A stretch of DNA of 64,000 nt from Bolinopsis microptera. Lineage: Eukaryota; Ctenophora; Tentaculata; Lobata; Bolinopsidae. The first letter of the stretch is position 1, and each line of letters opens with the position of its first letter. Positions 1-64,000 of this stretch are shown piece by piece. The stretch is from assembly GCF_026151205.1 (NCBI RefSeq), contig NC_087072.1, positions 2,375,375-2,439,374 of the forward strand, written 5' to 3'. Under the pieces are notes generated by a model that was not told the DNA's origin, did no database searches, and saw only the letters and a program-made list of their open reading frames with translations. The position numbers and the translations under genes were made by a program.

Positions 1-1
1 C

Positions 2-3000
2 CCCCGAGTTGTCAATATTTCATCTATCGTGGTGAACATAGCGAAGGGTTGTCAAGATCTTCTTCCAACGTGCAAATCCCAACCTACTGTATATGGTGAT
101 GCCGTCTTTGTCCAATATAATATCGATGGAATACCCAAAAAGGAATTGAAGGGTCGGTGTATTGGACCCCTATCAAGTTCAGTTCTGATGGACGTGCGAT
201 ATTCTACAACAGTTGTGACACTGATTTTCACGCCACGAAGTCCCGGAAAGTTCGTTTTCGACCAAATAACATACGGTTCAACGCCGATGGATTCTTTCAG
301 TGTTGAAGTTGTATTTGTGGGTGATCGTCTATCAGAAGCTAAAATGGAGATACGTGAGCAATCGCCAACGAAATCAATCACAGCTCCTCTATCTTCTGAA
401 GATATTGTGCTGTTGGATGAGCCGATGTCAGTCGATGATGAAGCCCAAGCATCCGAAGCAGTTCCTTTACCAAAATATCTACATCCACCTACTGTTGAAG
501 GGAAAAATGTTTTGGTAACCTTTGGGACTGAGGGCACTAAAAGCGAGAAGATCAAAGTATTGTGTATTGGCCCTGACTCTGAAGCTCAGCGTGTTGATGT
601 GATGTTCACAGAAGAAAAGATGCACTTGATTATAACACCTAAGAAGACAGGGAGCTACACTTTCAGCACGATGGAGTGGGGTTCCTGTCCAATGTCGCCT
701 TTCACTCTAAACATCAGACTCATCGGCAGACGTGTCACCTGCCACATGGCGGAACCACCCCAACTTTCCAGCGAAAAGCCACCAAGTATTGTATTTGCTG
801 ACATCAGCTCAACGAAGATAACCTCATCAACAAGTTTGAGTATTCCAGTCCAAGGAACCAGAGAAGAATTAGTGCACATCGAAGTGACCTGCAAACATCT
901 AGACCTAGACAGAGATGTGCCGGTAAAAGTAGATAGACATCATTACACAAAACTTGTTGCCTCGTTCACTCCTGGTAATGGAGGTAATTATGTCCTCAAC
1001 TTTACGCTCAACGGTAAACATGTTCCTCAAAGTCCAATGTCATTTTTCGTGGAAGGCGAACTGTATGACGATCAGTGTGCTTTTAAATCCCTGCCGAATG
1101 GACAGGTTTTCCGTTTACATAATGGTCAGATGGAGTTTGAAGTAGAGATCAAGGACCCTCAAACAGACTTTGAGCTGAAAGCAGAGGTGAAACTGCCCTC
1201 GGGAGTTTTGGCCCCTCTAAAAACCTTATCTACGCAGAATGATAATGCATTTCTATTCACCTTAAAACCAACTGAAACAGGGCGCCACGAATTCAGCGTG
1301 TGGAACAACGACAAACAGATTGAAGACAGCCCTAAGGTTGTAAATGTAACATCTATGATGTTACGACCTGTGCACCAACTGCCCCTACCAACGTACGAAG
1401 GACCCCCATTAGTAGATGGAAAAACTGTAATCCTATCATTTGACATAGCTGGAGTTCCTAAAGAAGAAATACTTGTGTCATGTCTTGACCCAGATTCTGA
1501 GTCACTGCCAGTTCAAGCAACGTACTCTGACTCAAAACTTCATCTTTTGTTAGCTCCCTCAAAGCCAGGGACGTATCTTATTGAGAAAATCATGTGGGGT
1601 CCCTGCCAACTTCCTTCACTTCGCATGGATGTTCGATTTGTAAAGGATCGTCTCGAAAAGATAGTCGTTGAGCCTGTTGATGATCCGAAAGCAATGATGG
1701 CTGGATTATCTGCACCTGGAATACCTCGTGGAGTCATACAGGATTTTGAAAGCGAAAGGTCTCAACAGCTCCCTAGGTACAGTGGACCACCACTAGTGAA
1801 AGGAGGAAGTGTGGCTGTTGTTTTTGACATTGCTGAAATTCCAAAGGAAAATATGAAAGCTGTATGCTTGGACCCCGACTCCAATTCTTGTCCTGTTTCA
1901 GTACATTATGTGGAAGATACGGTTTGTCTAAAAATAAAGCCTAGAGTATCCGGCCTATTTCATTTGCTGTTACATGGGGCCAGTATCCAATGCGTTCATT
2001 TTATTTGAATGTCAGATTCGTTGGGGATAAGCTGTCTTGCTTGCTGACTGTATCTTCACCAGAGGAACCCGAAGAAACAACCATACGATTCCCTAACTTA
2101 AGTAAAGAAAGGATATCTTCAAACCAAATCCTTCAACTGCCTATCCAAGGATCCGAAGAAGAATTGGAGAACCTTATCGTAACGTGCCATCACATTGATC
2201 TAGATAGAGAAGTTCCTGTTGTTGTCGACAGATCAAATCCAGCTATTCTTCTTGCAACTGTATCTCCATCTAATGGCGGGAACTATACATTGAACTTTTT
2301 GCTAGAAGATAAGCATGTAGATCAGAGTCCGATGAGCTTCTTTGTTGAAGGTGAGATCTATGATGACCAGTGTGTCTTCAAACCACAACCTAATGGACAA
2401 GTTTTCAACCTTAACGGCGATTTTGTTGAGTTTGAAGTAGAAAACTTATTCACTGGCAGAGATGTTGAGTTGAAATCGAAAGCTAAATTGCCATCCGAGA
2501 CAACAGTTGTCCTACGATCCTCCAAACTTTCTAAAGATAACTACTTGTTCAAATATTGCTCAACTGAGCTGGGGAAACATGAATTCAGCGTCTGGAACAA
2601 AGGACGCCCTATTGCAGACAGTCCCAGGGTCGTTGAAATTACGTCAGTGTCGAACGAAGAACCACTTTTACCAAGATACAAAGGTCCCCCAATAGTCGAG
2701 GGTAATTCTGTGATCATTAGGTTAGATGTGGAGGGAATCCCTAAACAAGATCTTTCTACAAAGTGTCAAGGTCCTGAATTGGAAACAATCCCAATTAACA
2801 TCAGAGTCTCTGCTTCAGTGGTAGACATGGTTTTGACACCACAAAAACCGGGCAGATACACTTTCCATGATGTACTCTATGGATCAGACCCCATGTCCCA
2901 GTTCAGTTTGGAAGTCGAATTTATTGATAATCGTTTGGCAAGTCCAGAAATGGAGATAGATGAGCGATCCCTTGAACCTAGTTCACACGAACAACTATCT

Positions 3001-6000
3001 GAGGAAACTGAAGAAACAACCGTAATGTTCCCCAACTTAAGTAAAGAAAAGATATATTCAAACCAAATCCTTCAACTGCCTATCCAAGGATCCGAAGACG
3101 AATTGGCGAACCTTATCGTAACGTGCCATCACATTGATCTAGATAGAGAAGTTCCTGTTGTTGTCGACAGATCAAATCCAGCTATTCTTCTTGTAACTGT
3201 ATCTCCATCTAATGGCGGGAACTATACATTGAACTTTTTGCTGGAAGATAAGCATGTAGATCAGAGTCCGATGAGCTTCTTTGTTGAAGGTGAGATCTAT
3301 GATGACCAGTGTGTCTTCAAACCACAACCTAATGGACAAGTTTTCAACCTAAATGGCGATTTTGTTGAGTTTGAAGTAGAAAACTTATTCACTGGCAGAA
3401 ATGTTGAGTTGAAATCGAAAGCTAAATTGCCATCCGAGACAACTGTAGTCCTTCGATCCTCCAAACTTTCTGAAGATAACTACTTGTTCAAATATTGCTC
3501 AACTGAGTTGGGGAAACATGAATTCAGCGTCAGGAACAAAGGACGCCCTATCGCAGACAGTCCCAGGGTCGTTGAAATTACGTCAGTGTCGAACGAAGAA
3601 CCACTTTTACCAAGATACAAAGGTCCCCCAATAGTCGAGGGTAATTCTGTGATCATTCGGTTAGATGTGGAGGGAATCCCTAAACAAGATCTTTCTACAA
3701 AGTGTCAAGGCCCTGAATTGGAAGCAATCCCAATTAACATCAGAGCTTCTGCTTCAGTGGTAGACATGGTTTTGACACCACAAAAACCGGGCAGGTATAC
3801 TTTCCATGATGTACTGTATGGATCAGACCCCATGTCCCAGTTCAGTTTGGAAGTCGAATTTATTGATAATCGTTTGGCAAGTCCAGAAATGGAGATAGAT
3901 GAGCGATCCCTTGAACCTGTATCAGACGAACAACTCTCTGAGGAAACTGAAGAAACAACCGTAATGTTCCCCAACTTAAGTAAAGAAAGGTTATCTTCAA
4001 ACCAAATTCTTCAACTGCCTATCGTAGGATCCGAAGACGAATTGGCGAACCTTACCGTAACGTGCCATCACATTGATCTAGATAGAGAAGTTCCTGTTGT
4101 TGTCGACAGATCAAATCCAACTATGTTTCTTGCAACTGTATCTCCATCTAATGGCGGGAACTATACATTGAACTTTTTGCTGGAAGATAAGCATGTAGAT
4201 CAGAGTCCGATGAGCTTCTTTGTTGAAGGTGAGATCTATGATGACCAGTGTGTCTTCAAACCACAACCTAATGGACAAGTTTTCAACCTTAACGGCGATT
4301 TTGTTGAGTTTGAAGTAGAAAACTTATTCACTGGCAGAGATGTTGAGTTGAAATCGAAAGCTAAACTGCCATCCGAGACAACTGTAGTCCTACGATCCTC
4401 CAAACTTTCTAAAGATAACTACTTGTTCAAATATTGCTCAACTGAGCTGGGGAAACATGAATTCAGCGTCTGGAACAAAGGACGCCCTATTGCAGACAGT
4501 CCCAGGGTCGTTGAAATTACGTCAGTGTCGAACGAAGAACCACTTTTACCAAGATACAAAGGTCCCCCAATAGTCGAGGGTAATTCTGTGATCATTAGGT
4601 TAGATGTGGAGGGAATCCCTAAACAAGATCTTTCTACAAAGTGTCAAGGTCCTGAATTGGAAGCAATCCCAATTAACATCAGAGTCTCTGCTTCAGTGGT
4701 AGACATGATTTTGACACCACAAAAACCGGGCAGATACACTTTCCATGATGTACTGTATGGATCAGACCCCATGTCCCAGTTCAGTTTGGAAGTCGAATTT
4801 ATTGATAATCGTTTGGCAAGTCCAGAAATGGAGATAGATGAGCGATCCCTTGGACCTCTATCAGACGAACAACTATCTGAGGAAACTGAAGAAACAACCG
4901 TAATGTTCCCTAACTTAAGAAAAGAAAGGATATCTTCACACCAAATTCTTCAACTGCCTATCCAAGGATCCGAAGACGAATTGGCGAACCTTATCGTAAC
5001 GTGCCATCACATTGATCTAGATAGAGAAGTTCCTGTTGTTGTCGACAGATCAAATCCAACTATTCTTCTTGCAACTGTATCTCCATCTAATGGCGGGAAC
5101 TATACATTGAACTTCTTGCTGGAAGATAAGCATGTATATCAGAGTCCGATGAGCTTCTTTGTTGAAGGCGAAATCTATGATGACCAGTGTGTCTTCAAAC
5201 CACAACCTAATGGACAAGTTTTCAACCTAAATGGCGATTTTGTTGAGTTTGAAGTAGAAAACTTATTCACTGGCAGAAATGTTGAGTTGAAATCGAAAGC
5301 TAAATTGCCATCCGAGACAACTGTAGTCCTTCGATCCTCCAAACTTTCTGAAGATAACTACTTGTTCAAATATTGCTCAACTGAACTTGGGAAACATGAA
5401 TTCAGCGTCTGGAACAAAGGACGCCCTATTGCAGACAGCCCCAGGGTCGTTGAAATTACGTCAGTGTCGAACGAAGAACCACTTTTACCAAGATACAAAG
5501 GTCCCCCAATAGTCGAGGGTAATTCTGTGATCATTCGGTTAGATGTGGAGGGAATCCCTAAACAAGATCTTTCTACAAAGTGTCAAGGCCCTGAATTGGA
5601 AACAATCCCAATTAACATCAGAGTCTCTGCTTCAGTGGTAGACATGGTTTTGACAACACAAAAACCGGGCAGATACACTTTCCATGATGTACTGTATGGA
5701 TCAGACCCCATGTCCCAGTTCAGTTTGGATGTCGAATTTATTGATAATCGTTTGGCAAGTCCAGAAATGGAGATAGATGAGCGATCCCTTGAACCTAGTT
5801 CACACGAACAACCAACTAAACATCTACCTAAGTACAGAGGACCTCCTACGGTGCAAGGAAGAACAGTGTTCATCACGTTTAGTACAGAAGACATCCCTGA
5901 AGATAAACTGACCGGGTCCTGTCTTGGGCCTGATTGTCACCTTCGAAAACTGGACATCAGTTCTTCAAACGATTCCGTTATAATTGGTCTCATGCCAGAC

Positions 6001-7430
6001 AAGGAAGGGAAGTACACTTTTGTCAACTTTACATGGGGTGAATTGCCGATGGCCTCATTCATCCTGGACGTGAAGTTTATCAGAAAGCAACTTTCGTGCT
6101 CCATGCCAAAGGTACCAAATGAGCCGGACAGCAAGTGTACAACAATACAAATACCTGATATAAGCAAAACTGTGATGACATCTGAAGAAATAGTGAACTT
6201 ACCTGTGCAAGGTACTGAAGAAGAATTGAGATTCTTAGTGATATATTGCACCCATCTAGAATTTGACCGAACGGTTCCTGTCTCAATTAAAAGATCTGAT
6301 CCTACGAAACTCCTTGCTTCTCTTAAATTGGGATCGAGTGGAACGTATGTCCTGAGCTTCCTTTTGAATGACAATCATATCACCCAGAGTCCAATGACGT
6401 TGGTTGTAGAAGACGAAGTATTGGATGGCCAATTTCGTTTTCAGCCTCATTCAAACGGACACATTTTCAAACTCAGTAAAGGTGTGATCGAATTTAAGGT
6501 TAAAACCCTAAGTCGACATCGTCGATCTTCAATATTGAAGATCGAAGATGTCGACTTGAAAGCAGAAGCTCAGCTGGTTTCTGGAAAGAATATTCCCTTG
6601 AAGGCCTTTCCAGCCAAGTTACCAAACCAGTACCATTTCTCACTACGTCCGACCGAAATTGGGCGCCATGTAATTCGGATATGGAATAAGGGGAGTCAGC
6701 TGATAGATAGCCCTAAAATAATCGACATTACTGACTCAATGGTGGAGATAGCAGCTTAGAATCGCCGCTTCCTACCCTTAAAGGAGCTCCACTTGTCCTG
6801 TATGGAGATACGGTATTCATAACGTATAACATTGAAGGAATCCCGAAAAAAGATATTTCAGTTTGCTGCAAGGACCCAGACGCGCTCGTCGAACCTATTG
6901 ATGCTAAGTATTCAGATTCAGAGTTAAGCTTAGTTTTTGCTCCAAAGAAGGCTGGCACTTACCAATTTGATAATATCTTATGGAACTCGGAACCACTACC
7001 TTCCTTCCTGATAGACGTCTCTTTTGTTGGAGGTCGCGTAGAGTGCTGCTTTGATCAGACTGATGCAAATAGTGAACCTTTGATGGCAGGTCTGGTACAG
7101 AAGGGTAAACCATTAGGTTTGTTCGAACCGTCACCTTCTAAGGATAGAGAGCCTATAACACTACCAAAATACAGGAGTCCACCAACTGTCTTAGGGCAAG
7201 CGGTATTTATTCAATTTGATGTCGAAACAACACCTCAGGAAGAGATGCAAGTAAAATGTGTTGGACCAGATAATATCGTCTATCCAGTAAATCAAAAACT
7301 GACAGAATCTGGAATCAGCCTTTTCTTGGTACCCGACAAACCAGGGAACTACGAACTTAACGAAATGAGCTGGCGAAATGTTTCTCTACTGATAGTTATT
7401 GGCCTGAAAGTCAGTTTCAAGGATAGTGAT
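2..7430 (+). CDS. Giant exon part 1: tandem filamin-type Ig-like modules
   Basis: Open from nt 2; the first residues match the end of a C-type module, so this is a 5'-truncated exon. I read about 24 modules of 90-100 residues in three types. Type A has the pattern LPxYxGPPxVxG ... CxGPD ... PxKxGxYxF ... WGxxPM and ends in VxFIxxxL. Type B has LPIxGxEEEL ... THxxLDRxVPV ... GGNYxLNFxLxxKHVxQSPMSFFVEGE. Type C has YDDQCxFKPxPNGQVF ... GxHEFSVWNKGxxIxDSP. The G-x-Y ... SP ending resembles filamin/ABP280 repeats, which are actin-cross-linker Ig folds; this assignment is by motif only. The frame slips by one base near 1963 and 6741, and the module pattern continues across both. These modules are unusual for a spectraplakin. 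Confidence 0.8.
2071..5826 (+). repeat. Four tandem 939-bp units (Ig-like B-C-A triplets)
   Basis: The same DNA string recurs at 2071, 3010, 3949 and 4888, a constant spacing of 939 bp (313 codons). Each unit encodes one B, one C and one A module. By eye the copies differ at only a few positions per hundred, including silent ones, so the array is recently amplified or homogenised by gene conversion. Flanking triplets (780-1660 and 5815-7050) are clearly diverged. Confidence 0.95.
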
Positions 7431-10400
7431 ATATCCGACTGCATAGCTGAGTTGAAGCCAACAGAGCCTGAAAAAGCAACTGCGGGTAAGAGACCTCTCC
7501 GTGATGGCAAATACGATCCAGCCAAACGGTCGAAGAGTGAGACACTTGACGAAGATGTTGATAAACATTCCGCAGCTAGAGTGTTTGCTACAGATATAGG
7601 AATGGAAGTTGAATCTCTCGCCTCGTCAGATGAAGAAATCAGTACTGAGATAGGGGATTCAAACATAACATTCAGCCGCCAGGAATCAACACACGCCAAG
7701 AGATCAGTCAATGATCCTGAAGAAGATCAGTCCAAGCGGGTTAAAAGTAGCAAAGATTTTGAGGAAGTCGATAAAAGTGACGATGAGTTGAGCGCAGATG
7801 AAGCAGACTTAGAGCGTAAAGTAAGAAGTGGGATACATCCCGATGTTCTTGGTGCCAAACCTGTCAAACCTGCCAAACCTGTCAAACCTGCCAAACCTGC
7901 CATACCCGCCAAACCCGCCAAATCTGATGGACGTCCTCTGATGGCAGGTTTAACGTTTGACAAGGGACCGGATGGTATTTTGCCATCTGAGTCAGTGCAA
8001 CCTTTGGAGATGAAAGATCAACCTTTGGTGCCGAGATCAGTACCTGAACTGTCATATCAAGATAAATCAATAGAAGAAGAAGGCATTACCGTGGATATCG
8101 CGGAGATCATGAGTGTTGAAAGTGGGTTCGTCCCTCAGCCAAGCCAGAAGTTCGGACAAAGAACTGACCCACAAGAACCTAAAGTAGACGATTTCCGTAA
8201 AGTTCCTAGTAGGACAGATCTTGATGATAAAAGTGACGATGAGTTGAGCGATGATAAAGCGGAAATAATACGTAAAGTGAGAAGTGGAATACATCCTGAT
8301 GGAGTTATTTGTGATTCGGAGTCAGTTGATTCGTCAGATGAAGACTTACCACTTGCGGAAGAAGATGTTGAAGCAAAGAGTATTCCATACGGACAAAAAA
8401 CTGACCCACAAGAACCTAAAGTAGATGATTTCCGTAAAGTTCCTAGTAGGACAGATCGTGATGATACAAGTGACGATGAGTTGAGCGATGATGAAACGGA
8501 TATAATACGTAAAGTGAGAAGTGGAATACATCCTGATGTTATTGGTGATACCAAACCTGATGGACGTCCTCTGATGGCTGGTGACGAAAAAGAACTTGTC
8601 TGTGATTCTGAACCAGTTGATTCGTCAGATGAAGACTTACCACTTGCGGAAGAAGATGGTGAAGCAAAGAGTATTCCATACGGACAAAGAACTGACTCAC
8701 AAAAACCTGAAATATCTTGCCAACATGAATCAATAGAAGAAGAAGATATTACAGTGGATATCGCGGAGATCAAGAGTGTTGAAAGTGGGTTCGTCCCTCA
8801 GCCAAGCCAGAAGTTCGGACGAAGAACTGACCCACAAGAACCTAAAGTAGACGATTTCCGTAAGGTTCCTACTAGGACAGATCGTGATGATACGATTGAC
8901 GATGAGTTGAGCGCAGATGAAGCAGACTTAGAGCGTAAAGTAAGAAGTGGATACATCCCGATGTTCTTGGTGCCAAACCTGCCAAACCTGTCAAACCCGC
9001 CAAACCTGCCATACCCGCCAAACCTGCCAAACCTGATGGACGTTCTCTGATGGCAGGTTTAACGTTTGACAAGGGACCGGATGGTATTTTGCCATCTGAG
9101 TCAGTGCAACCTTTGGAGATGAAAGATCAACCTTTGGTGCCGAGATCAGTACCTGAACTGTCATATCAACATGAATCAATAGAGGAAGAAGGCATTACCG
9201 TGGATATCGCAGAGATCAAGAGTGTTGAAAGTGGATTCGTCCCTCAGCCAAGCCAGAAGTTCGGACAAATAACTGACCCACAAGAACCTAAAGTAGACGA
9301 TTTCCGTAAAGTTCCTAGTAGGACAGATCGTGATGATAAAAGTGACGATGAATTGAGCACCGACGAAACGGATATAATACGTAAAGTGAGAAGTGGGATG
9401 CATCCTGATGGAGTTATTTGTGATTCGGAGTCAGTTGATTCGTCAGATGAAGACTTACCACTTGCGGAAGAAGACGTTGAAGTAAAGAGTATTCCATACG
9501 GTCAAAGAACTGATCCACAAGAACCTAAAGTAGACGATTTCCGCAAAGTTCCTACTAGGAAGGATCGTGATGATAAAAGTGACGATGAATTGAGCACCGA
9601 CGAAACGGATATAATACGGAAAGTAAGAAGTGGGATAAATCCTGATGTTATTGGTGATACCAAACCTGATGGACGTCCTCTGATGGCTGGTGACGAAAAA
9701 GAACTTGTCTGTGATTCTGAATCAGTTGATTCGTCAGATGAAGATTTACCACTTGCGGAAGAAGATGTTGAAGCAAAGAGTATCCCATACGGACAAAGAA
9801 CTTACTCACAAAAACCTGAAATGTCTTGCCAAGATGAATCAATAGAAGAAGAAGATATTACAGTGGATATCGCGGAGATCAAGAGTGTTGAAAGTGGGTT
9901 CGTCCCTCAGCCAAGCCAGAAGTTCGGACAAATAACTGACTCACAAGAACCTAAAGTAGACGATTTCCGTAAAGTTCCTAGTAGGACAGATCGTGATGAT
10001 ACGAGTGACGATGAGTTGAGTGATGATAAAGCGGAAATAATACGTAAAGTGAGAAGTGGAATACATCCTGATGGAGTTATTTGTGATTCGGAGTCAGTTG
10101 ATTCGTCAGATAAAGATTTACCACTTGCGGAAGAAGATGTTGAAGCAAAGAGTATTCCATACGGACAAAGAACTGACTCACAAGAACCTAAAGTAGACGA
10201 TTTGCGCAAAGTTCCTACTAGGAAGGATCGTGATGATAAAAGTGACGATGAATTGAGCACCGACGAAACGGATATAATACGTAAAGTAAGAAGTGGAATA
10301 CATCCTGATGTTATTGGTGATACCAAACCTGATGGACGTCCTTTGATGGCTGGTGACGAAAAAGAACTTGTCTGTGATTCTGAATCAGTTGATTCGTCAG

Positions 10401-11400
10401 ATGAAGATTTACCACTTGCGGAAGAAGATGTTGAAGCAAAAAGTATTCCATACGGACAAAGAACTGACTCACAAAATCCTGAAATGTCTTGCCAAGATGA
10501 ATCAATAGAAGAAGAAGATATTACAGTGGATATCGCGGAGATCAAGAGTGTTGAAAGTGGGTTCGTCCCTCAGCCAAGCCAGAAGTATGGACGAAGAACT
10601 GACCCACAAGAACCTAAAGTAGACGATTTCCGCAAAGTTCCTAGTAGGACAGATCGTGATGATACCAGTGACGATGAATGGAGCGATGATAAAGCGGAAA
10701 TAATACGGAAAGTTAGAAGTGGAATACATCCTGATGGAGTTATTTGTGATTCGGAGTCAGTTGATTCGTCAGATACAGATTTACCACTTGCGGAAGAAGA
10801 TGTTGAAGCAAAGAGTATTCCATACGGACAAAGAACTGACTCACAAGAACCTAAAGTAGACGATTTCCGCAAAGTTCCTAGTAGGACAGATCGTGATGAT
10901 ACAAGTGACGATGAGTTGAGCGATGATGAAGCGGAAATAATACGGAAAGTAAGAAGTGGGATACATCCTGACGATATTGGTGATACCAAACCTGATGGAT
11001 GTCCTCTGATGGCTGGGTTAACGTTTAACAAGGGACCAGAAGGTATTCTCCCATCTGTGTCAGTACAACCTTTGGAGACAGAAAGTGAGCCTGCATCCTA
11101 CGTAAGACCTTCTGGGTTGGCTGTGAATAAATATGAGGACGAAAGTGGTCGTCCAGAAGACGACAGTGGTCGTCCAGAAGACCAAGCTTTGATATCTAGG
11201 CTTGTATTTACACAGCAACCAGACGAAATGCCAGATTATGTTGCTAGTTCAGCTCTTTTCAAAAATTCAAAATCAGAACCCGATATGTCATACCAAGAGG
11301 AACCAATGGAAGAAGAAAGCATAACCCTAGATATCAGCGAGATTAAAAGCGTCGAAAGTGGGTCTGTCAACCAAAGGTTCGATGTAAATGTAGCCAAAGA
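7431..11400 (+). CDS. Giant exon part 2: repetitive acidic Ser/Asp/Glu linker
   Basis: A low-complexity, probably disordered segment made of interleaved repeats. One block carries VDDFRKVPSRTDRDD, SDDELS, IIRKVRSG and IHPD and recurs about ten times between 7750 and 10960. Another carries ESIEEEDITVDIAEIKSVES followed by GFVPQPSQKFG (near 8050, 8720, 9170, 9830, 10495, and degenerate at 11290 and 14400). A third carries CDSESVDSSDEDLPLAEED. A PLMAGL motif opens several blocks, and a short KPAKP run sits at 7855-7920 and 8960-9030. The S/D/E runs look like casein-kinase-2 acceptor sites, which is inference. The frame slips by one base near 8950, where the sister copy near 7829 has one more G. 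No folded domain is recognised. Confidence 0.75.
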
Positions 11401-13720
11401 AGATCCAAAGAAAAATGTGTATCAACCACCTCTTACCTTCCCTGCTATGTCAAAACCAGCTTTTGTACATGAAAATAGTGTTGTACTCACATTCACCAAC
11501 GAAGACTTCGATAAAATTGTTGCAAAGTGTATCAACCCCGATAAGAAGGGGATACCTTTCAAGATGAACGCTACAGGAAAGGAACGAAAAATTGTCTTCA
11601 AGCCCAAGAAAACAGGCGTGTATGAAATCAAGTTCTTCGAAATTGAGAACGAAAAAGCCATTGACAATGGACCAGTTCATGTGTATGTAAGACTGATCGA
11701 AAACAAGATGAAAACGAATGTCTATCAGCCGATGATGTCTTTGCCAAAGCTTGTCAAAGAGTCGCTTCAGGTAAAAGATAAAAGTGTTATTTTGTCCTTT
11801 GATCTCACTGGAGTTACCCCAGCGAAGTGTTCCGTCTCTTGCAAAGGACCCGATGGCAAACCCGTTGAAGTTGTTCACAAGATCAGTCAGAATGATTTAG
11901 ATATCGTGTTGACGCCAAACGTCTCCGGGAAGTATGTTTACGATAAAATGTTGTGGGGAAGCTTTGATATCCCCAGATCTCCTATCGTAGTGAGCGTCAG
12001 AATGAAGGACAATAAGATGTCATGCTCAGTTAAACCTGACGATTTTGGCCCGATAAAAGAAATTCCGTTAGTACCTTTCCCTACCATCAATGGCACACCA
12101 AACGCTAGGAAGGGTAAAATCAGTATCCCTCTTTTGTCCAATGTAGCAAAGGAATTAGTCCCAAGATGCACAGGTCCAGATTCGGAGGTAGTTCCGGTAG
12201 AGGCTAAAATTGACGGACCAAAGATGACAGTAAAGATGAAACCTGAGAAAGCGGGGGTCTACAAACTGGAATTCCTCTTAGAAAGGGAAGTTATCCCTGG
12301 TGGACCGTTCATTATTACTGTCAAGTTCATTGGAAATGACATGACGTTTAATATGAAGAGATTTAGATCTGAGCTTGTCACTGCATCCCTCATTAAAGAA
12401 CCCGAAATCAAAGTGGATAGCCAGGTGTCGACGAATCCTCTGCTGGCACAGCCTCCGATGATTAAAGACAGTATCCTTATTCTGCAGATCTGTACTCCCA
12501 TTTTTAATGAGCTTACGTTTTATTCCATTGGTCCTCATGATCAAGAGATAGTTTGCACTAAGCGACAAAAAGATGGTCAGAATTTTGTCCTTATTGAAGG
12601 AAGGCAATCGGGTTCTTACTGTGTTCAAGCTGTGCACAATGAAAAACCGTTGGGAGATCCAATCATCCTGAACATCTGTATCCTCGAAGATAGAATCTTG
12701 CATTCAGTGCAAGTGGATCGATTTGATAACGAAAGCCCGATATTTCATGGTCCATCAAAGATATCTAAAAACACGGTACTTCTTGTTTTTGATTTACCTC
12801 CAAATTTTAGCACAACCGATTCCTATGCTGTGTGCAAAAACCCTCGATTTACGAAGGTGCCAACAAAGGTAAGTGTGGAAAGAGAAGATGAGTTGCACGT
12901 TAGATTCATTCCCAGTGAATCTGGTATACACACCGTTTGTTTGATAAAGGGTGATAAGCTAATTAACACCCTTGCTGTTGAAGTGATATACGATGACAAA
13001 CTGTTAGCTTCCAACGTGAAAGATCGACTAAAGATATCCTTACCTGTAAAAAAGAAGCTCTCCCTGCCTCCTCTGGTTTGCCCGTCCTTTATGTTTAAAT
13101 TCTCATGCCCTCAAGAAGAGAGTTGTCTCCTTCCAGCACCAGACGGCAGACTTTTCCATTTCGATGGAGTTGATTTTGCGATGCCATTCTACTTGAAAGG
13201 AATACCATTCGAAACTGTTTCCGCTAACGTAGTAGACCCCTCAAATGAGGCAATTCCTTCGACGCTCTGTAGGGCAACAGTTAACAAAGATCGGTCTGCA
13301 AAGATGGTTTCGTTTTCTCCAACTTCTCCAGGTATCTACATCATAAACGTAATGGCCGACAGAAAGCAACTCCCAGGATTTCCAATCACATTGCTTGTTA
13401 AGGCGAAAGTAGCGTTGCCTCCAAGGGTTTCACAGCCAGCAACCAGAAGAGAAGAAATCGTAATTTTCACAGATCAAGAAGTTGTGTTACCGATCAAAGT
13501 CTTCGAAGCAGAAAATTTGACAGCAAAGAGCATCAATGTAGACACGTCAATTCCAGATGAGATCGAAATATTGGGCGGCCGAGGAAACATAACCTCCTTA
13601 GTAATAAAACCTAGTGGCCCGGGGACGCATCTTGCAAATGTTTTCATAGGAGATGCTGAAATTCCTGAATCACCAATAAGGTTTACAGTCCGACCTATTT
13701 CAGCGAGAAAGCTATCCCAG
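11401..13720 (+). CDS. Giant exon part 3: seven diverged Ig-like modules
   Basis: About seven modules of 85-100 residues (roughly 11430, 11735, 12060, 12430, 12730, 13120 and 13450) keep the filamin-like periodicity: an early VxLxF strand, a CxxPD or CxGP turn, PxxxGxY or PxxSGxH before the late strands, and a closing xGPxxxxVxxI strand. They differ much more from one another than the modules in part 1, so they are an older set. The reading frame is uninterrupted here. Function is inferred only from fold similarity: protein-protein docking or an elastic spacer. Confidence 0.65.
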
Positions 13721-14639
13721 AAAGTCAAGAAACCACAAGTGGTTTTACCTGTATTAGATAGAGTTGATTTGTCAGATGATGCCAGAAGTCTTGATGCCGA
13801 CGAAGAGCCTGGAGAGATAGAATTCGATTCGGCATCGGATTTGGAGAGTGTTAACACCGATATCAATATCCAAGTACTATCGAAGCAACCTTTAAAAAGC
13901 TTCTACGACAAGAAGATACCTGTGGCAGCTGGTTTTCCTTTGCTCTTATCTGCTGAACAAGAACCAGGTCCTAGTGCTCGAAGAGATACTGATCCTTTAA
14001 CTTTTGAAAGATTAAGTGATTCACTCGATTGGGATTCTGAAGGTGATCTCACTCAGTTAGGGTCACCAGTGAAAGCTAACATCAGTGAGAGTGCTCTAGG
14101 AATGGAATTTCCGGATGAAACGTCATTTGAAAGTGGAGAAATGCCTTTCATCGATAGTGGTGTCTCCGCATCTGAATTCAGTGGTTGGGCACCACCAGGA
14201 ACCCAGAGGCCCTCTGATGAACAACGTTATCCTAAAACAACATCCACCTCATCGTATGAAGATGAGTATCCCAGGCTAATTAAACCTGATGGACATCCAC
14301 TGATGGCCGGTTTAACATTTAACAAAGGACCGGAGGGTGTTTCGCATTCTCAGCCAGTGAAACCTTTGTTATCAAGAACAGAACCCGAACTTTTATACCA
14401 AGAGGAATCAATAGAAGAAGAAGGCATTATCGTGGATATTGGTGAGATTAAGAGTGTAAAAAGTGGGTTCGTCCCAATTCCCAAGATAACTAAGGCTAAG
14501 GAATTAGCAGGTCACAGAAAGGAGTCAGTCGACTCGACAGATGAAGATTTGCCACTTGTCGAAGAAGATGGTGAAGCAGGGAGTGTTCCAAAACGACGAA
14601 AGACTGGCAAACAAGACCCAGAAACTAAAGTTGTTCCAG
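13721..14639 (+). CDS. Giant exon part 4: acidic spacer before the Gly/Asp-turn repeats
   Basis: A Ser/Asp/Glu/Pro-rich segment without a recognisable fold. It repeats signatures of the first acidic linker: PLMAGLTFNKGPEG near 14300, an ESIEEEG block near 14405, and a SVDSTDEDLPLVEEDG block near 14530. The same linker vocabulary therefore brackets both the Ig-like and the Gly/Asp-turn repeat blocks. Confidence 0.65.
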
Positions 14640-17600
14640 GAGTATGTCATATCCACCAAGACGGTACTCTAGTCGGACCTGATAACCAACTCATAGTCAA
14701 CGATAAGTTTCAGCCAATGAAAGTGAAACTAGATTTTAAACAGCGTCCACTCTAGATAAACGTGGCCGCTTACTTGATTGTCTTGAGGGGTCTCCTCTTT
14801 CTGGCCCTGATGGAAGACCAATCCAGTTAGGAACAGGCGCTTATGGTCCTCGTGTTGGTCCAGATGGGAGTATTTTTAGGTCCAATGGGACAATGGTTCG
14901 AGATGTGAACGAGAAGCCTGCTAAAGCAGGTATCGATAAGAAGGGAAATGTGCTTATTGATAAGGACGGATACCTTAAAGATCAAGAGGGCCAACTCTTG
15001 CTTGACGTAGAAGAAAGCCCTGTGCCCTGTAGTGAAAATCCTTTCGCAGGATATCAGGGCAGGTTATACAAGGCAGATGGAAGTCCACTCGTTACCTTTA
15101 CAAAGGACATTCCTCTTATGGCAGCACTTGACAAAGACAATGTCCCGAAGACCAACAAACTTGGTCAGTTTGTCGGTAGAAAAGATAAGCCTATAAAAGA
15201 TCGTGAGGGTAGTCCAATCACCTCAGGTAGCCTTCCTTATGTTACTGAGAATGGTGTGGTCATGATGCCAAATGGTACACCATTACTAGATGAGGCCAAA
15301 CGACCGAAAGTGGCGGGTATCGACAAACACGGAAATCCTACTGTTGATTACAATAAATTTGTTCTTGACACTAATAATCAGATTATCCTAGGAAAGGACG
15401 GTCAGCCTATCTTAATTTCTAATCAATTCAATTCACTGAACGAAGGCAAACCGCTCATGGCCGGTTTAAGTTGTGGTGTCGGGCCAACAGGATTGATGAG
15501 GTGGAATCTTCTACAAGGGGTAACAAAGAAGACAGTGAACCACTTATGGGCAAGCTCATGGCTGCATTGAAAGGGGACCACCACTTGAAGCGCAGTGCTG
15601 GAAAAGAGGGAACTCCTCCGACGAAAAAGCATGGTATATCTAAAAAAGATGAATCGAAACCTGATGTCACCCTGATTACTTCTTTGACGACCTGTACAGA
15701 AGAGTTTGCCGAATGGGATACCCAATATGATTTCCACGTCTCAGAAGAGGAATCGAAGGAAACATACAGCTCATTTCAACCACATCAACAGGACGATGAG
15801 CTGCCAGTCATTCCAGGAGTAACTCACATAAAACGTGACGGCACTTTATTGGGATCCGACTATGAACCTATTTTGAGTAGAAGATTCAAACCCCTTACTG
15901 CGAAGCTAGATGATGTTGGTGGGCTTCCTGTTACTGATAACGCTAACTGTGTTATCGGGGAGAATGGTTCTCCATTAGAAGGCCCTGAAGGTAGGCCTGT
16001 GAAATTAGGACAAGGTACCTATGGTCCTCGTATAAGTACAGATAGAACAATCTACCAACCTAATGGTAAACCCATTTGTGATGTTAAGGGCGAGTTAATC
16101 AAAGCAGGCTTTCACGATGACCATCATGTGATAGTTGATCACCTTGGACAGCTTCGTGATCAAGATGGTCAGCTTCTGCTAGACTGCGACGGAAACCCTG
16201 TGCCTTGCAGCGAAAATGCCTTTGCTGGCCATCGTGGAAAGCTTTACAAGGCAGATGGAATCCCTGTAACTGCGCTAGGAAGTGAAGAACCCCTCTTTGC
16301 GGTTCTTGATAAGGATAACCTCCCGAAAACTGACAAGTTTGGTCATTTTGTCGGGCGAAGAGGTAAGCCACTGAAGGATAGCGAAGGTAATATGATAACC
16401 GCTGGTAACATGCCTTACGTTTCTAGAAATGGAGTGGTCCTGATGCCTAATGGTACCCCGTTGTTGGATGAGCAAAAACAACCAAAGGTGGCTAGAATGG
16501 ATGAGGATGGAAATCCGGCTGTCGATTCAAAGAAATGTGTTCTTGACCCAAATAACTTAAACGTCCTCGGAAAAGATGATGAGCCTGTAATGATTACGAA
16601 TCAGTTTACTTCATTGTCAGACGTAAGACCTCTTATGGCAGGTATGGGACCTTCAGTTGCACCAAATGGTTTAGAAGAAAGTGTCTTCGCTAAAGAGATT
16701 CCCATTGAAGCCATATTCAGCAGTCCAAAACTGGAGCCCAAACAACCTATCAAAAGAGTGGTGTCTAAATCTCTTGGAATGAGACCAAAGAAATTCATAA
16801 GACCTGGGGTGATCCAACTACGATCTGATGGCACTTTAAAAGGTCGAGATAACAAACTCATTTTAGGATACGATAAAAACCCGATAAAAGCAGTGATGGA
16901 CAAGAATGGATGGCCGAAGACAGACTCTAATGATAACATGATTGATGCCCTAGGGCTTAAATTGAAAGGGCCTGATGGCCTACCAATTAGGCTTGGCCAA
17001 GGGTCATATGGTCCTCGAGTGGGTCCTAAAGGGGTTGTTTACAATTCAAATGGGAGACCTATTGACGACGTGAAGAATAAGCCTCTCAGGGTAGGAATTT
17101 CCCCAGATGATAAAGTGTTAGTTGGTAGACTCGGAGATCTCAAGGGACCTGACAAAAAGCCTCTTATCGATAACAAATTGGAAAGAGTATTCGTCAGTTC
17201 CAATCCCTATGTAGGTTTTAACGGTGGTCTTTACGAACCTGATGGTGCTCCTTTGTTACATCCGACCACGGATTCTCAGCTCTTTGTGCAGCTTAACAAA
17301 GACAGACGCCCAATGACAGATAAGAATGGACATTTTATTGGACCTGACAAAAAGCCTTTGAAGGACAGCAGTGATAACAATCTAGTTCTTGGCATGGGAC
17401 CAATTGTTTACAAAGGCATGATAGTGCTTCCTATTGGACGACCATTGACAGATTCCAAGTCTAAAGTTATCTCCGCTGGAGTAAACAAGAAAGGTTTGCC
17501 AATGGTAGACAGTGACAACTGTATCTTGAACCATCGGGGCAGACAAATCAAAGGTAAAGATGGAAAACCTATCTTAGTTTACCCTCACGAAACATTACCA

Positions 17601-20600
17601 ACAGTTGACTTCTTTGACAGTGTACTGTCAGATTCGATGGATTCAGATGACGAGGATCATACATCACCAATCACCAGCTTTAGGTACAGATTTGAATGTT
17701 CATCAGGTTCGTCCGAGGAAGATATTGAAAATGTGTATAAACTGAAGTCAGTGAGAACACAAATCGAAGCTCAACCCACTGAACCAACAATTCGACCGAA
17801 AAAGGTCCTGCCAAAACCTGTCAGTCGTCCTAAGTCAAGTAAATTCATTAGACCTGGTGTAATACGAATTTTGCCTAATGGCACAATTAAAGGAAGGGAT
17901 AATAAACTTCTCATCAATGATCAGAAGGAGCCTCTACGAGTAGCCATAGGGAGTGACGGAAAGCCTATGACTGACATCCACAATTACATTGTGAATGGAA
18001 ATGGGCGTCAGGTAAAAGGACCAGATGGTATTTTGATAAGATTAGGCCAAGGTTATTATGGTCCTCGAGTTGGTCCGGGAGGAGTGATTTACAATCCAGA
18101 TGGATCCTTGGTCAAAGATGTAAAGAACAAGGTGTTGAAAGCAGGGTTCTCACCGGACGGCAGAGTCTTGGTAGGCAGGTATGGTGATTTGAAAGGACCT
18201 GACAGAAAACCACTTATAGATCGTAAGTTGGAGAGGGTGTTTGTCAGCTGTAACCCTTATGTTGGTGTCGGTGGTATCCTCTACAATCCAGATGGAACAC
18301 CTTGTCTCCAACCCGACTCAAAGAAACCATTGGTCGTGCTCCTTAACAAAAATAAACGTCCGCATACCGGTAAAGATGGGAGTTTAACGGGGCTAGATAG
18401 GAAACCTCTTCAAGACAAAAACGAAAATAACCTTGTACAAGGGACCGGACCCATCGTTTATAAAGGTTTGGTGATGCTGCCAGTGGGCAGGCCTTTGACA
18501 GGACCGAACTCAAAAGTGTTGAAAGCTGGAATCACCAGAGATGGTCACCCTATGGTGGACGCAGACAATTGCCTCCTAGACCCAAAGCGGAGAAATGTAA
18601 TCGGAAAAGATGGCCAACGTGTGTTAGTGTACCCGCATGAAGTACTGCCAGAAATCGGCTATTATGACAGCGTTCTGTCCGATTCACTTGATTCAGACGA
18701 TCCTGAGGAAACTACATTGCCCCTCGAAGACTTTCTTTACGATTTTGAATGCCTCTCAGATTCGTCTGATGGTCAGGATACAACAGTAAAATTCGGCAAA
18801 TCTATGAAAATATCTGCTAGCATTGACAAACGCCCGCAACATAGTCTAAGTAAGAGGTTTATCAGATGCGGTGTCGTTCGTATTTGCTCAGATGGAATTG
18901 TAAAAGGTCGCAACAGTAAACCACTTCTTAGCATAAGAAATGAACCAATAAAATGTTCTCTGAAAGGTGTGGTGCCATTTGTTGATTCAGAAAAATATCT
19001 TTTAGACAAAGGAGGCAAATATCTGTATGGACCTGATGGAAAACCTATCAAACTCGGTCAGGGATCATTTGGCCCTAGAATTGGTCCCTCGGGGACAATC
19101 TACGGTTCCAATGGAGAACCTCTGAAAAGTAAACACGGTAAAATACTCACAGCAGACTTACTTCCAGATGGAAGAGCTTCAGTGGATCGACATGGGCGAA
19201 TAAGAGGAACTGATAACAAAATTATTCTCGATGATGAATCTAAAACAGTGTATGCCAGTGCGAATTCATATGTTGGTTTTGGTGGATCTGTATACAATCC
19301 CGACGGTACTCGTCACTTAGACAAACAAGATGAACCTCTGATTGCTTTGTTAGATATGAACAAGTGCCCGAGAACTGACGAAGATGAACATTTGATGGGA
19401 CTAAATGGACGTCCTTTAAAGGATAAGGATGGCAAAAATCTTGTCAACGGGCCAGGACCTATTGCTTTCAAAGGAATAATAATGTTGCCAATTGGTAGAC
19501 CCTTGACTGACTCAAAATTCAAAGTCCTGACAGTCGGAGTCACCGATGATGACTGTCCAATAGTAAATGATGAAAACTGTGCTTTGAGTCCAAAAGGTAG
19601 TCTTATGAGAGGCAGAGACGGTGCACCAATTTTGTTGCATCCTCATGAAAATCAATCCGAAGTTGAACCATTCGATAGAGCACAATCAGAGGTCTTTGAT
19701 ACAGACGATGAAAACAATCTCGATGATAAAATAGAACCAATATTCTACGATTCCGAAGAAATGTCGGATCTTGAAAACGTAATGATTGATTCCATCAAAT
19801 TAAAGGACTTAAAAAAGCCTTTGGTTGTCGGAGATGGATTGACACCGAAGCTCATGGCAGGCTTGGGACCTTTCGCACCACCTGGTGAGCCAGGCAAAAC
19901 CAAAGACCAAGATCCTGGAAAGGTCGCCCCCATCAGTCCAACATCATATGGTGGAATACCACCAGCACCTTTCAAACCAAACGACAGAAAACATTCGCCT
20001 AGTGCATCAAAATCTGATAAACCAAAACGCAGAAAACAGTTCATCAGACCTGGCGTCATTCGTGTTTGTCCTGATGGCACCTTGAAGGGACGTGACAACA
20101 AACCTATACTGCACTTAAATAGGAATCCAATTAAATGTCTTATTGTTAACGGCCAACCAAAGACAGATTCCAAAATGTGTCTTGTTGACAAATATGGCCA
20201 TCGTTTAAAGGGACCTGATAAGCTACCGATAAGGTTAGGTCAAGGATCTCATGGTCCCAGAGTAGGTCCTAATGGAATCATTTACAAACCAGATGGAAGT
20301 CCCGTGGTAATTGGCAAGAAGAAGCCCTTGACGGCAGGCTTTCTACCAGATGGTAGAGTAAGGGTGAACAGGCATGGAGCTATAAAGGGGCCTGATAGGA
20401 AGAAACTGCTCAATAGAAAATCAGATCGAGTGTATGTCAGCATGAACCCATACGTTGGTGTGGGTGGTGCTGTCTACAAGCCCGACGGGTCGCCTTATCT
20501 TCACCCCGGTACAAAGGAGCCTCTGTATGCCCAGCTGGATACCAACAAACGCCCCAAAACCGATGACGATGGAGCCTTGATCGGACCAAACGGTCGTCCC

Positions 20601-23600
20601 TTGAAAGACAAGGATGGAATGAATCTCATCAACGGTACCGGGCCTCTGGTCTACAAGGGAATGGTGATTCTGCCTATTGGAAGGCCTTTGACCGATCCTA
20701 AATCCAAAGTGCTGAAAGCTGGAGTCACTGACGAGGGCTTGCCCATGGTCGACGGTGAAAACTGTGTACTAGATCCAAAGAGAAAGACCGTAAAAGGCAA
20801 GGATGGTAAACCCGTCCTTTTGTATCCCAACGAAAATCTATCAGAAGTTGAACCGTACAACAAGTCCAACACCGATCAGTTCTCTGATCTGTCGGAGGAT
20901 GAACTAGATGAGGTTGAAGCAACCACCACCGAACCGGTGTACTACGATTCCGAAGATATGTCGGATCTTGAAGACGTTATAGTTGAATTAGTCGAATTGA
21001 AGGACTTGGAAGAAGAGCCTTCGGTTGTCACAGACGGATCGACACCAAAGCTCATGGCAGCACCTTTCAAACCCGATGACAGAAAACTTTTGTATACTGC
21101 AGCAAGAGCTGATCAACCAAAACGTAGCAAGCGGTTCATAAGAGCTGGTGTAGTTCGTATTTGCTCAGATGGAATTGTAAAAGGTCGCAACAGTAAACCA
21201 CTTCTTAGCATAAGAAATGAACCAATAAAATGTTCTCTGAAAGGTGTGGTGCCATTTGTTGATTCAGAAAAATATCTTTTAGACAAAGGAGGCAAATATC
21301 TGTATGGACCTGATGGAAAACCTATCAAACTCGGTCAGGGATCATTTGGCCCTAGAATTGGTCCCTCGGGGACAATCTACGGTTCCAATGGAGAACCTCT
21401 GAAAAGTAAACACGGTAAAATACTCACAGCAGACTTACTTCCAGATGGTAGAGCTTCAGTAGATCGACATGGGCGAATAAGAGGAACTGATAACAAAATT
21501 ATTTTCGATGATGAATCTAAAACAGTGTATGCCAGTGCGAATTCATATGTTGGTTTTGGTGGATCTGTATACAATCCCGACGGTACTCGTCTCGTAGACA
21601 AACGAGATGAACCTCTGATTGCTTTGTTAGATATGAACAAGTGCCCGAGAACTGACGAAGATGGACATTTGATGAGACTAAATGGACGTCCTTTAAAGGA
21701 TAAGGATGGCAACAATCTTGTCAACGGGCCAGGACCTATTGCTTTCAAAGGAATAATAATGTTACCAATTGGTAGACCCTTGACTGACTCAAAATTCAAA
21801 GTCCTGACAGTCGGAGTCACCGATGATGACTGTCCAATAGTAAATGATGAAAACTGTGCTTTGAGTCCAAAAGGTAGTCTTATTAGAGGCAGAGACGGTG
21901 AACCAATTCTGTTGCATCCTCATGAAAATCAATCAGAAGTTGAACCATTCGATAGAGCACAGTCAGAAGTCTTTGATACTGACGAAGACAAAGGTAACGA
22001 TGAAAATATAGAACCAATATTCTACGATTCCGAAGATATGTCGGATATTGAAGATATTATGGTGGAGTCAGTTGAATTGAACGACTTGGAAGGAGAGTCT
22101 TTGGTTGTCAGGGAAACTTCGACAGCGAAGCTCATGACAGGCTTGGAACCTGGCTTGGAACAGCCTTTGGTTGTCGGGGATGAATCGACACTGAAGCTCA
22201 TGGCAGGCTTGGGACCTTTCGCACCACCTGGTGAGCCAGGCAAACCCAAAGACCAAGATCCTGGAAAGGTCGCCCCCATCAGTCCAACATCATATGGTGG
22301 AGAACCATCAGCACCTTTCAAACCTGATGACAGAAAAGAGTCGCCTAGTGCAGCAACAGCTGATAAACCTTTCGCACCACCTGGTCAGCCAGGCAAAACC
22401 AAAGACCAAGATCCTAGAGCACCAAGAGCTGATAAACCAAAACGCAGGAAGCAGTTCATCAGACCTGGCGTCATTCGTGTTTGTCCTGATGGCACCTTGA
22501 AGGGACGTGACAACAAACCTATACTGGACGTCGACAGAAAACCAATCAGGTGTCCTATTGTTAAGGGCCAGCCGAAAACAGATTCCAAAATGTGTCTTGT
22601 TGACAAAGATGGCCAACGTTTGAAGGGACCTGATAAGCTGCCGATAAAGCTAGGTCAAGGATCTCATGGTCCCAGAGTAGGTCCTAGTGGAACCATCTAC
22701 AGTCCAAATGGAAGTCCCGTGGTACTTGGCAAGAAGAAGCCTTTGACGGCAGGCTTTGTACCAGATGGTAGAGTAAGGGTGAACAGGCATGGAGCTATAA
22801 AGGGGCCTGATAGGAAGAAACTGCTCGATAGAAAATCAGATCGAGTGTATGTCAGCATGAACCCATACGTTGGTGTGGGTGGTGCTGTCTACAAGCCCGA
22901 CGGGTCGCCTTATCTTCACCCCGGTACAAAGGAGCCTCTGTATGCCCAGCTGGATACCAACAAACGCCCCAAAACCGATGACGATGGAGCCTTGATCGGA
23001 CCAAACGGTCGTCCCTTGAAAGACAAGGATGGCATGAATCTCATCAACGGTACCGGGCCTCTGGTCTACAAGGGAATGGTGATTCTGCCTATTGGAAGGC
23101 CTTTGACCGATCCTAAATCCAAAGTGCTGAAAGCTGGAGTCACTGACGAGGGCTTGCCCATGGTCGACGGTGAAAACTGTGTACTAGATCCAAAGAGAAA
23201 GACCGTAAAAGGCAAGGATGGTAAACCCGTCCTGTTGTATCCCAACGAAAATCTATCAGAAGTTGAACCGTACAACAAGTCCAACACCGATCAGTTCTCT
23301 GATCTGTCGGAGGATGAACTAGATGAGGTTGAAGCAACCACCACCGAACCGGTGTACTACGATTCCGAAGATATGTCGGATCTTGAAGATGTTATGGTTG
23401 AGTCAGTCGAATTGAAGGACTTGGAAGAAGAGCCTTTGGTTGTCGGGGAAGATTCGACACCAAAGCTAATGGCAGGCTTGGAACCTGGCTTGGACAGCCT
23501 TTGGTTGTCGGGGATGAATCGACACCGAAGCTCATGGCAGGCTTGGAACCTGGCTTGGAACAGCCTTTGGTTGTCGGGGATGAATCGACACCGAAGCTCA

Positions 23601-24030
23601 TGGCAGGCTTGGGACCTTTCGCACCACCTGGTGAGCCAGGCAAACCCAAAGACCAAGATCCTGGAAAGGTCGCCCCCATCAGTCCAACATCATATGGTGG
23701 AGAACCATCAGCACCTTTCAAACCTGATGACAGAAAAGAGTCGCCTAGTGCAGCAACAGCTGATAAACCTTTCGCACCACCTGGTCAGCCAGGCAAAACC
23801 AAAGACCAAGATCCTAGAGCACCAAGAGCTGATAAACCAAAACGCAGGAAGCAGTTCATCAGACCTGGCGTCATTCGTGTTTGTCCTGATGGCACCTTGA
23901 AGGGACGTGACAACAAACCTATACTGGACGTCGACAGAAAACCAATCAGGTGTCCTATTGTTAAGGGCCAGCCGAAAACAGATTCCAAAATGTGTCTTGT
24001 TGACAAAGATGGCCAACGTTTGAAGGGACC
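14640..24030 (+). CDS. Giant exon part 5: about nine Gly/Asp-turn modules of about 265 residues, unrecognised family
   Basis: Modules begin near 14640, 15815, 16795, 17845, 18855, 20038, 21130, 22455 and 23850. Each opens with FIRPGVIRxCxDGTLKGRDN and continues through short sub-repeats of about 20-25 residues with a turn such as GPDGKPL, NGRPLxD or KGKDGKPV. Constant landmarks are LGQGSxGPRVGPxGxIY, NPYVGxGGxxYxPDG, KGMxxLPIGRPLTD, and a closing acidic tail with YYDSEDMSD. The periodic xDGxP/xGPDx turns suggest a beta-rich repeat fold. I do not recognise the family; plakin (plectin) repeats and RHS/YD repeats were considered and do not match. The frame slips by one base near 14747, 15494 and 23494. 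At the last, the sister copy near 22158 has one more A. Confidence 0.75.
18853..23240 (+). repeat. Higher-order duplication of an X-Y module pair
   Basis: Two subtypes alternate. X (opening FIRxGVVRICSDGIVKG) lies near 18853 and again near 21127. Y (opening FIRPGVIRVCPDGTLKG) lies near 20038 and again near 22455. X copies are nearly identical in DNA and so are Y copies, so a unit of about 2.3-2.4 kb was duplicated. A further unit of about 1400 bp containing Y and its linker repeats from 22201 to 23601 to about 25009. Confidence 0.9.
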
Positions 24031-26870
24031 TGATAAGCTGCCGATAAAGCTAGGTCAAAGGATCTCATGGTCCCAGAGTAGTCCTAGTGGAACCATCTAC
24101 AGTCCAAATGGAAGTCCCGTGGTACTTGGCAAGAAGAAGCCTTTGACGGCAGGCTTTGTACCAGATGGTAGAGTAAAGGGTGAACAGGCATGGAGCTAAA
24201 AAGGGGCCTGATAGGAAGAAACTGCTCGATAGAAAATCAGATCGAGTGTATGTCAGCATGAACCCATACGTTGGGTGTGGGGTGGTGCTGTCCTACAAGC
24301 CCGACGGGTCGCCTTATCTTCACCCCGGTACAAAGGAGCCTCTGTATGCCCAGCTGGATACCAACAAACGCCCCAAAAACCGATGGACGATGGAGCCTTG
24401 ATCGGACCAAACGGTCGTCCCTTGAAAGACAAGGATGGCATGAATCTCATCAACGGTACCCGGGCCTCTGGTCTACAAGGGAATGGTGATTCTGCCTATT
24501 GGAAGGCCTTTGACCGATCCTAAATCCAAAGTGCTGAAAGCTGGAGTCACTGACGAGGGCTTGCCCATGGTCGACGGTGAAAACTGTGTACTAGATCAAA
24601 GAGAAAGACCTTAAAAGGCAAGGATGGTAAACCCGTCCTGTTGTATCCCAACGAAAATCTATCAGAAGTTGAACCGTACAACAAGTCCAACACCGATCAG
24701 TTCTCTGATCTGTCGGAGGATGAACTAGATGAGGTTGAAGCAACCACCACCGAACCGGTGTACTACGATTCCGAAGATATGTCGGATCTTGAAGATGTTA
24801 TGGTTGAGTCAGTCGAATTGAAGGACTTGGAAGAAGAGCCTTTGGTTGTCGGGAAGATTCGACACCAAAGCTCATGGCAGGCTTGGAACCTGGCTTGGGA
24901 ACAGCCTTTGGTTGTCGGGGATGAATCGACACCGAAGCTCATGGCAGGCTTGGAACCTGGCTTGGAACAGCCTTTGGTTGTCGGGGATGAATCGACACCG
25001 AAGCTCATGGCAGGCTTAGGACCTTTCGCACCACCTGGTGAGCTAGGCAAACCCAAAGACCAAGATCCTGGAAAGGTCGCCCCCATCAGTCCAACATCAT
25101 ATGGTGGAGAACCATCAGCACCTTTCAAACCTGATGACAGAAAAGAGTCGCCTAGTGCAGCAACAGCTGATAAACCTTTCGCACCACCTGGTCAGCCAGG
25201 CAAAACCAAAGACCAAGATCCTAGAGCACCAAGAGCTGATAAACCAAAACGCAGGAAGCAGTTCATCAGACCTGGCGTCATTCGTGTTTGTCCTGATGGC
25301 ACCTTGAAGGGACGTGACAACAAACCTATACTGGACGTCGACAGAAAACCAATCAGGTGTCCTATTGTTAAGGGCCAGCCGAAACAGATTCCAAAATGTG
25401 TCTTGTTGACAAAGATGGCCAAACGTTTGAAGGGACCTGATAAGCTGCCGATAAAGCTAGGTCAAGGATCTCATGGTCCCAGAGTAGGTCCTAGTGGAAC
25501 CATCTACAGTCCAAATGGAAGTCCCGTGGTACTTGGCAAAGAAGAAGCCTTTGACGGCAGGCTTTGTACCAGATGGTAGAGTAAGGGTGAACAGGATGGA
25601 GCTTTTAAAAGGGGCCCCATGGAAGAAATGCTCGATGAAAAAAAAACGATCGAGGTAGTCGCATGAAACCCCACGTTGGTTGGGTGGTGTGTTACAAGCC
25701 CGACGGGTTCCTTATCTTTACCCCGGTAAAAGGGCCCCTTTTTGCCCAGCTTTTTACCAACAAAAAGCCCCCAAAAAAGATGCGAGGGGGCCCTTTTCGG
25801 ACCAAACGGTCGTCCCCTTTAAAAAAAGGTGGCATGAATCCATCAACGGTACCCGGGGCCCCTTTGGTCTACAAGGGATGGGGGGATTCTGCCTTTGGAA
25901 GGCCTTTGACCCCCCCTAAATAAAGTGCTTTTAAAGCTTTGGATATGAGAGGGTTGCCCCGGGGGGAAAAACTGTGTAAAAGATCCAAAGGAAAAAGGGA
26001 AAACAAGGATGGTAAACCGTCCCGTTTTATCCCAAGAAAATTATCGAAGTTGAACCCTTACACCAGAAAAACGATCATTCCTGATCTGTCGGGGGATGAA
26101 ATGTGAGGTTTTGGAAACCACCCCGAAAAATTTTTAACTTTCCGAGATAAGCCCGGGGCTTAAGAGGGTTTTTGGTTTAGCTGAATTTGGAAATTAAAGA
26201 GAGCCTTTGGGTTGTCGGGGAAATTCACACGGTCATGTCGGTTAACCCGGCTTGGGAAAACCTTTGGGTCCAAAAGCGCCCGAAGTAAGGCACCCCTTTT
26301 TTTTGGTTGCCCTTTTGTCGGGGATAATCCAAACCAGAGGCTTGGGGCCCTTTGCCCCCACTGGTTACGGCAAACCCCCAAACCAGTCTGGAAAGGTCCC
26401 CCTAGTAAATATATTGGAACCTCGCCTTTTTGATGACGAAGAGTCGGGCCAACACTGATAAAACCTTTCGCACCACCTGGTAGCACAAAACAAAGCCAAC
26501 CCTTTTGGCACCAAAAGGTGGGAAAAAAAAAACGCGGACAGCAAATTTTTCCAAACCGGCCCCCCCATCGTTTTGTCCCAGGGCCCTTGGAAAAGGGGGC
26601 TAAAAAAAACCCTTAGACGTCGAAGAAAAAAATCAGGTGTCCTATTGTTAAAGGGCCACCGAAAACGATTCCAAAATTTTTTGTTGCAAGTGGCCTTTGA
26701 AGGGGCTGATAAATGGATAAAGCAGGCAAAATCTCATTCCCCAGGGGTCCCTTTCCCCTTAAGCCCCAATGGGGTCCCCCTGGGGACTGGCAGAAGAAAC
26801 CCTTTTGAGGCAGGCCCTTTTTTTTTCCCGAAGGTAGAGAGGTTTGGGTGGGCTTTAACACTTATGTCAG
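24031..26870 (+). pseudogene. Broken copies of the Gly/Asp-turn module; probable low-quality assembly
   Basis: Up to about 25600 this is near-identical to the 22201-23600 unit except for isolated one-base insertions and deletions (for example near 24058, 24088, 24176, 24275, 24376, 24462, 24597 and 25383). From 25600 it still aligns in order with the module but is full of expanded G, C, A and T runs and lost bases, and similarity fades toward 26870. This gradient resembles the unreliable end of a sequencing read built into an assembly, rather than mutation. The reading frame, the copy number and the 3' border of the giant exon cannot be read here. Real decay is possible but less likely. Confidence 0.7.
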
Positions 26871-27296
26871 CGGATCTACGATACAACATAAATCACCGCA
26901 TGCGTCATTTCAATTGCACAGTCTTCCCTTAAATAGTAATAGTGACACACCTGCGTTTAAAAGGTTCTGCCCTTTTTCGTAACCAGCTGCACTATAACTA
27001 TTCAACACATTTGTATGGCATTACTTTGATCTGTTTGCACAGTTCCACCTGAAACTATAACGTATCATATTTCAACACACTCGAGTTGCTGCCAGAAGGT
27101 ACATCAGAGTTATTGTATTTAAAAGTTAAATATATTGCATAGCTCGCCCGTTTTTGTAGTTGTATCTCGTCAAGTCGTCAGAGGCCATCTTACTTCCGTA
27201 TTTTGTAGACCTGTCAGCCACAGTCGTATTTACTGTTTTGTTGAGACTACATTGGTACATTTTGTCGTCGGGAGCTTTTGTCGTCGGGAGCTTGTC
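26871..27296 (+). other. Non-coding stretch between the giant exon and a candidate first exon
   Basis: Sequence quality returns to normal. AT-rich, with no convincing ORF except a 5' extension in frame with the exon at 27297 (an ATG at 27135). It contains a direct doubling of tttgtcgtcgggagctt near 27270-27294. It may be intron or promoter/5' UTR; no TATA or initiator element is clear. Confidence 0.4.
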
Positions 27297-27490
27297 ATGG
27301 CGGGCTCCCCAACGAGTCTGGACTCCGACCGGAAACTAGATAATATTCCGCTGCAGTTTCTAGTTGGCAATCTGGCCCCACACGAGTGTTCCCCCGATCG
27401 TGCTGTATGGATAACCTACGCCTTCTGGAGAGCTAACAGTGGATTACTTGAGAGCAGGTTCGATTGTTTGTTAACTTCACCGATGCTCTC
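27297..27490 (+). CDS. Candidate alternative first exon (phase-matched to the spectrin rod)
   Basis: An ATG at 27297 opens 64 codons plus two bases and runs into a perfect GTAAGT donor at 27491. The next spectrin exon (28355) needs exactly two bases to complete its first codon, so the join is in frame. The peptide (MAGSPTSLDSDRKL...) resembles nothing I know. In this reading an internal promoter would make an isoform lacking the giant exon. It could also be an internal exon extended upstream in the same frame from 27135. Confidence 0.45.
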
Positions 27491-28354
27491 GTAAGTACCG
27501 CATCTATTATTGGCCACACTGCAACGAACCAGGAGCTATTCGAACTAAAGAGAGAGTTTTATTTTTGAGGCAAGTGGCCCTTTTTGAAGTAGCCATGCTA
27601 TTAGATGATGAATAGAATACCGCCCATGCAGCCCCTATTTCTCTCTATCAACCCTTAAAAGGCTCTTCAAGCTAGAGCCAATTTTGAGCTGTTCTGCTTT
27701 GTACATGACAGAATCGTAGCTATTGATTAAATGTTTTTGCATGCAGAGCTCTTGATGTATCATTTTTAAAATGAATCAGCTCTGTCAGCGTAGAAAGAGG
27801 TGTGTATTTACTTTTACTAGATAAGATTTGCTCTGTTCTGTAGATCGTTTACCGTCCAAATGGTAATACATTCTGTTATTTACGGTTGTAAGTTTCTGCC
27901 GTATGCAGGTCAATCTGACAGCGGCCGCGTGGGCTTCCCTGTCCCTCGGTCACTTGATTTATAATATAGTAAACTTGCTCGCAAGGTAAATCATGTACTA
28001 TACAGTAGAATATTTATATAGTACGCAATACACTATATAAGTATTCACGTTATTTACGTTGTTTTTTCTCGACTGTTTAGGCAATATTTTGTCAACAAAC
28101 CAATTAAGACACAGACAGACCTTTCATCACTACCAATATCACACATATTATAACATAATAACATAACTATGTTATAATGGCACATTCATCATGTGGAAAC
28201 CTTTTTCAGATCTGTACAAGTGATAATGTCTCCGCTTATTAAAACACAAGATCTGCTCTTAGTTTAACAATGAAGGGCTTCCCCCGCCTGTTTCTCACAC
28301 TAAGTTTGTAATGTTGATTCTAATAGTCATCATCCTGACACTATGTGCCCTCAG
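27491..28354 (+). other. Intron, 864 bp
   Basis: AT-rich, bounded by GTAAGT and a CCCTCAG acceptor. No ORF of interest and no clear repeat, apart from an AT palindrome-like patch near 28145-28175. Confidence 0.45.
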
Positions 28355-28505
28355 TAACGAGGAGAGGTACAAGTCGTACGAGAGACTCCAGGAGGAGCTC
28401 GATCTGTTCCTGGGTTGGTGTAACGACACCAAGAACAAGCTCGACAACCCTCCCCAGGTCCTCATACAGCTCAAGGAAGTTTCCAGACTCAAGGCTCAGC
28501 GTCAG
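28355..28505 (+). CDS. Spectrin-rod exon 1
   Basis: The acceptor CCCTCAG precedes it and the donor GTTAGA follows. The 50 codons include NEERYKSYERLQEELDLFLG followed by W, the helix-A pattern of a spectrin repeat with its conserved Trp. It starts with one base of a split codon and ends in phase 0. With the next exon (55 codons) it makes 105 residues, the length of one spectrin repeat. Confidence 0.85.
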
Positions 28506-28746
28506 GTTAGAATTAATATCGTGCCTTGTGGGGTGGAGATTGAGAATAATCGTCTAATCCCCACATTGTATGTTGCAATGTTGCATATTTATGCCGCAAC
28601 TTACAGCCGGTGCGTAGTCTGCACCATGTGATGAATTCGTAGGTTAGTTGGTTACTCCGGTCGCTTGTGACGCCCGATATCTTTCCTGTTTCGAGTTTAC
28701 CTTGTTCCGTGATCTTGACTCACCATTTCTGTTTCCCTGCCCACCA

Positions 28747-28935
28747 CTATTTCTTGGGTGAGAAATTTGAGAGCTATTTCTTGGGTGTGAAATTTGAGAG
28801 CTATTTCTTGGGTGAGAAATTTGAGAGCTATTTCTTGGTGTGAAATTTGAGAGCTATTTCTTGGGTGAGAAATTTAAGAGCTATTTCTTGGGTGAGAAAT
28901 TTTAGAGCTATTTCTTGGTGAGAAATTTGAGAGGT
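28747..28935 (+). repeat. 27-bp tandem repeat, about 7 copies
   Basis: The unit agctatttcttgggtgagaa plus atttgag recurs with single-base changes (ggtgtg for ggtgag, loss of one g). Intronic. Confidence 0.9.
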
Positions 28936-29580
28936 CAGTATATTAAACATAGTTGAATGGATGGTCAGTATTAGATATTTACCATCAATTTTATACTAAG
29001 CTAGCTGCCAACTTAGTGTTATAATTGAAGTATGCGTGCACGCTTGAAACAAGACAAACTTGCCGAGCTTGGTTTTGTGGGAGGATCAAAACATGGAGCG
29101 TAGCCAACTGTTTAAAATCGTTTATCATTCAGATTCAACTCACTAATAATGATTATGCACATAATAATAATAATAATTATGCGCATCATTCCTCAGATTA
29201 GAAAGGCAATCATTAGATTTATAAATCTTGCGACCTTTGAGCTGCCGAATTTAATAACACGGACACACCTGTAGCGAGTGGTCCGATTACAGGTAGTTTC
29301 CGTGGGTCGGGGATTATACACAAGTGGACCACACACTGGAGGTGTTACAAAACAAGGCAATATAAAGTGTTGGACATTTTATTAAAAGTCCTGTGCAAAA
29401 TAGAGGTCGCTGGCTGTAATGTGGAACATACTTCATGGCGCACACGAACCTTAATGTTAAGCCAATAATGCGCCTGATTAGAACAAAGTCCTGCAAGAAA
29501 TAACATTTTGCCTTGGATTTTGTTAAACACTAATACAACCCATTCAAGATGCCTAAGGCAGTGAACTAAAACTGTGCTTC

Positions 29581-29637
29581 TTCAGGAGATGGTGGATGTT
29601 AGTTAGTTAGTTAACTAACTAACTAACTAACTAACTT

Positions 29638-29674
<37 letters not shown>

Positions 29675-29675
29675 T

Positions 29676-29728
<53 letters not shown>

Positions 29729-29809
29729 TTAGTTTAATTAACTAACTAACTAACTAAAGTGAACTAAAACTGTACTTCTTCAGGAGATGGTGGATGTTAG
29801 TTAGTTAGT

Positions 29810-29850
<41 letters not shown>

Positions 29851-29947
29851 CACTAACTAACTTTAGTTTAATTACCTAACTAACTAACTAAAGTGAACTA
29901 AAACTGTGCTCCTTCAGGAGATGGTGGATGTTAGTTAGTTAGTTAGT

Positions 29948-30020
<73 letters not shown>

Positions 30021-30105
30021 TTAGTTTAATTAACTAACTAACTAACTAAAGTGAACTAAAACTGTACTTCCTCAGGAGATGGTGGATGTTAGTGAGTTAG
30101 TTAGT

Positions 30106-30146
<41 letters not shown>

Positions 30147-30201
30147 TTAGTTTAATTAACTAACTAACTAACTAAAGTGAACTAAAACTGCACTTCTTCA
30201 G
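29581..30201 (+). repeat. CTAA/TTAG microsatellite blocks with duplicated splice-acceptor segments
   Basis: Runs of (CTAA)n flanked by short TTAG runs alternate with copies of a segment ending in ttcag|gagatggtggatg. The exon-like junction occurs at 29586, 29784, 29918, 30076 and finally at the true exon start, 30202. The four upstream copies run into TTAG repeats, so the exon frame meets a stop within a few codons. Confidence 0.9.
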
Positions 30202-30366
30202 GAGATGGTGGATGATGTTACAGAGAAGGGAAATGAGCTACAGGAACTGAGGGACGGTGTGTCGGACTACGTCACTAAGAGCAGCGAAACGAAGACGGAG
30301 GAGACGGCGGGAGTGAAAGAGAAACTGAAACTCGTCCAGGAGGAGTATACCATCATACTTAGAGCT
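30202..30366 (+). CDS. Spectrin-rod exon 2
   Basis: Acceptor CTTCTTCAG, donor GTAAGT, 55 codons, phase 0 at both ends. Charged helical sequence (EMVDDVTEKGNELQELRDGV...) completes the spectrin repeat begun in the previous exon. Confidence 0.85.
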
Positions 30367-30496
30367 GTAAGTGTAATAATTGCTGTAAACACCGTGTTTT
30401 TAGTTCTTAATAAGGTGTTCCAGTAATATTCTGGCTGATATTGGTTCTGTTTACTCAAATCTGGAAAGTCAGAACGATGGTCATGTCATGTAATAC

Positions 30497-30677
30497 CTGT
30501 AAGCTAGGGAGATATTGTGTAATATTGTGCACCTGTAAGCTAGGGAGATATTGTGTAATATTGTGTACCTGTAAGCTAGGGAGATATTGTGTAATATTGT
30601 GTACCTGTAAGCTAGGGAGATATTGTGTAATATTGTGTACCTGTAAGCTAGGGAGATATTGTGTAATATTGTGTAAT
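30497..30677 (+). repeat. 36-bp tandem repeat, 5 copies
   Basis: The unit acctgtaagctagggagata plus ttgtgtaatattgtgt repeats almost perfectly. Because 36 is divisible by 3 the array stays open on both strands and makes false ORFs. Each unit also contains a donor-like ctgtaagc. Confidence 0.95.
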
Positions 30678-31009
30678 ATTGGCAATATTGTAAGTTAAAA
30701 TGTCACCCTCTGCTGTACATGCTTCCCTTTGTAACGACAAATATTCAATACACTACCTATCAGACTATTTTTAGTCATTGACAGGTCGACAAGGCATCAC
30801 ATGACAAACCAGTAATATTGCTTCCCTGATTCTACCTCTCCCGATCAATAATCCCCTCTCCGCTCTCTCGCTTTACACTTTTGTTCGTGAGGCTTATAAC
30901 ACCCGTATAGATAATATATTAGTTCTACAATATTGAGCGTCCCGATCCGTTTTCTTTTGTCTTCTTTCTGCTCATTACTAATGTATATATATACATATCA
31001 CCGGAGACT

Positions 31010-31150
31010 CGCGGGCGGAACAAAATATTGCACGCGCACGCGCGTGCAATATTTCATATGTCCCCGAGGGCGCTAGCCCGAGGAGGACATATTTTCGTAT
31101 AGCACGGAGGGCCCATCGGGCCCGAGTGCTATACGATTTTTCCGCCCGCG
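31010..31150. mobile_element. Palindrome-rich miniature element, 141 bp
   Basis: Ends are perfect 11-bp inverted repeats (cgcgggcggaa / ttccgcccgcg). Inside are three successive hairpins: aatattgcacgcg with its complement (31024-31053), a C/G-rich one near 31058-31090, and tatagcac...gtgctata (31099-31134). It is GC-rich against an AT-rich intron. No coding capacity. Probably a non-autonomous foldback or MITE-like element; the class is not assignable and no target duplication was found. Confidence 0.6.
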
Positions 31151-31540
31151 GGTCGAGGTGATGTGGATTATATCCACCAGCGGGCGTATTACAGTTAATA
31201 TATAATTTTATAAATAAACAATGGAGCTGGTATAAAAGTCAACTCTAGAAAAGGTCGCCATTAATTGTTTTAACCATGGTAACACGTCACGTGTTCAATG
31301 TAAGCCAATCATAAAGGGCTGTGTCGTATATAGGGGCTGGAGATGCACTGCATTCCTGGGCCGTGGGAATAATGAATGTAATGTCAGTGACGATGAATAT
31401 CAATAATATAGGGGGATTATAGTGCTGATGTGTATTATGTAGTGTGTTATTAAACTTTGATATTAATCAAAGTATCATGTCATCTGCTCACGAGCTGCAT
31501 GAGCAGCCCTACCGGACGCAAAAATAAAATGTATTATATA

Positions 31541-32338
31541 CCTTACTCGGGATTATTATGACCGGGATAAAGTGGCGGGTTTAGGGTAATTTCGCCATAT
31601 TTTTCCCGAACCACATTTTCACCGGTCGTTAATAAACCCGCCGACTCAGCTTTTAGGGTTCCCAAGGGGTATGGGTGCTCATATTTTAATGGTTGTCTTA
31701 TATTCACTAAAGAAGACTATTGGGACACTTGTTGTAGGTTTTTCGACTTCATTTGGCTAAAATTGCAAAAAATTTACCTTTTTGCCCAATTCTTGTCATA
31801 TATCCTTATTGTCAAAGTTGATTTAAATAGGCCAATTTTTAATTTCTTAGGTATTGACTATCTCTACATAATGAAATAGGACTCAAAGTAAAAGTAACAG
31901 TTAAATTAAAACTCGAATTAATTAAAACGGTCAATAACATGAATCAGTTTCATCAGTCATTTATTCATAATTCTAAACAATTTGAACGATGCATTCTTTC
32001 GAAGATTTTCTACAAATTGAGTCATAATGGTTATTTGATACACGTAAACATGTAATGCTAATTCAAAACAACGAATTTGCTAGAGTCTACTTTCAACAAT
32101 TATTGATAATTCGACTTGTTTCACAAGTTTTAGCAATGCGAAAATTTCTGAACCTGCTTATCTCTAATAAGGAAATTTACATCTGAGACAAAATTTTTGA
32201 ATCTAAAATTGAAAGGTTGGACACCGGTAAAATGGCGACCGGGAAAATGTGGTGGGTTTTGAGCAATTTCGCCATATTTTTCCCGAACCATATTTTAACC
32301 GGTCGTTAATAAACCCGTCGTAATAATCCCGAGTAAGG
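31541..32338. mobile_element. Non-autonomous DNA transposon, 798 bp, 18-bp TIRs, TA flanks
   Basis: The left end ccttactcgggattatta (31541-31558) is the exact reverse complement of the right end (32321-32338), and both ends are flanked by TA. Subterminal direct repeats (aatttcgccatatttttccc, near 31589 and 32267), followed on both sides by an accggtcgttaataaaccc segment, lie near each end. No transposase ORF. TA flanks suggest a Tc1/mariner-like mobiliser, which is inference. Confidence 0.8.
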
Positions 32339-32572
32339 TAGTCAGTGTAATAAGGAATTTCACATGGAGACGATACAGAAACTGAAAATATTTTAGAGAA
32401 CTCCGGGCTATATTGCTACTGGTCAAATTAAATGTCACTTGTTAGCGGGCTATATCATGAGCGGGCTGTAGAGATATCGGGCCCTTTGACAGCGGGCTGG
32501 TGAGAGCCCGCTATGCGAAAAAGCGCACGCTGGTGGATATATCTTCACGGTTCACAATGAGCAAGGTGTAGC

Positions 32573-32900
32573 GGGGGGGTACCAATGGCATAAATGGCAT
32601 AATGGAGAATTGGCCAATAAAAATTTCCATTTATGCCATAAAACGTATGCCATGTATGCCATTTTTGATATAATACATTTCTATTTTCTTTATTTGTCAT
32701 ATGAATATTTAACGATCATTCCAAGCGTTATAAAGCATGAAACATGTCTCTTATTCAAGTACTAATTATAATTTGCGAATTTAAAGTCAAATATGAAGAC
32801 CTAAATTCATGGCATAAATGGAGAATTGGCCAATAAAAATTTCCATTTATGCCATAAAACGTATGCCATTTATGCCATTTTATGCCATTGGTACCCCCCC
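32573..32900. mobile_element. hAT-like MITE, 328 bp, with 8-bp target duplication
   Basis: Inverted termini begin with seven G (gggggggtaccaatggcata) and end with the complementary ccccccc. They are flanked by the direct repeat ggtgtagc at 32565-32572 and 32901-32908. The interior holds two copies of a block containing ggagaattggccaataaaaa and atggcata-type words in both orientations. An 8-bp target duplication is typical of hAT elements. No coding capacity. Confidence 0.85.
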
Positions 32901-33416
32901 GGTGTAGCTATTGACTGTTAGCATTGGGTGGTGCTCCATATTATGTGAGAAGGTTTTGTTTTAAGATCTCTCGGCATAGTGGGTAGGATAAGGGGGTCCC
33001 TCATACTATATAGTGGGCCTGGGCGTTGACTATCAAGGGCGTAAAGTTGCTACTGAGCCTTTGTGTCGTGCCTCCCTCCATTAGCATGCTCACTTAAAAA
33101 ACACTATTTAATACTCAAAGTTCTTTTAAAAGAAATAAATCGGTTGTCTTTTGACCGTTTTAAGAATATAAATCCTTTACATAACATGCTTTCATTCAAC
33201 AGAATATTTCCTTGTACAGTATAATGACTTCATTGCTGGTCGGTGGTTTACATTTACACGTTCGCTACCTGTAACCGTGGTTACTAGTTCGCTACTTGTA
33301 ACCCTGGTTACTCGGTTTATGATCCCAGTAACCCAGTTGTACCCGATATTATCCCGAGTTAGCTCCCACTCCTCGGCTCGTAGTCCCTCTCCGTATGTCC
33401 CGTGTTCTGTCTGTGT

Positions 33417-33460
33417 CAGGTGGGTAGTGTTCTGACACATGACAGAACACTACCCACCTG
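33417..33460. repeat. Perfect 18-bp hairpin
   Basis: Stem caggtgggtagtgttctg (33417-33434), loop acacatga, exact complement 33443-33460. Intronic. It may be a foldback remnant; no flanking duplication seen. Confidence 0.85.
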
Positions 33461-35093
33461 TCTTCTGAACACGTGTTAAAGTGTACACACACAGTAGGCA
33501 AGCTAACTACGCAGGGACTAAGCTACTTTTGTTTTTTGTGTGTGATACGTATCAGGCAGTTTGTGCTTGCTGTAGTCGTTTTATCCGTGGAAACTACAGT
33601 GGAGTTATATCGTTAATTAAACGCGAACCACAGAATTCCGACGGATAACCCGCCCCTTTATTAACTTCAGCCACATCGGGCCCGTTAAGCAATAGAAAAA
33701 CAGTGGCTGGATGTAATAGGCCTCATAGGCTCTCAGAGCAGTGAATTTGTTGGCACGTGACCTGCATCTGTCAAGATTATTCGTTCTCGTATCGACTCAC
33801 ACGTGGCTCTATTATTGACACTATATTATTGAGCTATAATATTACCCCGTGCAACTAATGTAAACTTATTGAAGGACCAGCAGAACACGGTATTCAGACT
33901 TTCAGAAAATCAGGGCGATCAGTTTTGACTTTTGTATTTGCACCGACTATGTTTTCGGTTGTTCTCAAAACAGTGAGATTATTTTATAATCGCAGTCCTT
34001 GTCACAAGTTTTATTTAGCGCGCCTGGAGGAGGAAACACAGACAAAAAATCCGGTGCGATTATGAAAAATATAAGTGGCCGTCAAATAGGCCAAAAGTGG
34101 AGTTATACCATTAATTACCGTTAATTAATGTCGTTATCACATCTAGCAGATATACTTTTACTGCCACTCCTTAGTAAGACAGATTAAGTGACACATTTTT
34201 CATGTTGATAAGCTGTAGGGAAGGTACGATATATGATGTCAGTCTCTGTACCGATCGGCTTACTGTCGGCTTCCACTGCTTTATTATGAACTGTTTCCTT
34301 AATTCTTAATTTCACGGCCATTTATACGTCCTGAGACTCTGAGAGTATCCATTTCTGTTCCTTAAATTAATACAACCAGTTACTACGATCAATTTGTTAG
34401 TAAATATTGCTTTCTCTATACCATGCGTCAATATAATGTGAACTGACTGTACCTTTATACTTTTATATACGGGTAACCATGGTAACCTGGTGTATTGAAA
34501 TATATATATATTAAAATGAATGCTTTCACATCCTGACCCTAATTCAATATATCGTTTCTTCCTCCCAACTCTCCCTTAAAAGGCGTTTGTTATTCGAGCC
34601 TGACTTATCAAGTAATCCTCTGCTAGCAGGACATTTCTTCAGTTTTCACAGCTTAGATCGTAACATTCGTGATATCAGCGGTTGACATGGTATCCTTGCT
34701 GCAGTATTTCCATGTAATACGGCTCACACATGAGCAACTCTTTTGATTTACCTGTGAGCTGCGGTGTTATATATAATCCAGCTTACTCTAATCTCGGTAA
34801 TTAATTACACGATAACACATACATGATGTAACTTCGTGCTCATTTTCCGCTAATATTGTACATTTAACACCCATAACACTGGGCCTTGTTGAATGTAGTG
34901 GTTCGTACCTTGTTTGCCTCTTTTATCCCCAACAAGGAAATTAGTAATGCTTTTATCGCTCTTGGTTGGGGGTAGAAGTTGTAGTGTTCTAATATACCCC
35001 GCACTAGCAACCACACCCTTACATTGTAGATCGGTTGTGTATGTAGTGAGTGTTTTATCCAGTGGTGGTATGGACGATCCGTGAACTCCTGGC

Positions 35094-35504
35094 ATGCCAA
35101 CGGACGAACCCGCTCTGCCAGGCAGCAGCTACCCCACAGACAGCCCTTCTCCAAGACACCACAGGAAGCACTATCATACCAAATTCCATACTCCTGATCA
35201 GAAACCACGTGATTCTGATAAGAAACCCTCTCGAGATAAGCGACATGGCCGAGATCACAGCCCTCAGAAAACCCACCGGCCTGTCCGAGATCACAGCCCT
35301 CAGAAAACCCATCGGCCTGTCCGAGATCACAGCCCTCAGAAAAACCATCGGCCTGTCCGAGATCACAGCCCTCAGAAGCCCCACCTGTCCCAGAAATCAT
35401 ACAGTCCATATAAAAACCACAGTCCTCAGAGGACCCAGAAAGAATCCAGCCCAATTAATGGTCACAGTGCCCCTCCTAGAGGCAAACGTCGCATTAAGAA
35501 AAAG
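35094..35504 (+). CDS. Candidate alternative first exon, basic Ser/Pro/His-rich
   Basis: An ATG at 35094 follows an in-frame stop by four codons and opens 137 codons ending at a possible donor (aag|gtagcc, 35505). The join to the spectrin exon at 35828 is phase 0 to phase 0. The peptide is highly basic with four copies of a 12-residue repeat built on RDHSPQK and HRPV (35247-35375), and ends RGKRRIKKK. Without splicing it would stop at 35528. The donor is weak, so this may be an isoform-specific N-terminus or a chance ORF. Confidence 0.4.
35247..35375 (+). repeat. 36-bp tandem repeat, about 3.5 copies, coding RDHSPQK
   Basis: The unit cgagatcacagccctcagaa plus aacccaccggcctgtc repeats with few changes. 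It preserves the reading frame of the candidate exon at 35094. Confidence 0.85.
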
Positions 35505-35827
35505 GTAGCCAGCCATGTGTCCTCTTAAAATATTTTACAAAGTTTTAGACACAATTATTTAGGTTACAATAGCATAATGAATATTGGATAAGCTGCAAGG
35601 CAGGTTGCCTTCACGCAGCTGTCGTCTACGCAAATGATAATCACCTGCCCTCTTTTTACTCCTAATAAGAGATCCGATTGCAGTGCCCTCGTATTCTCTC
35701 TTTCAAGTCTATCTCAGCTCAACATTATGCCAGTTTCTTATGATCCCTGATGCTCGTTATAGAATGGCTCAAGTCCCTCATTTCTTTCTCCCCGTTTTGT
35801 TTATGTTGTACGTGCTCCACCCCGCAG
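35505..35827 (+). other. Non-coding stretch before the spectrin exon at 35828
   Basis: A pyrimidine-rich tract leads to the CCCCGCAG acceptor. No other feature seen. Confidence 0.5.
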
Positions 35828-35998
35828 GCAAAGAATGCGTCTCAAGACTTGCAGGAGACGATGGACAGGGTTGAGAAGGTTGTGTACTGGTACAATTGTC
35901 TACAGCAGTACCTAAAGAACAGTAGGAAGAGGCTGGAGATATTGGATCCTGTTGCTACTGATGTGGTGGAGGTCGCCAAGCAGCTCAAACATTGCAAG
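35828..35998 (+). CDS. Spectrin-rod exon 3
   Basis: Acceptor CCCCGCAG, donor GTAGGG, 57 codons, phase 0-0. Contains a helix-A-like segment VEKVVYWYNCLQQYLKNSRK. With the following exon it makes about 108 residues, one spectrin repeat. Confidence 0.85.
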
Positions 35999-36283
35999 GT
36001 AGGGTAGAATACGTACACTTTAGTAACATAGTAACACTACTAGTTACCATAGTAACACTACTAGGTAGGGTACAATATACGGCTATCCAATTTTTATTTG
36101 ACTTGAAATATTGTTCGATTTGCTTCTTAGTTTTCTATAAATTGACACAAAAGTTCGTTCTAGGTCACCCTGTATTACAACTTTAGTAACATAGTAACAC
36201 TACTAGTTACCATAGTAACACTACTAATTACCATGGTAACACCCTGTATCACAACTTTGTTGTTACACACGATCCTTCTCCAG

Positions 36284-36435
36284 GCAATCACAACAGAACT
36301 GGAGAGTAAGGAAGAACTGATAGAGGAGATGATGAAGGAGAGCGAGTATCTGCTATCTCTTGCTGATAACGATCATCTGTATGTTATCCCGCTGATCTGG
36401 GAGATAAGGTGACGAGCTTCAGATCCGATTGGAAG
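36284..36435 (+). CDS. Spectrin-rod exon 4 (one-base frame slip)
   Basis: Acceptor CTTCTCCAG, donor GTCAGT. The first part reads AITTELESKEELIEEMMKES. Read straight, the exon hits TGA at 36410. With one extra base in the ATCCC run near 36390 it continues as ADLGDKVTSFRSDWK, a typical spectrin helix-B end, and finishes in phase 0 at the donor. A probable missing C. Confidence 0.75.
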
Positions 36436-36519
36436 GTCAGTGTTAACTGTTAGAGTTAGTCGCCCTAACAATCCTGAAAAGGGTTAGCGTTTAAATTTGT
36501 TTTAAATCATGAAAAGGTG

Positions 36520-36860
36520 TTCGCAACATGCGACGTTAATGTTCTGACGACGTTAATGTATTACTATTAGCTGAACGAGTCCGCAACAAGCGGCCGGTTA
36601 CCTAATACCTGGTTACCTGGTTACCTGGTTACCTGGTTACCTGGTTACGCAACATGCGACGTTAATGATCTGACGACGTTAATAACTATTAGCTGAACGA
36701 GTCCGCAACAAGCGGCCGGTTACCTAATACCTGGTTACCTGGTTACCTGGTTACCTGGTTACCTGGTTACCTGGTTACCTGGTTACCTGGTTACCTGGTG
36801 ATCGGACGACGTTAATGTATTACTATTAGCTGAACGAGTCCGCAACAAGCGGCCGGGTGT
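36520..36860 (+). repeat. Compound intronic repeat with (CTGGTTAC)n
   Basis: A segment with gacgttaatgtattactatt and agctgaacgagtccgcaaca plus agcggccgg recurs three times, separated by 4-9 copies of the octamer ctggttac. Confidence 0.85.
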
Positions 36861-36921
36861 TAATTCATTTTGAATATTGTCTCTGTTTAAATAGAGGCTA
36901 ACGTTTACAATCTTACTTCAG

Positions 36922-37439
36922 AAATTCTGCGCAAAATGTAGATCCCAAGAAAAACGCCTCGAACGAACGTACACTAAAATCCGAAAACTCGAGGCTGCAT
37001 TGGATAAGATCTTGCGATGGCAGAACGAAAAGGAGAAGGAGCTGGCTGCCGCACCTCCCATCTCATCTGAACCCCACATTATAAAGGAGCAACTGGAGCA
37101 GATCAAATCTCTGCGAGCAATTGTGGACGGGTGTGAGAGTCACATAACAACGGCTAACGAGCTCGCCAGAAGTCTTATCAACAAGGCTAAGATGGGTGCA
37201 GATTCCATGCCTCCTCTCAAGCAGAAGTTGGAGAAGATTAACGAGGGCTGGAAGAGGATGAACGACACTATTACTCAGAGACTCTACGATCTGGAGTCTG
37301 CGTTGAAGAAGTGCCAGGGAATTGAGAAGGCCCTGGAGGATATCAAGAGGTGGCTGGACGAGAAAGAAGCTCAGTTGAATGTTAAAGACCCTCTGCTATC
37401 ACTGATGAGGGGTTGCAAGAACAACTCTCTAAATACACT
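36922..37439 (+). CDS. Spectrin-rod exon 5 (one-base frame slip)
   Basis: Acceptor TTACTTCAG, donor GTCAGT (37440). Long helical exon with two Trp-bearing helices (KILRWQNEKEKE and DIKRWLDEKEAQ), so it spans more than one spectrin repeat. Read straight it stops at 37467 after the donor. One missing base near 37398 restores SITDEGLQEQLSKYT and phase 0 at the donor. Confidence 0.75.
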
Positions 37440-37587
37440 GTCAGTATCTGTTTTATCCCTACTTTGATTTAGTTTACCTTCTTTTCAATCCGTCCGTTAC
37501 ACTTACAGTTTAATTAATTGACCGATCACTTTAGTCTAAATTTGCTACTTACTCATTCTGCTTTTTTAACACCAACATTTCGAACAG

Positions 37588-37761
37588 GAATTAAAGCGAG
37601 ACATTCACGGTTACGAAGGTGTTATAACGTCCATCACCGAGAAGGCCCTGGAAGGTCTGTCGCTAGATGATGCTGACAAGATGAAAGATAAACTTGCAAG
37701 CCTTCAAGACAGATACAATTCTATCAGAAGCGACTGTGATGATCATCAAGACAAACTTAGT
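37588..37761 (+). CDS. Spectrin-rod exon 6
   Basis: Acceptor CGAACAG, donor GTAAGT, 58 codons, phase 0-0: ELKRDIHGYEGVITSITEKA..., ending in the helix-B/C-like LQDRYNSIRSDCDDHQDKLS. Confidence 0.85.
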
Positions 37762-37930
37762 GTAAGTTTATGTCTATATCTGTGTTATAACTAGTGAACG
37801 TACACACAGCGTAAATCATTGTCACAATGGATTGTTTAGGTGCAAAATATATGGCTCTGTCGATCACATCTCAGTGACTGCATCATTTCACCTTCAATTG
37901 AAATGTGTCTTAACTCAATCTGTTTTTCAG

Positions 37931-38114
37931 GAGGTGTACAAAGCCATGGATAACCTAAAACGAGACAGGGAAACTATTGACGGTATGATTAAGAGATCCA
38001 AAGAGCAAGCAGGTGAAATGAGTCCCATTGCATCCAGTATTCCTATTCTCAACTCCCAACTCAAGGAAGTGGTTCAACATCTCTCCTCTATCGATGCAAT
38101 CAAACCAGAGATCG
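37931..38114 (+). CDS. Spectrin-rod exon 7
   Basis: Acceptor GTTTTTCAG, donor GTTGGT, 61 codons plus one base. Helical, starting EVYKAMDNLKRDRETIDGMI. Ends in phase 1, matching the next exon. Confidence 0.8.
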
Positions 38115-38286
38115 GTTGGTTTCTTTTTCAAAATCATGTTTTAATTTCTTTTTATCAAAATGCCACTATTCAATAATTTGCACATATTAGCAATCGCGTG
38201 ATTCAACTGAATTTAACATAAACAGTGATGAACTGATTTCAAGAAATTGACACCGCGTATCTGAATATAACATGGTTGTTTTTCAG

Positions 38287-38728
38287 CATCATTCGCTCAA
38301 GAATGTGATGATGCCTGTGATCTGATGCTACTCCAAGCAGCTCCTAAGCTCCAGAGAGAAATTTTGAAATATCCCAAAGCAGTTGAAGAATCTGTTCAGG
38401 ATCTTGAAAAAACTGCAATTGATCGAAAGAAAGACATCGAAAATAAGATTCAGGAGCTGAAGGAAATAGATGATAAACTGGATAACTTTATCTCTGAGTT
38501 AGCTCGAAACAAAAAGGACTTCGACAGACAATCGTCAGAACCTACCCTACATCCTAAAACTAAAAAGCAACTGGTTGATGACTTCCAGAAAGTTCATCGT
38601 GCCCTCGAGAAGACCTTAAATAAGATAGACAATAAAATAGACGATTTCCTATCTGACTTGGAGGAAACACCATTCCTTAAACGAAGACTGCAGGAGGCGC
38701 GACAGAAACTGGATGATTTCGCATTATC
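38287..38728 (+). CDS. Spectrin-rod exon 8
   Basis: Acceptor TTTTTCAG, donor GTTAGT, 442 bp. Strongly helical and charged (ECDDACDLMLLQAAPKLQRE...), more than one repeat long. Begins in phase 1 and ends in phase 2, fitting both neighbours. Confidence 0.85.
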
Positions 38729-38856
38729 GTTAGTTCTTTAGATTTCTATCTTTTCTTTTCTTGTTCTGCTCTTGAGCGTTTTTTTAAAACAAACTTTCGT
38801 GATCATAATGTTATAGTATAACTTTAATACCGTCTTAAAATTCATTACAATTTTAG

Positions 38857-39028
38857 ATTGAATTCCGGAAGAGATTCCGCTGACAAGGTTGAAAGTATCC
38901 TGAAAAAGAACGAGAAGGAGAGACTTTCCATGATGGAGCAAGTTCTCCTACTGGATGAGGATCTTGAAGCTTTGGAGCCTATCTCGATAAATGTAGCTGC
39001 TGCTACTGCTCAATCACTGCAGAACATG
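38857..39028 (+). CDS. Spectrin-rod exon 9
   Basis: Acceptor AATTTTAG, donor GTATAG. One base completes a Ser codon, then LNSGRDSADKVESILKKNEK and 37 more residues. Ends in phase 0. Confidence 0.8.
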
Positions 39029-39126
39029 GTATAGAATCAAGAATGTAATCTTTTATCTTTTGTACTGAATTAGTTAATTGTCCCTTTTAATTTGTTATTT
39101 TCATCCTTCAATTAGAAACTTTTCAG

Positions 39127-39339
39127 ACACTCTCTGAGAGATGCGAGACCCTGAGACGAAGTCTGTCTGATCTGAAACTTGATCTGGACGACGTCGCTAG
39201 CGACATTCCAGCTGCAACCAAAAAGGAAATTGAGGAAGAACAAAACAAGCTATCTGAGAAGATGGACAGGATATCGGATAAGTTGAAGAATAGAGGGGAT
39301 GCTTTGGATGGAGTACTTCCTTTCATAACTTCGCTGCAG
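39127..39339 (+). CDS. Spectrin-rod exon 10
   Basis: Acceptor CTTTTCAG, donor GTTAGC, 71 codons, phase 0-0. Heptad-like charged helices (TLSERCETLRRSLSDLKLDL...). Confidence 0.85.
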
Positions 39340-39472
39340 GTTAGCTGAAATTAAAAACAGTATGTATTATATTGGAAATAAAACAATGCTGCAGGATCGT
39401 TGCAAATCAAGGACGAAAATGGTCGGAATTTTAAGTAAATAAGGCAACGATGTTACTTTATTATATTTTCAG

Positions 39473-40654
39473 GATATTGAGGCTGACGTTCTACCTTGGT
39501 TAGACGACATGTCTATGTCCATCGCATCCGAATCTGCCAAACCAGATACTCCTGAAGAAATAAAGGCAAAGATCGCCGCTGTCAAGGAGCTCTTGAAGGA
39601 CATAGAGGCCCACAAAATTGATTTGGACGATGTGGCCACGTTCGGAGAGAGTGCTCTGGAGCTGGTGACTTCATACGATCCTGATAAGATGTGCCAGAGT
39701 GCTGTAGATCTCGGAGTTCACCTCGAGGAAGTTCAGAAGAGGTACAACAATCTGAAGTTGCAATTGGATGACCTTGAGTGTGAGCTGACGAACCAAGAAG
39801 GTATCGCTCAAAAGCTTGCCGAGATTGCAAAATCGTTCGACAAAGTCCAGGAGTACACTGACAACATGCCCAAACCACGACTTCAAGAAGCCGAACTTGT
39901 GCAGTTCATGGCAGACATTGATGAAGAACTTGGAGATGTCTTTATCCTAGAGGAAAAGATGAGGGTCTTAGAGAACGAATATCCCAATTCTGCTTCCGAC
40001 CCAGCTGTTCGAGCTCAACTGGAAAAAATTAAAGAGACTAAGAAAACTCTCGAAGATAAGAAAGACGACCTCAGAGACAAAAGTGACATGTTGGATGCCT
40101 TGTCAGAGGACATGGCTGACATCAACAATGCCATCAAAAGCATTTCCCCCCAGAAGAACACTGTTCCTCTCACTGATCTGAAGAGTGTGGAGGACAATGA
40201 ACGGTACCAAGAGGATTTGGAGCCTAAGATCTCATCTCTGGAGGATAAGCTGGAGAAGTTGGAGGAGGTCCACGCTCGTATTTCTAAAGATTGCAATCCT
40301 GCTGATGTTAAGAAACTGCAGGCAAAGATTGATGATTTGAAGAAGAAGTGTAAGGACAAAGAGGAGAAGAAGAATGAGAAGATAGAGGAGCTAAAGAAAA
40401 CTAAGGATCATCTCCACAAATTTGATGATGCTTCCCAGAAACTATCAACTTGGCTAGAGAATCAGATTAATGAACTGAAGAATCAAGAACCTCCTTCAAC
40501 TTCATCCAATATCTTGAAGGAACAGCTAGATCAACACAATCAGTTTACCGATGATGTGCAGGATGAGGGTAAAGATCTTTTTAAGGATCTTCTGAAGATC
40601 GGTCAAGTCTTGAAGAACGACCTCTTGCAGAACGATAAACCTCTTAATGATAAG
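39473..40654 (+). CDS. Spectrin-rod exon 11 (large, 394 codons)
   Basis: Acceptor ATATTTTCAG, donor GTTTGC, phase 0-0, uninterrupted frame. Nearly four spectrin-repeat lengths. Helix-A Trp residues are visible in VLPWLDDMSM and KLSTWLENQINELK. A Lys/Glu-dense coiled segment lies near 40330-40420. Confidence 0.9.
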
Positions 40655-40790
40655 GTTTGCCATCAATTTAATTTTGTATTTAGTTCTTTATTGACAGTTC
40701 AACTTTATTTAATATGGTATAATTTTATCTTCTGCAGTTTTTGTTATTTTTGACACTGCAATAGTATCTAAACCATACTATTTCTTACAG

Positions 40791-40959
40791 ATCGCAGAGC
40801 TACAGAAGAAGTATGATAATCTGCTGAAGGACGCGACAAAGCGACAAGAAGAGCTTGAAGCGGCCATGATGGACGCGAGGAACATCAGGGATACCCTGGA
40901 CTACATCATGCCAGAACTCCTTGAGAAGGAAACCGAGCTTCTTAAAGCAGAGAAGCCAG
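40791..40959 (+). CDS. Spectrin-rod exon 12
   Basis: Acceptor TTCTTACAG, donor GTAAGA, 56 codons plus one base (phase 1 end). IAELQKKYDNLLKDATKRQE..., a helix-C then helix-A pattern. Confidence 0.85.
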
Positions 40960-41083
40960 GTAAGAAATAATATTGATAACTGAATAGAGGGTGCTTCGTT
41001 TTTTCTTCTAGTTTCTAACGTCGGATCTTCAGCAGGACAAGCTTGAAAATAAGTTACAATTGCTAACACGTTATATATTTCAG

Positions 41084-41430
41084 GTGCGGACTTAGAAACA
41101 GTCCAAAGTCAAGTAGAACACCACAAAGCTGACGCCCAGCAGCTCCAGTCTCACGCCCAGCTGATAGCCTCCCTTCGTGATCAGGAGGGTCTAGGCGAGG
41201 AGGATCAGGATCTCCTGGACGAGATCATGAACAAGTGGGACCGGTGTAACGAGCTGTCTGACGAGAGAAAGGAGGCACTTTCTGGTGCCTTCGACCAGAT
41301 CCTCGACTTCGAGAAGGCTCTGGCTGATGTTGGTAACTTCATGGATGCAGTGGAAGCTCAGCTGATCGAGAATGACGGTGTTCCCCTGAGTAACATTGAC
41401 ATCGTGGATGATATGATGGGTAAACACAAG
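41084..41430 (+). CDS. Spectrin-rod exon 13
   Basis: Acceptor ATATTTCAG, donor GTAAAT, 347 bp, phase 1 in and phase 0 out. Contains a full helix set with MNKWDRCNELSDERKEAL, the conserved helix-C Trp region of spectrin repeats. Confidence 0.9.
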
Positions 41431-41655
41431 GTAAATTAAAACCCAAAACTCCGATTTACCGCGGAGTTTCGGGGAAAGGAAACATCCGCGGTAAATCGGG
41501 GTTTGCGGTAAATTGGGGTTTTACTGTAAAGTGTAATAGTTGAAATGTAACGACCCTTATTTTGTTGTGATATGCTCAGCCTTAATTTTAAACAACTCAT
41601 GAAAGTTTCACGCGGAATCTAATTTAACTGCAAGCTAACAATATGCAACACCCAG

Positions 41656-41806
41656 GTGATACAAGATGCTATATTAACAAAGTCAGCAGACGTGGAATTT
41701 GTGAACAATCTTGGTGACAACTACAAGAACGTGACAGACCCAGATCAAGCTGCTATTATCGCAGATAAGCTTGAGGAGTTGAATAAGAAGTGGGACTGGC
41801 TTTTAG
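41656..41806 (+). CDS. Spectrin-rod exon 14
   Basis: Acceptor ACACCCAG, donor GTATGT, 50 codons plus one base. Ends KLEELNKKWDWLL, a helix-C Trp motif. The phase 1 end matches the next exon. Confidence 0.85.
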
Positions 41807-42136
41807 GTATGTTTTCATGTTTGCTGGGTAGTGTTTTTGGGTATCTAGGGATGGGTTAAAATTCTGGGAAATTAATTTAACGATCGGGTGATTATTTAAA
41901 CAGTTTCATTTATTTGGTAAGTAATTTGGTTAGTAATGGGTTAGTAATTAAGTAGTAATTTGGTTAGTAATCAAGCCGAGATGAACCAAAAAACTTCAAA
42001 ACTTTCTGATTGCATATAAGGTGTTTGGTCATTGCATGGGTTACTGGAATTATCGACTAAATATTACTTTTTAATTGAAGATATGAAGATTAAACAGGTT
42101 TTTAAACGCAACTTATTCATATTATTAATATCCTAG

Positions 42137-42253
42137 AACTCAGTGCTTCAACTCAACATTGGTCTATTGTAGAAAAGACAAAACTGATTGATTTAGCCCA
42201 AAAGATTCTAGACAGACAAAACTATCTGGATGACCAGGCTCTGACTGACGAAG
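42137..42253 (+). CDS. Spectrin-rod exon 15, last before the alternative block
   Basis: Acceptor ATATCCTAG, donor GTGACT, reading ELSASTQHWSIVEKTKLIDL and 18 more residues, phase 1 in and phase 1 out. It can splice in frame to 42655, to 42776, to 49523 or directly to 52417, so it is a branch point. If the donor is skipped the frame ends after seven further residues (stop at 42276). Confidence 0.75.
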
Positions 42254-42654
42254 GTGACTACAAACTAATAATTTGACAAACATTCTGACAACAGTGTAAC
42301 ATTACACCGCTTTATTCTGACAACAGTGTAACATTATGCCGCTTTATCTCGATTCTATAACAATACGATTATTTTATTTACATTTTACTGACCATATTTT
42401 TTAGATATTATACATTCATCCAATATCTTTCATTCAGAATGATTTTTTTAAATCTTCATCTTGGGCGCTTGCTTTTATTTACTCCTTGCAGTTGACTTTT
42501 TGATCTGTCAGTCACCATTAAAATAATTGCAATAACCTCCGTCTTTGGCGTAAAGCTTAATAGTTAATTGCGCTCGAATTTTGTAGTGCATCTCATGAAT
42601 CTGGTTGTGTTCGGGAACACTAATCATCAAAGAATCACTGCTTCATTGAAACAG
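42254..42654 (+). other. Intron, no feature seen
   Basis: AT-rich, with one short direct repeat (ctgacaacagtgtaacatta, 42285-42340). Ends in a weak acceptor at 42655. Confidence 0.4.
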
Positions 42655-42728
42655 ATGAGGACCCTACTGTAGATCAGCTGATTGGGTGGTTGTTTTCTCC
42701 TGGAGACCCCATTTATCTTCTTGCATAA
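42655..42728 (+). CDS. Possible alternative terminal exon
   Basis: After GAAACAG, in phase 1, it reads DEDPTVDQLIGWLFSPGDPI plus four residues, then TAA. The helix-A-like QLIGWL suggests a true coding piece. It would end the protein inside the rod. A chance ORF cannot be excluded. Confidence 0.35.
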
Positions 42729-42775
42729 AGCAAGCTTCTTAAGATAGGATTCACAGCTGTTGACAACTATTTCAG

Positions 42776-43117
42776 AACATTATAAAGTGTGTTGTGATGA
42801 ATCTAAAAAGAAGAAAAAGAAGAAAAGGAAGAATAAATTTAAAGGCAGCGATGAAAACGAAGAAAAAGACAAGACAATTGGTAACGTCAAAGATGAAAAA
42901 GAAAAACCGAAGAATTCTAAAGAATTTAAACCCATGAATGAAGAAGTTACAACTACCATGGCCTCCAATACTACTGCAACAACCTCAGAACGAAGGAAAA
43001 CCATATGCCTCTCCGTGGATTCCTCACACTTTCGAAGACAAAGCAGCACAACTCCATCCCCCGATAGTTTCCATCTAGGTAGTCGTGAAGGGAGTCCTTT
43101 AGGTGCTATCTATGAAG
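42776..43117 (+). CDS. Alternative-tail exon 1, Lys-rich
   Basis: Acceptor ACTATTTCAG, donor GTATGC, phase 1-1. Begins EHYKVCCDESKKKKKKKRKN, strongly basic, then Ser/Thr-rich with SFHLGSREGSPLGAIYE at the end. Likely start of a disordered, basic, microtubule- or acidic-partner-binding tail. Reading past the donor would stop at 43146. Confidence 0.7.
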
Positions 43118-43233
43118 GTATGCCTGGTGCTATTGGCTCTAGATAGATTTGCTAAATTAAAATATATTTCTTCATTATTGACAGATCATCGAATTAAACG
43201 TTCTTTACTTCATCGATTCACTGTACTCTTCAG

Positions 43234-43290
43234 ACTATTCTCCAGACAAACACAAAAAGAAGAAAGACAAATCTAAAAAAGATAAGAAAG
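43234..43290 (+). CDS. Alternative-tail micro-exon, Lys-rich
   Basis: Acceptor CTCTTCAG, donor GTCTAC, 57 bp, phase 1-1. Encodes DYSPDKHKKKKDKSKKDKK. The phase fits both neighbours. Confidence 0.65.
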
Positions 43291-43415
43291 GTCTACTACA
43301 TTACCTTATTTTTTACATTCTTGTTCACCGTTTAGAAATGTGCTGACAAATTTGAAACTTCTGAAATTCAGAGCTTGACTTTAATTTTATAATCTAACTT
43401 TTTTGTTTTAATCAG

Positions 43416-43523
43416 ACCGACCTAATGATCAAGACAGTACAGACAAGAGTAACAGAGTCACTGAACAGACTAACAAAACTAACAAAACTGAAAAAAATGA
43501 CAAGACTGACAAACCATCGACAG
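43416..43523 (+). CDS. Alternative-tail exon, Asn/Lys/Thr/Asp repeats
   Basis: Acceptor TTTTAATCAG, donor GTTTTA, 108 bp, phase 1-1. Encodes a polar run with repeated TNKT/DKTDK units. Confidence 0.65.
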
Positions 43524-43655
43524 GTTTTATTGTAATATTTAATATTTCTGCTTTTGTAAATTTTGCACTAAATTGGGAAAATGTTCACCAAATTTAAGCT
43601 CGTAAGGCCTAGGTAAATATCAGGTAATAATATTCTAAAACTATAAAAATTACAG

Positions 43656-46600
43656 TGTTGCCAAACAGTCAGTCAGATACTCAGTCAGATAGCTTAGTTC
43701 TTCCTCCTCGACATTCGTATAGCGTGGACCAGCCATCCATTTCTAACATTGATAAATGTCATCCTGAGGACCTTCCTGAGGGCATGCCGACTAGTTCAAA
43801 TGAACAACATAAAAGAAATGATAAGGAAACATATCCAATCCAAAATCCTTGTAAGGTTGCAGAGCTACACAAGAAAGAAACTGGTCACTCTCCAAAACAA
43901 GGTTACTCTCCAAACAGTTCTCAACGCGAACAGGGATCGTATCCAAAGAATGATGCGAGTACTGGTTCGTCGTCAATAAGGGATTCTTTTGAAGACAGGC
44001 CACTAGGTAGCAATTTATTGAGTGAACCTTCTAATACCATCGTACAGACTACAACCTAGAGATCAGAGCCATTCACCTGCTGAGGGTTCTCCTACTAGTT
44101 TTACCCCTTCAACCCATGCTTCCGGAGGTGCAGATAATGATAGCGACGCTGATTCTTCGCCTAATACTGATACTAAAACAAGCACGTCCCAAACACCTAT
44201 ATCTGAAAGAGGCCCTGAAACTAGAGTCCCTGATTTCAAATCAAAGATACCACGAGTGTACGATAACGATAAAGATAATCCGAATCCATGCAATTCTGTT
44301 CCTACTGCACCGGGAAATATACCTACAATGGGATCGAAGCGAGCGAAAAGAGTTTCCTTCGAAGACACGCCCAGCTGTAAATCCACTACAGATAGCGTTA
44401 AAAATTCTGAAGCAAAACCTAACAAACGGGATCTGAATAAGAATAATAAAGTGAAACCCCTTAAATCATTAATGCCATCCTTAGATTTGACAACTAATCA
44501 GGAACCAATACAAAGGGAGATTGACGGAGCTTGGACGAATCGACCAACAGCCCCAAGAAAACTTTCAGCAAATACCGAAAAGGCATGGACATCTCCGAAA
44601 GGAACTTTTAAAATTCCTCCTATCAATTTGAGAAGAAATTCAGTTTCCGGAATACCTTTTAATAGTGGTTCAACTGATTTTATTGCTTCTGATCCTAATC
44701 CTCAGTCGTTAGATCAGGTAAGGAGAAAAGGAATACATTCAGCTCCAGGCACTGAGCTAGAACCTGATCCATCCCAGAAACTACCGTTACGAGCTAGGAG
44801 TCCATCGTCACGGAATGCAAGCCAGAGACAACCTGCCCGTAAGTTTTCTAGTATTACGCCTAAGGAAAGTCAGAAAAGAGAAAAGAAAGTTTCGTTCGAG
44901 AATAATGCAGCGAATAGACGTGGTAAAAGTCACCGAATCGTGAAACCAAACCACTTGGTCGGACCTAAGGATAACATCTCTATATCTGATGGAGGATATG
45001 ATGGACCTGCAGGGAGAGTCACGCCACCTTCTTCTAGAAAATTCTCCTCTGGTTCCGAAATGGCCTGGACATCCATGAAAGGCACCCTTAAGATTCCTGC
45101 CATTCCAAGGAGAGTTTCATCGATATTATCTCCCGTGGATCCCACCGACAGCCGTAATGGAAATAATGAAATCTACTCACAAAATGATTCCACTCAATCC
45201 AAGAAAGGAGTCGTACCACAATCTGAAACGGCATCTTCTTCAAATAATTCAAAAGTATCCAAGACAAATCCAGCGAAAACTCGACCGAGAAAAAGAAGCA
45301 GCCCCAAAACCCCTCCAAGTGATACTCATCAGCAGGATTCAAGCGACGTGATACAAGAAGATTTAAAAGACCCTGATATGCAATCAGTTGTTCCGTCCAG
45401 GACAAGAAATAGATCAGGGTCTCCTCTCGCTGGATCAGCCACAGATCTATCTCGAAGATCCAATCCTTCAAAGGCTCCAACCACACAAGATACTTATTCC
45501 GAAATAAGAACGAATAGAGCTATTCTGCCTGAACCACAATTTACTGGAAACAAACCCAAGGAGATTGCTAGATGGGGAAAGGAGATGACTCTCAAAAATG
45601 AAGCTGTCATTAGGCCTGTTAAAGACCTTTATTCTTCAGATTCCAAGTCCTCAAATTGGAATCATGATGATCCTATTGACAATTCATCAAGCGAAAGACA
45701 ATCAGGAAAACTTGCCAAAGATCCCAGTTCTAATTCCAACACTTCGCACATTTCTGGATCTGTTAGTAATTCATTGGGCGAGTCTTCCACCAGTGTTCAC
45801 GGTATATCAAGTATCAAACTCATCGAAGATCTTTTCTCCTCTGATTCGGTGTCACTGGAATCAGAGAAAGAGTATAAGGTTCAACTGGCTAAAAAATCTC
45901 CCAAAATGTTCAGGAGGGAGTTATCCTCTGACCCTGAAATGGCTTGGACATCTTCTAGAGGAATTCCTCCAATCTCAAGAAGAATGTCAAGTACATTATC
46001 ACCAAGTGGTTCTGCCTTACCCGAAGAAACAACTAAATGTGATTCAATTGATGCTGATGTAATAAACCTACAGATCACAACTCAACCTGGAGATTCGTAT
46101 TCTAAAACTGCTCCCAACGAAGGCATGGTACCGAAATCTAAGTCAATAAGGAATAGATTCAAGAGCCCCACGAATGCTGTTGCTAACCCGGATACCAAGT
46201 CAGTAGGCCCCACTAATGAAAGAAGCAGGTCAAATTCGCCTGTTTTAGCATCAAAACCAGCTTCTTCACGAAGACCCCGGCGGTCATTTGGTTCGCCACC
46301 TTTTGAATCTTACGATGAATCTGATGCTTCAAAATCAGAAATAGGGGCAAGAATAACTCCTAGTCCAAGATTGAAGAAATCCCCCCATAGTCAAATGCAA
46401 GTTTTCATCCCAAAGCAAAAGAAAAAGCTGTCAGCAAAAATGCAGAATTTATCTCCAGAAAATGCCAAAGATGATGATATTGATGTACCAAAAAATGCCA
46501 ACGAAAATGATTATAAGACTGAAGTACCGAAACGTAATAGCAAAATTCGTGTTCCATCTAGTGGAGCTAGATTACCTTCAACAACATCAAAGCCGAAAGT

Positions 46601-48426
46601 TGTAGTTCCTCGGCCAGTGAGCAGTAGAATGTCTTCACCTTCCAAGTCCACTAATAAGGATCCAACAACATTATCTGCTCGTAACAGTAATGGGAACTCA
46701 TCGAGAAGTTCCAACCTATCTGGGAAACCACATCCTTCAAAAGCAAAATCACCGCAGATGACGGTTGTCATTCCAAAACTAAAACAGGGCGAAAGAGTGA
46801 AAGGAAGTGGACCATCACCATCGCCGAAGTCTAAAATTAAAAATGGATCAGCTATTGCACAAACTAGTAGGAATAAAGAACCTATCAGAAATCCCTGCTC
46901 TACTCCGCCACTGACAATATTGGGCCAACCACTTCCAACTGCTAGTTCTGATTCTACCGAGAAGGGAAACGTGACCCCTTCAGCGCATCACTATAGAGGT
47001 AGGACGTCTCCAAGAATTGCACTACCTACTCAATCTTCAACAACGTCTCCTTCAAAATCTCACCAGACGAGCTCTATTATACCCAAGCCAAAGGTTGCTC
47101 ACGCAGGAATCAGATTATCCCCGGGTATAAAATCTTTGATCTCTTCAACGAAATTACAAGCACCTCCATCAAAATCACCTCAGATGAACTTCAAGTCACG
47201 GTGGGACCCTACAGTCAAGAATTCTAGGGGGTCCCCTGATGTCAGACCATTTAGTCCCTCGTTAAAAACAGAGAGGCTTCCTTCGAAATCACCTCAGATA
47301 AAATTCAAGCCACGGTGGGACCCTACAGGCAAGAATTCTAGAGATTCCCACAAAACCAGATCGCCAAGTCCTTCATCGAAGGTTCAGGTGACTCCATCAA
47401 AATCACCTCAGATGAACTTCAAGTCACGCTGGGACCCTACAGTCAAGAATTCTAGGGGATCCCCTGATATCAGATCATTTAGTCCCTCGTTAAAAACAGA
47501 GAGGCCTCTTTCGAAATCACCTCAGATAAAATTCAAGCCACGGTGGGACCCTACAGGCAAGAATTCTAGGGGATCCCCTGATATCAGATCATTTAGTCCC
47601 TCGTTAAAAACAGAGAGGCCTCCTTCAAAATCACCTCAAATGACGTTCAAGCCACGGCGGGACCATTCATTAAAAAGTAGAAACGAATCTCTAAAATCCG
47701 AATCACGTAGTTCCCAGGAGTGGTCAACAAAAATTATTAGATCACAAACGAGATCACCTAAAATGAAGATCATGGTCCCAAAGCTGAGACAAAGTCCTGA
47801 ACGAGATAGAAAGCTTCTCTCTCGAACACGGATAAGTAATGATGCTACATTGATTTCACATAACTGTTCCAATGTAAGAACCCGACCTTTATCATTATCC
47901 GTAAGAGCTAGGTCACCAACTCTAAGTCCTGGTCGATTCATAGGGGACAGGGTGAGCCCTTCTCAGTTAACCCTCAGGTTAAGAACTCCTTCGCCCATCA
48001 GTGCGAGGGGACCATGGGATTCCTCCATAACAACACCAGAACCTAGATATGTGAGGAGTACTTCCCCCTCACCCATACTATCTCCGATCAGTCTACCCCG
48101 TGATAGACACTCCAGCTCAACAAGGTTTTGTACCAGCTGTCCTCCTGTTAGAACCGGACCAGTTCTATATACTTACAACTCATTTGCTATGGAGCCCAGA
48201 GTTCGATATAAGTCTCTTGAGGATCGACCACCATGGATATTGAACTTCAAGCCACGCCCTTTGTTCTCTGTGTTGACGCCTCTTGATGATATGAAGCATC
48301 GTAGAATGTCCATCAGAACGGCAGTAAGGCATGTAAGGAGTCCTACTTATTACACTTACAGAACGCGTTTTGCTTCTGCCCCAGCGGAAACAAGCTCTTA
48401 TCCTAACAGAAACTTGAGGTCCCCAG
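43656..48426 (+). CDS. Large alternative-tail exon: basic Ser/Pro-rich microtubule-binding-like region
   Basis: Acceptor AAATTACAG, donor GTTTGT, phase 1-1, about 1590 residues. Disordered, basic and rich in Ser-Pro. A block with AWTSxKGTxKIPxIxRRxSS recurs near 44580, 45060 and 45940. A family of SPQM/SPKM-xxxxPKxK boxes (46390, 46750, 47750) precedes a five-copy SKSPQM-F-SRWDP array (47160-47660). Three SxIP tetrapeptides in basic/Ser context (SKIP 44241, SGIP 44646, SIIP 47073) are candidate EB1-binding sites. The frame changes near 44055 by one base in the sense opposite to the other slips, an extra base or two missing. Likely a cytoskeletal tail alternative to GAS2. Confidence 0.8.
47160..47660 (+). 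repeat. Coding tandem repeat of about 117 bp, five copies
   Basis: Each unit encodes PSKSPQ(M/I)xFKxRWDPTxKN followed by SRGSPDxRSFSPSLKTER or a variant. Copies alternate between MNFKSRWDPTVKN and IKFKPRWDPTGKN, so the array grew as a two-unit block. Confidence 0.9.
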
Positions 48427-48557
48427 GTTTGTAGTCTAGTTGCCTTTGAAACTTCACTATCAATTATCTTGTCGATTTCCTGGGCGGTTCTTACTATACC
48501 TTTTCTTTGCGATATAAACATGAGCCGGTAACAATTGCCACTTTACCCCAGTTCCAG

Positions 48558-48802
48558 TGAATAAGACAGCGGCCCTGCCTCGTTATGATGAGAGTGAGAC
48601 TGACAGTTCGGTACAGGACCGTGAGGATCTGATTAAATTAGCTGAGGAGGAAGTTCTCGCTATTGAGACCCAATATGAACTTACGAACCCTAAAATAGAG
48701 CTGAGTGACATTTCCGAGAACACTGAACTAACTAATGAACTAAATAGTGGACAGATAATTGAAGAAGTTAATGTAGATATAACTGAACAAACAAATGAGT
48801 GA
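48558..48802 (+). CDS. Terminal exon of the alternative-tail isoform
   Basis: Acceptor CAGTTCCAG, phase 1 start (VNKTAALPRYDESETDSSVQ...), TGA at 48800. Acidic, in contrast with the basic exon before it. This ends an isoform without EF-hands or GAS2. No canonical AATAAA follows within a few hundred bases. Confidence 0.75.
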
Positions 48803-49522
48803 AGTGCTCGAAATTTTACGTAGTTTTAGACTTTTTATTTAGTTTAATATCTAATGTGTGGACGACAAACAGATAACAGACCAAAGCTTACAGTCAGACC
48901 AGATAACAACGTAGGTGTATATCTCTTTTTTCTCAGGAGGGAGAATTTTCGGTGGGAAAAATTGTGGGTTACCAAATGTTTCTAAGTCGTTCTGAACATA
49001 AATGAATTGAAGAGGGAACGGGTCTGGTTATAATATTTGATAACTTATATATAAGCAAATCACGACATAATATACCCTTTGTACTACTATTATTGCCGCG
49101 TCATTGATTGTTTATGTTATTTGTTTATTGTCATTATCATCATTATTATGCTTGGCTTTCATACCAGCCCCTCTAACCTACAATCATGTAACTCTATCTC
49201 ATACATCATGTCTGATGGTAATTCGACTAGACTGGTAGACAGCATTCTGAAAAATGCCAAGATCGCTAAAAACAAGGAGGAGTTTCCTACTTAGCCGTTT
49301 GCGTTGTTGTTAAGCGGAGGTTTAGACTTTTAGGCAAGCTAATTATTCCATACTCCGTGGACCATTAAATCATTTACTATGACGACTTATGTGCAATTAA
49401 CAATCTGTGAAGATATCTCACACTACGATTAAGCACATCGGCTTCGTTAATATTATTCGTCTAGCTTTTGCTTGTTACAAACCGATCATTCCTCGGGGTT
49501 GTTTTTGTATGACTGTACCCAG
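48803..49522 (+). other. Stretch between the tail end and the coiled-coil exon
   Basis: AT-rich. Probably a 3' UTR first, then intron or promoter. One small ORF at 49209-49294 (MSDGNSTRLVDSILKNAKIA plus KNKEEFPT) has protein-like composition but no GT donor; it is left uncalled. Confidence 0.4.
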
Positions 49523-51865
49523 CCACGATGCCCATGAAACCAGCTGCCCCGAGGCTCTCTATGGGAGACGTGCCTCCGGGTTTCTTTGCGAGAATGAGGC
49601 AGATTCAGGAGGAGATGAAAAATGAGGGACCTGACGGAACTGCCGCTAAAAAGTTTGCGGAGGACAGACGAGCTAGGGAGAAGGCTGATCGCGTCAGAAA
49701 TGCTATGACAGAGGCAAGGAGGAAAGATCTGGAAGGGTTGGAGAATAAAAAAGCTGACCTTGATGAACAATTAGCTAAGTTGCAAGTGCAGAGTCGTTTA
49801 GAAAAAGAGAAGTCTAACAGGTCGAAAGCAGAATGGGATAAAACGAAAGCGGAGTTGGATGCTGAAAAAGATAGATTGAAATCAGATATAGCTCAACTGA
49901 ACAAAGACATTGCTAAACTGGAGCAGGAAATCCAAGATCTACATTCTGTGAGAGATAGAGCCACGTTAGAATTCGAGAATGAAAAGAGGGATTTGCTTTT
50001 AAATTTAGATGAGCTCAGATTGTCAAAGTCTAATTTAGAAGGTTGTCTTAAAAAATTAGAAGAAGATGAAGAGGCTGAGCGAAAGAAAAGTGAGCGACTT
50101 ACTAAAGAGCAGCAAGATCTCATCAATAATCTCAATAAGCAAATTGAAGAAATTACTACTGCCATTGCAGATCTGAAACGCCAAGAAGAGGCTTTAAGAC
50201 GGAAAATCGCTGCAGACGAAGCAGAGCGAAATGCTAAGATGAAAGATCTGGAGGATCAAGCAAAGATGATGCAGTCCAGATTAGACATGTTAAATGATGA
50301 TGAGGATTCTTTGAATAAAACGATAGAGGATTTAAAGAGGAAGCTCGACGAACTAAGAAAAGTATTTGATGATCAGAAGGAGAAAGACAGATTGGCTAAA
50401 GAGGGCTTTGAAAAGCAAGAGAGTGATCTGTTGGGCCGACTTGCTGAGCTTACAAAGTTAAAAGAGGAACATGAAAAGTCACTTGCTCATTGTCGGCAAG
50501 AACATGAAGATGCAGACAAGAACTTTGCCGAAGACGCTGATAATCGGGCAAAACGTATTAAAGAACTCGAGGATCAAATTAAGGGAACGGAAGATCGAAT
50601 AGAAGATCTTAAGAAAGATGAAGCTGAAGACAAGAGAGTACGAGCTGAGCATGATGAAAAAACATGGGCAGAACTTGAAGATTTGGCCAGGAAAATTGCG
50701 CTATTAATGGCGAAAATATCGGATTTAGAAGCGGAGGAACGAAAGCGTACCACCGAACTTGCAAATGGGAAAATAATTTGGGATAAGAAAAAGAAACAAG
50801 ATGAAGCCAACATAGATGATAACAAGAACAACTTAGAGTCTCTACGCAAAAGGAAAGCTTTACTCGAAGGTAAAGTTGCTGACGTTAAGCAAGAAATGTC
50901 CGAAACTAAAGCAGATAATGACTCGAAAAATCAGAAGAGAACTTCAGAAATGGATGGATTGAAGGATGAAATTGATGATCTGAAAAGATCTATTAAGGAT
51001 CTTGAGGAAGAGATAAGGAACTTAAAAGCCTCTTTTGAAAAACTTCAGGAGGATCAAAGATTAAGAATCGAACAGGATGAAAAGATGATTGCAGATCTAG
51101 AAAAGACCAAAGATAACTGCAATGGCAAAGAAGAGGAATTGAAAAGATTAAAGAAAGAGCTTGAAGAAAAGATCAGAGCCCTCAAAGTGAAGCATGAGGA
51201 AGAGTCGGCTGAGAGACAAAAGAGAATAAACGAGCTTTGTGAAGATAATAAATCCCTAAAGTCTTCCATTCGTGATCTAGAGAATGAAATTGAACGGTTA
51301 GAAAAACTGTTGGCGGAACTTCAAGAAGAATACGATAATCTGTTGAAGAAACAAAACCGAGCTATTAAAGACGGTGAGCGAACAAAGAAAGAGCTTGAAC
51401 AGCAAGAAGCTGAAAACAAGAACCTTCTTGATGATCTCAACAGACAGACACGTAAAATTAAAGATTTGGTCGATCAGATCAATAGTGAGATTGAGAAACT
51501 CCGTCTGAAAGCTGACGTTGAGGAACAAACAAAGTTGATGAATGAAGAAGAGATTGCTAGATTAAGAGCGGAGCTAGAGGGGGCAAAGCGAAGAGAAAAG
51601 GAAGAGCAGGACAAGCTCAACGACCTTTTGCAACAAAACAGTGACATGGAGAAACGTCTGACTGATCTAGAGGAAGAACATGAGAAATTAAAGGCAGATT
51701 TAGAAAGGGAACGGAAACTTGCTGAGAAAAGAAAACAGGACTTAGAAGACAGAAAATTAAGAGCTCAAGGGATCCACAAAGAAAGAGCAGATAGGATCAA
51801 TCGGTTGGCCGATGACATAAAGTGGAAGAGAGATGAGAAGGAAAGGCTCCGACTGGAACGGGAGA
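49523..51865 (+). CDS. Single-exon coiled coil of about 780 residues
   Basis: Ends at a perfect GTAAGT donor. It can start two ways. As a cassette exon, acceptor TACCCAG at 49522 gives phase 1-1 and adds two residues before Met 49528. As a first exon, it starts at ATG 49528 (MPMKPAAPRLSMGDVPPGFF). After about 35 residues the protein is almost wholly heptad, Glu/Lys/Leu-dense coiled coil with no spectrin Trp pattern and few prolines. Either way its last base pairs with the first two of exon 52417, so it fuses in frame to the distal rod and GAS2 end. It resembles myosin-tail-like rods in composition only; no homology claimed. Confidence 0.85.
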
Positions 51866-52416
51866 GTAAGTTTATTACTTGTCATCGTACCGACTCATCA
51901 TATCGCTGTACCACCAAACATTAGACTGTTACTTCTATCCCTTTATTATTTTGTGTTATCTACGTCCTTCACAACTATCAATCACACCACTATACTATCA
52001 TTACATCATTTTTAGAACTTCATGTCGGTAATCTCAATATTGGGTTAAGTAATACAATTCCAGCAAAAAAGCGAAAAAGAAGGGACCAAGTCCCTGGTAT
52101 TACAATTATCAGTGGTAAGCGTTGGCATTCATCTTCATCGATTAATTTCAGATGAACAGAATTAATCCGAAAGCAAAAACTTTAAATTTGTCATACGTTG
52201 ATTGATGACAATTCATAATCATTTACAGTTTTCTTACGATGACATAAGATCCAAAATTGTTTAAGCACACTGTGCGATCTATCACCTTTGATTACGAATT
52301 GGCCTGACGATTAAACCAATACCCAGTTTACAATTTCAAATCCATATCCAATGTTCTTTACTCTAATCATCTCACAAATTAAAAACTTATCCATTAAATA
52401 ATCTCCTCTATACCAG
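51866..52416 (+). other. Intron, no feature seen
   Basis: AT-rich, GTAAGT to CTATACCAG. Nothing recognisable. Confidence 0.5.
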
Positions 52417-52592
52417 GAGAGGTAGCTGAAAGGGAAGCTGGCCTCCAAAAAGCAAGAGACACTACAGCAGCTATAGACATGCGACTGAACGACCTGATGG
52501 CATGGCTGGAAGATCAGGAGGAGTACCTGAAGGGTTGTGGTCCTGTCGCTGATACTTACGATGGTCTTGTGGAACAACTTGGTGAACATAAG
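52417..52592 (+). CDS. Distal spectrin-repeat exon 1
   Basis: Acceptor TATACCAG, donor GTAGGT, phase 1 in and 0 out. EVAEREAGLQKARDTTAAID followed by MRLNDLMAWLEDQEEYLK gives a clear helix-A with Trp. It accepts either the coiled-coil exon (making Arg) or exon 42137-42253 (making Gly). Confidence 0.9.
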
Positions 52593-53063
52593 GTAGGTTT
52601 CTTGGAGCAGTGATAAACTATTTATTTGTCTCGGCAGCTGTATCATGCTATCTTTTCTTGGCTCAATCGATTGACCGTTTGTCAATAGATAATAGAAATA
52701 GATCCCCAGTATTATTCCCGCCCTTAAATATTTTCCTCTATTTCAGAAGGTACGCTGTTTCCTTCTATTACCACTCTAAAATGCTGTTGTAACTATTGTA
52801 TTCCTGATAGTGCACGCTAAATAATTGCTATATTCTAAAATAAATTCTAGATTTCGGAAAATACCTGTTAATTACTTGCTATTTTCTAAAATATTTGCTC
52901 TAATTCAGAATGTGCACGCTAAATAATTGCTATATTCTTAATTACCTACCGTCTTATATTCCTGAGCACGCAAGTGACTTTTTATAATCTAAAATACTGT
53001 TCTATATTTCAGAAAATGCACACCTAATACTTGCTATATTCTAAAATACTTGCTATATTTCAG
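52593..53063 (+). repeat. Intron with degenerate repeats carrying splice-acceptor copies
   Basis: The words ttgctatattctaaaat and (t)ttcagaa-n-gtacacgc recur, so acceptor-like junctions stand at 52747, 52909 and 53013 before the real one at 53064. All look like decayed copies of the intron end plus the first exon bases. Confidence 0.75.
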
Positions 53064-53200
53064 AACGTACACGCCGGGTTTGATGAACACCAGGATGATT
53101 ATGACAGTATAGTGATCACATGTCAAGAACTTCTGACCGAATCAGAGGATCCTACTGTCGGGGAGTCACTGGACGAGAAACTCCAGGACCTCGGACAAAA
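53064..53200 (+). CDS. Distal spectrin-repeat exon 2
   Basis: Acceptor ATATTTCAG, donor GTGAGC, phase 0 in and 2 out. NVHAGFDEHQDDYDSIVITC and 25 more residues, a helix-B region. Confidence 0.85.
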
Positions 53201-53316
53201 GTGAGCTTACTTATATTTCGCTTTGGAACTATTTGAATAGAGTAGATCAGTGAACGGATAAAGGTGGTTTTATCGGATATTGTCCCAAATCAGGGTTCAC
53301 TGAACAATATTTTTAG

Positions 53317-53509
53317 GTGGGACTCAGTTGTGAAAGCATCGATGGCGAGACAAAGAGCGATTGAGGAGGCGATGCAGATCTGTCATGACTTCCAAGACTC
53401 TGTCAACGCTATTCTTGAATGGTTACCTGACGCTGAGAATGCTTTGGATAGTCTGGAACCAATCAGTGACGATTACGAGACTATTTCCGAGCAGATACAA
53501 GAACTTCTG
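53317..53509 (+). CDS. Distal spectrin-repeat exon 3
   Basis: Acceptor ATTTTTAG, donor GTATGA, phase 2 in and 0 out. Starts KWDSVVKASMARQRAIEEAM (helix C Trp) and continues with FQDSVNAILEWLPDAENAL (helix A of the next repeat). Confidence 0.9.
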
Positions 53510-53963
53510 GTATGATTTTAGTTGTTTTCTAGATTAAAATATTCAGCTTTGGTTCTTTAATTTTCAGTTGACGTATTCTCTACATGACAATGTGTTAGAT
53601 AAGGTAACTTGAAATAGTTGACGTAAGACTGTGTCAACTAAGTCACGTTGAATTACAACTTAAATGTGGGAATGGAATCACTCACACGCAGCACTGTATT
53701 TTATACAAAAGGTTGAAATACAGTAGACATGTTTACCTGCGTCACAGTGGGGGTATGTGTTTAGGGTAACAAGATTTAAACCTGTTGATGGTTACAGACA
53801 GTTTACTTTAGCTCTCGTAACTCTCACACGGTGAAGTCACTGCTCTGTCAACACTTTCTTATTCCTTACCATTCAGTAACACTTACCAAGTAATTTAACG
53901 GATACCTTACACGGCTTTTTTCCTCTCATAATTGCCGGGTTTTGTTTCCGTTTTGTAGGGGTT
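53510..53963 (+). other. Intron or promoter region, no clear feature
   Basis: AT-rich. May hold the promoter of the candidate first exon at 53964, or be intron with acceptor TTTTGTAG at 53957. Confidence 0.35.
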
Positions 53964-54077
53964 ATGGGCGAGCTTGTTATTAATTTTGAATGGATTGATA
54001 TCGGTATTGATGAAGACGATGGATGGGAATACAAATATCTTGTTGAGATTATTGATCCTGATTATGGATTATTGGAG
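53964..54077 (+). CDS. Candidate alternative first exon, acidic
   Basis: ATG then 37 codons (MGELVINFEWIDIGIDEDDG...) to a GTAAAC donor, phase 0, matching exon 54195. An acceptor at 53957 would also make a 120-bp internal exon, but its phase-0 reading is an unlikely hydrophobic string. This would start a short protein with the last spectrin repeat, EF-hands, GAS2 and tail. Confidence 0.4.
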
Positions 54078-54194
54078 GTAAACAATTGTTTTTCACTGGC
54101 TGTTTATGAGCATTAAGTAGCAGAATAACGTCCTATTATGATATCCGCTCGAGTCAGTTCCTGTTTAAACGGCACTGTTATCCTATAATTTCAG

Positions 54195-54304
54195 CAACTG
54201 TCGTACTTCATGGCGGACCAGAACACAGCTGTGGAGCAGGTCTGCACACTAGGAGCTATCAGAGAGGAGACCGGACCCGCTCTTAGTGATGATGAGAACG
54301 CCAG
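54195..54304 (+). CDS. Distal spectrin-repeat exon 4
   Basis: Acceptor ATAATTTCAG, donor GTACAT, phase 0 in and 2 out. QLSYFMADQNTAVEQVCTLG plus 16 residues. Confidence 0.85.
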
Positions 54305-55052
54305 GTACATACAACCACCTTTTGATTATTTTTCTTGATATTGTGATACCTTGCAGCTAGAAATATCTTTACTTCTCCAGAAAGTTATTTTGAGACTCGC
54401 GGTTTGATTAAAGGTCACTGACACTTTTATGGCTCCGGTATCTGGGAAACATTTTGCTGTCTGATTTGGAGCAAAACATCATGATCATACGCGCGCCCCT
54501 GAGATTACTGCAGTAGTGCAAAGCATACAAAATACCGCTAATATTAAATCTCATGACATAGTTGACAAGCAAAAATCTCTGGGATCATTCTACGTTGTGC
54601 TATATTTATATTCACAACTTCTAGATTGGATGATCTGGAAGGTTTTGTTCTAATTTTAGCATCTTATTATAGCTCTACAGCACAGTGGCTTAGAAATATT
54701 ATGGCGGAGATAATTCCTGCACCTGCTGCCAATGGACAGTGGAGTAATTACCCCCCCATCATGCGGGGGCAGGCAGGCAGGCACCCTGCCCCCGCAGCGG
54801 CATTTTCGCATACAATCAAAGTTGCGGGTCCGACAAGGTTCTAAAAGGATTTATCCACTATCCAGGTTCTTAAGAATGTGAAACTCAGCTGGTCCTAACT
54901 CCCACTCCTTAACAGAGCGTAGACCGTCGAATTTTCATTCGGAAGATCAAAACTTAGCACAGATTAGCGAGCTCTTATAATTCGGGAAGGGAGGGCAATA
55001 TTTGAACATTGAAATATGCATTGGGCTGGTCATTACATGCTCCTCCCATCAG
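54305..55052 (+). other. Intron, 748 bp
   Basis: AT-rich apart from a GC-rich 12-bp perfect hairpin (tgcgggggcagg, 54762-54773; complement 54785-54796) beside a run of seven C. Confidence 0.6.
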
Positions 55053-55223
55053 GTACAAAGAGATGAAGGATCGTTACAAGGAGCTGTGGAACAAGATAGG
55101 GGCCCGACAAGACGAGCTCAATGCTAGACAAGAGGCTCTGGAAGCTGAGGACGATCTGGCGAGCTTTGATATTACCGAGTGGAAGAAGAGGTTCCTCAGA
55201 TGGATGGACGGCAACCACGAGCG
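55053..55223 (+). CDS. Last spectrin-repeat exon before the EF-hands
   Basis: Acceptor TCCCATCAG, donor GTAAGA, phase 2-2. RYKEMKDRYKELWNKIGARQ ... WKKRFLRWMDGNHER. The RWM-N/D motif directly before the EF-hands is characteristic of the spectraplakin C-terminus. Confidence 0.95.
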
Positions 55224-55727
55224 GTAAGACTAAGAGTTAAACAAATATGAAAACTTTACCTTTTTCTTGGGAACCGACTTTTGAAATCATTATTTTATAT
55301 TTGTGTGATCAAAAACCGGTCCCCAAACAAACATTACGACTGTTTAAGTTAATCCAGTCCTGACATAGTTTACTCCTTAAACTAACCGACAGCCGATTGG
55401 TGTTAAACCCACACTACCGTTTAACTAAATTTACTTGACTGTTTTTTAACTATATTTACTTGACCGACCACACACAGCCTCTGGGAAGTTACCCGCAGAG
55501 ACACGAAACTGGATATTAACGACCCAGACCGACCCAGCCCTATTGAAAAGAAGTTTGTATTAGTTTGTGATTCACTATCATCTTGATCTGGACTTTAGAC
55601 GATTGATGCCAACACTGACTGACTTTTATACAGACTTTGTACTTAAACAATTAATACAGTAGACAGTGTTAACCGTATCCATTTATCACCTTACTGTTTC
55701 CCCATCCTCACCATCCCTATCCCGCAG
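55224..55727 (+). other. Intron with a possible alternative terminal exon
   Basis: A CACACACAG acceptor at 55480 would continue in phase as RLWEVTRRDTKLDINDPDRP and 17 residues to a TGA (55590-55592), replacing EF-hands and GAS2. No other feature. The canonical splice skips it. Confidence 0.35.
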
Positions 55728-55923
55728 TATTATCGATCTGTTCCGCAAGTTTGATGTCAACAAAGACGGAACTCTCTCCCACCAAGAGTTTAAGGACGGT
55801 ATAATCCAGGCTGGAATACCAACACCCCGCTCCTGCTTCCCTACTATTATCAGAGAATTTGATAGGGATGACAGTGGGGATATCAACTATAGGGAGTTCG
55901 CCGCTGCACTGAAACGATATGAG
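55728..55923 (+). CDS. EF-hand pair of the spectraplakin
   Basis: Acceptor ATCCCGCAG, donor GTTAGT, phase 2 in and 0 out. Two canonical 12-residue loops: DVNKDGTLSHQE and DRDDSGDINYRE. Both have Asp at 1, Asp/Asn at 3, Gly at 6, Ile/Leu at 8 and Glu at 12, so both should bind calcium. In spectraplakins this pair packs against GAS2. Confidence 0.97.
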
Positions 55924-56234
55924 GTTAGTTTTCTGCTCCTCGGATAATATGAGGTGATGATCATGAAATCAATGACTTAATCCCTCGATATTTGAAAATT
56001 CTAAAGCAGCGGTAAAAAGCTCAATAATAGTACCCTATTCAGAGAGAAAATAATAATCGTATCAGTCTAAACAATCTACTCTTTAAAAAAGGAGACCTGA
56101 CCACCCTGTGGTTGTCAGATCTAGCTGTCTTGATCTGTACTGATCACCATTTTAGGATGTCTTGATTTCTTTCAGGGGTTTTGAATATTTTAATGGTGTA
56201 AACAGTTTCTTAATAATGACCACCCTGTCCGCAG
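55924..56234 (+). other. Intron, no feature seen
   Basis: 311 bp, GTTAGT to GTCCGCAG. Confidence 0.6.
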
Positions 56235-56347
56235 TTCAAGCCTAAAACAGAGGGAGAGCACATAGACTACGAGGTACAGAGAGCAGTAGATCGTTGTTCT
56301 TGCAGGAGAAGGTTTAACTGTGTGCAAGTCGGTGAAGCTAAATACAG
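56235..56347 (+). CDS. GAS2 domain, first half
   Basis: Acceptor GTCCGCAG, donor GTAAGA, phase 0 in and 2 out. DYEVQRAVDRCSCRRRFNCV followed by QVGEAKYR matches the start of GAS2 with its C-x-C motif. GAS2 binds the microtubule lattice. Confidence 0.97.
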
Positions 56348-58025
56348 GTAAGATCAACTTTCCTCATTTTCTCTCTCGTGAAAATTGCGTGTCAAAGCTA
56401 AACTTTTCAAAAATGAAATGAGCTTTGAATGAGCTGCGGTGTAAGCTGAAGGAAACTAACCTACCCAAATTTAGTCCGGGTAGTGATTCGAGCAAGAGAT
56501 TTAACGGTGTATTATGGAGGTTGGTAGTACAAGCATGTTAACCCTCTCCGCTACTATGCTATATCATATATGAATGTCATGTTTTTGCAACTCAACTACC
56601 CGCTTCTTTGCCTAGGATTGCTATGAAGGATTGTTATGGGTTTTCAGTTTCAGGGATTTGGATTCAATTTAAAGTTAGGTTTTATTTAGGTTCAGAAGTT
56701 AATGATTTGAATGAAGTTATAATGAGTTTTCTGGCAATGCTTTTCTCGAATAAAGTTTAAAAAGGTTCTCTAAACTTTTATATTGGAATGCTGGCTTTTC
56801 GGATGCTGAAATCTTTTTATAAACGCCTTCATGTAATGCTATAAAATGTAGGATCTTATTTTAAAATCAACTTCCTGCAACATGAATGGATTAACATTAA
56901 ACAGGGGGTCTTAAATTACAACAATATCCTCACGGGAATTTAGTGATTTACTGAGGATATATTTAGTGGATGCTGCGAACTTGCTTTAAAGAATGCTAAC
57001 AATTCATCATTGGGGATTACAATTTTACATTAGTCATGAAAGAGCCAACATCAAACTCACAGTTAACGCCAGCACTCGCATTACTGATATTAACACTCAG
57101 CACTAACACTCACATTTAGCACTAACACTCACATTCAGCACTAACACTCACATTCAGCACTAACACTCACATTCAGCACTAACACTTACATTCAGCACTA
57201 ACACTTACATTCAGCACTAACACTCACATTCAGCACTAACATTCACATTCAGCACTAACACTTACATTCAGCACTAACACTTACATTCAGCACTAACACT
57301 CACATTCAGCACTAACACTCACATTCAGCACTAACACTTACATTCAGCACGAACACTTACATTCAGCACTAACACTCACATTCAGCACTAACACTTACAT
57401 TCAGCACTAACACTTACATTCAGCACTAACACTTACATTCAGCACTAACATTCACATTCAGCACTAACACTCACATTCAGCACTAACACTCACATTCAGC
57501 ACTAACACTCACATTCAGCACTCACGCTTACACTCAGCACTAACACTTACATTCAGCACTCACGCTTACATTCAGCACTAACACTCACATCCAGCACTAA
57601 CACTCACATTCAGCACTAACACTTACATTCAGCACTAACACTCACATTCAGCACTAACACTTACATTCAGCACTAACACTCACATTCAGCACTCACGCTT
57701 ACACTCAGCACTAACACTCACATTCAGCACTAACACTTACATTCAGCACTAACACTTACATTCAGCACTAAAACTCACATTCAGCACTAACACTTACATT
57801 CAGCACTAAAACTCACATTCAGCACTAACACTTACATTCAGCACTAACACTTACATTCAGCACTAACATTCACATTCAGCACTAACACTCACATTCAGCA
57901 CTAACACTCACATTCAGCACTAACACTCTCCATGATAGTCTATCACTCATAACAAACACTCACATTCAGCACTAACACTCATATATTTCCATGTAACTTA
58001 CAAATGTTGACTAAACATTTCTCAG
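56348..58025 (+). other. Intron inside the GAS2 domain, 1.7 kb
   Basis: The first 700 bp are AT-rich and featureless. The last 900 bp are a minisatellite (57090-57965). Ends in TTTCTCAG. Confidence 0.8.
57090..57965 (+). repeat. 19-bp minisatellite, about 45 copies
   Basis: The unit cattcagcactaacactca repeats at exact 19-bp steps (for example 57132, 57151, 57170). Variants carry actt/actc/attc and a few cacgctt changes in a higher-order pattern. Confidence 0.95.
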
Positions 58026-58142
58026 GTTCGGAAACATGCAGAAACTTTACTTGGTTCGAATCCTTAGCACCGTGGTCATGGTTAGAGTTGGGGGAGGCTG
58101 GCAGCCGCTCCATGAGTTCTTACAGAAATACGATCCTTGCAG
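58026..58142 (+). CDS. GAS2 domain, second half
   Basis: Phase 2-2, donor [26 protein letters not shown] followed by [19 protein letters not shown], the diagnostic GAS2 core (VRVGGGW ... L-x-EFL ... DPCR). Confidence 0.98.
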
Positions 58143-59861
58143 GTAAAAACAGATTTCTAAGTTTAGAATAAATAAAGTTATAATATCATTTCCTTGAATT
58201 AGTGTTGTGTGTGAGAACTGGGAAAATGCGATAAGTCAGCTGTTGTTTAGTCATTTAGGAATTTATCATTCAAATGGAGGTCATTGTGAAAATTATTCGT
58301 GAAAATATTTAGCCGTTATCAAAGACTACTCGATCAGAGGTGAGCGAGTGCGTTGCTATGGCAACGAGTGTGGTGAGGTGTGTTGCATGCGAGTGCAGTG
58401 TGTTAAAGTGCATGGGTATTATGGGTATTGGGGGTATTTATATATATCTACAGGTTCATTAGACAGCTCTTTCTAGAGTTTTGTATAATAATGTAGGAAT
58501 CCAATCAGAGAAGGTCTTGAAACCACGTGACAGCTCGGTTCATTTGCTGCCAGCTGTATCAAACTGACATTTACCTTGAGTTTTCTTTTTGCAATACGAA
58601 ACATTCCACGCCGCAAACAATTAACCAGCACTTTTGAGAAAAAACTGTGTCTTTGACCATATGGCGCCTCTCAGCCACACCCATACTCCAATAGTAAGAA
58701 ATCATATTTAACTATAGCTGTAACTATAGAGAGTCTGAGTAAGTGATTAAGTTGTATTGACAGCAAGTTAGTTACCCGGTAATGGTTACCATATTGGTTA
58801 CCATATTGGTTACCATATTGCTTACTATATTGGTTATCTGGTTACCATATTGGTTACGTGGTTACCATATTGGTTACGTGGTTACCATATTGGTTACCAT
58901 ATTAGCACATTGGTTACCATATTGGTTACCATAAAACAGTATTACAAGATGTGACTCCGGCACAATGTAAGTTCACAAATAAACGTGACTGACTTGTTAC
59001 TAGGAGGGCTGAGAAATAAGCACTGTGTGAGAGTTAGCTGTTAGAGCCTTCTTCTTCACGAATTTGTGGAAAAAATTTTTCTGAAGAAGTCTGATTTTGA
59101 TTAAGGAGACAGAAATTTTATAAGCATGAAACTTACTGGTTATTAACTGTAGAAGCTGCGAGCTAGACCTACAAAAGAGGTCAGTCAACCAGCGCAAACG
59201 ATACCCCTGGATGGGGGTGAAGGCAGGAGTAAGAATGTCAGGATTGGTGTAAGTAACCCCACTATCAGTGGCGTGGCGTGTTGTAACCCCACTATCAGTG
59301 GTGTGGCGTGTCCCCTTCGTAATGTGCCATCGTGTAAAATGTATACAGGTGTTCACTGTTCGTGTGTGCAGCATATCTGTTTTCTCTTTAAATTTATATG
59401 ACGACAGATAACACGGGATAACAGTGTCAGGTGACTGACAAAGTGGGAGCTATTTAATAAAGCGGGGAACTAGTGGTAACTAGTGGTAACTAGTGGTAAC
59501 TAGTGGTAACTAGTGGTAACTATGACGACAGATAACACGGGATAACAGTGTCAGGTGACTGACAAAGTGGGAGCTATTGGTTACCATATTGGTTACCTGG
59601 TTACCATATTGGAGCTATTTAATAAAGCGGGGATTGAAGTGTAACATCTTGTGAAGCATCCGTTGTAAAAGCAAAGTTTTGTATATTTGCTAACCTTTGC
59701 CAGTGTTGTCGGGTTATGTTTAACTAGACTCACCTTAGTGAGGTTGTGTTGTTGTGACTTCCAGCACTGTTTCTAGAAGTTTTGGTCATCTTTTTAAAAC
59801 TGACTGTTAAGTAAGTGTGATGATGATCAATCTGTTGTCTAAACCTTATCTTATCTCTCAG
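58143..59861 (+). other. Intron, 1.7 kb, with several small repeats
   Basis: Holds a ggttaccatatt array (58780-58935), two copies of a roughly 60-bp segment beginning gacgacagataacacgggat (59400 and 59523), five aactagtggt copies between them (59468-59520), and a 31-bp doublet with gtaaccccactatcagtgg (59255-59305). No ORF supported. Confidence 0.75.
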
Positions 59862-59987
59862 AGCTAAAGGCAGGACCAATGTGGATCTGGGCAAGGTTAA
59901 GCTGAAGAAGGACGGTGAGGGACGGGTCATCTCTCCGCTCAAGTTCCTGACAAAGTTTAAACCTGGTTCTGGACCCGGCACTCCTAG
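59862..59987 (+). CDS. C-terminal tail exon 1 (post-GAS2)
   Basis: Acceptor TATCTCTCAG, donor GTAAGA, phase 2-2. RAKGRTNVDLGKVKLKKDGE ... continues the DPCR-ARGRTN signature seen after GAS2 in spectraplakins, then turns basic and Pro/Gly-rich. Confidence 0.95.
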
Positions 59988-60718
59988 GTAAGAGTTAACC
60001 TCATATTATGTAGGTGTAACATACGCGGAGCACGTTAATTATTCAATTAATTAATTAATCAAATAATGATTTACAATTTATAATGTTTTTGGTATGGTGT
60101 GTGAATGTGATATTATATCGATATGATGTAATGTCGTTGTTCAAGTGGAGCATTGTTATTCTGTGGAAAGTTCAGCAACCTCCCCTCCAGCCTAGACAGC
60201 AACTGCGGCACCCGGCACTTAGACAACACACATAGAGACACACTTGTCTATTTTACACAAAAGAAACCCTGTGTTAACGCAAGGTAGCGCCAATATACCC
60301 GCTGACTGTGTTTACACTATTTCAGCTCTTTTCCCCCACAGCAATATTAATATTGAATGATTATCAGCATATTTTGTGGCTTGCGGAAGAGAAACCTCCC
60401 AAAATGTACTTCATCAATATTTTAGATATTTTAGAAATGATTTTATATATATGGCATCATTGATCGCGAGCTCCTATATATAGCACACCATACAAATGTC
60501 AAATTGTTCAGCTTATGATTTCAAGCCATTTTGTTCATAGAAATGTCCCAAATTCCTATCATTTTGTGTGTGCCGCCTTTGAATCGCTGCCTTTGCGTAT
60601 TTGTCAATAAGCAATAATCACAACTGTGTTATTCGTATCGAACTGCTCGCAAGATTACAAAATAAAGTTAAGAAATATCTCCTTGTGTTTATCTTAATTA
60701 ACAACATCTGATTATCAG
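59988..60718 (+). other. Intron, no feature seen
   Basis: AT-rich, GTAAGA to GATTATCAG. Confidence 0.55.
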
Positions 60719-60775
60719 GGCTCAAACGCCGGACGGACGTGCAAGGAAACCCTCAGCAGAAACTTCAAGGGGAAG
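60719..60775 (+). CDS. C-terminal tail micro-exon
   Basis: 57 bp, phase 2-2, donor GTAAGC. RAQTPDGRARKPSAETSRG, basic. Confidence 0.85.
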
Positions 60776-60901
60776 GTAAGCAAAAATTCCTCAATTTATA
60801 TCTTTACATCCTCTCAATTAACGTATCTGACTGACACCACACAAGTTTAAACTCGAGACAATGATAACTGTCTGACTGACAATGACTGACTAAACTTTCT
60901 A

Positions 60902-61125
60902 GGATGAGGGCCCGGTCCTCCTTGTCCCGGTCCTCCTTGTCCCGGTCCCCCTCACACGAGTCGCCAGAACCCCGAGAAGAGCAGCTCGGGGGAGGTGGTC
61001 AGATAACAGGGGTAACTCGTATCAGGAGAGCTAGTGTTGCTGCCCCCATGGGGGTACAGCAGGACAGACCTACCAAACAGAGGGTTAGGAGACTCAGCTC
61101 CATTGGTGGAGAGTGGAAAAACTGA
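60902..61125 (+). CDS. Alternative terminal tail exon, Arg/Ser-rich
   Basis: Acceptor CTTTCTAG, phase 2. RMRARSSLSRSSLSRSPSHE ... ends GGEWKN and TGA. No downstream donor gives the phase needed by exon 61825, so it is best read as an alternative last exon, skipped when 60775 joins 61825. Confidence 0.7.
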
Positions 61126-61824
61126 TTTTACCAATGACAGTGGTTAATTGTAACTTACCGACCTAATCTTTTACTGAAACACTCAATATTAGACATATAT
61201 TTGTAACAACTGGCTGTGTTGTCTCCAAATGAGGGAAATGAAACGAATTTTGGGGAATTTGTCATGATGCATACTGATTACTGGACTGACTGCAAGTTAT
61301 AGATTGTTACCATAGGTTTTTAGAAAGTACGTAGTATTTCTTTGTGGTTTTTTAGATGTACAGTTTTTATAAGGTGCATATAATTCTGAAGTATCGAGTA
61401 TCTCTGACTACTTATTTCCACGTAAAAAACGTTTGAAATTCTTTATCCTGGCTGGAAAATTACTGTAAATTCTATAGGAGAGATCTGACATCACCCTTAG
61501 AACTAATTGAATTTTATTTCACTAGCATGATAAGCCTTCTTGGCTTTTGCTTAAGATATCAGAACTGCCTCAAATACCAATAATGACAGAGACTCAGTCC
61601 CACCAGAGATACAGCCTGCCAACATTTTATCGGAACAGAATTTTAACTTTGTATGACGGACAGACATTTCTACCTGCGGACAGACACACAGACAGATTGA
61701 CAGACAGACACGCATATAGCAGCGTTACACAATGCTGACTTGTGAACTTTGTAACAACGCGCGCACTGGACGCTGCACCCCTCTGACCAAGTGGGCGATT
61801 ATTCCTAAGGTAAACATTTTACAG
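61126..61824 (+). other. 3' UTR of the short form and/or intron
   Basis: AT-rich; an ORF at 61547-61738 has no splice support and contains a GACA-rich simple repeat. Nothing else seen. Confidence 0.5.
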
Positions 61825-61924
61825 GATTACCATGTCTGCTGGGGTACGGCAAAGTGCTTCACGAGAGTTTGAGGGACTCGAAATAGAGCACGACGCCAAG
61901 CAAATATCCTTCCCTGGCTATAAA
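61825..61924 (+). CDS. C-terminal tail exon 3
   Basis: Acceptor ATTTTACAG, donor GTTAGT, phase 2 in and 0 out: ITMSAGVRQSASREFEGLEI plus 13 residues. Confidence 0.8.
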
Positions 61925-62097
61925 GTTAGTAATAAAATAATACGTGATATTATTATTACTGATATATTATAGCTAAAAATAGGTCCGATTATTCTTCAGA
62001 AATCAGATTTCACATACAGAGCAACAGAATTGCACCACAATGCCGCCCACCATATAAGGAGCTAAAGTTGTAACCAGTAACCACCCTCCCTCCCCAG

Positions 62098-62335
62098 GTT
62101 AAAGGAGGTTACGTCTCCCCCTACTCCTGCCAAGCACTGGGTCTCAAGAAGAGGTCTGGTTCTCAGGGGTCTCTCTGTTCCTCAGGGAGCACTGAGTTTG
62201 ACAGTCCAGTAAGGAGGAGTCCCAGTAAGAACCTCAACAAGAGTGGAAGTAGAAGCAGTGTTTTGAGTAAGAGCAGCAGTCGTGGAAGCATCAGCAGTCG
62301 TGGAAGTGCCAGCGTTAAGGGACCTGGTACTTTCG
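62098..62335 (+). CDS. C-terminal tail exon 4, Ser-rich
   Basis: Acceptor CTCCCCAG, donor GTTAGT, phase 0 in and 1 out. Gly/Ser/Arg-rich with KSSSRGSISSRGSASVKGPG, similar to the GSR tails of spectraplakins that bind microtubules. Confidence 0.85.
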
Positions 62336-62444
62336 GTTAGTTCTCATTTTATATTCAATTAGTTTCCATATATACACATATTTTTAGAAACTTTTGATTA
62401 ATTTACCCAGCCTGTATAAACATTACTAAACAACTAACATCTAG

Positions 62445-62655
62445 CACCAGGTATAGCTGCACGAGGACTTTCTGCAAGTACGCCGCGATCAAACAGCAGA
62501 TCAGATTTGACAAAACCAGGAACGGCCAGGGGTACACCCAGCCCCGTCACCCGTCCCCGACACATGTCACCCAGATCTCAGAGCACTGTGGGCATGTCGC
62601 CCAGAACACCCACCCCCAGAACTCCTACTCCAAATAGAGCCTCACCCATAACCAG
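62445..62655 (+). CDS. C-terminal tail exon 5, Thr/Pro/Arg repeats
   Basis: Acceptor ACATCTAG, donor GTATGT, phase 1 in and 2 out. Contains SPRTPTPRTPTPNRASP. Multiple S/T-P sites suggest phospho-control of microtubule binding (inference). Confidence 0.85.
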
Positions 62656-62790
62656 GTATGTAAGAGCCGCTAGTTCATTTATTTAATAGGTTTATAATGT
62701 AAAAATACACTTTTTAATTTGATTTATCTCCACCACCATGGTGCAAAGTAAATTATATGATCATAAAATAATAATGCAACCTCTCTTCAG

Positions 62791-62885
62791 GACCCAGAGT
62801 GAGGCGAGAATGAAACCCAAAACAGCGCCCCCCGCTGGTACCAGTACACCTGTCCGGCAGCGAACTGGTGCTGTCTCTAAATCAG
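62791..62885 (+). CDS. C-terminal tail exon 6
   Basis: Acceptor CTCTTCAG, donor GTAACT, phase 2 in and 1 out: RTQSEARMKPKTAPPAGTST plus 12 residues. Confidence 0.85.
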
Positions 62886-63005
62886 GTAACTATACCCACT
62901 TTATATTTATATGTGTGAATATCTGTCTGATGGTTTGAAAAACATGGTCGATTTGTTTCTGTATGGTTTTTCTCCACAACTCGCTAAGATAAACAATCTT
63001 CCCAG

Positions 63006-63133
63006 ATTCGACGGGGCGGACACCTATTTCCCGGAGGAACACAGCCGCCAACTTGAGTTCCTCCACTCCCACAACCTCTACTACCAGACCAAAACAGACC
63101 AAACCAAAGAAACCCGCGGAAACCAAGCAATAA
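63006..63133 (+). CDS. Final coding exon of the GAS2 isoform
   Basis: Acceptor TCTTCCCAG, phase 1: DSTGRTPISRRNTAANLSSS ... KPKKPAETKQ and TAA at 63131. Basic, Ser/Thr-rich end. Confidence 0.85.
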
Positions 63134-64000
63134 TCTTTACACTTTAGGAATCTTTTCAGATATGCAAAAACTTTATTTTTTGTGAACAGAAAAGTGTTTA
63201 TAATGAATAAACACTTTTCAGATATGCAAAAACTTTATTTTTTGTGAACAGAAAAGTGTTTATAATGAATATGATTTTTATTTATTAGGAACGTGTGCTC
63301 TGTTATTGTGCTATCTTGCATGATAGAAATTGTGTTTGTTTACTTTATAAATGTAACTTTTTTAATTATTTTGTGACCCCTAATCAGGGCCAAAAATTGA
63401 ATCTTTTGATAGATATTTGAAGCTATTGGGAAATAAGTGTGTATAATGTAGTGTTAGTGAACCTTGGCAGTTGGCAACCATCGTTTGCCAATAACCACCG
63501 GGCCGATTGTTATTGGGATATATTATCGGAGAGATCGGTGGAATGTTATCGTTCAATTGTTGAATATTCAACAATTATTTACGCTGTGTTCCAAGTTACT
63601 GTTAGTTGATTGTGTTAAAATTTTCAGAATTACTCAGAATTGATCTTTGAACTTTAAATCTTATTGCATGCTTTTGAGTTTGAGGTGCAGAGAATAGTTT
63701 ATGAATTGTCTTACATGGTGTATAATAGTCATTAGAATTTGAAGCTTCAACTTAGAGAAAAGCTGATACTTTGAACAGACTATCAATTTGTACCATGCCC
63801 GATGTTATAGACGGCTATGCTTAAAGAGTTTAACATATAGTGAGTGTATGATGTATTGATAAAACACATAGTTTTACCCAACTTGTTTTGCAAATGCTAC
63901 TCGAATTGATTTTTTAAGAACGGTTAATAAAACCCGACAAATTTTACAATAAAATATAATCAGACACCTCTCAACACTTACCGGAACCCAAGCTGTCATC
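63134..64000 (+). other. 3' UTR and downstream flank
   Basis: AATAAA at 63206-63211, 73 bases after the stop, is the nearest poly(A) signal. Further AATAAA copies lie at 63926 and 63948. A 62-bp segment is tandemly doubled (63152 and 63214), and a palindrome aaagtgttta...taaacacttt spans 63191-63217. No further gene seen to the window end. Confidence 0.65.

Follow-up and report, generated by a model that had tools for sequence, protein, structure and literature searches.

The window analysed here is a stretch of 64,000 nucleotides from the ctenophore Bolinopsis microptera; negative coordinates lie upstream of it. It holds a giant coding stretch of repeated modules, followed by the exons of a spectrin rod, an EF-hand pair, a GAS2 domain and a basic tail:

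1..25600, + strand, giant coding stretch (six overlapping frames plus pieces; start near -3047, outside the window)
65..7424, + strand, 23 filamin-type Ig modules (Pfam, PDB sequence search, profiles, fold)
7425..11440, + strand, acidic/disordered repeat linker region
11441..13702, + strand, seven more filamin-type Ig modules (Pfam, window-derived profiles)
14630..23246, + strand, eight G modules of ~264 aa each, one split by a frame change
22092..26855, + strand, near-identical ~1.4-kb tandem units, noisy from ~25.6 kb and cut mid-module near 26,855 (assembly artefact)
27297..27490, + strand, putative alternative first exon (ATG, GTAAGT donor, phase 2)
28355..28505, + strand, first rod exon, phase-2 acceptor
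35828..41806, + strand, spectrin-repeat rod exons (Pfam Spectrin 1.6e-17, 1.3e-18)
44023..51865, + strand, two exons of the rod gene, a large low-complexity one (44023 to 48426) and a long coiled-coil-like one (49523-51865)
52417..55223, + strand, additional spectrin repeats (Pfam Spectrin 3.2e-19)
55728..55923, + strand, EF-hand pair (Pfam 9.7e-13; MACF1 EF 1.6e-18)
56235..58142, + strand, GAS2 domain in two exons, 56235-56347 and 58026-58142 (Pfam 8.8e-28; MACF1 GAR 9.3e-26; splice sites; genome match)
59862..62885, + strand, basic Ser/Arg-rich tail exons

Modules of the giant coding stretch

A preliminary description of this DNA saw an intronless exon of more than 24 kb. Coding sequence does fill positions 2 to ~25.5 kb of the plus strand and no intron was seen, but there is no single open frame. 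Six overlapping frames (2-2008, 1945-6759, 6735-9050, 8939-14755, 14740-15570 and 15423-23900) are followed by pieces, with five frame changes before 23.9 kb that may be genuine frameshifts. Of nine dN/dS comparisons between repeat copies, eight gave 0.20-0.53 and one, with 4.35 over 60 bases, was too short to use. A pseudogene is therefore not favoured and, judged by these eight ratios, the repeats are under purifying selection. The exon begins upstream of the window, near -3047, where competing acceptors of similar score but different phase are found; the first ~80 codons of the entry frame contain no ATG.

Merging the overlapping matches of three profiles made from the window's own modules gave 30 Ig-like modules (6, 15, 2 and 7 in successive frames) rather than the ~31 proposed earlier. 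Their filamin type was borne out: of seven giant-exon frames scanned, three passed the Pfam Filamin cut-off (4.6e-15, 2.9e-33 and 9e-15), and a predicted Ig unit matched filamin Ig domains with a Foldseek probability of 1.00, on a model of middling quality (pLDDT 73, pTM 0.38). Four three-module Ig units of 939 bp, ~96% alike, lie at 2062-5812. The proposed profile search also recovered the G modules, with a fourth window-derived profile finding eight plus two damaged ones, in agreement with the ten or so Gly/Asp modules described before, and the acidic linkers were likewise present. The G module, for which no solved structural relative was found, has a confident predicted structure model and is thus on offer as a repeat with such a model. 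None of the seven frames scanned had a Pfam match to the plectin repeat (PF00681).

The end of the array

Tandem units begin at 22092, 23492 and 24892 and hardly differ from one another. The sequence at ~25.6-26.86 kb repeats the preceding 1.4-kb unit noisily and breaks off mid-module. Compared with that unit, 513 bases in bins 25600-26199 matched and 44 did not, while 43 were extra and 84 missing (end bin 26200 was excluded from this count). Since homology to the array unit ends within a module near 26,855, position 26,870 does not mark a true end of the exon. Because of the frame changes and this noisy, truncated copy, neither where the giant exon ends nor how it is spliced to the rod can be read; the array is misassembled, and the junction between the two is lost with it. 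The array unit also occurs near both ends of an unplaced contig, C56 (40,983 bp), where nine copies are identical, and the array must therefore be longer than C1 shows. C56 is clean in its early part and noisy later, a pattern which, over 41 kb, does not fit Sanger read tails; we infer that the noise is unpolished long-read consensus within the repeat. Assemblies collapse such arrays, and ~41 kb of related sequence on an unplaced contig calls for caution.

The rod and the probable upstream half of the gene

Downstream, the rod was modelled with 38 exons and 4,823 stop-free codons, scoring 1201 versus 38 on the opposite strand. MACF1 was the closest relative of the spectrin, EF and GAS2 regions. 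The two GAS2 exons were joined by hand at phase 2; other GAS2 matches in the genome lie at C1:16.01, C1:20.57 and C2:19.99 Mb. The putative ATG exon at 27297..27490 is unique in the genome and its codon score exceeds that of more than 99% of 2000 sampled intron segments, but it was not picked when the gene model was forced to include a start. The rod may have a start of its own.

The CH domain that the preliminary description suggested looking for is found 63 kb upstream, also on the plus strand, as a CH-CH pair (Pfam CH 3.2e-25), and an independent genome search placed Pfam CH matches at C1:2311823-2312826. Against the PDB the pair matched MACF1 best (7.1e-49), then plectin (4.6e-47), with filamin-B at 1.8e-24. 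The order along this strand is CH-CH, spectrin-like exons, giant exon, rod, EF and GAS2. Because the genome search put the CH half upstream on this strand, the reading of giant exon and rod as separate or misjoined genes, suggested by the noise at the array end and by the ATG exon, is less likely.

The upstream spectrin-like exons are weak (Pfam Spectrin 5e-5 alone, below cut-off). The plakin domain expected in frame behind the CH domains was found only as a weak match of the upstream region to that of plectin (E = 0.036), which suggests, at the level of sequence, a plakin domain upstream of the giant exon. The upstream region had no Pfam match to the plakin SH3 and, taken without the SH3-like exon, no PDB match up to E = 1. 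The gene scorer gave this side 192 versus 94 on the opposite strand and included transposon-like pieces.

Joining the halves

Ten chosen upstream exons, ending in phase 2, gave stop-free, in-frame joins both to -3047 and directly to the rod exon at 28355; this test omitted three weak pieces (-16899, -10675 and -3179) that the scorer had put before the giant exon. The final exon of the CH side is in phase 0, as is the first of the ten. At both joins tested the frame of the giant exon thus suits a cassette, though terminal use would suit it too. Terminal use would mean an alternative 3' end, at which the giant exon, spliced to the CH/plakin side, finishes with its own stop and poly(A) and no protein contains both giant exon and rod. 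Short plakin-type isoforms are a precedent for such an arrangement, the giant exon shows neither a legible donor nor a legible end, and the ATG exon with its phase-2 donor precedes the rod. Given the cassette-compatible frame on both sides, even though terminal use fits it too, we consider this alternative unlikely.

A second locus, C8:5736859-5756241, holds both module types. It was the best partner of a window Ig pair (1.2e-12) and of the window G modules (48-49% identity) in a comparison of filamin-match loci that covered C8:5.73-5.76 Mb, C7 and stretches of C9 and C12; the genome also has filamin matches at C5, C8:4.09, C8:14.55 and C9:6.77-6.79 Mb. A reading of C8 as the filamin gene was rejected because the genome Pfam CH search listed no CH nearby; we therefore call it the filamin-Ig/G locus. 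C9:2353111, where a CH match is followed by Ig matches, is a better candidate for the classical filamin.

That such a locus exists elsewhere, with no Pfam CH close by, means that these modules need not follow a nearby CH, and would agree with the giant stretch being a separate filamin-like gene with its own start and stop inside a spectraplakin intron. This is rather improbable in view of the shared strand, the open frame running from the upstream exons into the giant stretch, and the entry frame without an early ATG. A chimera of unrelated pieces fused by assembly near 26,855 would explain the abrupt mid-module switch between noisy array and clean unique sequence, the array units left on C56 and the further GAS2 matches, but is very improbable because both sides are complementary spectraplakin halves on one strand.

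We conclude that the locus is probably a single spectraplakin gene consisting of CH-CH, spectrin/plakin-like repeats, a giant in-frame cassette, rod, EF, GAS2 and basic tail. The cassette of this gene, which comprises no fewer than 30 Ig modules of filamin type besides acidic linkers and a long G array, would be flanked by spectrin-like repeats, at roughly the position of the plakin repeats in bilaterian spectraplakins, and would be included in rod-containing mRNA. Finding the same two module types at C8 points to capture within the genome: most likely the cassette was captured from a filamin-Ig/G-module locus of this kind, the direction being our reading, and then expanded in tandem.

In function, the CH-CH N-terminus would hold actin and the C-terminus microtubules, with the insert as a long, extensible, force-bearing spacer; its Ig modules may bind partners, as those of filamin do, and splicing the cassette in or out could set linker length. 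A more tentative reading, on balance doubtful as a whole, is that a filamin-like rod was captured by a ctenophore spectraplakin, in which a single 467-residue unit multiplied in frame ~30-fold. The exon would be of the order of 70 kb and the protein a titin-sized actin-to-microtubule spring; giant cassettes would have landed repeatedly at the plakin-repeat site across animal lineages. Intermediate-filament binding is the usual explanation for the middle cassette of spectraplakins. In this early-branching animal the same slot is apparently filled with the modules of another actin cross-linker. If so, the evolving element would seem to be the slot itself, and an older role may lie in spacer length or mechanics.

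Comparison with known systems

The proposal of a spectraplakin with filamin-type modules in its middle holds for domain order, strand and the tested frames, but the plakin evidence is weak and the rod junction is lost. MACF1, dystonin and Shot likewise have CH-CH, spectrin rod, EF and GAS2 in that order, and a giant exon, in their case of plakin repeats, between the plakin region and the rod; here it would lie between a putative plakin-like region and the rod. Only some spectraplakin isoforms and lineages have plakin repeats in this exon. In contrast to these proteins, the giant exon here consists of filamin-type Ig and G modules. With filamin the gene shares its type of Ig module; unlike filamin, its actin-binding domain is far nearer to MACF1/plectin, and rod, EF and GAS2 follow the giant exon. 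The C8 locus has both module types but no listed CH nearby, and its G region is a looser repeat. Truncated spectraplakin-like proteins have been described in a sponge, a placozoan and Nematostella, those of sponge and placozoan reportedly lacking CH and plakin domains, in a report that does not mention ctenophores (PMC9145010). The gene described here is likewise a spectraplakin relative from an early-branching animal and, unlike its sponge and placozoan counterparts, has a CH-CH pair.

Spectraplakin-type ends on both sides of the giant exon

The gene order and reading frame at this locus suggest a spectraplakin of new architecture. The preliminary description had proposed a spectraplakin with a filamin-type middle. 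Gene order and frame agree with it. Because the plakin domain and the junction from the giant exon to the rod are not demonstrated, we hold the whole reading as partly supported and fairly likely.

Downstream, the model of the rod (the spectrin-repeat part) comprises 38 exons (28,355-62,885; 4,823 codons), is stop-free and scored 1201 versus 38 on the reverse strand. The scorer missed a second GAS2 exon, which was added by hand and whose splice sites and phase fit. Pfam identified Spectrin, EF-hand and GAS2 in this part, and the closest PDB relatives were MACF1 GAR (9.3e-26) and MACF1 EF (1.6e-18). Two exons lie among the spectrin repeats, one of 4.4 kb and low complexity with a 114-bp tandem repeat (44023-48426) and one of 2.3 kb that is long and coiled-coil-like (49523-51865). 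To our knowledge, such exons inside the rod are unusual for a spectraplakin. The GAS2 intron holds 44 copies of a 19-bp satellite (57093-57928). Other GAS2 matches were found at C1:20570803, C1:16009935-16012443 and C2:19985884-19986321 (C1 being the contig of this locus), and a CH match at C1:15995110 lies close to the 16.0-Mb GAS2 place.

We examined the 100 kb upstream of the window with a simple splice-aware scorer and searched the genome (264,652,675 bases), in which the window occupies C1:2375375-2439374. Negative positions count bases upstream of the window start.

Upstream exons called by the splice-aware scorer
-63.5 to -62.5 kb, forward strand, CH-CH domain exons
-59.3 to -55.7 kb, forward strand, further upstream exons
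-28.9 to -16.8 kb, forward strand, further upstream exons

The individual exons are provisional because the scorer also accepted some weak or transposon-like fragments, and its score was 192 versus 94 on the opposite strand. Retroelement-like open frames lie in the upstream introns, from roughly -92 to -88 kb and around -44 kb. The preliminary description had pointed upstream as the place to look for in-frame CH and plakin domains. The CH half was borne out: judged by sequence, the CH-CH identification is firm, with a Pfam match at 3.2e-25, recovery in an independent genome search and PDB matches to MACF1 (7.1e-49), plectin (4.6e-47) and filamin-B (1.8e-24). The plakin half is not firm. The plakin-like region including an SH3-like exon weakly matched the plectin plakin domain (E = 0.036), and the same region without that exon had no PDB match up to E = 1. 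No SH3 model matched among the upstream exons. Pfam Spectrin (5e-5) fell below the cut-off and passed it only when combined with the start of the rod (36.7 bits).

The reading frame across the joins

A chain of ten chosen upstream exons closes in phase 2. With three weak scorer pieces between -17.4 and -3.05 kb omitted, they read without a stop both through the acceptor at -3047, near which the scorer placed the start of the giant exon, and directly into the rod at 28,355. Because both joins are stop-free, the giant exon would act, at its readable sides, as an in-frame cassette that can be included or skipped. Skipping it would, as we read the sequence, set one spectrin-like helix directly onto the first rod helix. 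Acceptors of another phase and similar score lie near -3047. The final CH-side exon (-55691) is in phase 0, as is the opening exon of the ten (-28910). A possible start exon (27297-27490) ends, like the ten, in phase 2, and its codon score exceeds that of 99% of 2,000 sampled intron segments; with a start imposed, the scorer picked the ATG at 28311 and not this exon.

Filamin-type modules in the giant exon

Stop-to-stop frames of the forward strand overlap without a gap over 2-23,900, and shorter frame pieces continue up to about 25.6 kb.

Stop-to-stop frames of the giant exon
2-2008, forward strand
1945-6759, forward strand
6735-9050, forward strand
8939-14755, forward strand
14740-15570, forward strand
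15423-23900, forward strand

At five frame changes inspected, the DNA is unbroken and coding sequence resumes in the next frame. This would be the pattern expected of single-base errors, and real frameshifts may occur too. Profiles built from the window's own modules, with overlaps merged for the Ig set, found 30 Ig-like modules, divided 6, 15, 2 and 7 over consecutive frames, together with eight Gly/Asp-turn (G) modules and two damaged ones; one of the eight is interrupted by a frame change. The roughly 31 filamin-type Ig and ten Gly/Asp modules described previously were recovered, in six overlapping frames and shorter pieces rather than one frame. The Ig modules matched Pfam Filamin in three of seven frames scanned and, in a profile search of PDB, filamin-A at 1.4e-9; a predicted Ig-unit model (pLDDT 73, pTM 0.38) matched filamin Ig domains with a probability of 1.00. 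In eight of nine comparisons among repeat copies dN/dS was 0.20-0.53; the ninth, over 60 bases, gave 4.35.

The 3' end and a repeat array on an unplaced contig

Near-identical units begin at 22,092, 23,492 and 24,892. A damaged copy follows from about 25.6 kb (in bins 25600-26199, 513 bases match the preceding unit and 44 differ from it, with 43 bases inserted and 84 deleted; the last bin is omitted for end effects). In this copy homopolymer runs jump, and it breaks off within a module near 26,855, after which clean sequence unique in the genome follows. One G module gave 71 matches genome-wide, at this locus, on contig C8 and on the unplaced contig C56 (40,983 bases). On C56, nine units that are 100% identical over 275 residues and spaced 1,401 bases apart occupy 392-12,424 within one open frame of 4,582 codons, and noisier G-module matches occur at 29.5-40.9 kb. 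Between about 16.6 and 29.5 kb no protein match is listed, only two short DNA matches. We infer that C56 is an array along its full length; it could represent either the sequence lost at this locus or a second haplotype, and in the former case the giant exon would span about 70 kb.

Origin of the cassette and comparison with known spectraplakins

Among the filamin loci compared, the best partner of two neighbouring Ig modules of the window was on C8 (1.2e-12), followed by C7 (7.5e-6) and by C12 and C9 (both 0.016). At C8:5,736,859-5,752,407 a long G region is flanked by filamin Ig modules. The window's G modules align over their full length with one C8 segment, at 48-49% identity in the case of the 22437 module, and less well with two others (33% and 41%). 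Capture from a filamin-like gene would be the simplest reading, with this direction of transfer being putative; the comparison covered part of the filamin loci, on C7, C8, C9 and C12. The C8 G region is long and of low complexity, and is built on GPDGKPL-like turns inside the Ig array. Giant open frames at C7:12341908-12360557 (3,914, 451, 565 and 1,383 codons) are rich in filamin-type Ig matches and contain no G-module matches. At C12:5692116-5813507 a filamin-type Ig cluster is set in long Glu/Pro/Val-rich repeats, with several frames of 550-2,200 codons.

Titles and abstract openings that pair filamin with spectraplakins, plakin repeats, ctenophores or Mnemiopsis, from a collection mostly outside subscription journals, did not describe this architecture. 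The portions consulted of one study make no mention of ctenophores (PMC9145010). They report plectin repeats as absent outside Eumetazoa, with an origin in early Bilateria, and describe spectraplakin relatives of truncated form from sponge, placozoan and Nematostella (PMC9145010).
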